Source: Chloroflexota bacterium (GTDB taxonomy: Bacteria; Chloroflexota; Limnocylindria; Limnocylindrales; CSP1-4). Taken from it: a DNA stretch of 36,771 bases. Shown here piece after piece: positions 1-36,771 of this stretch (its first letter is position 1; every line of letters begins with the position of its first letter). The notes under the pieces were generated by a model that made no database searches, was not told the origin of the DNA, and saw nothing but the letters and a program-made list of their open reading frames with translations. The stretch covers positions 1 to 36,771 of the forward strand of contig PLZO01000119.1 in the NCBI GenBank assembly GCA_003152165.1, in the 5' to 3' direction. The translations under genes and the position numbers were made by a program.

Positions 1-745
1 CGGTTCGACGACCTGTACAACCTCGTCTGTGACCCGGCGACCCTCCTCAGCACATGGCGTCGGGTCCGGGCCAACCGGGGAGCGCGCTCGGCCGGGGTAG
101 ACGGTGAGACCGTCCGCTCCATCGTCGAGCGCGGCGAGGAGGTCTTCCTCGCTGAGCTGCGGGCCGTTCTTTCGGCCCGCACGTTCCGCCCGGTGCCGGT
201 GCTGGAGCGGATGATCCCGAAAGGCGGCGGCAAGCGCCGCCGGTTGGGCATCCCGACCGTCCGGGACCGCGTGGTCCAGGCTGCGCTCAAACTCGTGCTG
301 GAGCCGATGTTCGAGGCGGACTTTGCGCCGTGCTCGTACAGCTTCCGCCCGAACCGCCGCGCCCAGGATGCGATCGCTGAGGTCCACTTCTTCGGTTCCC
401 ACTCCTACGAGTGGGTCCTCGAAGGCCACATCAGCGCCTGCTTCGACGAGATCGACCACCGGGCCCTGATGGGCCGGGTGCGTCGGCGGATCGGGGACAG
501 GCGGGTCCTGAGCCTGGTGACGGCGTTCCTTCGCTCGGGCATCCTTAAGTGGGGATGGCATCGAGCGAGAGACCGTCGCCGGCACGCCTCAGGGCGGCAT
601 CCTTTCACGGCTGCTTGCCAACATCGCCCTCTCCGTCCTCGACGAGTTCTTCGTCGAGCGGTGGACGGCGAACGCCCATCTCACGCCCGTGAACGGCAGC
701 GACGCCAAGGGCTGGCCAACGACCGCCTCGTCCGTTATGCGGACG
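1..745 (+). pseudogene. Group II intron reverse transcriptase (LtrA-like), broken
   Basis: The reading is open from the window edge and matches the N-terminal and palm regions of group II intron-encoded reverse transcriptases: a DLYNLV start region, GVDGETV, a [20 protein letters not shown] stretch, CSYSFRPNR, a TPQGGILS box and RYADD. The frame moves from 1 to 2 near base 550 (the TPQGGIL part is in frame 2) and returns to frame 1 before YADD near base 740. The usual EGDI motif reads EGHI. Homology stops just after YADD, so the maturase (X) and endonuclease domains are missing. It cannot make a working enzyme. The 5' end lies outside the window. Confidence 0.88.
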
Positions 746-905
746 ATTGTGTGCCACGAACGCAAAGGAGAGATCGATGTAGAACGTCGAACTCAACGGA
801 TGCAGTGCTGTACCAGAGATGGAGGGAGGCCCTCCGGGATCGCCCTGCAGGGGGAGGTCCCAGACCACCGCAAACTGCGCCGGTCAAAAGCCGGGGTGGT
901 GAGCG

Positions 906-1392
906 TTGTGGACAAGGCGCGCCCGAGCGGGCGGTCGTGCTGTGCGTCGACGAGAAGTCCCAGATCCAGGTACTTGCCCGCTTCGGGCCGATCTTGCCGA
1001 CGCTCCTGGGCACCCCCGAGCGGCGCAGTCACGACTACGTCCGCCACGGAACCACCAGCCTGTTCGCCGCGGTCGACCTGGCGACCGGCACGGTCATCGG
1101 CTCCCTCCGCCACCGGCACCGGGCGAGCGAGTTCCAAGCGGTTCCTGGAGCGGATCGAGGCCGCGGTGCCCGACGATCTGGCCATCCACCTCGTGCTCGA
1201 CAACTACGCCACCCACAAGACCTCAGGCCATCCACCGCTGGCTGCTGCGCCACCCCCGGTTCCACCTCCACTTCACGCCCACCTACCGGCTCCTGGCTTA
1301 ATCTCGTCGAACGCTGGTTCGCCGAGTTGACCACCAAGAAGATCAAGCGCGGGGCCCATACCAGCGTCCCTGCTCTCGACCGCGAAGGCTGA
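906..1392 (+). pseudogene. IS630-family transposase, DDE part, frameshifted
   Basis: Conserved IS630 DDE segments can be read in order: [11 protein letters not shown] (first Asp), [45 protein letters not shown] (second Asp), [11 protein letters not shown] and [18 protein letters not shown] (Glu). They lie in frame 1, then frame 2 (about 1138-1215), then frame 3 (about 1216-1300), then frame 1 again, so at least three indels have occurred. The N-terminal helix-turn-helix part is absent. By chance this remnant is in frame with the preceding reverse transcriptase remnant, which gives a long but meaningless open frame from 193 to 1392. Confidence 0.88.
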
Positions 1393-1396
1393 TATA

Positions 1397-1729
1397 GAGC
1401 GTCAGCCAGATCAGCTCGATGTTCCAGGCCAGCGCGACCGCATATGGCCGCCTTCATCCACCCCTTCAACGAGCAGAGGTTCCCAGCCCTGGACCCTCGG
1501 TTGGGCGGGGCCCGACCGCGCCAGATCGATCTCGACGCCCGGACCGAGATCGTGAGGGTCGCCCTCGCCCCACCGACTGACCGGGGCGAGCCGTTCACGA
1601 GTTAGAGCCTGACCAAGCTCCGGGCCCACCTGGTCCGGACCCGGATGAGCCGATCAGCCGCAGCCAGCTCTGGCGGATCCTCCACGAGGCCAGCGTCCGC
1701 TCGGTGAGTCAGGAGGAGCGGATCCTTGC
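1397..1729 (+). pseudogene. IS630-family transposase, helix-turn-helix part, broken
   Basis: This holds the N-terminal DNA-binding half of a second IS630-type transposase: SQISSMFQAS, then (after a frameshift) HPFNEQRFPALDP, a GGARPRQID linker, SLTKLRAHL, and (after another shift) ISRSQLWRILHEASV. A TAG interrupts the expected WSLTKL motif near base 1605, where Trp is normally found. It lies downstream of the catalytic remnant rather than upstream, so the two come from different element copies or from a rearrangement. It is non-functional. Confidence 0.75.
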
Positions 1730-1740
1730 CGCCGCTCGCC

Positions 1741-2190
1741 TCAGAATGGCTGCGTCACCATCAGGATGATGATCACGACGATCACGCCAGTAGTCAGCCA
1801 GCTGTACCACCACGTCCGCCGGGCGATCCGAGCGTAGGCGGCGGAGGTCGGGTCGGCGGCGGCCTCGGCCCGCTGGAGCCGGACCGCCGGGGTGAAGGCG
1901 AAGATTCCGAAGGCCGCTGTGAGCACGTAGAGGAAGATCGCGGTCGCGATCCAGCCCTGGCCGAACCGATAGCCGCCGGTCACCACCATGACGATCCCGG
2001 ACAGCAGGACGACGATGTAGGCCGGGTTGGCGATCCGCTTGTCGAGCCGCCGGACACCCCCCAGCACCCAGACGAGCCGGTCCCGGTCGCGGCCCGCCCG
2101 ATCGAGCCAGAAGACCGAGGTGACGTTCGAGCCGACGGCGACGATCGCCGACGCGATGTGGACGACCTTCAACGCGAGGAAGAGCAACAC
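1741..2190 (-). CDS. DUF2269-type small integral membrane protein
   Basis: The 149-residue protein has four hydrophobic segments: LALKVVHIASAIVAVGS at the N-terminus, a central segment around NPAYIVVLLSGIVMVVTGG, IATAIFLYVLTAAFGIFAF, and a C-terminal WWYSWLTTGVIVVIIILMV. An early KVVHI..A...VG pattern, the overall length and the four-helix layout fit DUF2269. I chose the GTG at 2190 because AGGGAG lies 9 bases upstream and the protein then begins with its first membrane helix; the frame stays open further upstream but codes for unlike sequence. The function is unknown; the family is a predicted inner-membrane protein. It is the only intact gene in the debris at the left end. Confidence 0.72.
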   Translation of the reverse strand: MLLFLALKVVHIASAIVAVGSNVTSVFWLDRAGRDRDRLVWVLGGVRRLDKRIANPAYIVVLLSGIVMVVTGGYRFGQGWIATAIFLYVLTAAFGIFAFTPAVRLQRAEAAADPTSAAYARIARRTWWYSWLTTGVIVVIIILMVTQPF

Positions 2191-2300
2191 GGCTTCGGGC
2201 TCCCTGGCGGTCGGAACGGCGCGGTGACCGATCAATCGTATCCCGCGGTCGGGTCGGCTGGTCGAACGCCGCGTCAGGTTGCCGAGTCGCTCGGCGCCCA

Positions 2301-2652
2301 CTGATACTCGGATTTGAGGTCGCGGTGGACCACCCGGCGCCCGGCTCGGCCAGGGCGCGCGCCACGTCGATCAGGATGGGCACGGCCTCGTCCTCGCTGA
2401 ACTGGCCTCCGGCGGTCTCGATCTCGGCGCGCAGCGAGCACTCCGCCTTGGGCATGGCGATCGCCCAGTCGTCCGCCATCTCGCCGTCGATGATCGGGAC
2501 GACGTTCGGCACGCCAGCCACGTTCTCGAAGAGGAGCTCGCGGTCGGCGCCCGGCTGCTCCCTGATCAGCCTCACCACGCCGACCGTGCCGTCCTCGGCC
2601 GTCGTCTCGAAGACGCGGCCGAAACCTGACGAATCGCGGATCCGCGCGCCAA
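2301..2652 (-). pseudogene. Serine/threonine protein kinase N-lobe remnant
   Basis: On the minus strand one frame reads GFGRVFETTAEDGTVGVVRL, a glycine-rich loop and the following strand, then VPNVVPIIDGEM, WAIAMPKAECSL and DEAVPILIDVARAL. A shift near base 2335 then gives VVHRDLKSEYQWAP, where HRDLK is the start of the catalytic loop. The segment stops soon after (TGA near base 2300), and a TAG lies just upstream of the glycine loop. Only part of a Hanks-type kinase domain remains, with one frameshift and both ends cut. Confidence 0.75.
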
Positions 2653-2656
2653 GCGT

Positions 2657-3045
2657 CTACTTCTTCCGCGGCTGGATCTTTATCACCGCACCCTCACACG
2701 CCAGTGCTACCCGCGCTCCGCGTCCGAGGTATCGTGCCGCACCGTACTCGACTCGTCGAGCGGGTATCTCCGAGCCATTTCCCTCGTCCCGACGGGCCAG
2801 TAGGCTCCGCAGCTCGGCGTCGCTGAAACGGGGCAATGAGCCGGCGCGGGAAATGCGGCCGCCGAAGGGCGCGAAAGGCCGGTGCCGCGGCCAGGTCCTC
2901 GGTGGCGCACCAGTTGCCAAACACTTTCAAGCCGCGGACATAGCCGGCGATCGACTCGGGCGCGAGCGTGCTCCGGAGCTCGAGCAGCCAGGCCCGCAGC
3001 TCGGCCGCGGTGATCGCTTCGACGGGCTGAACCGCCCTGGGCTAC
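2657..3045 (-). pseudogene. Tyrosine recombinase (phage integrase/XerC-like) remnant
   Basis: Read on the minus strand, the segment gives AELRAWLLELRSTLAPESIA, GYVRGLKVFGNWCA, FRALRRPHFPRRLIAPF and, after a one-base shift near base 2830, SDAELRSLLARRDEGN. This is the SAM-like core-binding domain of tyrosine recombinases and the start of the catalytic domain. The catalytic Arg, His and Tyr region is missing. It marks an old integrated element at this edge of the catabolic island. Confidence 0.7.
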
Positions 3046-3071
3046 GCACGTGGAGACTCTGCTGATTGGAT

Positions 3072-3275
3072 TTCAGGCGGCCTCGGTGGTCGCCACTAGG
3101 CGCTGATGGTAGGCGGCCTCGAACTCGGCCGGCGGGATGTCGCCACATGCGCCGTGGAGACGCTCCGCGTTGCACCAGGCCACCCAGGCGGCGGTGGCGA
3201 GCTCGACCTGGTCGGCGGTCCGCCAGGGGCCCCGGGCCCGGATGAGCTCGGTCTTGTACAGGCCGCCGGTGACCC
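3072..3275 (-). pseudogene. IS3-family transposase OrfB, C-terminal remnant
   Basis: The minus strand reads LYKTELIRARGPWRTADQVE, then ATAAWVAWCNAERLHGACGD, then IPPAEFEAAYHQRL and a TGA at 3072. This is the typical C-terminal end of IS3-family OrfB after the catalytic Glu. About 65 residues remain. It abuts an IS110 fragment, which indicates serial insertion and deletion. Confidence 0.8.
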
Positions 3276-3286
3276 AGCCGATGGAG

Positions 3287-3475
3287 GTGGCTCGCGACCT
3301 CGGCGCCGTACGAGCCCGTGCCCTCGATCCCGAAGGCGATGATCTGTCCGTGGCCGACGGCCCACTGCGTCAGCTGGACGTACCCACCGCTGTCGGCCGG
3401 CACGGTCAGCTCCCCGAGCCGGCCACCGAGCTCGTCGAGCGCGACCGTGACATAGATGTGCTTGTCACAAACGCG
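3287..3475 (-). pseudogene. IS110-family transposase, N-terminal remnant
   Basis: The minus strand reads DKHIYVTVALDELGGRLGEL, then VPADSGGYVQLTQWA, then IIAFGIEGTGSYGAEVASHL. This is the DEDD-type N-terminal domain of IS110 transposases, with the conserved GIEGTGSYG motif. The first catalytic Asp (usually GID.HK) falls at the damaged upstream edge, and the C-terminal domain is absent. It joins the IS3 remnant directly. Confidence 0.78.
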
Positions 3476-3540
3476 ATCGACGAACCCATTCCGACCGGAC
3501 AGCGGGATCCTCCCGCCGCTGCTGGCTGGCCGCGAGCGCG

Positions 3541-3900
3541 AGACGGCCAACCTTTGAGGCGCGGATCGTCCGGACGCGCGAAGGTCAACCCCAGCACACT
3601 GCCCTTGTCGGCGAGTGGGCAATCGGTAAGACGACCCTGCTCATGCATTGGCGCCGCCTGCAGCAAGTCGGCGACGCTGTTGTTCTGTCGATGGCGTACC
3701 CGCAGTCGGCAGATGAATTCTTCGCTGGTCTCATCGCAGCGATTGATGCCGAGCTCGCGACCGACTGGCCACGGCACCTTGACGTCGAGCTGGGTCTCGA
3801 TGTGGGCGTCGCCAGGGCCCGCATCCGTCGTCCGCCGCGCGATCCCGAGCGGGAGCTGCGGGCGGTGCTCCGACGGCTTCGGGCGCGTAAGATTACCTGA
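3541..3900 (+). pseudogene. P-loop ATPase fragment
   Basis: The frame reads FEARIVRTREGQPQHTALVG, then EWAIGKTTLLMHWRRLQQVG, a Walker A box with GKTT, then VVLSMAYPQSADEFFAGLIA. This resembles the start of an AAA/STAND-type ATPase domain of the kind that begins with a bound-nucleotide sensor region. There is no convincing start codon upstream, and the frame ends at TGA 3898 soon after, with no Walker B or sensor motifs. I regard it as the 5' third of a larger gene cut by deletion. A small expressed protein from an ATG at 3643 would lack the Walker A box. Confidence 0.5.
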
Positions 3901-3980
3901 GCGATGATAGTCGCATGCTGCTGCGTCCCTTTGATCGCGCCGGTATATCGATCCGCCCGCTCCGCCACGAGGACCGTTCC

Positions 3981-4868
3981 ATGACGCGCGCGCTCGCATT
4001 CGTCCGCCCAGAAACGATCGACGAGGCCGTCGCCTTGCTCCAGGAGCACGAGGACGAGGCCAAGATCGTCGCCGGCTCGACCGCTCTCACGATCATGCTC
4101 CGCAACCGCCTGATCGACCCCTCTGTCCTCGTCTGGATCGGGCGACTGCCGGGGCTTCGCGACATCAGCACGACCGGTGCCGTCGTCGAGGTAGGCGCCC
4201 TCGTGACCCATCGGATGGTCGAGCGCGATCCGACGATCCGGAGGGAGATCCCGGTCCTGGCCGACACGTTCTCGAAGGTCGCCAACGTCCGCATCCGCAA
4301 CGCCGCGACGGTCGGCGGGGTGGTCGCCGAGGCCGACTACGCGTCGGACCCGCCGGCCACCTTCGTCGGGCTTGACGCGGAGATCGTGGCCTACGGCCCG
4401 GACGGTCGGCGGGTCATCCCGGCGCGCAAGTTCTTTGTCGCTTTCTACGAGACGGCCCTCGCGCCGACCGAGATCGTGACAGCGGTCCGGGTACCGGTCC
4501 CGGCCGCCGGGACCGGTGCGGTCTATCACAAGTTCGTCACCCGCTCGTCCGAGGACCGGCCGTGCGTCGGTGTCTTCGCGAGCTGCCAGGCGATCGACAA
4601 GGGCCGCTACACGAACGCCCGGGTGAGCGTCGGCGCGGCCGCCGAAACGCCACAACGATTTCCCGATCTCGAGGCGGAGGCGGATGGCACCGACCTCGGT
4701 GAGAATGTCCGCCGGGCGATTGCCGACGGGTACGCCCAGCGGATCGAGACACTCGATGACGTTCGCGGTTCGTCGTGGTACCGGACCGAGATGGTCCGGG
4801 TCTGGGTCCGGCGCGCCCTCGAGTCCGCACGAGCCGCGGCCGATGCGGCAGCGGGGGCGGCGGCATGA
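3981..4868 (+). CDS. Molybdenum hydroxylase FAD subunit (CoxM/XdhB-like), operon 1
   Basis: The 295-residue protein is the medium, FAD-binding subunit of a xanthine dehydrogenase/CO dehydrogenase family enzyme. It passes electrons from the 2Fe-2S subunit to an acceptor. The FAD-binding domain shows AKIVAGSTALTIMLRNRL (the usual AGGTDL reads AGSTAL) and RNAATVGGVVAEADYASDPP. The C-terminal domain has YHKFVTRSSEDRPCVGV and ends RGSSWYRTEMVRVWVRRAL. The ATG at 3981 starts the conserved part; an in-frame start at 3915 would add 22 unlike residues. Its stop overlaps the next gene's start (ATGA), so M, L and S subunits are translationally coupled. It is closely related to the gene at 11878. Confidence 0.9.
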   Translation: MTRALAFVRPETIDEAVALLQEHEDEAKIVAGSTALTIMLRNRLIDPSVLVWIGRLPGLRDISTTGAVVEVGALVTHRMVERDPTIRREIPVLADTFSKVANVRIRNAATVGGVVAEADYASDPPATFVGLDAEIVAYGPDGRRVIPARKFFVAFYETALAPTEIVTAVRVPVPAAGTGAVYHKFVTRSSEDRPCVGVFASCQAIDKGRYTNARVSVGAAAETPQRFPDLEAEADGTDLGENVRRAIADGYAQRIETLDDVRGSSWYRTEMVRVWVRRALESARAAADAAAGAAA

Positions 4869-7213
4869 CGACGGCCTGGGCACACCGTGGGGCCGCCGAC
4901 CCCGGCTTCTCCGGCATGCTCGACGCGCGGGAGCGGGTGACTGGCCGCGTTCCGTATGTCATCAACCTGAGCCTGCCCGGCATGCTTCACGCCCTCGTCC
5001 TGCGCAGTACGTCGCCGCACGCCCTGATCGCCCGGATCGACACAGAACAGGCGAAGGCGGTCCCGGGCGTGGTGGCTGTCCTGACCGGCGCCGAGATCGA
5101 TGCCCGGACGGACGTCCGCTCGCGGTTCGGTCCGGTATTCCGCGACCAGCCGATCCTGGCTATCGACCGGGTCCGTTACGTCGGCGAGCCGGTCGTCGCG
5201 GTGGCCGCGATCGATCGCGATGCGGCCCAGGCGGCTCTGGATCTCATCGAAATCGAGTACGAGGAGCTGCCGGCCGTCTTCGACTTCGACAAGGCTCTTG
5301 CGCCGGATGCGCCGCTCGTCCACCCGGAGCCGCCCGCCAGCGGCGCGACCTTCGCCGACATTATCGTTGACAGCCAGCCCGGGACGAACATCTGCAATAA
5401 GTTCAAGTTGCGCAAGGGCGACATCGAAGCGGGTTTTGCGGAGGCCGAGTACATCTTCGAGGACACCTTCACGAGTCCGGCTGTCCAGCACGTCCCGCTC
5501 GAAACCCACTGCACAGTGGCCGACGTCCGCGACGACGAGCTGACGATCCACACGACATCGCAGATCCCGTTCATGGTCCGGTCACAGATCGCCGAGATCT
5601 TCGACCTGCCGGCGTCGCGGGTCCGGGTCGTCGTCCAGACCCTAGGCGGTGGCTACGGCGGCAAGTGCTACCCGAACATCGAACCGCTCGTAGCCGTCCT
5701 GTCGCGGGTGACCCGCCGGCCCGTCCGGCTCCACCTCAGCCGCGAGGAGGAGTTCGTCACCATCTCCAAGCACGGCATGCAGATCACCCTGAAGACCGGG
5801 CTCCGCAAGGACGGCACGATCGTCGCCCGGCAGAGCACCTGCTACTTCAACGCCGGTGCCCATGCCGACATCTCACCTCGCCTGATCAAGAACGGCGGCT
5901 ACGGAACGGGCGGACCGACATCGATCCCCAACGTCTGGATCGACTCGTACGCGGTCTACACTAACCGGCCGCCGTCCGGCGCATTCCGCGGCTACGGGAT
6001 CTCCCAGGCCGCCTGGGCGTACGAGACACAGATCGAGATGATCGCCGAGCGGCTGGGAATGGACCCCTATGAGCTGCGGAAGAAAAACCTGCTCGAGAAC
6101 GGCCAGACCTTCGCCACCGGCGAGGTCCTCGAGGACTGCCACTTCCGGGAGCTCCTCGACGAGGTCGCCAGCAGGATCGGCTGGGACTGGCCCGCCAGCG
6201 TCGAGCGAGATGGCTCGAAGGTTCGGGCTAAGGGTCTCTCCTGCATCATCAAGGGAACGGTGACCCCGTCGACGTCAACGGCTATCGCCAAGCTGAACGA
6301 CGACGGCAGCCTCAACGTCCTGACCAGCTCCGTCGAGATGGGCCAGGGGCTCCAGACGGCAATGGCCATCCTGGCCGCCGAGGCGCTGGCCCTCCCGATC
6401 GAGCGGATTACGATCAGCCGACCAGACACCGAGTTCACCCCGTACGACCAGCAGACGAGCTCAAGTCGCTCGACCCACGCGATGGGCGGCGCGGTCACCG
6501 ACGCGTGCGCGACGATCCGCCAGCAGCTGCTCGAGATGGCGGCCGAGAAGCTGGAGATCGCCCTGGGCGACCTCGAGCTGGCCGACGGATGCGTTCGCGC
6601 CAAGGGCGCGCCCGACTGGGGCATCGACTACGGGGCGCTGGTCCGGGCGACGCGCTCCGGCAACCTAGTCGCCTCGGGTCGCTTCAGCTCCGAGGGCGGG
6701 CTCGACGCGGAGACCGGGCAAGGGATCGGGGCCACCCATTGGCACCAGGCCGCTGGCGCCGCCGAGGTGGAGGTCGATCTCGAGACCGGCAAGGTGGACC
6801 TGCTCCGCTACCACACCGCCGTTTATGCCGGCCGGGTCGTCAACCCGGTCCAGGCCGAGCTCCAGTGCGAGGGCAACGTCGCCTTCGGTCTGGGCCAGGC
6901 GCTGTTCGAGGAGCTCATTTACGATAACGGCCAGCTGCAAAACGGAAACCTCGGCGACTACATGATCGCCAGCTTCGAGGACATGCCGGGCGAGCTGGGT
7001 GTCAGCCTGCTCGAGGAGCCGGTCAGGAAGGAGATCCACGGCATCGGCGAGACCGGGCTGCCGCCGGTCATGCCCGCGATCGGCAACGCGATCTATCGGG
7101 CGACGGGCGTCCGCATCGTCGACCTGCCGATCACCCCGGAGAAGATCCTCCGTGGGCTGCGGGCCGTCGAGGCCGCCCGTGCCGCCGACGCCGTGACGGC
7201 GGCCGACCGATGA
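4865..7213 (+). CDS. Molybdenum hydroxylase large subunit (CoxL/XdhA family), operon 1
   Basis: The 782-residue protein is the molybdopterin-binding catalytic subunit, which hydroxylates a ring or aldehyde carbon with oxygen from water. Visible landmarks are GRVPYVINLSLPGMLHA near the start, TLGGGYGGK near residue 260, the pocket loop SGAFRGYGISQAAW near residue 370, SSVEMGQGLQTAM, and the catalytic glutamate in HGIGETGLPP at about residue 729. The active-site loop has Arg where xanthine dehydrogenases carry it and lacks the AYRCSFR cysteine of true CO dehydrogenase, so CO is not the expected substrate. The start ATG overlaps the stop of the FAD subunit. It is a close paralogue of the protein at 12777. 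The substrate cannot be read from the sequence; the context suggests a heteroaromatic acid or its derivative. Confidence 0.92.
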   Translation: MTTAWAHRGAADPGFSGMLDARERVTGRVPYVINLSLPGMLHALVLRSTSPHALIARIDTEQAKAVPGVVAVLTGAEIDARTDVRSRFGPVFRDQPILAIDRVRYVGEPVVAVAAIDRDAAQAALDLIEIEYEELPAVFDFDKALAPDAPLVHPEPPASGATFADIIVDSQPGTNICNKFKLRKGDIEAGFAEAEYIFEDTFTSPAVQHVPLETHCTVADVRDDELTIHTTSQIPFMVRSQIAEIFDLPASRVRVVVQTLGGGYGGKCYPNIEPLVAVLSRVTRRPVRLHLSREEEFVTISKHGMQITLKTGLRKDGTIVARQSTCYFNAGAHADISPRLIKNGGYGTGGPTSIPNVWIDSYAVYTNRPPSGAFRGYGISQAAWAYETQIEMIAERLGMDPYELRKKNLLENGQTFATGEVLEDCHFRELLDEVASRIGWDWPASVERDGSKVRAKGLSCIIKGTVTPSTSTAIAKLNDDGSLNVLTSSVEMGQGLQTAMAILAAEALALPIERITISRPDTEFTPYDQQTSSSRSTHAMGGAVTDACATIRQQLLEMAAEKLEIALGDLELADGCVRAKGAPDWGIDYGALVRATRSGNLVASGRFSSEGGLDAETGQGIGATHWHQAAGAAEVEVDLETGKVDLLRYHTAVYAGRVVNPVQAELQCEGNVAFGLGQALFEELIYDNGQLQNGNLGDYMIASFEDMPGELGVSLLEEPVRKEIHGIGETGLPPVMPAIGNAIYRATGVRIVDLPITPEKILRGLRAVEAARAADAVTAADR

Positions 7214-7725
7214 GCGTCGAGCGGGCCACAGAGACCGGCCGCGTCTTCGTCTCGACCACGATCAACGGCCAGCCGACGGAGTTGACGCCCCGACCGTGGC
7301 ACACCCTGCTCGACACCCTTCGTGACGAGGCCGACCTGTTCGGTGTCCGCGAAGGCTGCGGCGTCGGGATGTGTGGCGCCTGCACGGTGTTGCTCGACGG
7401 CGAGCAGGTCTCCTCGTGCCTCGTCCTCGCCCCGGCCGCCGAGGGTCGGTCGATCACGACGGTTGAGGGGCTGGGCGGCGAGTTCGGCGAGCTGAGCGAC
7501 GTCCAGCAGGCGTTCGTCGACCACACGGCCTTCCAATGCTCGTATTGCACGCCGGGCTTCGTGCTGGCCGCTGGACAGCTGGCCGATGAGCAGCCGGATG
7601 CGACCCGCGACGAGATCCGCCACTACCTGGCGGGCAACCTCTGCCGGTGCGGGAGCTACGTCAAGATTCTCGACGCGGTCGTCGACCTGCTCGACCGGCG
7701 CCGGCGCGCCGGCGCCGGAAGCTGA
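7210..7725 (+). CDS. Molybdenum hydroxylase 2Fe-2S subunit (CoxS family), operon 1
   Basis: The 171-residue small subunit carries two 2Fe-2S clusters that link the molybdenum site to FAD. The plant-type ferredoxin cluster is seen in CGVGMCGACTVLLDG followed by SSC. The second, helical cluster is in QCSYCTPG and NLCRCGSY. The wording CSYC and CRCGSY, instead of the commoner CG(F/Y)C and CRCTGY, is shared with the paralogue at 15086 and marks a subfamily. The ATG overlaps the large subunit stop (ATGA). The C-terminal codons lie in a 24-base perfect palindrome. Confidence 0.92.
   Translation: MSVERATETGRVFVSTTINGQPTELTPRPWHTLLDTLRDEADLFGVREGCGVGMCGACTVLLDGEQVSSCLVLAPAAEGRSITTVEGLGGEFGELSDVQQAFVDHTAFQCSYCTPGFVLAAGQLADEQPDATRDEIRHYLAGNLCRCGSYVKILDAVVDLLDRRRRAGAGS
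7695..7718. repeat. 24-base perfect GC palindrome at the end of the operon 1 2Fe-2S gene
   Basis: Bases 7695-7718 are entirely self-complementary (built from CCGGCG/CGCCGG units) and encode the run RRRRAGAG just before the stop. With no intervening loop it could form a cruciform or a strong mRNA hairpin at the operon end. There is no T-tract, so an intrinsic terminator is not supported; transcript-end protection or a chance product of GC bias are alternatives. Confidence 0.6.
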
Positions 7726-7729
7726 CCGC

Positions 7730-8004
7730 GACTTGCCATTCGACGATCCCGCGATCCGCGCGGCGGGGATCGATGGTGGCCGTCCTGCCGGGTCTCGATG
7801 CCGGGCTGTTCAACGTCCGCGAGCTGGCCGTCGTGGGCGACGCTCGCCGCGATGTTCGACGAGGCGGAGCTCGTCCAGCTCGGCCGCTCGACGGCGGTCC
7901 AGGTCGGCGTGATCCTCGTCGATCGCTTGCGTGCCGCCCGGACCGGTGGCCCGATCGCAATGCTTGGCGCGGCGCTCGGGACCGAGGTCCGGGCCAGCGC
8001 CTGA
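7730..8004 (+). pseudogene. Degenerate remnant, possibly carboxymuconolactone decarboxylase-like
   Basis: The gap between operon 1 and ubiX has no intact gene. Its second half reads AAMFDEAELVQLGRSTAVQV, then GVILVDRLRAARTGGPIAML and a TGA at 8002; an earlier piece in another frame reads VAVLPGLDAGLFNVRELAVV. The pattern of acidic residues followed by a small hydrophobic helix loosely resembles the C-terminal end of carboxymuconolactone decarboxylase/AhpD-like proteins. The assignment is weak; what is clear is that a coding sequence has decayed here. Confidence 0.3.
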
Positions 8005-8019
8005 TCGCCGTGGTTGGTG

Positions 8020-8670
8020 TCAGTCCGCGTTCGGCGAGTCAGGGCCGTCCGCCGCTTGGCGACGCCCGGTTTGACGCGCGTCCGGCCCCTTCCAGCGGGC
8101 GGACAGATCGTGGTCGAGGCGGATTCCGATGGTGTCGACCAGCCGACCAACGGTGTGGTCGATCAGCTCGTCGATCGTCGTGGGGCGAGTGTAGAACCCC
8201 GGCAACGGGGGGCAGACGATGGCGCCCATCTCGGTGACCTGGACCATGAGCCGCAGATGCCCCAGGTGAAGCGGGGCCTCGCGCGGGGCGAGGACGAGCC
8301 GACGGCGCTCCTTCAGGGCGACGTCGGCGGCCCGCTCCAGCAGGTTGTTGCTCGACGAGAGGGCGATCGCGGAGAGGGTGCCCATCGAGCACGGGACGAC
8401 GGCCATTGCGTCGATCGGGAACGAGCCGCTCGAGATCGACGCGGCGATGTCGCCGAACCTATAGCGGTGATCGGCGAGGAGCTCGACCTCGCTGGCCTTC
8501 CAGTCGGTCTCCAGCTCGATCGTCTGGCGCGCCGCGGGACTCATCAGCAGGTGGGTCTCGACCTGCGGCTGAAGGGCAAGGACCTCGAGCAGTCGGATGC
8601 CGAAGATCACGCCGCTTGCGCCAGTGATGCCGACCACGAGTCGGAAGGGGTTAGCCATGGGGGCGATCAT
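8020..8670 (-). CDS. ubiX: Flavin prenyltransferase UbiX
   Basis: This 216-residue protein joins a dimethylallyl group to reduced FMN to make prenyl-FMN, the cofactor of UbiD-type decarboxylases. The FMN-binding start VVGITGASGVIFGIRLLEVL is typical, as are VVPCSMGTLSAIALSSSNNL, RRLVLAPREAPLH, and EMGAIVCPPLPGFYTRP near the C-terminus. I chose the ATG at 8670 because GAGGG lies 5 bases upstream; a second ATG at 8658 has no such site. It is transcribed away from a type 2 IPP isomerase gene, and a UbiD gene lies at 24364-25860 in the same island, so it very likely serves that enzyme. Confidence 0.93.
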   Translation of the reverse strand: MIAPMANPFRLVVGITGASGVIFGIRLLEVLALQPQVETHLLMSPAARQTIELETDWKASEVELLADHRYRFGDIAASISSGSFPIDAMAVVPCSMGTLSAIALSSSNNLLERAADVALKERRRLVLAPREAPLHLGHLRLMVQVTEMGAIVCPPLPGFYTRPTTIDELIDHTVGRLVDTIGIRLDHDLSARWKGPDARQTGRRQAADGPDSPNAD

Positions 8671-8690
8671 ATCGCCCTCATCGAGCGCTG

Positions 8691-8720
8691 GAGTACGATT
8701 CGTACACCAAGGCATACACG
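8691..8720. promoter_or_regulatory. Candidate operator between ubiX and the IPP isomerase gene
   Basis: The 66-base gap between the two divergent genes contains the palindrome GTACGATTCGTAC (8693-8705) overlapping CGTACACC (8701-8708), then GCATACAC (8712-8719). In the opposite direction the latter two read TGTATGCC and GGTGTACG. They match the half-sites seen upstream of other units in this island. No clean -35/-10 pair could be fixed. The position would allow one protein to control both genes. Confidence 0.45.
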
Positions 8721-8736
8721 AGCTCGGGCGGGGTCG

Positions 8737-9813
8737 ATGGACGAGATCGTAGGTCGCAAAGCCGATCACCTGCGCCTCGCCACGGTCGAGGCGGCCCTCG
8801 CTCGGCGGGGTACGGGCTTCGACGAGGTCACGTTCGTCCACAACGCGCTGCCGGAGGTCGACTTCGAGCGGTTGGATCCCTCCGTGGAGTTCCTCGGCAG
8901 GCGGTTATCCCTGCCGCTCGTGATCGCCTCGATGACAGGGGGCCACCCGGACGGCGGGCGCATCAACGCGGCGCTGGCTCGGGCGGCCGAGCGCCACGGA
9001 CTGGCGATGGGCGTGGGGAGCCAGCGCGCGGCGCTCCGCGAGCCCGCCCTCCGCGACACCTACGGGATCGCCCGGCAGGAGGCGCCGTCCGCCTTCCTCC
9101 TGGCCAATGTCGGGGCACCGCAGCTCGTCGCCCAGGGCGACGCCCCGCCGTTGTCCGTCGATGAGGTGAAGCGGCTCGCCGAGATGATCTCGGCAGATGC
9201 CGTCATCGTCCACCTCAACGCGCTCCAGGAGCTGATCCAGCCCGAGGGAGATCGCCGCGCCTTCGGCTGGCTCGCGGCGATCGAACGTCTCGTCGTCGCC
9301 CTACCGTTGCCGGTCGTCGCCAAGGAGACCGGCGGCGGCGTGTCCGAGCGGGTCGCTCGGCGGCTGGCGGACGCCGGCGTGGCGGCGATCGATGTCGGCG
9401 GCCTGGGCGGGACCAGTTTCGCGGCGATCGAAGGCCTGCGGGCCACTGAGCAGGGCGACCGGCGCGGAAGCGAGCTGGCGGAGCGATTTGCCGACTGGGG
9501 CATCCCGACCGCCGCCAGCGTGGGACTCGCTACGAGGGCGGGTATTCCGATCATCGCCACCGGCGGGATCCGCTCGGGTCTCGACGCGGGACGGGCGATC
9601 GCCCTCGGGGCGACCGCGGTCGGCGTCGCTCGGCCGCTGCTCCAGGCGGTCGTCGACGGGGGAGATGAGGCGGTCGACGGCTGGCTAGCGCGCTTCCGGG
9701 AGGAGCTGCTGGCCACGCAGTTCCTGACCGGCTCGCCCACGATCGGCGATCTGGCCCGGGCGGAGGTCGTCATCTCAGGTGAGACCGGGCACTGGCTCGG
9801 TTCCCGTGGCTGA
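8737..9813 (+). CDS. fni: Type 2 isopentenyl diphosphate isomerase (FMN/NAD(P)H dependent)
   Basis: The 358-residue enzyme interconverts isopentenyl and dimethylallyl diphosphate. Family motifs appear in order: RKADHLRLA at the start, IASMTGGHPDGGRIN, GVGSQRAAL, NVGAPQLV, HLNALQELIQPEGD, VVAKETGGGVS, DVGGLGGTSFAAIE, DWGIPTAAS, IATGGIRSGLDAGRAIALGA and TAVGVARPLLQ. The ATG at 8737 begins at the conserved N-terminus; the same frame is open from 8014 only because of GC bias over ubiX. Finding it back to back with ubiX suggests that here it may supply the dimethylallyl unit for prenyl-FMN rather than only for isoprenoids (inference). Confidence 0.93.
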   Translation: MDEIVGRKADHLRLATVEAALARRGTGFDEVTFVHNALPEVDFERLDPSVEFLGRRLSLPLVIASMTGGHPDGGRINAALARAAERHGLAMGVGSQRAALREPALRDTYGIARQEAPSAFLLANVGAPQLVAQGDAPPLSVDEVKRLAEMISADAVIVHLNALQELIQPEGDRRAFGWLAAIERLVVALPLPVVAKETGGGVSERVARRLADAGVAAIDVGGLGGTSFAAIEGLRATEQGDRRGSELAERFADWGIPTAASVGLATRAGIPIIATGGIRSGLDAGRAIALGATAVGVARPLLQAVVDGGDEAVDGWLARFREELLATQFLTGSPTIGDLARAEVVISGETGHWLGSRG

Positions 9814-9838
9814 TCCGTCCAAGACAGGAGAATCAGGC

Positions 9839-10817
9839 GTGCCAAAGGCGATCTATCTGACGCTGGCGTGCGGGCAGTACGACATCAACCAAGGCCTGAT
9901 CACCGGCGAGGTCGTGCCACAGGGGATCGAGTTGAGCGTCATCACGGCGCCGTCCCCGGAAGGGCACTGGCGCATGGTCCGCGACGCCGAGTTCGAAGTC
10001 TGCGAGTTTTCGATCGGGACCTACCTGATGGTCCACGAACGCGACCGCTCGGCGGTCGTAGCCATCCCAGCCTTCCCGCACCGCCGATTCCAGCACGGCT
10101 ACATCTTCGTCGCCACCGCCAGCGGTATCCGGCGAACCGAAACAGCTCGAGGAGCTCCGCATCGGCATCCGGACCTGGCAGACCTCGGCCTGGCTGTAGG
10201 CGTGCGGCTTCCTGCAAGACGATTACGGCGTCGATCTCCGGTCGAGCACATGGATCGCCCAGGACGAGGCGGACATCCCGCTTCCGGACAACCACGGCTA
10301 CCGGATCGAACGCGTCCTCGATGGACGCCCCATCACGGACATGCTGGCCGCCGGCGACATCGATGCCCTAATCTATCCCGACGTGCTCGACTCGGTCCGG
10401 CGTGGCGAACCGCGCGTCGCGCGCCTGTTTCCCGATCCGCGCAGCGCCGAAGCTCGACCACTGCGCCCGGACGGGCTTCTTCCTGATCATGCACACGGTC
10501 TTGATCCGGCGCTCCATCGCGGAGGCTCATCCGTGGATCCCCGAGAACTCCTTACGGCCTTCGAAACCTCCAAATGCCGGGCGTTCGCAGCCATGGCCGA
10601 TCCCCGCCGAGTGAGCCTCGCCTGGTTCACGGAGGCGATGGAGGAACAGTGTCGGATCCTCGGCCCCGATCCCTGGTCGAACGACTTCCAACTCAACCGA
10701 CCGGCCCTCGAGACGCTGATCTGCTGGTCCCACGAGCAGCGGATGATCAACCGCCCGTTCCCGGCAGAGGAGCTGTTCGCCGCCTCGACGCTGGTGGATC
10801 TGCCCCACTTCTTATGA
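9839..10817 (+). pseudogene. 4,5-dihydroxyphthalate decarboxylase-like protein, recently broken
   Basis: A GTG at 9839 with AGGAG 8 bases upstream starts a readable protein: LTLACGQYDINQGLITGEVV, then PQGIELSVI, EVCEFSIGTYLMVHERD, AIPAFPHRRFQHGYIFVATA. The frame then shifts near 10135; a TAG interrupts TSAWL.ACGFLQDDYG near 10197; the frame shifts again near 10450 (KLDHCARTGFFLIMHTVLIR) and near 10550, and the end reads LNRPALETLICWSHEQRMIN. The fold family includes 4,5-dihydroxyphthalate decarboxylase and related periplasmic-binding-like proteins. All segments are still well preserved, so the lesions look recent, or they could be assembly errors. It follows the IPP isomerase gene by 25 bases and was probably in the same operon. 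Confidence 0.82.
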
Positions 10818-10827
10818 CGGCGGCTTG

Positions 10828-11661
10828 TCAGGCGCGGGGAGCCAGGAAGGCGACGACCTCGGCGATGACAGGGTGCGGGGTCTGCCAGAACAAGCCGTGG
10901 GCCACGCCCTCCGCGATCCGCAGGTCGGCGTGGGGAAGGTGGTCCGCGAGGTAGCGCGACTGGTCCAGGTGCGACCCGGTCCCCCCGACATGGGTGTCGC
11001 GATCACCGACGATGACCAGGCACGGCTGGTCGATCTCAGCCAGCCGGTCGACAGTATGGTGGCCTTGGCGAGCGATGACGTGCTTGAGATAGTCGCGCAG
11101 CGACGGGCGGCCGTCCCAGAATGCCCCGATCAGCCGATCGATCGTCGCCGGCGAGCTCGCGGCGAACTCCGGGGTGAAGAACGTCGACCGGATCTGGTCG
11201 GTGATCGTCTGCTCGTAGCCCTTTTCGATCAGGGCGAGCGCGTTGGCCAGCGGGATCCCGGTTTGCGGTTCGCGGTCCGCCCGGTACTCGCCCGGCCCGG
11301 ACGCCGCCAGGACGAGCGATCGGACGCGATCGGGTGCGTCGATCGCGACCCATTGGGCGACACGGCCACCCATCGAGTGACCCAGGAGGTGGGTGGGGCC
11401 CAATCCCAGTTCGTCGATCAGCGCGGCGGCGTCTGCGGCAAAGAGGCGAGTCGAATAGTCGTCGTCGGTCCCGGGGGTCTCCCCGGTGCCACGGTAATCG
11501 AGCGTGACGACGGTGAACCGCTCCGCCAACCTCCCGACCAGGTCCTCTCCCCAGGTCGCACCAGCGTACCCGGTGCCAGCAAGCAGGACGAGCGGCGGAC
11601 CGGAACCGCGGACCTCATGAGCGAGCCTGATTGGTTCGACCGCCCGCACGGGGATGAACAA
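10828..11661 (-). CDS. Alpha/beta hydrolase
   Basis: The 277-residue protein has the complete alpha/beta-hydrolase set: an oxyanion region VLLAGTGYAG, LDYRGTGETPG, the nucleophile elbow LLGHSMGGRVAQ, the acid in VIVGDRDTHVG and the histidine in EGVAHGLFW. It could hydrolyse an ester, a CoA thioester, an enol-lactone or a C-C bond; similar enzymes such as 3-oxoadipate enol-lactonase occur in aromatic catabolism. I placed the start at the TTG at 11661, which has GGGAG 7 bases upstream; a GTG at 11649 is possible. The much longer open frame to 12774 is antisense to the next FAD subunit gene and is not real. Confidence 0.85.
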   Translation of the reverse strand: MFIPVRAVEPIRLAHEVRGSGPPLVLLAGTGYAGATWGEDLVGRLAERFTVVTLDYRGTGETPGTDDDYSTRLFAADAAALIDELGLGPTHLLGHSMGGRVAQWVAIDAPDRVRSLVLAASGPGEYRADREPQTGIPLANALALIEKGYEQTITDQIRSTFFTPEFAASSPATIDRLIGAFWDGRPSLRDYLKHVIARQGHHTVDRLAEIDQPCLVIVGDRDTHVGGTGSHLDQSRYLADHLPHADLRIAEGVAHGLFWQTPHPVIAEVVAFLAPRA

Positions 11662-11764
11662 TGCTTGCTCCCGCTGGCCCGCGCGCGCCGACGCGTGGTT
11701 CGCCCGCGCTGCGGGTCGTGAGTATACCGCTGCATCCCTTTCCGCCCTCGACCGGCCGGCGGGT

Positions 11765-11827
11765 GGCCGGTTTGACAGGCCGGTTTGACGGGGGTCCGCG
11801 AGGCTGCATAGAATGCACGTGTATACC
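11765..11827 (+). promoter_or_regulatory. Promoter of hydroxylase operon 2 with duplicated -35 and overlapping operator
   Basis: A 13-base tandem duplication (11765-11777 and 11778-11790) carries TTGACA at 11772 and TTGACG at 11785. The second lies 18 bases before TAGAAT (11809-11814), a good -10. TGCACGTGTATACC (11814-11827) follows at the expected start of transcription and resembles the paired half-sites at 18636-18651. It lies 51 bases before the ATG of the FAD subunit gene. The layout suits repression by a protein bound across the start site. Confidence 0.6.
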
Positions 11828-11877
11828 AACCGTCCAGGCGCCAGGCAGGTTCTTGTGCGCACCGACCGAGGTCGTTC

Positions 11878-12762
11878 ATGCGCGGATCCCTGGTGTTCTA
11901 TCACCCCACCACGCTGCAGGAGGCGATCGGCCTCCTCGGGGAGCATGGCGAGGAGGCGAAGGTCGTGGCCGGCTCGACCGCACTGACCATCCTCATGCGC
12001 CAGCGGCTCATCGCTCCATCGGTCCTCGTCAGCATCGGGGCGATCCCGGGGCTGGATGGGATCGAAGAGCGGGACGGGGCAATCCGGATTGGGGCGATGG
12101 TCCGCCACCGCGACGTGGAGCTGAGCGAGCTGGTCCGAGCCCGGGTCCCCGTCCTCGCCGAGACGTTCGGGGTGGTCGCCAACGTCCGCGTCCGCAATGC
12201 CGCCACCGTCGGCGGCGTGCTGGCCGAATCGGACTACGCCTCGGATCCGCCGGCCGTCTTCGTCGCCCTCGATGCGGAGATCGAGGTCCGGGGGCCGGGC
12301 GGGGAGCGGACGATCCCAGCCCGCGACTTCTTCGTCGCCTTCTACGAGACCGCCCTCGAACCGAACGAGATCGTGACCGCCATCCGGATACCGATCCCGG
12401 TCACCGGCAGCGGCACCGCCTATCACAAGTTCGTGTCGAGGTCGTCCGAGGATCGCCCGTGCGTCGGGGTCGCGGCCCTCGTCCACCTCGCCAGCGATGG
12501 CACCTGCGCGGACCTGCGGGTCGCGGTCGGTGCTGCGGCGGAGACCCCCCAGCGGTTCCCGAACGTGGAGGCGCTGGCGGTGGGCCAGACTTTGACCCCC
12601 GAGCTGACCGGTCGGATCGGCGATGCCTACGCCGACGCGATCGACACGCTCGACGACATGCGCGGATCCGCCTGGTACCGGACGGAGATGGTCCGGGTCT
12701 GGGTCGGCCGGGCGATCGAGACCGCCACCGACGCGGCGGCCGACCGGTCGGCCCCCGGTTGA
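11878..12762 (+). CDS. Molybdenum hydroxylase FAD subunit (CoxM/XdhB-like), operon 2
   Basis: The 294-residue protein is the paralogue of the gene at 3981, with the same landmarks: AKVVAGSTALTILMRQRL is preceded by GLLGEHGEE, then RNAATVGGVLAESDYASDPP, ARDFFVAFYETALEPNEIVT, YHKFVSRSSEDRPCVGV and the terminal RGSAWYRTEMVRVWVGRAI. It binds FAD and passes electrons out of the complex. GAGG lies 6 bases before the ATG. The large subunit starts 14 bases after its stop, a small gap where operon 1 has an overlap. Confidence 0.9.
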   Translation: MRGSLVFYHPTTLQEAIGLLGEHGEEAKVVAGSTALTILMRQRLIAPSVLVSIGAIPGLDGIEERDGAIRIGAMVRHRDVELSELVRARVPVLAETFGVVANVRVRNAATVGGVLAESDYASDPPAVFVALDAEIEVRGPGGERTIPARDFFVAFYETALEPNEIVTAIRIPIPVTGSGTAYHKFVSRSSEDRPCVGVAALVHLASDGTCADLRVAVGAAAETPQRFPNVEALAVGQTLTPELTGRIGDAYADAIDTLDDMRGSAWYRTEMVRVWVGRAIETATDAAADRSAPG

Positions 12763-12776
12763 GCCGAGGAGCACGA

Positions 12777-15089
12777 ATGATCGCCGAACCCCGTCACATC
12801 GTTCCGCCCGGGATGCTCGACGCGAACCTCCGAGTCCGTGGTCGGGTGCCGTACGCCATCGATGTCGTCCTCCCCGGGATGCTCCACGCCAAGCTGCTTC
12901 GAAGTCCCTACGCCCACGCCCGGATTGTCTCGGTCGACGCCACCCGGGCGCGTGCCCTGCCGGGTGTCCACGCGGTGCTCACCGGCCCGGATCTCGCCGC
13001 CCGCGACGACATCTTTCCGTACTTCGGCCCGATCTTCCGCGACCAGGCGGTTCTGGCCATCGACAAGGTGCGCTTCGTAGGCGACCCGGTCGCAGCGGTC
13101 GCGGCGATCGACATCGACGTCGCCCAGGCGGCCCTCGATCTGATCAACGTGGAGTACGACGAGTTGCCAGCGGTCTTCAACGTCGACGAAGCGCTCGAAC
13201 CCGGCGCGCCCATCGTCCACGACGAGCCGCGCCGGCTCGGCCAGACCTTCGCCGACATCATCGTCCGGGCCGAGGCGGACACGAACGTCTGCAATCACTT
13301 CAAGTTGCGCAAGGGCGACGTTGAGCGCGGCTTCGCCGAGGCGGATCACGTCTTCGAGGACGTCTTCACCTCGCCGCCCGTCCAGCACGTACCCATGGAG
13401 ACGCACAACTGCGTCGCCACGATCGAGGCCGGGATCATCCGGGTGACGACCGCGACCCAGATGCCGTTCGCGGTCCGCGCCTCGTTGGCCGAGATCTTCA
13501 AAGTCTCCCAGGCCAAGGTCCGGGTCACAACGCCGACGCTCGGCGGTGGCTACGGTGCCAAGACGTACACGAAGGTCGAGCCCGTCGCCGCCCTCCTCGC
13601 CCAGGCCACGGGCCGGCCGGTGAAGATCCACCTGACCCGCGAAGAAGAGTTCGTCACCATCACCAAGCACGGTGTCAAGATCCAGATGAAGACCGGCGTC
13701 ACCAAGGACGGCCGGATCGTCGCCCGGAAGAGCACCTGCCTGTTCAACACCGGCGCCTACGCGGACATCGGGCCCCGGCTCATCAAGAACGGCGGCTATG
13801 CGACCGGCGGCCCGCACTACATCCCGAACGTCTGGGTCGACTCGTACGCGGTGTACACGAACCTGCCCCCAGCCGGGGCGTTCCGCGGCTACGGCGTCTC
13901 GCAGGCTGCCTGGGCCTACGAGACCCAGATGGACATGATCGCGGCGAAGCTGGGTTGGGACGCGCTCGAGTTCCGGATGAAGAACCTCTTGGAGGATGGG
14001 CAGTCGGTGATGACCGGCGAGGATATGTTCGACGCCCACTTCAAGGAGCTCCTAACCACGGCGACGGCCCGGATCGGCTGGGACCCCGCGGAGGAACCGC
14101 GCCGGAACGGCTCGAAGGTCCGAGCCAAGGGCTTCGCGTGCATCATCAAGGGCACCGTCACGCCGTCGACGTCGACCGCCGCGGCGAAGCTCAATGAGGA
14201 CGGCAGCCTCCAGATCCTGTCGAGCGCGGTCGAGATGGGCCAGGGTGCGGAGACGGCCCTCAGCGTCCTGGCGGCCGAAGGGCTCGACCTCGAACTCGGC
14301 CAGGTCAGCATCTCGCGACCGGACACGGACGTGACGCCGTACGATCAGGGGACGAGCTCGAGCCGCAACACGCATTCGATGGGGACCGCGGTCGGCATGG
14401 CGGTGGCCGACATCCGGCGCCAGCTGCTCGCCCTAGCCGCCGAGCAGCTCGAGGTGGATCCGGCTGACCTGGAACTCGTCGCCGGTCGCGTCCAGGCCCG
14501 AGGGGCGCCGTCGACGTCGATCGCCTACGGCGATCTCGTCCGGGCGTCGCGCAGCGGCAACCTGCTGGCCAACAGCGTCTACGCGTCTAAAGGCGGGCTC
14601 GACCCGGAGACCGGTCAGGGCATCGGTTCGGTCCACTGGCATCAGGCGGCGGCGGCCGTCGAGGTCGAAGTCGACCTCGCGACCGGCAAGATCGATCTCC
14701 TCCGATATCACGCCGGCGTGTACGCCGGCCGGATCGTCAACCCCGTCCAGGCCGAGCTCCAGACGGAGGGCAACATCGCCTTCGGTCTCGGCCAGGCCTT
14801 GTTCGAGGAGATGGTCTTCGATGGCGGCCAGCTCCAGAACGGCAACCTCGGCGATTACATGATCGCCAGCATCGAGGACATGCCGCAGGAGATCAGCCTC
14901 GGGATCCTCGAGCATCTCGAGTCCAACGACATCCACGGCATCGGGGAGACCTCGCTGCCGCCGGCAATGCCGGCGATCGGCAACGCCGTGTTCCGGGCGA
15001 CCGGTGTCCGGATCACCGACTTGCCGATCACCCCCGAGAAGGTGCTGCGTGGCCTGCGAGCCCGTGCTGTCGAGGAGTCTGCCGAATGA
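12777..15089 (+). CDS. Molybdenum hydroxylase large subunit (CoxL/XdhA family), operon 2
   Basis: The 770-residue catalytic subunit is collinear with that of operon 1. Landmarks are GRVPYAIDVVLPGMLHAKLL, TLGGGYGAK (Gly to Ala relative to operon 1), KIHLTREEEFVTITKHGVKI, the pocket loop AGAFRGYGVSQAAWAYE, SAVEMGQGAETAL and the catalytic glutamate in HGIGETSLPP at about residue 724. There is no CO dehydrogenase-type cysteine loop. The start ATG at 12777 has GAGGAG upstream; the long open frame reaching back to 11661 overlaps the FAD gene and is spurious. Two such near-identical systems in one island suggest related substrates or successive hydroxylations of one ring. Confidence 0.92.
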   Translation: MIAEPRHIVPPGMLDANLRVRGRVPYAIDVVLPGMLHAKLLRSPYAHARIVSVDATRARALPGVHAVLTGPDLAARDDIFPYFGPIFRDQAVLAIDKVRFVGDPVAAVAAIDIDVAQAALDLINVEYDELPAVFNVDEALEPGAPIVHDEPRRLGQTFADIIVRAEADTNVCNHFKLRKGDVERGFAEADHVFEDVFTSPPVQHVPMETHNCVATIEAGIIRVTTATQMPFAVRASLAEIFKVSQAKVRVTTPTLGGGYGAKTYTKVEPVAALLAQATGRPVKIHLTREEEFVTITKHGVKIQMKTGVTKDGRIVARKSTCLFNTGAYADIGPRLIKNGGYATGGPHYIPNVWVDSYAVYTNLPPAGAFRGYGVSQAAWAYETQMDMIAAKLGWDALEFRMKNLLEDGQSVMTGEDMFDAHFKELLTTATARIGWDPAEEPRRNGSKVRAKGFACIIKGTVTPSTSTAAAKLNEDGSLQILSSAVEMGQGAETALSVLAAEGLDLELGQVSISRPDTDVTPYDQGTSSSRNTHSMGTAVGMAVADIRRQLLALAAEQLEVDPADLELVAGRVQARGAPSTSIAYGDLVRASRSGNLLANSVYASKGGLDPETGQGIGSVHWHQAAAAVEVEVDLATGKIDLLRYHAGVYAGRIVNPVQAELQTEGNIAFGLGQALFEEMVFDGGQLQNGNLGDYMIASIEDMPQEISLGILEHLESNDIHGIGETSLPPAMPAIGNAVFRATGVRITDLPITPEKVLRGLRARAVEESAE

Positions 15090-15616
15090 CTGCTACCGAT
15101 CCGTCCTCCCCGAGGACCAGCCCGCGACCCGTCGACGGCGAAGGGAAGATCTCTCTGACCCTGCGCGTGAATGGCAGCGCTGAGCGCGTCCGGGCCCGAC
15201 CAAACCACACCCTCCTTGAGGTCCTCCGCAACGAGCTCCATCTGACCGGGCCCCGCGAGGGCTGCGGCGTCGGGATGTGCGGCGCCTGCACGGTCCTCGT
15301 CGATGGCCGGCCCGTCTCCAGCTGCCTCCTGCCAGCGGCCTTGGCCGAGGACCACGAACTGACGACGATCGAGGGCCTTGAAGGACCGAACGGCGAGCTC
15401 CACCCGATCCAGGAGGCCTACGTCGAGCACACTGGGTTCCAGTGCTCGTACTGCACGCCCGGCTTCATCCTCGCGACCAAGGCACTCCTCGAGGAGTGCC
15501 CCGACGTGACCCGCGACGAGGCCAAGGCCTACCTCGCCGGCAACCTCTGCCGGTGCGGCAGCTATGTGAAGATCCTCGACTCGGTCATGGACGCCAGGGA
15601 TCGGGTTCGCGGCTGA
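15086..15616 (+). CDS. Molybdenum hydroxylase 2Fe-2S subunit (CoxS family), operon 2
   Basis: The 176-residue iron-sulfur subunit shows CGVGMCGACTVLVDG with a following SSC for the first cluster, and QCSYCTPG plus NLCRCGSYVKI for the second. About 22 extra polar residues precede the ferredoxin fold (residues 1-22, rich in Ser and Pro). Its ATG overlaps the stop of the large subunit. It shares the CSYC/CRCGSY wording with operon 1. The gene ends 25 bases before the convergent thiamine-diphosphate enzyme. Confidence 0.92.
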   Translation: MTATDPSSPRTSPRPVDGEGKISLTLRVNGSAERVRARPNHTLLEVLRNELHLTGPREGCGVGMCGACTVLVDGRPVSSCLLPAALAEDHELTTIEGLEGPNGELHPIQEAYVEHTGFQCSYCTPGFILATKALLEECPDVTRDEAKAYLAGNLCRCGSYVKILDSVMDARDRVRG

Positions 15617-15620
15617 ACCG

Positions 15621-15643
15621 GAGTGGCCGGCCGCGCCGGACTC
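15621..15643. terminator. Possible hairpin between convergent genes
   Basis: GAGTGGCCGG (15621-15630) can pair with CCGGACTC (15636-15643), leaving a two-base bulge and a five-base loop. It fills the short gap between two genes that point at each other, which is a usual place for a bidirectional terminator. No T-tract is seen on either side, so support is modest. Confidence 0.3.
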
Positions 15644-17396
15644 AGCGGTGCGAGCAGACCACATCGACCAGGGCGGGCCGGCCCTCCTCCATGACGATCT
15701 TCGCCGCCCTGCGGACGGCGTCCCCGATCGCGTCCGGGTCCTCGATCGGCCCCTCGGCGTGCCACCCGAACGACCGGGCCAGCGCGGCGAAGTCAGGCGG
15801 CGGGTCCTCGATCGCGACGCCGACATGGGCCTTGGCCAGGTCCGATCCGCGGTGCTTCGCCATGTGGATCTGGTGATCCCAGTCGTTGTAATACGCCCGG
15901 TTGTTGTACATCACGACGAGCATCGGGATCCGGTTGGCGGTGGCGATCCAGAGCGCTGCCGCATCGAACAGCAGGTCGCCATCGGGCTGGAGGTTGACGA
16001 CGAGCTTGCCCATATCGCGATGGGCCAGCGCCACGCCAAGGGACAGCCCGATCTGAGTCGCCGTCCCGAGGCTCTTGCCGGCGTGTCGGTAGGGGCGGTC
16101 GAAGTCCCATAGGCGGGTCGCCCAGCCGTCCGCGGTGCCCGCGGTGAGCACCCAGTCGTAGTTGCGGATCGCCTCCCAGACCTCGGCGGCCAGGCGCGGC
16201 GGGGAGACCGGGCGCTCGTCACGGCGTTTCTCCGCCTCCGCCGCCCAGTCTGCAAGCCGCTGCTCGTGGAGTTCGGCAAGCGCGCCTCGGCGCGCCTCTC
16301 GCTCGGCGGCCCGGGCAGGTGAGTCCATGGCCACCAGCACCTGGATCTGCTCGATGATCTGCGGCAGGACGACGGAGGTGTCGGCGGTGATGGCGATATC
16401 GGTCACCGGCAGCGCTCCATGGTGGTGGGACCAAGACGACGTGTGCAGCTCGTTGAAGCCGATGTCGATGACCCGGACTCCTGGAGCCAGGCGCGATCGG
16501 ACGTTCCGGGTGCTCTGCTCAACCTCCATCGTGAACCGGGAGGCGTCCTTGACGTCGAGCAGGAGAATCACGTCCGCGTCCGCGACGGCGTCGGACTCGG
16601 TGACGTTGAGACGGTGGCGGTTCGGCGCATTGAGCCGGTCTTCCATATCGATGATCCCCGCGCCGACGACCTCGGCCAAGGTCGGGATCCAGCCGAATGC
16701 CCGCGGGTCGCGGCCGGCATAGGAGGCCAGGATCAACGGTCGCGCCGCATCGCCCAGGGCACGGACGGCGGTCGCGAGGGCAGCCGGGTCTGCGCCCATC
16801 CTGCTGGCCGGTCCGACACGATCCCAGGCGATCCCCTCGATCGGCCCCTCGAGCCTGCGTTCCTGGAGGTCGGCGTCGAGGCCGATGTAGACCGGCCCGG
16901 CCGGCTCCGTCTCGGCCACACGACGGGCGCGGGCGAACGCCTCGGGCATCGCGGCGACCGAGGCCGGCTGGTCATCCCACTTCGTGAAATCGCGCACCGC
17001 GTTGCCCTGGATGTTCGAGGTGTGGACCCAGTCGATCCACGGCCGCCGTCGGGTCGTGTCCATCGGACCGGCGCCGCCGAACACGAGGACGGGGGTGCGA
17101 TCGACATAGGCATTGAAGATCCCCAGGCTGCCGTGGAGAAGCCCGACCGTGTCATGCAGGACCGCCGCCATCGTCTTGCCGGATGCCTTGGTATACCCGT
17201 GGGCGATCTGGACCGCCAGCTTCTCATGCGGGCAGAGGATTATCTCCGGGGCGCCGAGGCGGTTGACGAGCGAGTCATGCAGGCCCCGGAAGCTGGCTCC
17301 GGGATTCAACGTTACGTACGGGATCTCGAGTCCCCGCATCAGGTCGACCATGACGTCTGACCCGTATCGGGGCGCCTCCGGCTTTGCCACGTCCAC
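15642..17396 (-). CDS. Thiamine-diphosphate enzyme (benzoylformate decarboxylase/acetolactate synthase-like)
   Basis: The 584-residue protein has the three-domain layout of this family. The catalytic glutamate sits in ILCPHEKLAVQIAHGYTKAS (about residues 54-73). A central domain runs from about 200 to 350. The C-terminal domain holds the ThDP/metal motif: LQPDGDLLFDAAALWIATAN followed by MYNNRAYYNDW (the GDG...NN pattern). It probably decarboxylates a 2-oxo acid, but carboligation is possible. The start is a GTG at 17396 with GAGG 5 bases upstream. It is divergent from the ornithine-cyclodeaminase-like gene, with a shared control region between them. Confidence 0.85.
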   Translation of the reverse strand: MDVAKPEAPRYGSDVMVDLMRGLEIPYVTLNPGASFRGLHDSLVNRLGAPEIILCPHEKLAVQIAHGYTKASGKTMAAVLHDTVGLLHGSLGIFNAYVDRTPVLVFGGAGPMDTTRRRPWIDWVHTSNIQGNAVRDFTKWDDQPASVAAMPEAFARARRVAETEPAGPVYIGLDADLQERRLEGPIEGIAWDRVGPASRMGADPAALATAVRALGDAARPLILASYAGRDPRAFGWIPTLAEVVGAGIIDMEDRLNAPNRHRLNVTESDAVADADVILLLDVKDASRFTMEVEQSTRNVRSRLAPGVRVIDIGFNELHTSSWSHHHGALPVTDIAITADTSVVLPQIIEQIQVLVAMDSPARAAEREARRGALAELHEQRLADWAAEAEKRRDERPVSPPRLAAEVWEAIRNYDWVLTAGTADGWATRLWDFDRPYRHAGKSLGTATQIGLSLGVALAHRDMGKLVVNLQPDGDLLFDAAALWIATANRIPMLVVMYNNRAYYNDWDHQIHMAKHRGSDLAKAHVGVAIEDPPPDFAALARSFGWHAEGPIEDPDAIGDAVRRAAKIVMEEGRPALVDVVCSHR

Positions 17397-17423
17397 TCCA
17401 CCCTCAAGGCGCTACAGGCAGCC

Positions 17424-17470
17424 TGTACGCAAATGTATGCGATTGTGTGGCCCCGTGCAATCGCTATCAT
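17424..17470. promoter_or_regulatory. Divergent control region: promoter and operator pair
   Basis: Two half-sites, TGTACGCA (17424-17431) and TGTATGCG (17434-17441), are direct repeats one helical turn apart. On the minus strand TTGCAC (17460-17455) lies 17 bases before TACATT (17437-17432), giving a promoter for the thiamine-diphosphate enzyme whose -10 is inside the repeat. On the plus strand TTGTGT (17443) and TATCAT (17465), 16 bases apart, could serve the ornithine-cyclodeaminase-like gene. TGTACGCA recurs exactly at the start of the gntR gene (30876-30883). Confidence 0.55.
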
Positions 17471-17630
17471 CAAGGGACGATCGGCGCGGCTCCACGGACG
17501 ATCACTATCGTCCTGTCGGTCTTCCTGCGGGGAAGCAAACAACCGGAGCGGCACGGTCGTCGCCTGATCCAGTCGGGCGGCCGGACGCCGCGCCAAGCCG
17601 CGCGACGCCGACCCGTCGGGAGGGGATTCC

Positions 17631-18605
17631 ATGGTCCGAGTCCTGACAAGCCGAGACCTCGAGGGGAACGTGTCGTTCCTCGAGATCGTCGATGCTGTCG
17701 AAGCGTCGTATCGAGCGGCCGGCAACGGCCGGCTGGTCGGACGGCCGAGGACCTTCCTCACAGCGCCCGGCACGCATACGACCTTGAGCGTCAGCCCGGC
17801 TATCAGCGCTGAGCTGGGCATCGGGGTCTTCCTCTACACCGGGGGCAATAAGGGCAGCGGTCTCCCGCAGAAGCTTGCAGTCCTGTTCGATCCGACCGAT
17901 GGTGGGCTCAGCTGCCTGATCGAGTCCGACTGGCTAAGCTGGGCCCGCACAGGCGCGTCGAGCGCCGTCGCCACCAGGCATATGGCGCGCCCGGACGCGT
18001 CCGTCGTCGGCATTATCGGCTCGGGGAAGCAGGCGCGGAGCCAGCTGCTGGCGATCGCGACCGCCCGACCGATCGAGCGGGCCTTCGTTTTCAGTCTCCG
18101 AGAGGATCGGCGCAGGCGGTACGCGCTCGAGATGTCGGAGATGTGCGGATTTCCGGTCCTGGCGGTCGACGACGCCGCGGAGATCCTCGCATCGTCCGAC
18201 ATCATCTGCACCGCGACGACATCGCGCGAACCGGTCTTCGATGGCCGGGCGCTCAGGCCGGGAACGCATGTCAATGCCATCGGTCAGCACTATTCGGACC
18301 GCCGCGAGCTCGATACGGAGACGATCAGGCGCAGCCATGTCGTGGTCGACGACCTCGAGAGCGCATTCGCGGACTACGGCGAGCTGTGCATGCCGCTCGA
18401 ACGCGGTGAGATCGCCCGGGACCACATCCAGGCGAGCTTGGCCGATATCGTGATCGGGACCCGGACCGGTCGGCCGTCGTCCAGCGCGATCACCGTCTTC
18501 CTGTCGGGTGGCATCGCCGGGGAATACCTGGCCGCAGCGAGGGCGGTCTGGCAGATCGCCCAGGCACGAGGGCTGGGGATCGAGATCGACCTGGGGCACG
18601 CCTGA
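17631..18605 (+). CDS. Ornithine cyclodeaminase/mu-crystallin family protein
   Basis: The 324-residue protein has the family's Rossmann motif VGIIGSGKQARSQLLAIATA near residue 125, a substrate-domain start (EIVDAVEASYRAAGNGRLVG), and late motifs IICTATTSREPVFDGRAL and HVNAIGQHYSDRREL. Members use NAD(H) in cyclodeaminase, ketimine reductase or alanine/imino-acid dehydrogenase reactions; which applies here cannot be told. The ATG is preceded by GGAGGGG. The neighbouring 2-oxo-acid enzyme makes an imine or amino-acid substrate plausible. Confidence 0.82.
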   Translation: MVRVLTSRDLEGNVSFLEIVDAVEASYRAAGNGRLVGRPRTFLTAPGTHTTLSVSPAISAELGIGVFLYTGGNKGSGLPQKLAVLFDPTDGGLSCLIESDWLSWARTGASSAVATRHMARPDASVVGIIGSGKQARSQLLAIATARPIERAFVFSLREDRRRRYALEMSEMCGFPVLAVDDAAEILASSDIICTATTSREPVFDGRALRPGTHVNAIGQHYSDRRELDTETIRRSHVVVDDLESAFADYGELCMPLERGEIARDHIQASLADIVIGTRTGRPSSSAITVFLSGGIAGEYLAAARAVWQIAQARGLGIEIDLGHA

Positions 18606-18623
18606 CCGACGCGGGTGACGCAA

Positions 18624-18653
18624 TTGGACTTGAGGTGTACGTGTGCATACAAT
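18624..18653 (+). promoter_or_regulatory. Promoter of hydroxylase operon 3 with operator on the -10
   Basis: TTGGAC (18624-18629) and TACAAT (18648-18653) are separated by 18 bases, the same spacing as at operon 2. TGTACGTG (18636-18643) and TGCATACA (18644-18651) occupy the spacer and the -10. A protein bound there would block the polymerase. The promoter starts 19 bases after the stop of the previous gene, so the operon has its own control. Confidence 0.62.
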
Positions 18654-18722
18654 GACCGTGGCCGAGCCGACCGTCTGGCGTCGGGTGCGGATGACCGCGA
18701 CGGTTGGAGGACGTTACGCCGA

Positions 18723-19202
18723 GTGAGCGCTGACGTATCCGTGCAGATCCGGTTCGACGTCAACGGAACCGGCCAAGACTTGCGGGTCGACCCCGAGCGT
18801 CGCCTCGTCGATCTCCTCCGCGAGGATCTCGATATGACCGGGACGAAGGAGAGCTGCGCGGTCGGCGTGTGCGGTGCCTGCTCGGTCCTCGTCGACGGGG
18901 AGCTGCTCTCGGCGTGCCTGATACCGGCGGTCATGGTGGACGGCCGGTCGATCACAACGATCGAGGGGATCGCCGGCCCGAACGGCGAACTTTCGGCCAT
19001 GCAGGAGGCGTTCATCGTCGAGGGTGGCCTGCAGTGCGGCGCCTGCACACCCGGCCAGGTCGTCGCGGCGACGGCACTCCTGCGCGAGCAACCGGATCCC
19101 TCCGACGCCGAGATCCGCGACTGGATGGCCGGCAACCTGTGCCGTTGCACCGGTTACGCGGGCATCATCCGGGCGATCCGCTCGGCCGCGGCACCCGGCT
19201 GA
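18723..19202 (+). CDS. Molybdenum hydroxylase 2Fe-2S subunit, operon 3
   Basis: The 159-residue subunit shows CAVGVCGACSVLVDG and a following SAC for the first 2Fe-2S cluster, and LQCGACTPGQVV plus NLCRCTGYAGII for the second. These are the standard CGAC/CRCTGY forms, unlike the CSYC/CRCGSY forms in operons 1 and 2, so this is a separate lineage. I chose the GTG at 18723, where the conserved region begins; GGAGG lies 12 bases upstream, slightly far. A start at 18615 would lie upstream of the promoter. The large subunit follows 2 bases after the stop. Confidence 0.88.
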   Translation: MSADVSVQIRFDVNGTGQDLRVDPERRLVDLLREDLDMTGTKESCAVGVCGACSVLVDGELLSACLIPAVMVDGRSITTIEGIAGPNGELSAMQEAFIVEGGLQCGACTPGQVVAATALLREQPDPSDAEIRDWMAGNLCRCTGYAGIIRAIRSAAAPG

Positions 19203-19204
19203 CG

Positions 19205-21535
19205 ATGAGCGACCACGATGCACGCGGGCTCGGTACGCCACCGGACGCCGCCGAGGCGACCGCCCTGGCCAAACCAGAGCGCAGAGATGACGGGCCCGGC
19301 AAGGTCACCGGTGCGACGCGCTACGCCGGCGACCGGAAGATGCCCGGCGCGCTCTGGGCGGCCTTCCTTGGCAGCCAGGTCCCGCACGGTCGCATCCGCT
19401 CCGTCGATGCCTCCCTGGCGCGAACGCTGCCCGGCGTCCGGGCGGTCCTGACCGGCGCCGACGTCGAGGGGGTCCTGTTCGGGCGACGGCTCCAGGATCG
19501 CCCCGTCCTGGCCTGGGACCGCGTCCGCTTCGTCGGCGACCGACTGGCGGCGGTGGCGGCCGACACACTCGAGGCCGCCGAGGCCGCCGTCGCCGCGATC
19601 GAGGTCGATATCGAGGAGTTGGAACCGCTGTTCGACCTCGAGTTGGCCGTCCGCGACGGCGCCCCTGTCCTGCATCCAGAAGCGGGTGGCTACGTCTACA
19701 TGGGTGGCACCCGGCCACCCGTCGCCCATCCGAACGTCCAGGGTCGTACGCTCAAGCAGCGCGGCGAGGAGGACATCGAGGCCGTCTTTGCCCGTGCCCC
19801 GCGCGTCTTCGAGCACGAGTTCACGACGCCGCGCCACCATGCGGGCTACATCGAGCCGCACGCCACGCTGGTCTGGATCGACGACGGCGACATCGTCCAC
19901 GTGGTGACAACGAATAAGACGCCATTCTCGCTGCGCAGCCAGATGGCGACGTCGCTCGGCCTCCCTCCGGCCCAGATCGAGATCGAGGCTGGTGTGATCG
20001 GCGGCGACTTCGGCGGGAAGGGCTACTCGGTCGACGAGTTCGCCTGCTACTTCCTTGCCCGGGCGACCGGCCGGCCGGTGCGGGCCGTGACTCGCTATGC
20101 GGACGAGCTCTCCGCCACCAACGTGCGTCATGCCGCCCGGCTGCGGTTGCGGACCGCGGTCGACGCCGACGGGCGCTTGCTGGCCCACCAGGCGGACATC
20201 CTGTTCGACGGCGGAGCCTACGCGTCGGCCAAGCCGCTCCCGCACCTCATGCTCGCCGCCGGTAACGCGACGATGTCGCCGTACCGGATCCCGAACGTCC
20301 GGATCGAGGCCCGGACGATCTACACGAACACCGTTCCGGCCGGCCATATGCGCTCCCCGGGCGAGGTCCAGGCGCTGTTCGCCGGCGAGTCGCACCTCGA
20401 CGCAATCGCTCGCGAGCTGGGCGAGGACCCGCTCGAGTTTCGGCTACGCAACGTCGTCCGGGACGGCGAGGTCGGGACGCTCGGGGACCACTTCCGCGAG
20501 GCCCGCGGAGCCGAGGTGCTCGAGACCGTCCGCTCGGCGATGGACTGGGGGCGCCCGCTGCCGGCAGGTCGCGGACGAGGCCTCGCGTTCGGCGTACGGC
20601 ATGTCGGCGGGGGCGCGCTCACCTTGGGTCTCCGGCTCGCGCCCGACGGGCGGATCGAGGTCTTCACTGCGCTGCCCGACCAGGGTGGCGGCCAGACGAT
20701 GGTCATCAAGCGGGTCCTGGCCCTGGTCGCCTCGATCGACGAATCGCGGATCAGCGTAGTCCGCCGGACGACCGCCGGTGCCCCGTTCGACCCCGGCGTG
20801 GGCGGGAGCCGGGTGACCCACATCGCGAGCCGTGCCGCGGAGATGCTCGGCGAGCAGCTCCGAGACTGGATCGACGAACGGCTGCCGCGCGCCTTGCCGG
20901 ACGCGCCGGCTGGCGCGGAGTTGCGCGACGACGCCATCGTCGACCCGGCGACCGGGCACATCCTGCTCGGGTTCGACGAGCTCATCGGCCGGCTCGTCCC
21001 GGCCGGCGAACCGCTGGAACTCACCGCCACCTTCGACGCCGGGACGCACGGGCCCGATGAGTCCGGTGACAACGACTTCGCCGCCTGCGCAGTCGAGGTC
21101 TCGGTCGACGCGGACACCGGGACGATCACGATCCACGACGCGGTCCTAGTCGTGGATGTCGGCACCGTTATCAATCCGGTGGCCCACGCCGGGCAGCTCG
21201 TCGGCGGCTTCGCCTTCGGGGTCGGCGCAGCGCTGATGGAGGAGCTCATCGTTGAGGACGGGGTGATGGCCGGCCTGAGCCTCGGCGAGACCCGCCTGCC
21301 GACGATCCGCGACGTCCCGGCCCTGCGCCTGGTGCTGCTGCCGACGACGGTCGGTCCCGGCGCCTTTGGGGCCAAGATGGCCGGCGAGCTGTCCAATGCG
21401 CCCGTCGCGCCGGCGATCGCCAACGCCGTTGCCGACGCGGTCGGCATTCGACCGACCCAGCTGCCGATGACCCCAGAGCGGATCCTCGCGGCGCTCAGGG
21501 CATGGGCGGGCGCGGAGGCGAACCCGCCGACGTGA
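19205..21535 (+). CDS. Molybdenum hydroxylase large subunit (aldehyde oxidase/isoquinoline oxidoreductase type), operon 3
   Basis: The 776-residue catalytic subunit starts with the usual DGPGKVTGATRYAGD, absent in the other two large subunits. It then shows GVIGGDFGGKGYSVDEFACY, the pocket loop GHMRSPGEVQALFAGE, LPDQGGGQTMV (the MGQG position) and the catalytic glutamate in AKMAGELSNAPVAPAI at about residue 728. The AYRCSFR cysteine of CO dehydrogenase is absent. No FAD subunit is encoded in this operon. It may borrow a FAD subunit from operon 1 or 2, or donate electrons by another route, as enzymes without FAD do with cytochromes. coxG follows after a transporter remnant. Confidence 0.88.
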   Translation: MSDHDARGLGTPPDAAEATALAKPERRDDGPGKVTGATRYAGDRKMPGALWAAFLGSQVPHGRIRSVDASLARTLPGVRAVLTGADVEGVLFGRRLQDRPVLAWDRVRFVGDRLAAVAADTLEAAEAAVAAIEVDIEELEPLFDLELAVRDGAPVLHPEAGGYVYMGGTRPPVAHPNVQGRTLKQRGEEDIEAVFARAPRVFEHEFTTPRHHAGYIEPHATLVWIDDGDIVHVVTTNKTPFSLRSQMATSLGLPPAQIEIEAGVIGGDFGGKGYSVDEFACYFLARATGRPVRAVTRYADELSATNVRHAARLRLRTAVDADGRLLAHQADILFDGGAYASAKPLPHLMLAAGNATMSPYRIPNVRIEARTIYTNTVPAGHMRSPGEVQALFAGESHLDAIARELGEDPLEFRLRNVVRDGEVGTLGDHFREARGAEVLETVRSAMDWGRPLPAGRGRGLAFGVRHVGGGALTLGLRLAPDGRIEVFTALPDQGGGQTMVIKRVLALVASIDESRISVVRRTTAGAPFDPGVGGSRVTHIASRAAEMLGEQLRDWIDERLPRALPDAPAGAELRDDAIVDPATGHILLGFDELIGRLVPAGEPLELTATFDAGTHGPDESGDNDFAACAVEVSVDADTGTITIHDAVLVVDVGTVINPVAHAGQLVGGFAFGVGAALMEELIVEDGVMAGLSLGETRLPTIRDVPALRLVLLPTTVGPGAFGAKMAGELSNAPVAPAIANAVADAVGIRPTQLPMTPERILAALRAWAGAEANPPT

Positions 21536-21544
21536 CCGCCACAC

Positions 21545-22020
21545 GCCACAGCGGCGCCGGCGGCGAACGAGACCGCCGCGACGACGAAGATCGCGGTGAT
21601 CCCCGGCGGTTCCGCCGAGCGCCCGCATCATCGTCGGCACCACGAGCAGCGCGGCATGATTCCCTGCGAGCCGAACGCCGAGTGCAGTCATCCGCTCGCG
21701 ACGTGGTGAATGAGCAACCCGGGCGCCAAGAAGGCCACCACGCTGCCCACGGCGGGTGTCCTCAGGCTCAGCATCAGGCGGCGGGGTTCACCGACGCGGT
21801 CGACCCAGCGACCGATGCCACGGTCGTCAGGGCCGGCACGATCGAGAACGCGGATTGGATGAGGCCGATCTCGAGCGACGATGCACTCAGGGAGAGCGCC
21901 CGATAGGTGACCGTCGGCCGCGTCGCCCGGACCGCCGTCGTGGCCAGGAGGGTGACGAGCATCTGGATCAGGAACCCACATCGCCATCCAGACCGGGGAC
22001 GGGACGGCGGCACGTCGCTC
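21545..22020 (-). pseudogene. Major facilitator superfamily transporter remnant
   Basis: Between operon 3 and coxG the minus strand shows the decayed N-terminal part of an MFS permease: FLIQMLVTLLATTAVRATRP, then SLSASSLEIGLIQSAFSIVP, then in another frame GRWVDRVGEPRRLMLSL (the loop 2-3 signature) and GSVVAFLAPGLLIHHV, and in a third frame FVVAAVSFAAGAAVACGG. At least two frameshifts and internal losses are needed. A functional uptake gene has therefore been lost from the island. Confidence 0.68.
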
Positions 22021-22071
22021 ATGGACGGCGGTCCCCCGCCTGGGCGATACTCATCGGTGACACAGTAGACT

Positions 22072-22085
22072 TCCGTATGCAGTGA
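22072..22085. promoter_or_regulatory. Candidate operator upstream of coxG
   Basis: GTATGCAGTG (22075-22084) lies 23 bases before the GTG start of coxG. The same ten bases occur upstream of ubiD (25921-25930). A matching -35/-10 pair is not clear here. Confidence 0.4.
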
Positions 22086-22107
22086 AATCGGACAAGGAGC
22101 GACGTGG

Positions 22108-22563
22108 GTGATCCTCGATCAGAAGGTCGTCGTCCAGGCGGCCCCGGACAAGGTCTGGGAGTTCCTCATGGACATTCCGGCGGTCAGCGCATGCGTGCCC
22201 GGCGTCGAATCGTTCGAGAAGATCGACGATGACACGTTCCTCGGCACGCTCAAGGTCAAAGTCGGACCGATCGGCGTCAAGCTGAACGGCAAGGTGATCG
22301 TCGTCGAGCGGGACCGCGAGAACTACCGTTCGCGGATGGACGTCCAGGCGGCCGAGAAGCGCCTCAACAGCGCCGTCTCCGCCCACGCTACCCTGACCCT
22401 CGTGCCGCGCTCTGCGACGGAGACGGAGGTCCAGATCCACACCGAATCGTCGATCCTCGGCAAGCTCGGGGAGTTCGGGCAGGCGGTTATGCGCCGGAAG
22501 GCCGACCAGATCGTCGCCGAGTTCGCAAAGAACATGGCCTCTACGATCGGCGCCTCCAGCTGA
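22108..22563 (+). CDS. coxG: CoxG family SRPBCC protein
   Basis: The 151-residue protein belongs to the CoxG/SRPBCC superfamily: APDKVWEFLMDIPAVSACVP, the PGVESFE segment, GTLKVKVGPIGVKLNGKVIV, and AEKRLNSAVSAHATLTLVP. In CO-oxidising bacteria CoxG helps anchor the hydroxylase to the membrane; this one lacks an obvious C-terminal membrane helix and ends AEFAKNMASTIGASS. The start is GTG with AAGGAG 8 bases upstream. It probably serves the molybdenum hydroxylases of this island. A decayed paralogue lies at 35450-35692. Confidence 0.86.
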   Translation: MILDQKVVVQAAPDKVWEFLMDIPAVSACVPGVESFEKIDDDTFLGTLKVKVGPIGVKLNGKVIVVERDRENYRSRMDVQAAEKRLNSAVSAHATLTLVPRSATETEVQIHTESSILGKLGEFGQAVMRRKADQIVAEFAKNMASTIGASS

Positions 22564-22588
22564 CCCTGGGTCTGTTCTCCCACGAGGT

Positions 22589-22663
22589 TGGTGACACCCG
22601 AGGAGCCCGTCACCAGCTAGGTTGAAGGCGCTGACCAATCAGCAGATCTGGGAGGGCTCCTCG
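22589..22663. repeat. Nested inverted repeats at the IS481 remnant leader
   Basis: TGGTGAC (22589-22595) pairs with GTCACCA (22609-22615). Inside it, CGAGGAGCCC (22599-22608) pairs with GGGCTCCTCG (22654-22663), which ends just before the transposase start. The two pairings exclude each other. They could be the terminal repeat and leader of the IS481 element, or a terminator for coxG; no T-tract is present. Confidence 0.45.
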
Positions 22664-22664
22664 A

Positions 22665-22880
22665 ATGCATTGTCACGCCAACGCCCGTCTGACACCACGC
22701 GGCCGGGCCGGAGTCTTCGCGGCCGTCGAGGCCGGGATGACCGTGGCCGCCGCCTGTCTCGCCTTCCGGATGAGCCGCTGCTACTACCGCTGGCTGCCGC
22801 GCTTCCGGAGGAACGGCCCGGCCGGCCTCATTGACCGGAGCTCACGACCGCATCTTCGATGCGGAGGAGGAGCGGGGTTG
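22665..22880 (+). pseudogene. IS481-family transposase, N-terminal remnant
   Basis: From the ATG at 22665 the reading is MHCHANARLTPRGRAGVFAA, then AACLAFRMSRCYYRWLPRFR and GPAGLIDRSSRPH. This is the helix-turn-helix start of IS481 transposases. Homology ends at about residue 65, and the open frame then runs antisense into the amidohydrolase gene. The catalytic DDE domain is missing. Confidence 0.82.
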
Positions 22881-22892
22881 ACGTGCCAACCG

Positions 22893-24278
22893 CTACTTCG
22901 CAGCCGTGGCACCCTGGACGACCGGACGGACCATCCGGCCGGTCGGCTTGCCGACGAGCTCGCCGTCGCGCATGACGATCCGACCGCGGACGATCGTGGC
23001 GACTGGCATGCCCTTGGTCTTGCGGCCGTCGAACGGCGTGACGTGGTTCTTGCTGTGGAGCTCGTCATCGCGGATGACGCCTTCCTTGTCGAGATCGATG
23101 ATCGTCAGGTCGCCGTCCGAGCCGATGGCGATTGTGCCCTTCTGGGGGTAGATATCCCAGGTCTTGGCAGGGCCCTCGGAGGTGGCTCGGACGAGCTGCT
23201 GGAGCGTCATCCGACCGGTGTGGACGCCGTTGGTGAGGAAGAACCGGACGCTCGTCTCGACGCCGGGGAAACCGGAGATCGCCTTCCAGATGTCGTCGTT
23301 GAGCTTCTCCTCCGCGGTGTGCGGCGAATGGTCCGTGGCGATCTGGTTGACCCGGCCGTCGTTCAGTCCTTTGAGCAGGTAGTCGCCGTGGCCCTCGCTC
23401 CCGTAGCGGACAGGAGGGTTCATCCGGAGACGCGGGCCCAAGGTGGCCATCTCCTCGGCCGTGAGGAAGACGTAGTGGGCGCCGGTCTCGCACGTGACGT
23501 CGACGCCCTTGGCGCGCCATTCGTCGATCATGTCGAGGCCTTCCTTGGACGACAAATGGAAGATGTGGATCTTCGTCCCGATGTGCTTCGCGTAGAGGCC
23601 CATCCGCTGGATGGACTCGACCTCAGCGAGCGCGGGGCGCGAGTCGACGTGCGCGAGCGCGTCGGTCCGGCCAGCCGCCTTCATCTGCCGGATCAGGTGC
23701 TGCATGATCTCGTTGTTTTCGGCGTGGAAGCCGATCCGTAGCCCGGTCTCGGCGATCTCGCGGAGACCGTCGAGCATCATGCCGTCATCGGGCGCCGGGA
23801 TATTGCCGATCGTCTCGCCGAGGAAACACTTGAAGCCGACGACACCGGCCTCGGCCAGTGACTTGAGGGCAGGTACGCTGTCCTGGACCAGCAGGCCGAT
23901 GATCCCAAAGTCGACAAACGACTTCTCCTCGGCGAGCTTCTTCTTGAGCTCGACGCCAGCAACCGTGTCGGTCTTGGGGTTCGTGTTCGGCATGTCGATG
24001 ACCGTCGTCACGCCGCCCATGACGGCGGCCGTCGACCCAGTCGTCCAGTCCTCCTTGTATTCGAAGCCGGGCTCGCGGAAGTGGACGTGGCCGTCGATGA
24101 CGCCGGGCACGACGTACTTGCCGGAGGCGTCGTACTCCTCCTTCGCGGTCAGGCCGAGCTCGCCCGGAGCCGCGATCGAGACGAACTTGCCACCGTCCAC
24201 GGCGAGGTCCGCCTGGAACGTGGCGTCCGCGGTGACGACGGTTCCGTTCTTGACGATCAGATCGACGGGATTTGCCAT
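22893..24278 (-). CDS. Cyclic amidohydrolase (allantoinase/dihydropyrimidinase/dihydroorotase family)
   Basis: The 461-residue metal-dependent hydrolase opens cyclic amides. It shows the metal-binding HxH in VIDGHVHFREPGFEYKEDW, the bridging lysine candidate in VVGFKCFLGETIG, histidines in IGFHAENNEIM and IHIFHLSSKEGLD, and the aspartate in QIATDHSPHTAEEK. The start ATG at 24278 begins the typical NPVDLIVKNGTVVTAD; longer frames upstream overlap the UbiD gene. It lies 85 bases downstream of ubiD in the same direction and is probably co-transcribed. No allantoicase is near, so ring opening of another cyclic amide or hydantoin is as likely as purine breakdown. Confidence 0.87.
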   Translation of the reverse strand: MANPVDLIVKNGTVVTADATFQADLAVDGGKFVSIAAPGELGLTAKEEYDASGKYVVPGVIDGHVHFREPGFEYKEDWTTGSTAAVMGGVTTVIDMPNTNPKTDTVAGVELKKKLAEEKSFVDFGIIGLLVQDSVPALKSLAEAGVVGFKCFLGETIGNIPAPDDGMMLDGLREIAETGLRIGFHAENNEIMQHLIRQMKAAGRTDALAHVDSRPALAEVESIQRMGLYAKHIGTKIHIFHLSSKEGLDMIDEWRAKGVDVTCETGAHYVFLTAEEMATLGPRLRMNPPVRYGSEGHGDYLLKGLNDGRVNQIATDHSPHTAEEKLNDDIWKAISGFPGVETSVRFFLTNGVHTGRMTLQQLVRATSEGPAKTWDIYPQKGTIAIGSDGDLTIIDLDKEGVIRDDELHSKNHVTPFDGRKTKGMPVATIVRGRIVMRDGELVGKPTGRMVRPVVQGATAAK

Positions 24279-24363
24279 TGGTTGTCCAGTTCTCCTGCTG
24301 ATTGGCTTTGCGTGACGAACGTTGAGTGGGGACTTGGCTGGGTCGTTGCGTCCGCCGGTCGGG

Positions 24364-25860
24364 CTACGGGCCAGCAGGGCCTCGGGCGTCTGGATCAAGG
24401 ATCCAGCCCCAGCGGTCCTTCGTCGCCCGCGACATCTCGGTGGTGACGACCGGCTCGGCAAAACGGTCCTTCCATTCCCACGGCTTCGTCGCATCGATCA
24501 GGAGGCGCGAATTGAAGCCGCGCTCGTCGGGATGGATGGCCGGGTCGAGCGGCCCGCTCCAGGCTCGCTTGATGATCGTGATGTCGCGGTCCGGGTCGCA
24601 GCGGGTCATTACCGCCCACATGACGTCGTCGAGGCTGGTAATGTCGATGTCAGGGTCGACGACGATCGCGATCCGACCCGCGTAGGCCGACGTCCCGGTC
24701 TGGCTGCCGACCATGAGCGCCTGGGTGGCGTGACCGGCATAAGCTTGGTCGACGGCAATGACCGTCATCATCCGGTTGCCGGCCTCGGGCGGACACCACA
24801 CGCCGGTCACACGCGGCACGCCGGCCTGGCGGAGCTGCGTCTCGATGAGCGCCGACTTCAGGTATGCGAGGAAGCGGTTGTCCTCGTGCGGCGGCTTGCC
24901 CTGCGGGCAGCCGAGCAGGATCGGATCATTGCGGTGGTATATGGCGGCGACGTGGATGACCGGGGTCTGGTGCTCGCCGCTCGCGTAATAGCCCATCCAT
25001 TCACCGTACGGACCCTCGTGGTGGGTCTCGTCCGGGTACATCCAGCCCTCGATGACGATCTCGGCGGTCGCCGGGAAGGGGAGCCCGGTGTGTTTGCCCC
25101 GCACGACGTCGATCGCCTCGTCGCGGATACCCCCGGCCCACGCCATCTCGCTCATGCCGTAGGGGATGCCTTCGGCGCATGCCGACATGAAGAGCAGGGG
25201 ATCGGCGCCGACGACGACGACGATCGGACACGGCTGGCCACGGTCGAAGTACTTCTGGCGGATCAGCTTGCCGTGCTTGCCCGGGCTGATGTACACGCCC
25301 AGCTCGTTACGGCTGAAGACCTGGTTGCGGTACGTGCCCAGGTTGACCCAGTCGGAGTCGGGATCCTTCAGGATGTTCATGCTGGCGGTCCCGATGAACC
25401 GGCCGCCGTCCTGCGGGTGCCACGTCGGCACCGGGAAGGCCTCGAGGTCGACGTCGTCGCCCTCGAGGATGTTCTCGAAGACGGGGCCCGTCTCGACCTC
25501 GCGCGGGGGGATCGGAGTCAGGCCGTCGAGGACGCCGCGCCAGAATCGGAACAGGCCATCGTGGTTGCCCTCTGACGGGGGAAGGTTGAGGGTGATCGCC
25601 TGGCGGGCGGTATTGCCGCTGCAATTGACGATGACGCGACGGCCTGCCGGGTATCCGGGGATTTCGTCGAACAGGACGGCCGGTGAATCTTCGTTGTGGT
25701 CGAGCATCTCGGTGATCTCACCGATCTCGGACTGCCAGCCGGCACCACGGACGACCCGCAGCTCACCTTGCTCCTCGGCACGGGCGATCCATTCGCGGGT
25801 GTCGCGCCACGGGGCCAGACGGCCCGTCGCGGTGCCAGTCGGCTGATCGCTGATCGCCAC
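24364..25860 (-). CDS. UbiD family prenyl-FMN-dependent decarboxylase
   Basis: The 498-residue enzyme removes (or adds) a carboxyl group on an aromatic, heteroaromatic or unsaturated acid using prenyl-FMN. The conserved Arg-Glu-Glu triad can be located in LGTYRNQVFSR, EIVIEGWMYP and EGPYGEWMGYYASGEHQTPV. Other family marks are PQDGGRFIGT and SMNILKDPDSDWVN. I chose the GTG at 25860 because GAGGAAGAGGA lies just upstream; an ATG at 25896 would add a basic stretch that overlaps that ribosome site. UbiX (8020-8670) would provide its cofactor. The substrate is unknown; phenolic, furan, pyrrole or pyridine acids are all possible. Confidence 0.92.
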   Translation of the reverse strand: MAISDQPTGTATGRLAPWRDTREWIARAEEQGELRVVRGAGWQSEIGEITEMLDHNEDSPAVLFDEIPGYPAGRRVIVNCSGNTARQAITLNLPPSEGNHDGLFRFWRGVLDGLTPIPPREVETGPVFENILEGDDVDLEAFPVPTWHPQDGGRFIGTASMNILKDPDSDWVNLGTYRNQVFSRNELGVYISPGKHGKLIRQKYFDRGQPCPIVVVVGADPLLFMSACAEGIPYGMSEMAWAGGIRDEAIDVVRGKHTGLPFPATAEIVIEGWMYPDETHHEGPYGEWMGYYASGEHQTPVIHVAAIYHRNDPILLGCPQGKPPHEDNRFLAYLKSALIETQLRQAGVPRVTGVWCPPEAGNRMMTVIAVDQAYAGHATQALMVGSQTGTSAYAGRIAIVVDPDIDITSLDDVMWAVMTRCDPDRDITIIKRAWSGPLDPAIHPDERGFNSRLLIDATKPWEWKDRFAEPVVTTEMSRATKDRWGWILDPDARGPAGP

Positions 25861-25916
25861 GCTTGTCCTCTTCCTCGACCGTCGTCCGGCACCCATGATC
25901 GGAGCGGCGCGAATGT

Positions 25917-25930
25917 CACTGTATGCAGTG
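25917..25930. promoter_or_regulatory. Palindromic operator upstream of ubiD
   Basis: CACTGTATGCAGTG has perfect five-base arms (CACTG/CAGTG) and contains TGTATGCA, the clearest version of the motif found through the island. It lies 57 bases upstream of the chosen ubiD start. A TACAGT on the minus strand within it could be a -10, but no good -35 is found. Confidence 0.5.
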
Positions 25931-26013
25931 GTATCTTATCGGCCGCAGGGCGTCTGGGTCAATGCCGAGTCGACGCTCGCCAGTGCCACGTCGATCGCCC
26001 TCGGCGGAGTTCG

Positions 26014-26290
26014 ATGGACCTCAGCCCGGTTGTCCTGCTCGTCCTGGTCGCCTCCATGTTCGGGCCGCCTTCGTCAATGGGACGATCGGTTTCGGTTTCG
26101 CGCTCCTCGCCGTCAAAGTTCCTGGCCGTGATCCTGGGTACCAGGGAGGAGATCATCGTCCTGACCCTCCTGACGCCGGCGGTGCAGCGGCCTCCAAGTG
26201 GGGCACCACCGGGCCGACCGGGGGACTGCCAAGCGGCTCCGTGTGCTCATCGTGGCGGCCCTCGTCGGGACAGCCATCGTTGGGATGTTC
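26014..26290 (+). pseudogene. TauE/SafE family permease remnant
   Basis: Reading across three frames gives VVLLVLVAS, AAFVNGTIGFGFALLAVK, ILGTREEIIVLTLLTPAV, and GTAKRLRVLIVAALVGTAIV. This is the N-terminal half of a TauE/SafE (sulfite exporter-like) membrane protein with the FVNGTIGFG motif. At least three frameshifts and an abrupt end at about 26290 make it non-functional. Confidence 0.7.
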
Positions 26291-26700
26291 TCGATCCGGA
26301 CCTGGAGCCGGCCGAAGTCAGCCTCGACCTCGACCTCGTGGGTGTTCTGCCTGATGGACGGGTCGGCGATGACCCGGACCTCCGTCCGGTCGAAGCCGAT
26401 CCCGGTGATGCTCACGGCGACGACGGCGTTGATATTGGCCGGGAAGAGCTTCCTTGCCGCCCGTGCCGGCCGGCATACACCGCGCGCGGCTCGCCGGAGC
26501 GGATGACCTCGGCCGCATCGTCGTGATCGAGCAGGGTGTGGGGCGGCTTCCGGACAGAATGGACGACCCGATCCAGGTCGCCGACGGCGGCCGCGGAGAT
26601 CGCGTCGAGCGCCCCAGACGGTATCCCCAGGCGGCTTGCGCCCGCGGATACCGCTCGTTGGACCTCGGCCAACAGCTCCGCGTCGGCCGTTGTCGACTCC
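26285..26700 (-). pseudogene. L-aspartate dehydrogenase (NadX, DUF108) remnant
   Basis: The minus strand reads AELLAEVQRAVSAGASRLGI, PSGALDAISAAAVGDLDRVV, VIRSGEPRAVYAG and, after a frameshift near 26470, RKLFPANINAVVAVSITGIG, FDRTEVRVIADPSIRQNTHE and VEVEADFGRLQVRIENIP. This is the C-terminal catalytic part of NadX-type aspartate dehydrogenase. The NAD-binding half is missing. It ends against the TauE/SafE remnant. A minus-strand segment further upstream (26700-26778, starting MAEPVSDPYLPVQDK) is not recognised. Confidence 0.75.
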
Positions 26701-26844
26701 CGTGCGCGGGGCCGGATTGAGGTCGGTGTACGCTTTGTCCTGCACCGGCAGATACGGATCCGAGACCGGCTCCGCCATCGTCGCTGCCTCCTCGAATCGT
26801 CATCCGTCGTCGCCGAGGCCGCCGCGAGGTCTTCGCTGCACCGT

Positions 26845-26901
26845 TTGCCGCCCGGGGGATCCTGGCGCTAGGATAGTGTGCGAGTGTAGGCGCTCGCACA
26901 C
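26845..26901 (+). promoter_or_regulatory. Promoter and nine-base inverted repeat before the lyase gene
   Basis: TTGCCG (26845-26850) and TAGGAT (26869-26874) are 18 bases apart. GTGTGCGAG (26876-26884) and CTCGCACAC (26893-26901) follow as perfect arms around an eight-base centre that contains TGTAGG. The ribosome site CGGAG (26901-26905) begins at the last base of the right arm. An operator at the start site, or an mRNA hairpin limiting translation, would both fit. The half-site differs from TGTAYGCA, so it may answer to another regulator. Confidence 0.55.
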
Positions 26902-26910
26902 GGAGTTTTG

Positions 26911-27819
26911 ATGGCGCGACTTACCGCGGGACCCGCCGATGGCAGCCCCGGCGCGACCCCGGGCCGGCGCCTGCGCGTGCTGCTCGACCGGCCGGAACCG
27001 TTGGTCCTGCCCGGCTGCAGCGATGCCCTGACCGCGCGCCTCGCCGTCGCGGCCGGCTTCGAGGCCGTCTATGCGACGGGAGCTGGGATCGCCAATACCC
27101 TGCTCGGCGTGCCCGATGTCGGGCTGACGACCATGACCGAGCTCGTAGACCAGGTCGCCCGGATCGCCGCCGCGGTCAATGTCCCGATCGTGGCTGACCT
27201 CGATACGGGGTTCGGCAACGCCATCAACGCCCGCCGTGCGGTCACCGAATTCGAGCGGGCCGGTGTCGCCGGGATCCAGATCGAGGATCAGGTATTCCCG
27301 AAGCGCTGCGGCCACTTCGGCGGCAAGGAGATCATTCCGCTGGCGGAGATGCTGGCCAAGCTCCAGGCCGTGCTGGAGGCGCGCCGCGATCCGGCCCTCG
27401 TCGTGATCGCCCGCACGGACGCGCTCGCCACCGATGGCTTCGACGCTGCGATCGAGCGCGGTCGGGCCTTCGCCGAGGCCGGTGCCGACATCGTCTTCAT
27501 CGAGGCGCCGGTCCTCCTCGACGAGCTGAAGGCCCTGCCCGGCCGCGTTCCGGCGCCGCTCCTCGCGAACATGGTCGAGGGCGGCCGAACGCCCTTGCTC
27601 GGAGCAGACGAGCTCGGTGCCATGGGCTACCGGATCGTCCTCTTCGCGAATACAGCCATGCGCGTGGGTGCGCGCGCGATGCGCGACGCCCTGACCGAGC
27701 TTCGGGCGACCGGCGATAGCCGGCCGTTGCAGGATCGGATGCTGAACTGGGAGGACCGGCAGGCGCTCGTCGGTCTGCCAGAGATCGAAGCCCTCGAAGC
27801 GCGCTATCGAGTCGACTGA
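26911..27819 (+). CDS. Isocitrate lyase/PEP mutase family C-C lyase (2,3-dimethylmalate or methylisocitrate lyase type)
   Basis: The 302-residue enzyme has the superfamily motifs: VLPGCSDALTARLAVAAGFE, VYATGAG, IVADLDTGFGNAINARRAV, GVAGIQIEDQVFPKRCGHFG with the catalytic KRCGH loop, then VIARTDALA and ANMVEGGRTPLL. The intact KRCGH cysteine argues for a lyase that splits a malate-type acid, as in methylisocitrate lyase or 2,3-dimethylmalate lyase, rather than for a PEP mutase or hydrolase without it. GGAG lies 5 bases before the ATG. The PrpF-type isomerase follows after 46 bases in the same direction, so the two probably act in sequence. Confidence 0.85.
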   Translation: MARLTAGPADGSPGATPGRRLRVLLDRPEPLVLPGCSDALTARLAVAAGFEAVYATGAGIANTLLGVPDVGLTTMTELVDQVARIAAAVNVPIVADLDTGFGNAINARRAVTEFERAGVAGIQIEDQVFPKRCGHFGGKEIIPLAEMLAKLQAVLEARRDPALVVIARTDALATDGFDAAIERGRAFAEAGADIVFIEAPVLLDELKALPGRVPAPLLANMVEGGRTPLLGADELGAMGYRIVLFANTAMRVGARAMRDALTELRATGDSRPLQDRMLNWEDRQALVGLPEIEALEARYRVD

Positions 27820-27865
27820 AGCGGACCGACGAGCGTTGCGCTTGTGGCCGGTCGGAGGTGTGAAC

Positions 27866-29038
27866 GTGTTAAGTGATTCGGTCCCGGTGCGCTGCTCCAT
27901 CCTGCGCGGTGGGACGAGCAAAGCCGTCTTCTTCCTCGCCAACGATCTGCCGCCGGACCGCCCCTCGATGGAGCCGCTCCTGCTGAGCGTCTTCGGCAGC
28001 CCGGACATCCGGCAGATCGACGGCCTCGGCGGAGCGACCTCGCAGACGAGCAAGGCGGCGATCATCGGCGCCCCAAGTCACTCCGGCGCCGATGTCGACT
28101 ACACGTTCGCCCAGGTGAGCGTCGGCGAGCAGCTGGTTGACTGGGGCGGCAACTGCGGCAACATCTCGGCCGCCGTCGGGCCGTTCGCCATCGACCAGGG
28201 CTTCGTCCGGGCCGCCGAGCCGGTCACGACCGTCCGCGTCCACAACACCAACACCGGCAAGATCATCCTCGAGCACGTGCCCGTGCGCGGCGGCCGCGCC
28301 GCCTCGGAGGGCGATTACGCGGTCCCCGGTGTGCCCGGGACAAGCGCCCGCATCCTGCTCGAGTTCAGCGATCCGGCCGGGTCGCTCACCGGCAAGCTGC
28401 TGCCGACGGACCGGCCGTGCGACGAAGTCAAGCTCGACGACGGGCGGACCTTCCAGGTCTCGATCGTCGACGCGGCAAACCCGGTCGTCTTCGTCGCCGC
28501 GGAGGCCCTCGGCTTCAGTGGGACTGAGTTGCCGCTCGACATCGAGGCCGCCACCGCGGCGACCGACACCCTGGAGGCGATCCGCGGCGTCGTCGCGGAG
28601 TGGCTGGGGCTCGTGCCGGACCGGCACGACGCGACGAAGGTGACACCGGGCCTGCCGAAGGTCGGGTTCGTGGCTCGCCCGATGGCCTACCGGACCACCG
28701 CCGGCGTCGACGTTCCGGAGAGCTCGGTCGACCTCACTGGCAGGCTCATGTCGATGCAGACTGCCCATCGCTCCTACATGGTGACCGGCGCGATCGCGAC
28801 CGCGGCCGCGGCCTTCATCGACGGCACGATCGTCAACGCCCTAGTCCGACCGATCGGCCAGCGACCGATCGCCGAGAGCATCCGGATCGGCCATCCCTAC
28901 GGCGTGATGGAGGCCGTCATCAACGGCGATGGACCCGCGGCCGCTCCGGTCATCCGGGGTGTCGCCATCGGTCGGACGGCTCGCCACATCCTCGACGGCC
29001 AAGTCTGGGTCCCGCGCGGGTTGTTGCCGGCCGGCTGA
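27866..29038 (+). CDS. PrpF family isomerase (methylitaconate isomerase/4-oxalomesaconate tautomerase type)
   Basis: The 390-residue protein shares the diaminopimelate-epimerase-like fold of PrpF. Visible are CSILRGGTSKAVFFLANDLP, the QIDGLGGATSQTSKAAII segment, VDWGGNCGNISAAVGPFAI with the reactive cysteine, and near the end IRIGHPYGVMEAV. Known members move a double bond or tautomerise: AcnD partner PrpF, methylitaconate isomerase Mii, and 4-oxalomesaconate tautomerase GalD. The start is the GTG at 27866 with GGAGG 7 bases upstream. Pairing with a KRCGH lyase mirrors Mii and dimethylmalate lyase in nicotinate fermentation, but no dimethylmaleate hydratase is seen here. Confidence 0.85.
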   Translation: MLSDSVPVRCSILRGGTSKAVFFLANDLPPDRPSMEPLLLSVFGSPDIRQIDGLGGATSQTSKAAIIGAPSHSGADVDYTFAQVSVGEQLVDWGGNCGNISAAVGPFAIDQGFVRAAEPVTTVRVHNTNTGKIILEHVPVRGGRAASEGDYAVPGVPGTSARILLEFSDPAGSLTGKLLPTDRPCDEVKLDDGRTFQVSIVDAANPVVFVAAEALGFSGTELPLDIEAATAATDTLEAIRGVVAEWLGLVPDRHDATKVTPGLPKVGFVARPMAYRTTAGVDVPESSVDLTGRLMSMQTAHRSYMVTGAIATAAAAFIDGTIVNALVRPIGQRPIAESIRIGHPYGVMEAVINGDGPAAAPVIRGVAIGRTARHILDGQVWVPRGLLPAG

Positions 29039-29059
29039 GCCCGCCGAGCTCGTCGCGGG

Positions 29060-30079
29060 TCAGTAGGTGTCGAACATCCGCTGGATCTCCGTCACATCAC
29101 TCGTCTTCGTCAGACCGAGGGCAAGCAGGATGCGAGCCTTCCACGGCTGAAGGTTGTCGGCGGCCGACCAGCCCTTGCGCCGGAGCCCGGGACTGGTGAC
29201 GGTCCGGCCAGATCCCACCCGAGTGCCCTGGACGACGACCACGCCGGCCGCCGCCGCCCGGTCGAGGGCCGCGTCCTCCGCCGGGGTCGGGCGACCCGCG
29301 CCGGTCCCGGCGCTAACGATCCCGCGCGTGCCCGCGGCGACCGCAGCGTCGATCATCACGCCGTCCGCGCCGAGGTAGGAGACGACGACATCTACCCTGG
29401 GGAGGGCGTCGATATCGGTCAGATCGAATTCCGTCTCGGTCGTGTGCGTCCGCAGCGGCCGGTGATAGAAGAGGACGCGACCGTCGTTGTCGGCATACCC
29501 GAGCGGTCCCAGATCGCGGCCCTGGAAGGTCTCGACGCGGTAGGTCGCGGTCTTCGTCACGTCACGTGCGGAGAGGATGGTGTCGTTGAGGACGATCAGG
29601 ACACCCATCCCGCGCGACGCTTCGGTGGCCGCCACCCGGACGCCGCTGAGCAGGTTCAGATAGCCGTCGGCCGAGATCGCCGATGACGGTCGCATCGCGC
29701 CGACGATGACGACCGGCCGATCGCGCTTGAGGGTCAGGTGGAGGAAGTAGGCGGTCTCCTCGAGCGTGTTCGTGCCGTGGGTGATGACCACCCCATCGGC
29801 CCGGTCCTCGTCGAAGATCTGGTGGATGAGTGCGACCAGGTCGAACAGGTCCTGGTTCTTGATCGACTGGCTGGGGAGCCGCCGGAACGGGATCTCCTCG
29901 ACGTCCGCGATCGAGGCCAATTCCGGGACGCGGGCGACGAGCTCGCCGTCCTCAAGACGCTTGTTGGCCTCGATGTAGAAGGCCAGGTCGAGCCGGTCGA
30001 CACCGACCGAATCGATCGTCCCGCCAGTGAAGATCAGGGCAACCCGCGGACGCTGCTCGATGTGACTCACTCCCGACAT
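29060..30079 (-). CDS. Asparaginase/glutaminase family protein (L-asparaginase type II-like)
   Basis: The 339-residue protein has both threonine active-site signatures: VALIFTGGTIDSVG near residue 15 and GVVITHGTNTLEETAYFLHL near residue 100, followed by VIVGAMRPSSAISADGYLNL. These fit homologues that hydrolyse asparagine or a related amide. There is no signal peptide, so it is cytoplasmic. GAGG precedes the ATG by about 6 bases. It lies downstream of gntR in the same direction (118-base gap). In this setting it may hydrolyse a catabolic amide intermediate rather than asparagine (inference). Confidence 0.87.
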   Translation of the reverse strand: MSGVSHIEQRPRVALIFTGGTIDSVGVDRLDLAFYIEANKRLEDGELVARVPELASIADVEEIPFRRLPSQSIKNQDLFDLVALIHQIFDEDRADGVVITHGTNTLEETAYFLHLTLKRDRPVVIVGAMRPSSAISADGYLNLLSGVRVAATEASRGMGVLIVLNDTILSARDVTKTATYRVETFQGRDLGPLGYADNDGRVLFYHRPLRTHTTETEFDLTDIDALPRVDVVVSYLGADGVMIDAAVAAGTRGIVSAGTGAGRPTPAEDAALDRAAAAGVVVVQGTRVGSGRTVTSPGLRRKGWSAADNLQPWKARILLALGLTKTSDVTEIQRMFDTY

Positions 30080-30197
30080 AGCTCACCTCGGATCAGCGCG
30101 AAAACACACTTGTGGACACTGCTCTCCCGTGCGCTCGGACGGGTCCATCCGAGATGCGGGGAGGCGAAGCCAGAGGTCTGGATCGGGGATCGCCCGA

Positions 30198-30884
30198 TCA
30201 CGCGAGCTGCTTCTCGAATTCCTGGAGCTGCAGTCGGACGAGGTACTCGCGAGCCGCCGTGAGGTGGGAGCGCGACGCGGTCTCCGCGTCCTCCGGGTCG
30301 TGGGCCTCGAGGGCCGCGACGATGGCCCGGTGCTCGGCAAGGACGTGGTCGACGCGCTCGGGACTGGCGAACGGCAACGTCGTGAAGCGGCGAATGAACT
30401 CGCGCAGGTTGCGCCCTAGTTGTTCGAGCATCGGATTGCCCGCAGCGGCGTAGATCACGTCGTGGAAATGGGTGTTCGCCACGATGACCTGCTCGCGCCG
30501 ACCGTTGGCGATCGCCTCCTCCATCGATTCGACGACGACGCGCAGCCGGCCGAGCTCGGACGGCGTGATCCGATGGGCTGCCAGGCGGGCGGCCAGCCCA
30601 TCGAGCGCCTCGCGAACGATGAACACATTTTCGATCTCGCGAGCGTCCGGAGCATGGACGACCGTGCCCCGTGCCGGGTCGGCGAAAACGAGGTTCTCGA
30701 CAGCGAGGCGCTTGAGCGCCTCTCGCACCGGGGTACGGCTGACGCTGAACTCGGCCGCGATCGACAACTCGACGAGCCTCATGTCCGGCGCCAACGCTCC
30801 GGAGATGATCTGCTCCTTGAGCGATTGATAGACAAACTCGCTTCTCTGCAAGCCGTCTTTACGGGTCACATGGTTTGTACGCAT
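30198..30884 (-). CDS. GntR family regulator with FCD ligand domain
   Basis: The 228-residue regulator has an N-terminal winged helix (FVYQSLKEQIISGALAPDMR, then LSIAAEFSVSRTPVREALKR, about residues 17-70) and a C-terminal all-helical FCD domain. In the latter, FIVREALDGLAARLAA, NTHFHDVIYAAAGNPMLEQL and VDHVLAEHRAIVAALEAHD hold the metal/ligand residues. FCD regulators usually repress catabolic genes until an organic acid binds. The start codon overlaps a TGTACGCA site, and similar sites lie upstream of most operons in this island, so it probably controls itself and them (inference). Confidence 0.9.
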   Translation of the reverse strand: MRTNHVTRKDGLQRSEFVYQSLKEQIISGALAPDMRLVELSIAAEFSVSRTPVREALKRLAVENLVFADPARGTVVHAPDAREIENVFIVREALDGLAARLAAHRITPSELGRLRVVVESMEEAIANGRREQVIVANTHFHDVIYAAAGNPMLEQLGRNLREFIRRFTTLPFASPERVDHVLAEHRAIVAALEAHDPEDAETASRSHLTAAREYLVRLQLQEFEKQLA

Positions 30885-31078
30885 CGCCTATCCATTAGCA
30901 GGACCTGCTGGCGTTACGGCATATCCCCGTATGCAACTGATCCCCCGCAGTATAGGCGACTTTCCCCAGACGAACACCCGCTTTCCCGTCGTCCCTGCGG
31001 GCCTGGCGAGGAGCCGTGCGTGCTTGGCGTCGCCCGACGGTGGGCTATATCCGCCTGGGATTCGCTTGCATACTGTTG
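30876..31078. promoter_or_regulatory. Intergenic control region of gntR and the hydratase-family gene
   Basis: Three sites of the shared motif lie in this divergent region: TGTACGCA across the gntR start (30876-30883), CGTATGCAACTG (30928-30939), and CTTGCATACTG (31065-31075), the last 36 bases before the hydratase-family ATG. The second and third contain GTATGCAA in opposite orientations. Clear -35 boxes were not found. The layout suits autoregulation of gntR and control of the neighbouring gene. Confidence 0.5.
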
Positions 31079-31111
31079 CCGTCACGCAGCGCAAAATGGA
31101 GGCGACTCTCG

Positions 31112-31936
31112 ATGGCGAACAGCTATAGCGGTCTCGTGGTGTCTCAATCCGGCCAGGTTGCGACGATCGGGATGCGCCCATCGGGTGACGTCCAGTACGT
31201 ACGCGGAGCCGACGATCCGCTCCCGGTCTTCTTCCCCAAGCACAAGCAGCTCGGCCTGGCTCTCGAGGAGCTGCGCGCCGACAACTCGATCCGGGTGATC
31301 GTGCTGACCGGGCTAAGTGACGTCTTCTTCGTGCCACCCAGCGGGGCGCCCGGGCCGAAGTCGCGCCATAACCCGGGCGAGGATTGGGACCTGACCGTCG
31401 GCCTGGCACGAACGCTCCAGGCATTCATCGAGATCGAGAAGCCGATCATTGCCCGGGTCAACGGCGATGCGATCGGGTTCGGGTCCAGCCTGGCCTTTGC
31501 CTCCGACTTCATCATCGCCGCCGAGGACGCCGTGATCGCCGACTACCACCTGGGCATGGGCGAGACGGGCTATGGTCGGTCTGACGTTGGAGTGGTCCCC
31601 GGCGACGGTGGCTCGGTCTTCGTGCCGATGCACATGCCGCCGGCGATGGCCAAGGAATTCCTGTTCCTGGCCCGGCCGTATACGGGCGCCGACCTGGCGG
31701 CCCTTGGGATCGTCAACCGGGCGGTGCCGCTCGCCGACCTCGACGCGACCGTCGACGAGTTCTGCCGGCGCCTGCTCCTCCGCTCGTCCCATGCGCTCGG
31801 CTTCGCCAAGCGGGTCGTCAACCGGCGGATCGCCGAAAACTTCAACCTCACCTTCGACTCGGCCTGGGCGTATGAGATGGCGAACTTCTACATGCACCTG
31901 GCCGCCACCGATGAACGGGGTCGCACGGAGTTGTGA
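31112..31936 (+). CDS. Enoyl-CoA hydratase/isomerase family protein
   Basis: The 274-residue crotonase-fold protein shows VIVLTGLSDVFFVPPSG, KPIIARVNGDAIGFGSSLAF (second oxyanion-hole segment), ASDFIIAAEDAVIADYHLGM and VVPGDGGSVFVP. It would act on a CoA thioester as hydratase, isomerase or thioesterase; the crotonase family also includes the 2-oxoglutaroyl-CoA hydrolase of furoate breakdown. The GAxxGGG loop is altered to DAIGFGSS, so hydratase activity is not assured. The ATG at 31112 has GGAGG 9 bases upstream; a longer frame from 31016 would overlap the operator. Confidence 0.85.
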   Translation: MANSYSGLVVSQSGQVATIGMRPSGDVQYVRGADDPLPVFFPKHKQLGLALEELRADNSIRVIVLTGLSDVFFVPPSGAPGPKSRHNPGEDWDLTVGLARTLQAFIEIEKPIIARVNGDAIGFGSSLAFASDFIIAAEDAVIADYHLGMGETGYGRSDVGVVPGDGGSVFVPMHMPPAMAKEFLFLARPYTGADLAALGIVNRAVPLADLDATVDEFCRRLLLRSSHALGFAKRVVNRRIAENFNLTFDSAWAYEMANFYMHLAATDERGRTEL

Positions 31937-32029
31937 GTGACCGATCCTCGGCCCATCCGGCGCTGCGCAGGCGTCGCCTGATCCGCGGGACGCGGGAGGA
32001 ACCACCCTTCATGACGGAACGGCACCGCG

Positions 32030-32228
32030 CCGCCGCGGTTCGACGCGCACCTCGGGCCGGCTTTCATCGTCAGCGACTGCTACATCGACGCGGACGACTG
32101 GGCGACGGACCTCGAGGCGGCTCGCGGTTCGGCTACACGCTCCTCTGGTTGCTGTTGGCGGCGAACCGGGCTGCGCTGCTGCTTCGGCCCTCTCATCCAA
32201 GATCGGCCTGGCGACAGGTTTCACCTAG
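32030..32228 (+). pseudogene. NRAMP (MntH-like) metal transporter fragment
   Basis: Two frames give FDAHLGPAFIVSDCYIDADD, then WATDLEAARG, then SRFGYTLLWLLLAANRAALL and, after another shift, ALSSKIGLATGFT. This matches the first helices of NRAMP proteins (LGPAFIVSVAYIDPGN and GYTLLWV). The rest is missing. The region from 31937 to 32030 shows nothing I recognise. Confidence 0.7.
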
Positions 32229-32304
32229 TGCGACGGAACTGCAGCTCTTCTTCGAGACCATCCTGCCGGCCGCCCTGCTGATGATCTTCGCCGGGCTGCG
32301 GCTG

Positions 32305-32440
32305 GACATGAGCCGAGCGGCAGCGATGGCGCTGGCCCCGCACCGGATCCGGGTCAACACTCTCGCGCCTACCCAGACGGGTCGTCCGGTCGGGATGGCC
32401 AACGAGGAATTCTCGGCCGATCGAGCCGGCGAATCTAAGC
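32305..32440 (+). pseudogene. Short-chain dehydrogenase C-terminal fragment
   Basis: The reading LDMSRAAAMALAPHRIRVNT, then LAPTQTGRPVGMANEEF, fits the helix after the catalytic Tyr-Lys and the RVNTLAP..T strand of SDR proteins. The catalytic YxxxK is not present. It shares an open frame with the NRAMP fragment, which creates a false 181-codon gene starting at 31933. The gap between the two (32228-32305) has a hydrophobic stretch I cannot place. Positions 32440-32640 hold nothing I recognise. Confidence 0.6.
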
Positions 32441-32639
32441 CCGGATCCGCCGAAGTTCGGGCTGGTGACGTCGGTTGACGGCCGGAATGCCTTCTGACCA
32501 CCTCAAGTAACCGTCGGCAAGGCGATCGCAGGCGTCGATCCGGTGCCTGTGGACGGGCGAAAGCGCGCCAGCCGCTCGAACGGGATCCAGTCGCCGACGG
32601 CCAGGCGGGCTCCCGCCAGCCCCGAAGCGGCGGTCAGTC

Positions 32640-33351
32640 CGTCAGGGGCCGATCAGGCCAGGAGCGGGATCGCCCGGAGTCGCCCGAGTGCGGTGCTCCA
32701 GCCACTGGCCCACGGCCAGCGAGCCGCCAGGTGGGCCGGAGGCGACGAGCCGAGCGGGTCAGCCGGCCCGCCACGTTGAACAGTCGCCGGCGGAGCGTCT
32801 TGATCGTGACGATCCCTTCGCCCAGGCCGAGCCGGGCCGTCCAGCGGGTCTGGTTGTGGGCGAGCACCTGGACCGCCAGCCAGGCCCCGTTGGCGGCGAA
32901 CTTCCCGGATAGCAGGTGATTGAGCCCCACCCCGTACTTATAGGTCCCGGATGGCGTTCTCGATCTCGGCATGACGCCGGTGATCGGCTTCGAGCTCCAG
33001 CGTCTCGCCGTCCCGGTCGGTGATGAAGGCATGGAAGTCGTACAGCGCGAAGAGCGCGAGCTGGCAACCAGGCGTCGGCTTCACCCGGCGGACGATGAGC
33101 CGGGCCGGTTTCGCGTCCTCCTCACCCTTGAACGGGGTGGACGTCGTCTCGGCGACGTCCACCCCGCCTGCGATCCAATACGGGATGGGCATCCAGGCCG
33201 CCTCGGGGATCGCCTCGATCAGTCGGCCGGTGGCTGGGCTCTGGCGGATCGTGATACTGAAGCGGACGCCCATCTTCCGGCAGACCGCGACGACCTCGTG
33301 GCCATAGAAGCCCGAGTCGGCCCGCATCGTGAGCTGCCCCGTGGCCCCCGC
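32640..33351 (-). pseudogene. IS1380-family transposase remnant
   Basis: The minus strand reads QLTMRADSGFYGHEVVAVCR, then PIPYWIAGGVDVAETTSTPF, HAFITDRDGETLELEADHRR, HAEIENAIRDL and, after a frameshift near 32940, YKYGVGLNHLLSGKFAANGA and WLAVQVLAHNQTRWTARLG. This is the C-terminal half of an IS1380 transposase, including the RADSGF and ADHRRHAEIEN motifs. The N-terminal half is absent upstream of 33351. Confidence 0.88.
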
Positions 33352-33358
33352 TGCTCCC

Positions 33359-33394
33359 CGCGCCGGAGGCGCACTCCGCGCCGGAGGCGCACTC
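33359..33394. repeat. 18-base tandem duplication
   Basis: An 18-base unit (33359-33376, beginning CGCGCCGG) is repeated exactly at 33377-33394, and a third copy starts with CGCGC. It lies at the broken end of the IS1380 remnant. It has no clear function and is probably replication slippage at the deletion join. From 33395 to 33492 I see nothing further. Confidence 0.8.
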
Positions 33395-33492
33395 CGCGCA
33401 GCTCCGGGCTATCAGGAACTCCTGCAGCACCCAAACCGACGCACGGGAAGTCCGAGGCGAGTGGAAACGGCCGGGCGTGAGCGGGCCCGAGG

Positions 33493-33705
33493 TCAGCGTT
33501 TCGGCCGGCTCGCGGTAATGACGCCGAGGCCGCCGACGAGAAGGACGACGACGGTGAGGAGCCATCCGGCCGCACCGGTATCGAACCCGAGCTGGATAAC
33601 GAGCCAGACGAGGACGAGGGCGACGATCGCACCCACGAAGAGCTCCGGCCGATCGCCGACGAGGAAGTCGTACCAGAAGGCCCCGAAGGCCCGGAGATAG
33701 CGCAC
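33493..33705 (-). CDS. Small membrane protein, second gene of a two-gene operon
   Basis: The 70-residue protein begins VRYLRAFGAFWYDFLVGDRP (GTG start) and has two membrane helices: FVGAIVALVLVWLVIQLGF and AAGWLLTVVVLLVGGLGV. AGGAGAAGGA lies just upstream of the GTG at 33705. It starts 9 bases after the COG4280-type gene and is surely co-transcribed. I do not recognise a named family; a role as a small partner of the upstream membrane protein is likely from the coupling. Confidence 0.72.
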   Translation of the reverse strand: MRYLRAFGAFWYDFLVGDRPELFVGAIVALVLVWLVIQLGFDTGAAGWLLTVVVLLVGGLGVITASRPKR

Positions 33706-33714
33706 GTCCTTCTC

Positions 33715-34485
33715 CTAGCTGTCGAGCGTGGCGGCCATCGTTGGCCGAAAATGGGCCGGAAGGATCCGGTTCCGGACGTACCACACGGCCGCGAGCGAGG
33801 CGACGACGTAGATCGCGAGGAGGATGACCAGCGTGGCGTCGCTCCACGTCCACACGATGCCGATCCCCTCGCCCGCCCAGAAAGTCCCGAAGGTTGTGAG
33901 CATGAGGCCGACCGCGAACTTCAGGCCGTTCTCCGGCACGTTCGCGAGCGGTCGATGGACCGCCGCGCCCACGATGAGGACGAGGACGCCGGCGACCGTC
34001 GCGCCGAGCGCCGCCGGACCGAGCTGGTTCGCCGAAGCCCCGAAAGTAACGACGATGAACGCCACTTCGAGACCCTCGAGGAGGACGCCCTTGAACGCGA
34101 CGGTGAAGCTGATCCAATCCATGCCCGAGGCGGGGACCGGTGCCTCATCGCGCATCGCCGCGATCTCGCGCTGGTAGATGGCAGCCTCGTCATGCTTCGC
34201 CTTCGCACCTGCTGCGCGGAGGATCGCCTTGACGAGCCACTGGAGCCCGTAGATGACGAGGAAGCCGCCCACGACAAGCCGGAGCACGGCGATCGGCAAC
34301 AACAGGACGATCGCCGTACCGAAGACGCCGACGAGGAGGGACAGGACGATGACGGCGGCGACCACGCCGAGGAGGGTCGACCGCCATTGGCGGGTCACCC
34401 CGACCGCGAGGACGATCGTCAGCGCCTCGACGAACTCGACGATCGAGGCGAGGAACGCCGGCAGGGCGGCGAGCGCAAGATTCAC
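33715..34485 (-). CDS. COG4280-type integral membrane protein with two E-x-x-E repeats
   Basis: The 256-residue protein has about seven hydrophobic helices and two related acidic motifs on helices: SIVEFVEALTIVLAVGV near the N-terminus and LLEGLEVAFIVVTFGA after the central loop. Such duplicated E..E motifs also occur in UPF0016/TMEM165 cation transporters and in FTR1-like proteins, so a metal-ion transport role is plausible but unproven. A charged cytoplasmic loop (residues about 90-120) separates the halves. The GTG at 34485 has AAGGAGAG upstream. It is divergent from a ChrB-like gene, which hints at metal or oxyanion stress. Confidence 0.7.
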   Translation of the reverse strand: MNLALAALPAFLASIVEFVEALTIVLAVGVTRQWRSTLLGVVAAVIVLSLLVGVFGTAIVLLLPIAVLRLVVGGFLVIYGLQWLVKAILRAAGAKAKHDEAAIYQREIAAMRDEAPVPASGMDWISFTVAFKGVLLEGLEVAFIVVTFGASANQLGPAALGATVAGVLVLIVGAAVHRPLANVPENGLKFAVGLMLTTFGTFWAGEGIGIVWTWSDATLVILLAIYVVASLAAVWYVRNRILPAHFRPTMAATLDS

Positions 34486-34524
34486 TACAGCTCTCCTTCA
34501 TTGCCGAGTGTCAGTAGGTGAATG

Positions 34525-34554
34525 TTACTGCTGCTACATCGGCACAGATATTAT
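34525..34554 (+). promoter_or_regulatory. Possible promoter for the ChrB-like gene
   Basis: TTACTG (34525-34530) and TATTAT (34549-34554) are 18 bases apart in the relatively AT-rich part of the 177-base divergent gap. The -10 is good and the -35 weak. A start here leaves a leader of about 100 bases before the chosen ATG. Confidence 0.35.
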
Positions 34555-34662
34555 GTCGTCAGGTGCGACGTCGGTCAATGGTCGGATCAGTGAGCTGGAG
34601 GGCGCCGTATCATGCCGGAGGAACCCACCCGGCCCGCCGCCCTACCCCCTCTGGAGATCGCC

Positions 34663-35433
34663 ATGCCGACGACGCGGCCGACCCGCTTCATGCTCCTCGT
34701 CTACCGCATGCCGGCCCGCCCGACGGCGAACCGCGTGTATGTCTGGCGGATGCTCAAGAAGCTCGGCGCCGTCCACCTCCAGCAGTCCGTGACGGTCTTC
34801 CCGCAGAACCAGCAGATCGCCCACGAGCTCGAGCCGCTGCTCGAGAAGATCACCGATTCGGCGGGCGAGTACCACCTCCTGCCGCTCCGCCAGCTGTCGA
34901 CCGTGGAAGCGGACAAGCTCGTCGCGAGGTTCGTCGACCAGACGGCCCGCCACTACGACGAGATCATCGAGAACTGCGAGATCAACTTCGCGAAGGAGAT
35001 CGAGTTCGAGACGTTCCGCCGCAACTTCACGTACGAGGAGGCCGAAGAGATCCGGGCCGAATACGAGAAGCTCATCAACTGGTTCGAGCGGGTGAACCAG
35101 CGCGACTGGTTCGGCGCCCCGAATCGCGAAGCCGCCCTCAGCTGGCTCAAGCGGTGCCGCCGGCTCCTCGACGCCTTCGAAGCCCAGGTCTTCCGCACCC
35201 AGGCCGCCGCCGACGAGCGCCAGGGCTCGGCGCTCGGCACGACGAGCGCCAGGTCCACGTGCCGAGTGGGTCGACGCGGACGTGCCACGTCTCTCTCGAG
35301 CTCCGGACCGCGGGTCGTTTCGGAACCGCCGGACGACGCGCAGGATCCGGACGCCCTGGACGTCGCGGACCGGCCCGACGACGAGGCGTCCCTTGCCGAC
35401 GGTGGAACGCCCGCCGCCGACAGCACCGTCTGA
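34663..35433 (+). CDS. ChrB-like N-terminal domain protein with unusual C-terminal tail
   Basis: The first 180 residues match the ChrB N-terminal domain: FMLLVYRMPARPTANRVYVW, RMLKKLGAVHLQQSVTVFPQ, then a helical part with EINFAKEIEFETFRRNFTYE and ALSWLKRCRRLLDAFEAQVF. This domain occurs in chromate-resistance regulators and related proteins. The normal C-terminal ChrB domain is missing; residues 180-256 are a basic then acidic low-complexity stretch with no similarity I recognise, perhaps read-through after a frameshift near 35230. The ATG at 34663 has GGAG 6 bases upstream; an earlier start at 34612 is less likely. Confidence 0.75.
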   Translation: MPTTRPTRFMLLVYRMPARPTANRVYVWRMLKKLGAVHLQQSVTVFPQNQQIAHELEPLLEKITDSAGEYHLLPLRQLSTVEADKLVARFVDQTARHYDEIIENCEINFAKEIEFETFRRNFTYEEAEEIRAEYEKLINWFERVNQRDWFGAPNREAALSWLKRCRRLLDAFEAQVFRTQAAADERQGSALGTTSARSTCRVGRRGRATSLSSSGPRVVSEPPDDAQDPDALDVADRPDDEASLADGGTPAADSTV

Positions 35434-35449
35434 GGTCGGCTTTGGAGAG

Positions 35450-35692
35450 CGATCGCGGCCTTGGCGGTGCGACCTCGCCCGACCGCCGTCGGCCGGTGAT
35501 GGACGCCGGCTCTTCTACCGTTCACGCCGATCCGCCCTACGAGAAGCGTGAGCGTGTCCAGCGGCTTCTCCGCAGCCTCGAGGTCGAGCCGGGAGCGCAA
35601 CGCGTCGTGATCCCGTTCGGTCACCGTAATCCTGCCCTGGAGGCGCACGGTGATCGGCCCGACCTTGGCCTTCAACGTACCCCCGCTCAAAC
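35450..35692 (-). pseudogene. CoxG family fragment
   Basis: The minus strand reads LSGGTLKAKVGPITVRLQGR, then ITVTERDHDALRSRLDLEAA and EKPLDTLTL, which aligns with residues about 48-98 of the intact coxG at 22108 (GTLKVKVGPIGVKLNGK). A frameshift then leads to SITGRRRSGEVAPPRPRS. Both ends are missing. It is a decayed second CoxG, which suggests that another molybdenum hydroxylase unit once lay here. The rest of 35434-35792 holds the leader of the IS30 element and nothing else I recognise. Confidence 0.7.
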
Positions 35693-35792
35693 CGGTGCCG
35701 GAACCATTACCTGCTGATCGAGTCGGCGGGTTCAAGTCGTCAGCGCAACGAGTCCTGTGAGATGAATCGACACAGATCGCAGGAGGACGTTG

Positions 35793-36771
35793 ATGCAGGG
35801 TCGACATGGACACCTGACAGCCGAGCAGAAGCAGTTGGCCTTCCGGCTCCGGGCGCAGGGCTGGCGGCTGGTGGACATCGCCAGGGAGATCGGTTGCACA
35901 GCGCCGATGGTCGGGCTCATGGTGCGCGACGGCAAGCACGGGCACGGCCAGCCGTTCAGCTGGCAGCCGCGGCGAGGGTGTCTCACGATCAGTGAGCGAG
36001 AGCAGATCCTGCTCGGGATCGGCCGGCGTGAGTCGCTGAGCGCGATCGCCCGACGGCTGGGCCACGCTCCCTCGACGATCGCCCGTGAGGTGCCGGCCAG
36101 CGGCGGTCGCGAGCACTACTCGGCCTGGCATGCGCACCAACGCGCCTGCGCGGAGGTTCGGCGTCCCAAGCCCCTTGGAAACTGCGGCACGGACGGCTCC
36201 TGCGGGAGGTCTCCCAGCGCCTCGAGCAGCTCTGGTCGCCCCAGGAGATTGCCCGGCGCCTACGATTGGATTACCCCGACGACCCGGAGATGCGGGTGAG
36301 CCACGAGACGATCTACCAGTCACTCTTCGTCCAGGGCCGAGGCGAGCTGCGCCGGGAACTGGCCCGCTGTTTGCGCTCCGGACGCACGGCCCGCCGTCCC
36401 CAGGGCCGGGTGGAGAAGCGCGGGCGCCTGCCCGGGATGGTCATGATCTCCGAGCGCCCCGCCGAGGCAGACGATCGTGCGCTTCCGGGACACTGGGAGG
36501 GCGACATCATCCTGGGCGAAGGCGGTCGCAGCGCCGTGGGGACGCTCGTGGAGCGGACAAGCCGGTTCCTGCTCCTCCTCCACCTCGACAGCCACCGTTC
36601 CGCCGAGGCCGTCGACGTGGCGATGCGCACGGCCGTCGAGACCCTGCCGAAGGAGCTCTGGCGCTCCATCACCTGGGACCAGGGCGCCGAGATGGCTAAC
36701 CACGCGGCCTTCACCGTCGCCACCGACATCCCGATCTTCTTCTGCGACCCGCACGCGCCCTGGCAGCGCGG
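35793..36771 (+). mobile_element. IS30-family insertion sequence, transposase with a frameshift, cut by the window end
   Basis: From the ATG at 35793 (AGGAGG 6 bases upstream) the reading is HLTAEQKQLAFRLRAQGWRL, VDIAREIGCTAPMV, then LTISEREQILLGIGRRESLS, AIARRLGHAPSTIAREV. A frameshift near 36175 leads to SPQEIARRLRLDYPD, then SHETIYQSLFVQG, LPGHWEGDIILGEGGRSAVG (first Asp), VERTSRFLLLLHLDSHRSAE and ITWDQGAEMANHAAF (second Asp). The final catalytic Glu region lies beyond the window. One indel separates the DNA-binding and catalytic parts. Programmed frameshifting is not typical of IS30, so it is probably inactive. Confidence 0.87.

Follow-up and report, generated by a model that had tools for sequence, protein, structure and literature searches.

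Words of the type TGTAYGCA recur in the gaps between genes of a putative degradation island, and the question is whether they are operators of a single regulator or something less specific. The window analysed here is the whole stretch of 36,771 nucleotides of a Chloroflexota contig. The initial annotation had listed nine related sites in it and proposed one regulon under the FCD-type GntR encoded in the island; all nine sites are present where they were placed and read as quoted. We found that six or seven transcription units of the island carry the box on or just past their promoter. This box is very probably the binding place of the island's own GntR-type repressor, so that the units are likely switched together. 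To the reading that these sites serve as operators within a single local regulon, in which this GntR represses its own gene and the island units, we assign a probability of roughly 0.8.

Counts and enrichment of the box

In the window TGTAYGCA occurs 4 times against 0.42 expected (four or more in 0 of 100 shuffles) and GTATGCA 5 times against 1.0 expected, a number matched in 0 of 100 shuffles. When all 8-mers were counted in 10 gaps of the island (1,777 bp), with one mismatch tolerated and without the motif of the initial annotation being supplied, TGTATGCA/TGCATACA came out at the top, with occurrences in 7 of the 10 gaps against 0.54 expected. As a best word equally extreme appeared in 1 of 120 shuffle sets of these gaps, the window-only word search is moderately significant, and the case that it makes is good, short of overwhelming. 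The consensus is TGYATRCA-like, palindrome-like and not strict: one side of the box often has GC instead of AC (TGTATGCA), coxM2 has the exact TGTATAC, and the spacing of the second box is irregular among sites. The 3.6-Mb genome holds 7 copies of TGTATGCA, two of them inside the window (1% of the genome); the remaining exact words of this genome (G000; C55, C74, C100 and C102) lie in or near unrelated genes and added no regulon members. For the strict 16-base form TGTACGNNTGCATACA, three mismatches gave 55 matches genome-wide vs 54 in a reversed control; because this count is about that of the control, only the exact match at the coxS3 site (18636), the single one in the genome, is informative.

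The forward matrix test used a matrix trained solely on sites of other genomes (relatives) and a background sample of 242 kb of the same genome in 20 stretches. The window gaps (4.6 kb) contain 7 boxes scoring at least 10.4, against 0.2-0.3 expected from the sample, whose 54 kb of gaps hold 4 strong boxes; the enrichment is over 10-fold (Fisher p = 4e-6, Poisson 7e-8). Inside the window genes there is one strong box, and at score 7 in-gene boxes amount to 0.37 per kb in the window and 0.34 per kb in the sampled genes. The GCATAC cores within genes, which the initial annotation had held against its own proposal, do exist, but box density inside window genes is about that of the genomic background. 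In the reverse matrix test, a matrix from the window sites alone was run on the relatives' loci (gaps 11.5 kb, genes 71.8 kb, after manual unmasking of a single overlapping open reading frame in L082) and gave 12 matches in gaps vs 5 in genes (Fisher 1.6e-7), and 7 vs 0 at score 11, every gap match except one being at orthologous promoters. Both the 242-kb sample and the relatives' loci agree with the earlier expectation that the motif is rarer in genes than in island gaps. Since the two site sets are homologous, the forward and reverse tests speak for maintenance, without proof of independent origin. A separate observation is GGCATACA at 26472, which is inside an AspDH-family gene and fits no explanation given here.

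Gene map and promoter context

The features are collected in Table 1, in which G006 and G034 denote two related genomes. The repairs made to the earlier gene map were small and strengthen the regulon case.

Table 1. Genes, promoters and predicted operators of the island, in window coordinates.
Feature	Coordinates	Strand	Evidence and remarks
UbiX flavin prenyltransferase	8020..8658	-	Flavoprotein 3.3e-40; NCBIfam UbiX above cut-off
Predicted operator, ubiX-idi divergent gap	8701..8719	.	CGTACACCAAGGCATACAC, preceded by GTACGATTCGTAC; in G006 (L059) TGTACGATTCGTACACCACGGCATACAC
Type 2 isopentenyl-diphosphate isomerase (idi)	8738..9813	+	TIGR02151 above cut-off, 7.6e-113
coxM2 promoter	11785..11814	+	TTGACG, 18 bp, TAGAAT; same arrangement in G006 and G034
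Predicted coxM2 operator	11805..11827	+	TGCATAGA + TGTATACC; second box 5 bp past -10
Molybdenum hydroxylase 2 (coxM2, coxL2, coxS2)	11878..15616	+	
Thiamine-diphosphate (TPP) enzyme	15642..17396	-	
Predicted operator before TPP enzyme	17424..17441	-	CGCATACATTTGCGTACA on minus strand; overlaps TACATT (17427-17432)
Predicted operator before coxS3	18636..18651	+	TGTACGTGTGCATACA; overlaps -10 TACAAT (18648-18653)
Molybdenum hydroxylase 3 (coxS3, coxL3)	18741..21535	+	
Predicted operator before coxG	22074..22081	+	CGTATGCA, 3 bp past TAGACT
CoxG-family protein	22108..22563	+	COXG 6.2e-21
Cyclic amidohydrolase after ubiD	22893-24278	-	Allantoinase/dihydroorotase type
UbiD decarboxylase	24364-25896	-	UbiD 4.5e-66
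Predicted ubiD operator, past -10	25917..25930	-	CACTGCATACAGTG
ubiD promoter	25933..25962	-	TTGACC, 18 bp, TAAGAT; both hexamers unchanged across the 3 genomes
Asparaginase-family protein, downstream of gntR and perhaps sharing its operon	29060..30079	-	92.6% identical in G006
FCD-type GntR regulator, proposed repressor	30198..30884	-	Pfam GntR, FCD
Predicted gntR autoregulatory operator	30915..30937	-	TTGCATACGGGGATATGCCG, 13 bp past TATACT
Weak, unconfirmed site before ECH-family gene	31067..31074	+	TGCATACT, score 8.5

The interval 8014-9813 was considered as a UbiX-isomerase fusion and rejected, the frame before 8738 being non-coding and ubiX lying on the other strand. Because ubiX is on the minus strand and idi starts at 8738, the site between them is in a divergent promoter gap; the membership of UbiX/IPP isomerase proposed earlier is kept, with a predicted operator conserved in G006, in the modified form of two divergent genes with this one operator between them. 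The site at 11814-11827 is upstream of the FAD subunit gene coxM2, as this gene starts at 11878, and those at 18636-18651 and 31066 are upstream and outside genes, since coxS3 begins at 18741 and the ECH-family gene near 31100.

Over 8600-18760 and 21900-31150 (19.4 kb) only three sigma-70-like promoters were found, each at a site. The box starts 3 bp after the -10 at coxG, 5 bp at ubiD and at coxM2 and 13 bp at gntR, and the boxes of coxS3 and the TPP gene overlap it. Both overlaps with a -10 box reported initially were confirmed, and the TAGAAT noted before the 11814 site corresponds to the -10 of the coxM2 promoter.

Some of the proposed members and sites were not supported. The initial annotation had included three molybdenum hydroxylases, of which the units at 11878 and 18741 are retained and the first is not: sites were looked for before coxM1 (3915) and before the PEP-mutase/PrpF pair, and none was found. 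It had also placed sites across the start of gntR and upstream of it; the upstream one is kept in three genomes, and 30876-30883 was rejected as a site, as it reads ATG-CGT-ACA, the first gntR codons, where relatives have ATGCGCACA and ATGCGGACC. Being the coding start of the gene and not kept in relatives, it is probably no site. The hydratase-family (ECH) enzyme probably has no supported site: the one at 31066 is present in the window, but G006 and G034 lack it upstream of their ECH orthologues, which are located elsewhere in those genomes. On the other hand, coxG, with its predicted operator, is to be added to the proposed regulon, and so, probably, are the ubiD-amidohydrolase and gntR-asparaginase pairs.

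Conservation and the linked regulator

Among 107 genomes of the family, a close GntR orthologue occurs in three, the window's own, G006 (85%) and G034 (77%), the last two belonging to other genera. A second family search gave no additional GntR orthologues, and a contig scan for close relatives gave remote matches only (34%, 27%). Conservation rests on few lineages, since there are only three close clusters among the 107 genomes. Both relatives hold large portions of the island, including the ubiD-amidohydrolase pair in its order, and within the family set no genome without this GntR has the island or its sites. The box keeps its position past the -10 in three of three genomes at ubiD, gntR and coxM2, in two of two at ubiX-idi, which was not found in G034, and in two of three at coxS3/TPP and at coxG. 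G006 keeps the boxes at ubiX-idi, coxG (TACACTGCCGTATGCA) and coxS3/TPP, with TAGTGTATGCAGGCGTACA upstream of its TPP gene (L059) and two coxS3 copies preceded by TGTACGCCTGCATACA and TGTACGTCTGCATACA, which match TGTACGTGTGCATACA of the window; in its 2.7 Mb there are 4 TGTATGCA words, and 3 of them are the orthologous operator sites. G034 has kept GntR and lost the boxes at coxG and the TPP gene.

Alignment of the three genomes delimits these footprints. Upstream of ubiD the long invariant blocks are TTGACC, TAAGATAC and TGCATACA, the latter at an unchanged distance from the -10, and the flanks have diverged. Upstream of gntR, TATACT and TTGCATRCGG..AT.TGCCG are invariant, and upstream of coxM2, TAGNAT is kept with an invariant TGTATAC and a -35 at 18 bp. 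Orthologous clusters do carry the motif, at the same promoter positions, as had been anticipated; together with the enrichment in island gaps, this argues for one regulon under the FCD-type GntR, of which UbiD (box in three of three genomes) and the thiamine-diphosphate enzyme (box in G006) would be members.

The protein has an N-terminal winged helix-turn-helix (Pfam PF00392, 2.2e-20, residues 15-76) and a C-terminal all-helical FCD effector domain (PF07729, 3.6e-31, residues 88-209). None of the NCBIfam equivalogs (PhnR of Burkholderia type, PdhR, LldR, NanR, CsiR and others) reaches its curated cut-off, the best being TIGR03338 with 121.4 bits vs 271.5. The own-gene box is found 49-52 bp ahead of the GntR match in three orthologues, and distant orthologues share 47-48% identity. 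One of these, 47% identical, is in G309, from another family of the phylum; it has TGCATACA about 51 bp upstream, and its gene follows a UbiD-coxM-coxL-coxS-UbiD-amidohydrolase operon. On the same contig a further TGTATGCA was seen before a LigB-type ring-opening dioxygenase gene. In G193, a 40% GntR homologue has TGTATACA repeats upstream. An upstream box at p<=0.05 was found in 12 of 30 diverged GntR homologues of the clade (1.5 expected), so the word seems to be a family habit, shared beyond this GntR.

Proposed mechanism, alternatives and known systems

In the proposed mechanism GntR would bind TGYATRCA-like boxes, probably as a dimer, and the main box is often accompanied by another, weaker one or by a half-site (TGTACG) 8-12 bp away. 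As the boxes overlap the -10 or start 3-13 bp past it, bound GntR would block RNA polymerase. It would repress its own gene, ubiX-idi and with it prenyl-FMN supply, UbiD with the amidohydrolase, two molybdenum hydroxylases, CoxG and the thiamine-diphosphate enzyme. The gene content (UbiD and prenyl-FMN supply, molybdenum hydroxylases, cyclic amidohydrolase, and the asparaginase, PrpF and PEP-mutase families) suggests that the pathway degrades an aromatic or N-heterocyclic compound, and one of its carboxylate intermediates, probably derived from such a compound, may release GntR. We also lean, with slightly better than even confidence, to the broader view that one FCD-type GntR repressor coordinates prenylated-FMN supply (UbiX and the IPP isomerase for the prenyl donor), UbiD and two molybdenum hydroxylases, that the island, operators included, has passed between genera, and that this wiring recurs in a distant family.

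Other explanations of the sites were weighed. A recurrence by chance, picked out by eye, would be in line with the window-only best word being equalled in 1 of 120 shuffles and with cores being present in genes; its probability is negligible in view of the matrix tests in both directions and of the three-genome footprints, which already refute it. The words may instead be AT-rich promoter sequence of the extended -10 or start region, kept for RNA polymerase in a genome of 68% GC. The overlap of some boxes with -10 hexamers and the lower GC of gaps than of genes go with this possibility, but at ubiD, coxM2, coxG and gntR the box is downstream of a separate, conserved -10, gaps of the same genome are far poorer in strong boxes than those of the window, and the palindrome-like form matches a known regulator type, all of which makes it very improbable.

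That the sites are real operators bound by one or more of the other FCD-type GntR proteins of the genome is unlikely. At least three other GntR homologues are encoded there, and the occurrence of a similar box upstream of diverged homologues makes the word common to the family; against this, the linked GntR's own gene has the box in the three orthologous islands and in the distant G309, no genome of the family set has island and sites without this GntR, and the rest of these genomes contains very few exact boxes. Control by the linked GntR is the reading that we prefer, and it would make a single unit, transcriptional and functional, out of a mere set of enzymes from an uncultured lineage. The ligand releasing the repressor would probably be the substrate or an early intermediate, and the proposed joint control of UbiX, IPP isomerase and UbiD suggests that the prenyl-FMN cofactor is made on demand. 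The operator word may also be used for finding more members and sister islands.

A close parallel is Atu1419 of Agrobacterium fabrum, a FCD/VanR-type GntR of hydroxycinnamic acid degradation, whose operator ATGTATACAT overlaps -10 boxes and which contacts DNA through Glu34, Arg45, Thr46 and Arg49 (PMC7797058). Both are FCD-type GntR proteins with a short operator at -10 boxes, a palindrome in Atu1419 and a palindrome-like predicted one in the island, and with, in the island as predicted, their own gene and catabolic units as targets, and the contact residues are conserved, E39, R50, T51 and R54 of the island protein corresponding to them in an ungapped helix-turn-helix alignment (6z74). However, the similarity of the island GntR amounts only to about phmmer E 5e-17, the putative target genes differ, and the island box is mostly TGTATGCA/TGCATACA, not TGTATACA. 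FadR-subfamily regulons in RegPrecise have GT-N2/3-AC palindromes of the TKGT/ACMA type, 2-nt spacing included, with additional boxes or half-sites 7-12 nt from the centre, and the usual ligands of FCD proteins are small carboxylates (PMC4494728). The island resembles them in its putative local regulon around the regulator gene, its extra half-sites and its predicted divergent-gap operator, with a box that is palindrome-like, and differs in lineage and in its putative targets, which are UbiX, IPP isomerase, UbiD and molybdenum hydroxylases. In the literature searched, itself partial, nothing relevant was found on the box word together with GntR, and the target set, the lineage and the prenyl-FMN/UbiD/molybdenum hydroxylase wiring were absent. 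The kind of gene switch proposed here is already known from these systems, and the island would be a good example of it.

A second, decayed island in the same genome

The genome that carries the window (G000) holds a second copy of the gene for the FCD-type GntR regulator, frame-broken and with pieces 52-70% identical, which has TGCATGCGGCG upstream and TGCATACA directly downstream. Past TGCATACA lie split parts of a thiamine-diphosphate enzyme and then a UbiD relative (31%). This locus is a decayed sister island.

Location of the features
Feature	Genome	Position
Frame-broken GntR locus	G000	C24, L036:9800-13072
Substrate-binding-protein-like gene	G000	window 9815-10817
Its counterpart	G034	L060:6482-7459
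Hydratase-family relative	G006	C246:3474-3896 (L071)
coxS3 units	G006	C187, C246 (L059, L082)
TGTATGCA	G309	C82:31722 (L108:11722)
Promoter-like element	G034	C6:225 (L105)
Reverse transcriptase, IS481-type fragment, integrase core (rve) domain	G000	window 1-1392, 22665-22860, 36089-36769

Duplicated and apparently broken genes

In the window, a frame change apparently disrupts the substrate-binding-protein-like gene, whose G034 copy is intact. The search reported one in-frame TAG in the hydratase-family relative (88% identical), at a contig end. The coxS3 unit of molybdenum hydroxylase 3 is present twice in G006, each copy with its own predicted operator, the two being near-identical.

Further candidate regulon members

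In G309, TGTATGCA precedes a LigB-type dioxygenase gene that may be another member of the regulon; the distance to the distant GntR orthologue is about 25 kb. In G034, the permease gene of a binding-protein-dependent transporter is preceded by a promoter-like element (TTGACC, 17 bp, TACAAT) whose -10 carries TGCATACA; this transporter may belong to the regulon there.

Signs of mobility

The reverse transcriptase, IS481-type fragment and integrase core domain of the window, placed at or near its ends and within the island, are signs of island mobility, in agreement with its presence in 3 of 107 family genomes.

Follow-up and report, generated by a model that had tools for sequence, protein, structure and literature searches.

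Results

Gene content of the locus

The window analysed in this study, a stretch of 36,771 nucleotides from a metagenome genome of Limnocylindrales (Chloroflexota), contained all of the gene families named in a preliminary description of this DNA, each at the claimed position and with profile scores far above chance (Table 1). That description had counted a molybdenum (Mo) hydroxylase, a cyclic amidohydrolase (AmidoH), a PrpF-fold isomerase and a lyase of the isocitrate lyase (ICL) family, with a UbiD decarboxylase besides, and profile matches bore this out. AmidoH and UbiD were encoded on the minus strand, lyase and isomerase on the plus strand, and three Mo-hydroxylase sets lay upstream of this stretch.

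Table 1. Features of the window, with the evidence for each assignment.
Feature	Position	Strand	Evidence
Mo-hydroxylase set 1, FAD (medium) subunit	3984..4868	+	ORF; homologous FAD subunits adjoin other Mo hydroxylases
Mo-hydroxylase set 1, large Mo-cofactor subunit (4-hydroxybenzoyl-CoA reductase/XDH type)	4865..7213	+	TIGR03194 503 bits, under cut-off
Mo-hydroxylase set 1, [2Fe-2S] subunit	7210..7725	+	Sequence; homologues
UbiX flavin prenyltransferase	8020..8841	-	PF02441 E=6.7e-40; NF004685 256 bits vs cut-off 188
Type 2 isopentenyl-diphosphate (IPP) isomerase	8737..9813	+	TIGR02151 379 bits vs cut-off 281
Frameshifted remnant, putative substrate-binding/4,5-dihydroxyphthalate-decarboxylase-like protein	9779..10817	+	Frame reading
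Alpha/beta hydrolase, enol-lactonase-like, start approximate	10828..11640	-	PF00561 E=9.8e-23 (residues 393-631); C-terminal portion of ORF 10828-12774
Mo-hydroxylase set 2, FAD subunit, start approximate	11800..12766	+	Frame reading (third frame of 11600-13000)
Mo-hydroxylase set 2, large subunit	12762..15089	+	PF02738 E=8.7e-77
Mo-hydroxylase set 2, [2Fe-2S] subunit	15086..15616	+	Sequence; conserved in contig L169
ThDP-dependent enzyme (decarboxylase/carboligase family)	15642..17396	-	PF02776/PF02775
Ornithine cyclodeaminase/mu-crystallin family	17631..18605	+	PF02423 E=3.2e-57
Mo-hydroxylase set 3, [2Fe-2S] subunit	18687..19202	+	PF01799 E=1e-29
Mo-hydroxylase set 3, large subunit	19208..21535	+	PF02738 E=9.3e-65
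CoxG-like SRPBCC protein	22108..22563	+	PF06240 E=6.2e-21; equivalent place in L007
Cyclic amidohydrolase AmidoH, hydantoinase/allantoinase type	22893..24278	-	Likely start MANPVDL; ORF extends to 24494
UbiD-family prFMN decarboxylase	24364..25896	-	PF01977 E=4.5e-66
TauE/SafE-like transporter remnant, limits approximate	25980..26290	+	Sequence reading
Frame-shifted remnant of aspartate dehydrogenase, reduced to the C-terminal domain, without NAD domain	26116..26778	-	PF01958 E=1.9e-21 at residues 104-173
ICL/PEP-mutase family lyase with KRCGH	26908..27819	+	Family profile E=6.6e-52; ATG at 26911 possible
PrpF-fold isomerase	27836..29038	+	PF04303 E=2.4e-119; GTG near 27860 the likely start
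Asparaginase-family amidohydrolase	29060..30079	-	PF00710 E=4.6e-53
GntR/FCD regulator	30198..30884	-	Profile match
Crotonase-family protein, island membership uncertain	31016..31936	+	PF00378 E=1.2e-27

The large subunit of Mo-hydroxylase set 1 had its best structural match in 1rm6 (370 bits), compared with 254 bits for nicotinate dehydrogenase (3hrd). UbiX makes prFMN for UbiD, and the type 2 IPP isomerase could supply the dimethylallyl donor for this cofactor. Both of these genes, the CoxG-like protein (a family usually linked to Mo hydroxylases) and the ThDP-dependent enzyme had been missed in the preliminary description; the last matched at 77% over 230 aa a gene adjoining Mo hydroxylases in the related genome G089. 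The ornithine cyclodeaminase/mu-crystallin family protein was nearest to delta1-pyrroline-2-carboxylate reductase (6t3e, 207 bits), the alpha/beta hydrolase scored under the TIGR02427 cut-off (92 bits), and neither piece of the frameshifted remnant downstream of the IPP isomerase matched Pfam.

AmidoH and UbiD

AmidoH had been regarded as a counterpart of enamidase but proved to be of the hydantoinase/allantoinase type. It matched Pfam Amidohydro_1 (E=1.5e-24), its catalytic residues were intact (metal-binding motifs GHVHF, GFKCF, FHAEN, FHLSS and TDHSPH), and its closest structures were those of L-hydantoinase and allantoinase (314 and 274 bits), with L-hydantoinase the nearest. Only 54 residues (33%, E=8e-6) could be aligned with the enamidase of the Moorella nicotinate cluster, and on these grounds the enamidase assignment was rejected. 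An outside relative of AmidoH was accompanied by ring-opening amidohydrolase and acetamidase genes.

Given that AmidoH just exceeded the cut-off of the allantoinase profile TIGR03178 (368 vs 357.85 bits), and that the Mo hydroxylases resemble xanthine dehydrogenase, the locus might serve allantoin/purine degradation. However, AmidoH fell short of NF004839 (391 bits, cut-off 631), and the Mo subunits were nearer to 4-hydroxybenzoyl-CoA reductase than to xanthine dehydrogenase. Moreover, inspection of the window showed no purine genes, no allantoate amidohydrolase (AllC) over cut-off was found in the genome, and such a route would leave UbiD, the PrpF-fold protein and the lyase unexplained; we consider it very improbable.

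The best PDB match of UbiD was 7pda (376 bits; the next, 211 bits), which we take to be the phenazine-1-carboxylate decarboxylase PhdA, and the window encoded the set of UbiD domains as well as a flavin prenyltransferase. Between UbiD and the lyase lay only remnants (the aspartate dehydrogenase C-terminal domain and TauE) and no intact genes; intact TauE (PF01925) was found in contigs L007 and L190. A dihydroorotase-like route to carbamoyl-aspartate, employing AmidoH, an isochorismatase and aspartate dehydrogenase, was rejected, as it leaves PrpF unexplained; in addition, the aspartate dehydrogenase survives only as a remnant in the window, and none was noted at the equivalent place in L007.

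Lyase and PrpF-fold isomerase

As had been proposed, the lyase and isomerase genes were adjacent on the plus strand, with 16 nt between the ends of their ORFs, and this order was kept in the related contigs L007 and L008. The lyase retained all of the residues that we take to be catalytic (D58, D85, D87, E115, KRCGH at 121-125, R158, E188 and N210 in E. coli PrpB numbering), and the catalytic residues of the isomerase, lysine in TSK and cysteine in GNCGN, were likewise intact.

The family names of the two proteins, together with their matches to TIGR02317 and TIGR02334, suggest the PrpB/PrpF pair of the methylcitrate cycle (PrpC-AcnD-PrpF-lyase), which has the same isomerase-lyase pairing, and related lyases do occur in genuine methylcitrate operons. 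However, both matches were under cut-off (290 against 354 bits for the lyase; 285 against 441 bits for the isomerase), and grouping of the lyase with methylcitrate-operon lyases or with E. coli PrpB was rejected in AU tests (p=0.0017 and 0.0014, respectively). Furthermore, no citrate synthase exceeded the TIGR01800 cut-off, neither PrpC, AcnD nor PrpD adjoined the pair in the window, and neither G089 nor G004, two genomes that have the pair, contained MmgE/PrpD. A methylcitrate function is thus hardly credible. The preliminary description had named two outcomes contrary to its reading, a methylcitrate-type lyase within a full cycle and an allantoinase beside purine genes, and neither was found.

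That description had also called for trees of both proteins. In these, 22 Dml sequences from nicotinate clusters with mii formed a 100/100 clade that excluded the window lyase, which fell in a clade of Limnocylindrales only; the Limnocylindrales PrpF-fold proteins likewise formed their own clade, outside the main Mii clade. Sister placement with Dml (AU p=0.28) or Mii (p=0.34) was not rejected, nor was that of the lyase with plasmid-borne lyases of the HyuAB group, and no single sister group of the isomerase emerged from the trees. A divergent but true nicotinate route of the Dml/Mii type, with the missing steps done by other enzymes, would be in keeping with the AU results for Dml and Mii, with the segment NMVEGGRTP common to the lyase and Dml, and with 3-methylitaconate isomerase (Mii; 3g7k, 333 bits) being the nearest solved relative of the PrpF-fold protein, ahead of PrpF (246 bits) and LigU-type proteins (184 bits). 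However, both proteins lie outside the Dml and main Mii clades, TGYGQAASH of the Dml type reads TGAGIANTL in the window lyase, and AmidoH is not an enamidase. The nicotinate-specific reductase and mutase, reported earlier as missing from the window, were also absent on genome search. The 6-hydroxynicotinate reductase query had no match in genomes G000, G089, G004 and G005 and found 65-67% homologues in three control genomes; 2-methyleneglutarate mutase was not found in the genome, where matches were confined to residues ~467-609 (the B12-binding part; best E 2e-13). For dimethylmaleate hydratase (DmdAB), the genome yielded only LeuC/aconitase-like matches (28-46% identity, in pieces), with no DmdA beyond these. 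We regard a true nicotinate route as very improbable.

Conservation and linkage in relatives

The island genes were linked in three or four related genomes. In G089, contig L007 carried the single run CoxG-AmidoH-UbiD-RraA-TauE-isochorismatase-lyase-PrpF-asparaginase-GntR, and contig L169 a Mo-hydroxylase/ThDP stretch together with UbiX. In G004, AmidoH-UbiD and lyase-PrpF-asparaginase-GntR were found on one contig, ~33 kb apart, and a 4.5 kb contig of G064 held a Mo hydroxylase, TauE, isochorismatase and lyase. The window asparaginase matched its orthologues at the equivalent place in L007 and L008 at 93% and 82%, and the GntR/FCD regulators of the window and G004 matched the G089 copy at 85% and 81%; this regulator probably controls the lyase-PrpF end. 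Among 177 genomes of the class, a close AmidoH (at least 78%) occurred in four, a close lyase (at least 69%) in four and both in three, an overlap with a hand-calculated probability of ~2e-5 on the assumption, which does not hold, of independent genomes.

The isochorismatase-type amidase that adjoins the lyase in relatives had been overlooked previously; it was nearest to 3ot4/3uao and N-carbamoylsarcosine amidases. Outside plasmid relatives of the lyase also repeatedly had an isochorismatase-type hydrolase alongside, in many cases accompanied by genes of the hydantoinase/oxoprolinase or dihydroorotase families and by MmgE/PrpD (7 of the 13 inspected, a non-random sample), and in Sulfitobacter S190 the lyase-isochorismatase-type set had genes for Mo hydroxylase, 6-hydroxynicotinate reductase and amidohydrolase nearby.

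Alternatively, the locus may be a juxtaposition of two separate modules: Mo hydroxylase-CoxG-AmidoH-UbiD would act on a ring compound, and lyase-PrpF-asparaginase-GntR on an acyclic polycarboxylate or the corresponding amide. Their opposite strands, the lyase-PrpF module's own GntR and the distance between them in G004 would agree with this, as would G005, which keeps AmidoH-UbiD-CoxG-isochorismatase without PrpF or a close lyase, and G064, whose lyase has no close AmidoH for company. However, both modules were present in three of the four carriers of each, they are contiguous in G089 with the isochorismatase between them, and in the related plasmid clusters a lyase, an isochorismatase and hydrolases of cyclic amides occur together. 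Two modules appear a serious but rather doubtful explanation.

Discussion

The gene families suggest a catabolic island that acts on a cyclic acid containing nitrogen, probably a heteroaromatic one, a reading on which we consider the evidence evenly balanced; within it, we infer the type of substrate, the sequence of reactions and the service of all genes in a single pathway. Several genes are remnants, so that the island may be partly decayed, and neither a dedicated hydratase, a ring reductase nor, within the window, an intact transporter was recognised.

More tentatively, and judging from sequence, this catabolic island could encode an undescribed Limnocylindrales pathway in which Mo hydroxylation and prFMN-dependent (UbiD/UbiX) decarboxylation of an N-heteroaromatic acid are followed by ring opening of the hydantoinase type, with an isomerase and a lyase at the end. 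For the island as read above, the likely order is that at least one of the Mo hydroxylases would oxidise ring carbons, and UbiD would remove a ring carboxyl, using prFMN from the island's own UbiX and IPP isomerase. AmidoH would then cleave a cyclic amide or ureide bond and so open the ring, and ammonia or a carbamoyl group would be freed by an amidase, which is of the isochorismatase type in relatives and of the asparaginase type in the window. The PrpF-fold enzyme would move the C=C bond of the resulting unsaturated polycarboxylate; after addition of water by a hydratase, the KRCGH lyase would cleave the 2-hydroxy acid to a 2-oxo acid and a smaller acid.

The logic of this proposed pathway would be convergent with nicotinate fermentation, with different subfamilies. 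Clusters of the E. barkeri type, including those of Moorella (L019) and L010, likewise contain a Mo hydroxylase, a ring opener of the amidohydrolase superfamily, a PrpF-fold isomerase and an ICL-family lyase. In contrast, the window has a hydantoinase type in place of enamidase, adds UbiD/UbiX, lacks reductase, mutase and DmdAB, and has a lyase and isomerase of other clades. Of the partial nicotinate-like route proposed in the preliminary description, an island of N-heterocycle type thus stands by its families, whereas homology to the nicotinate route proper does not; 'nicotinate-like' appears to hold only at family level, and the island, as far as its genes indicate, shares the general logic of nicotinate breakdown in bacteria without being the same route.

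The uncharacterised proteobacterial plasmid clusters (Sulfitobacter, Roseomonas, Neorhizobium and Methylobacterium; lyase-isochorismatase-hydantoinase(HyuAB)-MmgE/PrpD) share the lyase family, a cyclic amide hydrolase and, with the Limnocylindrales relatives, the isochorismatase-type amidase. They differ in having HyuAB or a distant dihydroorotase-family protein, plus MmgE/PrpD or LeuCD, and neither PrpF nor UbiD was seen in the stretches read. No description of such a gene cluster was found in the literature searched, which is weak evidence of novelty, as most subscription papers were out of reach.

As a conserved set that joins ring hydroxylases and a ring opener to amidases, an isomerase, a lyase and a decarboxylase whose cofactor supply is encoded alongside, these genes offer a testable candidate pathway in a Chloroflexota group known mainly from metagenomes. 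Enzymes of the PrpF fold and the ICL family that retain their catalytic residues are not confined to the methylcitrate cycle and the nicotinate route, so that the automatic names PrpB, PrpF and AllB would mislead here. UbiD/UbiX N-heteroaromatic decarboxylases include the nearest solved UbiD (7pda) and are matched by the presence of UbiX in the window, which differs in that an IPP isomerase adjoins UbiX and in that no maturase of the PhdC type was noticed. As a minor observation, idi is also present on the EbN1 plasmid.

Gene content of the island and a candidate pathway

The host genome comprises 3.6 Mb in 177 contigs, one of which (C30) is the window; 'Candidatus Limnocylindrales' and an uncultured Chloroflexi bin are its nearest named relatives. 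Four families reported previously, namely a cyclic amidohydrolase (AmidoH), UbiD, a lyase with the KRCGH motif, and a PrpF-fold protein, were all confirmed; only remnants occupy the interval between UbiD and the lyase. The island also encodes three Mo-hydroxylase sets. UbiX, IPP isomerase, and the CoxG-like and ThDP-dependent proteins were missing from the preliminary description. An alpha/beta hydrolase and a protein closest to delta1-pyrroline-2-carboxylate reductase are encoded as well. Mobile elements flank the island, a broken reverse transcriptase on one side and an IS30-like transposase on the other.

Table. Positions of island features and flanking elements in the window
Feature	Position	Strand	Remark
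Reverse transcriptase	1-1392		broken, group II intron-like
UbiX	8020-8841	minus	
Type 2 IPP isomerase	within 8020-9813		overlaps UbiX ORF head to head; above curated cut-off
AmidoH (cyclic amidohydrolase)	22893-24278 or 24494	minus	strong Pfam score
UbiD	24364-25896	minus	strong Pfam score
Aspartate dehydrogenase remnant	between UbiD and lyase		C-terminal domain, frame broken
TauE-like transporter piece	between UbiD and lyase		remnant
Lyase (ICL/PEP-mutase family, KRCGH)	26908-27819	plus	strong Pfam score
PrpF-fold protein	27836-29038	plus	strong Pfam score
IS30-like transposase	35790-36769		HTH_38, rve

Judging from the encoded families, the most likely role of the island is degradation of an N-containing ring acid, which would undergo Mo-dependent hydroxylation, prFMN-dependent decarboxylation, ring opening by hydrolysis, hydrolysis of an amide, isomerisation, and finally cleavage by the lyase. 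The nearest PDB entry to UbiD was 7pda, presumably phenazine-1-carboxylate decarboxylase. Together, UbiX and IPP isomerase could supply the prenylated flavin needed by UbiD, and their head-to-head pair may be a unit dedicated to prFMN supply. A plasmid of Aromatoleum EbN1 likewise has UbiD, UbiX, and IPP isomerase (idi) together.

Conservation in related genomes

In the related genome G089, one contig carries, in order, CoxG, AmidoH, UbiD, RraA-like, TauE, isochorismatase, lyase, PrpF, asparaginase, and GntR genes (those shared genes that were compared are 77-93% identical to their window counterparts), and a second contig carries UbiX, Mo-hydroxylase genes, and a ThDP enzyme 77% identical to that of the window. 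In G004, both halves are on a single contig, about 33 kb apart. When 177 genomes of the class were searched, a close AmidoH was found in four and a close lyase in four, with three genomes common to both; this co-occurrence, uncorrected for kinship among the genomes, favours linkage of the two ends and speaks against the main rival explanation, that two modules of separate roles merely adjoin. That explanation draws support from G005, where AmidoH-UbiD-CoxG and isochorismatase were found and neither PrpF nor a close lyase was detected. A short contig of G064 holds Mo hydroxylase, TauE, isochorismatase, and lyase (71% identical) genes, but no close AmidoH was found in that genome; these two exceptions leave room for two modules.

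The host genome holds two further sets. A second, partly broken island lies on contig C24 (52001-71878), where fragments of PrpF with 67-75% identity accompany an amidohydrolase, Mo hydroxylases, and two isochorismatases; the contig further encodes a second citrate synthase along with an AllC-like amidase. Contig C57 (4001-22753) carries Mo-hydroxylase genes together with a CoxG-like gene; its amidohydrolase is a fragment, and its UbiD is frame-shifted and shares 72-81% identity with the window copy.

Comparison with nicotinate fermentation

The preliminary description had likened the island to the nicotinate route. Nicotinate-fermentation clusters recognised by gene content in Moorella and another Bacillota bin served as tree anchors; the Moorella run comprises a Mo hydroxylase end, enamidase, reductase, mutase, isomerase, lyase, and then dimethylmaleate hydratase (DmdAB). 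Catalytic residues were intact in both the lyase and PrpF. The 22 dimethylmalate lyase (Dml)-type lyases grouped in a single 100/100 clade, apart from that of the Limnocylindrales lyases. NMVEGGRTP is common to Dml and the window lyase, whereas TGYGQAASH of Dml is TGAGIANTL in the latter. In AU tests, a sister position of the lyase to Dml (p=0.28) or to the HyuAB/isochorismatase group (p=0.23) was not rejected. For PrpF, methylitaconate isomerase (Mii) was the best solved relative, but in the tree the Limnocylindrales PrpF proteins formed a clade nearest to acidobacterial and actinobacterial proteins of uncharacterised type; neither a sister position to Mii (p=0.34) nor one to AcnD-linked PrpF (p=0.23) was rejected. 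The lyase and PrpF fall outside the Dml clade and the main Mii clade, respectively. In both anchor clusters, mii and dml are separated by an additional MutL-like gene, and Mii-Dml type pairs also occur in Sporomusa, Desulfosporosinus, Treponema, and deltaproteobacterium Smac51.

The amidohydrolase did not prove to be an enamidase counterpart: its structure matches were L-hydantoinase first (314 bits) and allantoinase (274 bits), one allantoinase model passing and another failing, and its likeness to enamidase was at superfamily level only. Its relatives outside the group neighbour ABC transporter and acetamidase genes and, in Skermanella, ring-opening amidohydrolase genes too. No 6-hydroxynicotinate reductase was found in four Limnocylindrales genomes (the search control was positive in three others). 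For the methyleneglutarate mutase, genome-wide search returned only matches to its B12-binding part; for the hydratase, it returned only LeuC/aconitase-like proteins and one MmgE/PrpD. By this comparison, nicotinate fermentation offers a fair analogy in logic, but the island does not belong to that route.

Membership among methylisocitrate lyases was rejected: AU tests disallowed grouping the lyase with methylcitrate-operon lyases (p=0.0017) or E. coli PrpB (p=0.0014). MmgE/PrpD is single-copy in the host genome, where the listed neighbouring ORFs include none of the methylcitrate cycle, and was not found in G089 or G004; no citrate synthase above the TIGR01800 cut-off was found.

Lyase neighbourhoods on plasmids

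The plasmid surroundings of the nearest lyases were read in 13 cases, a non-random sample. Four were methylcitrate operons, two were haloarchaeal with TcuA and MmgE/PrpD, and in seven an isochorismatase-type hydrolase adjoined the lyase or lay close to it; most of the seven also had hydantoinase/oxoprolinase, a dihydroorotase-family gene, or MmgE/PrpD. On a plasmid of Sulfitobacter sp. S190 (9115-26200), HyuAB, isochorismatase, and lyase lie close to genes for Mo hydroxylase, 6-hydroxynicotinate reductase, and an amidohydrolase. These contexts, independent of the window, support a link between the lyase family and cyclic amide breakdown. The Sulfitobacter stretch also contains UPF0280 and 'amino acid synthesis' genes and is of heterocycle type, with parts common to nicotinate fermentation. 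On a Variovorax plasmid (5146-11191), GntR-lyase-LeuC-LeuD-PrpF is accompanied by a tripartite tricarboxylate binding protein, forming a compact and uncharacterised module of isomerase, hydratase, and lyase.
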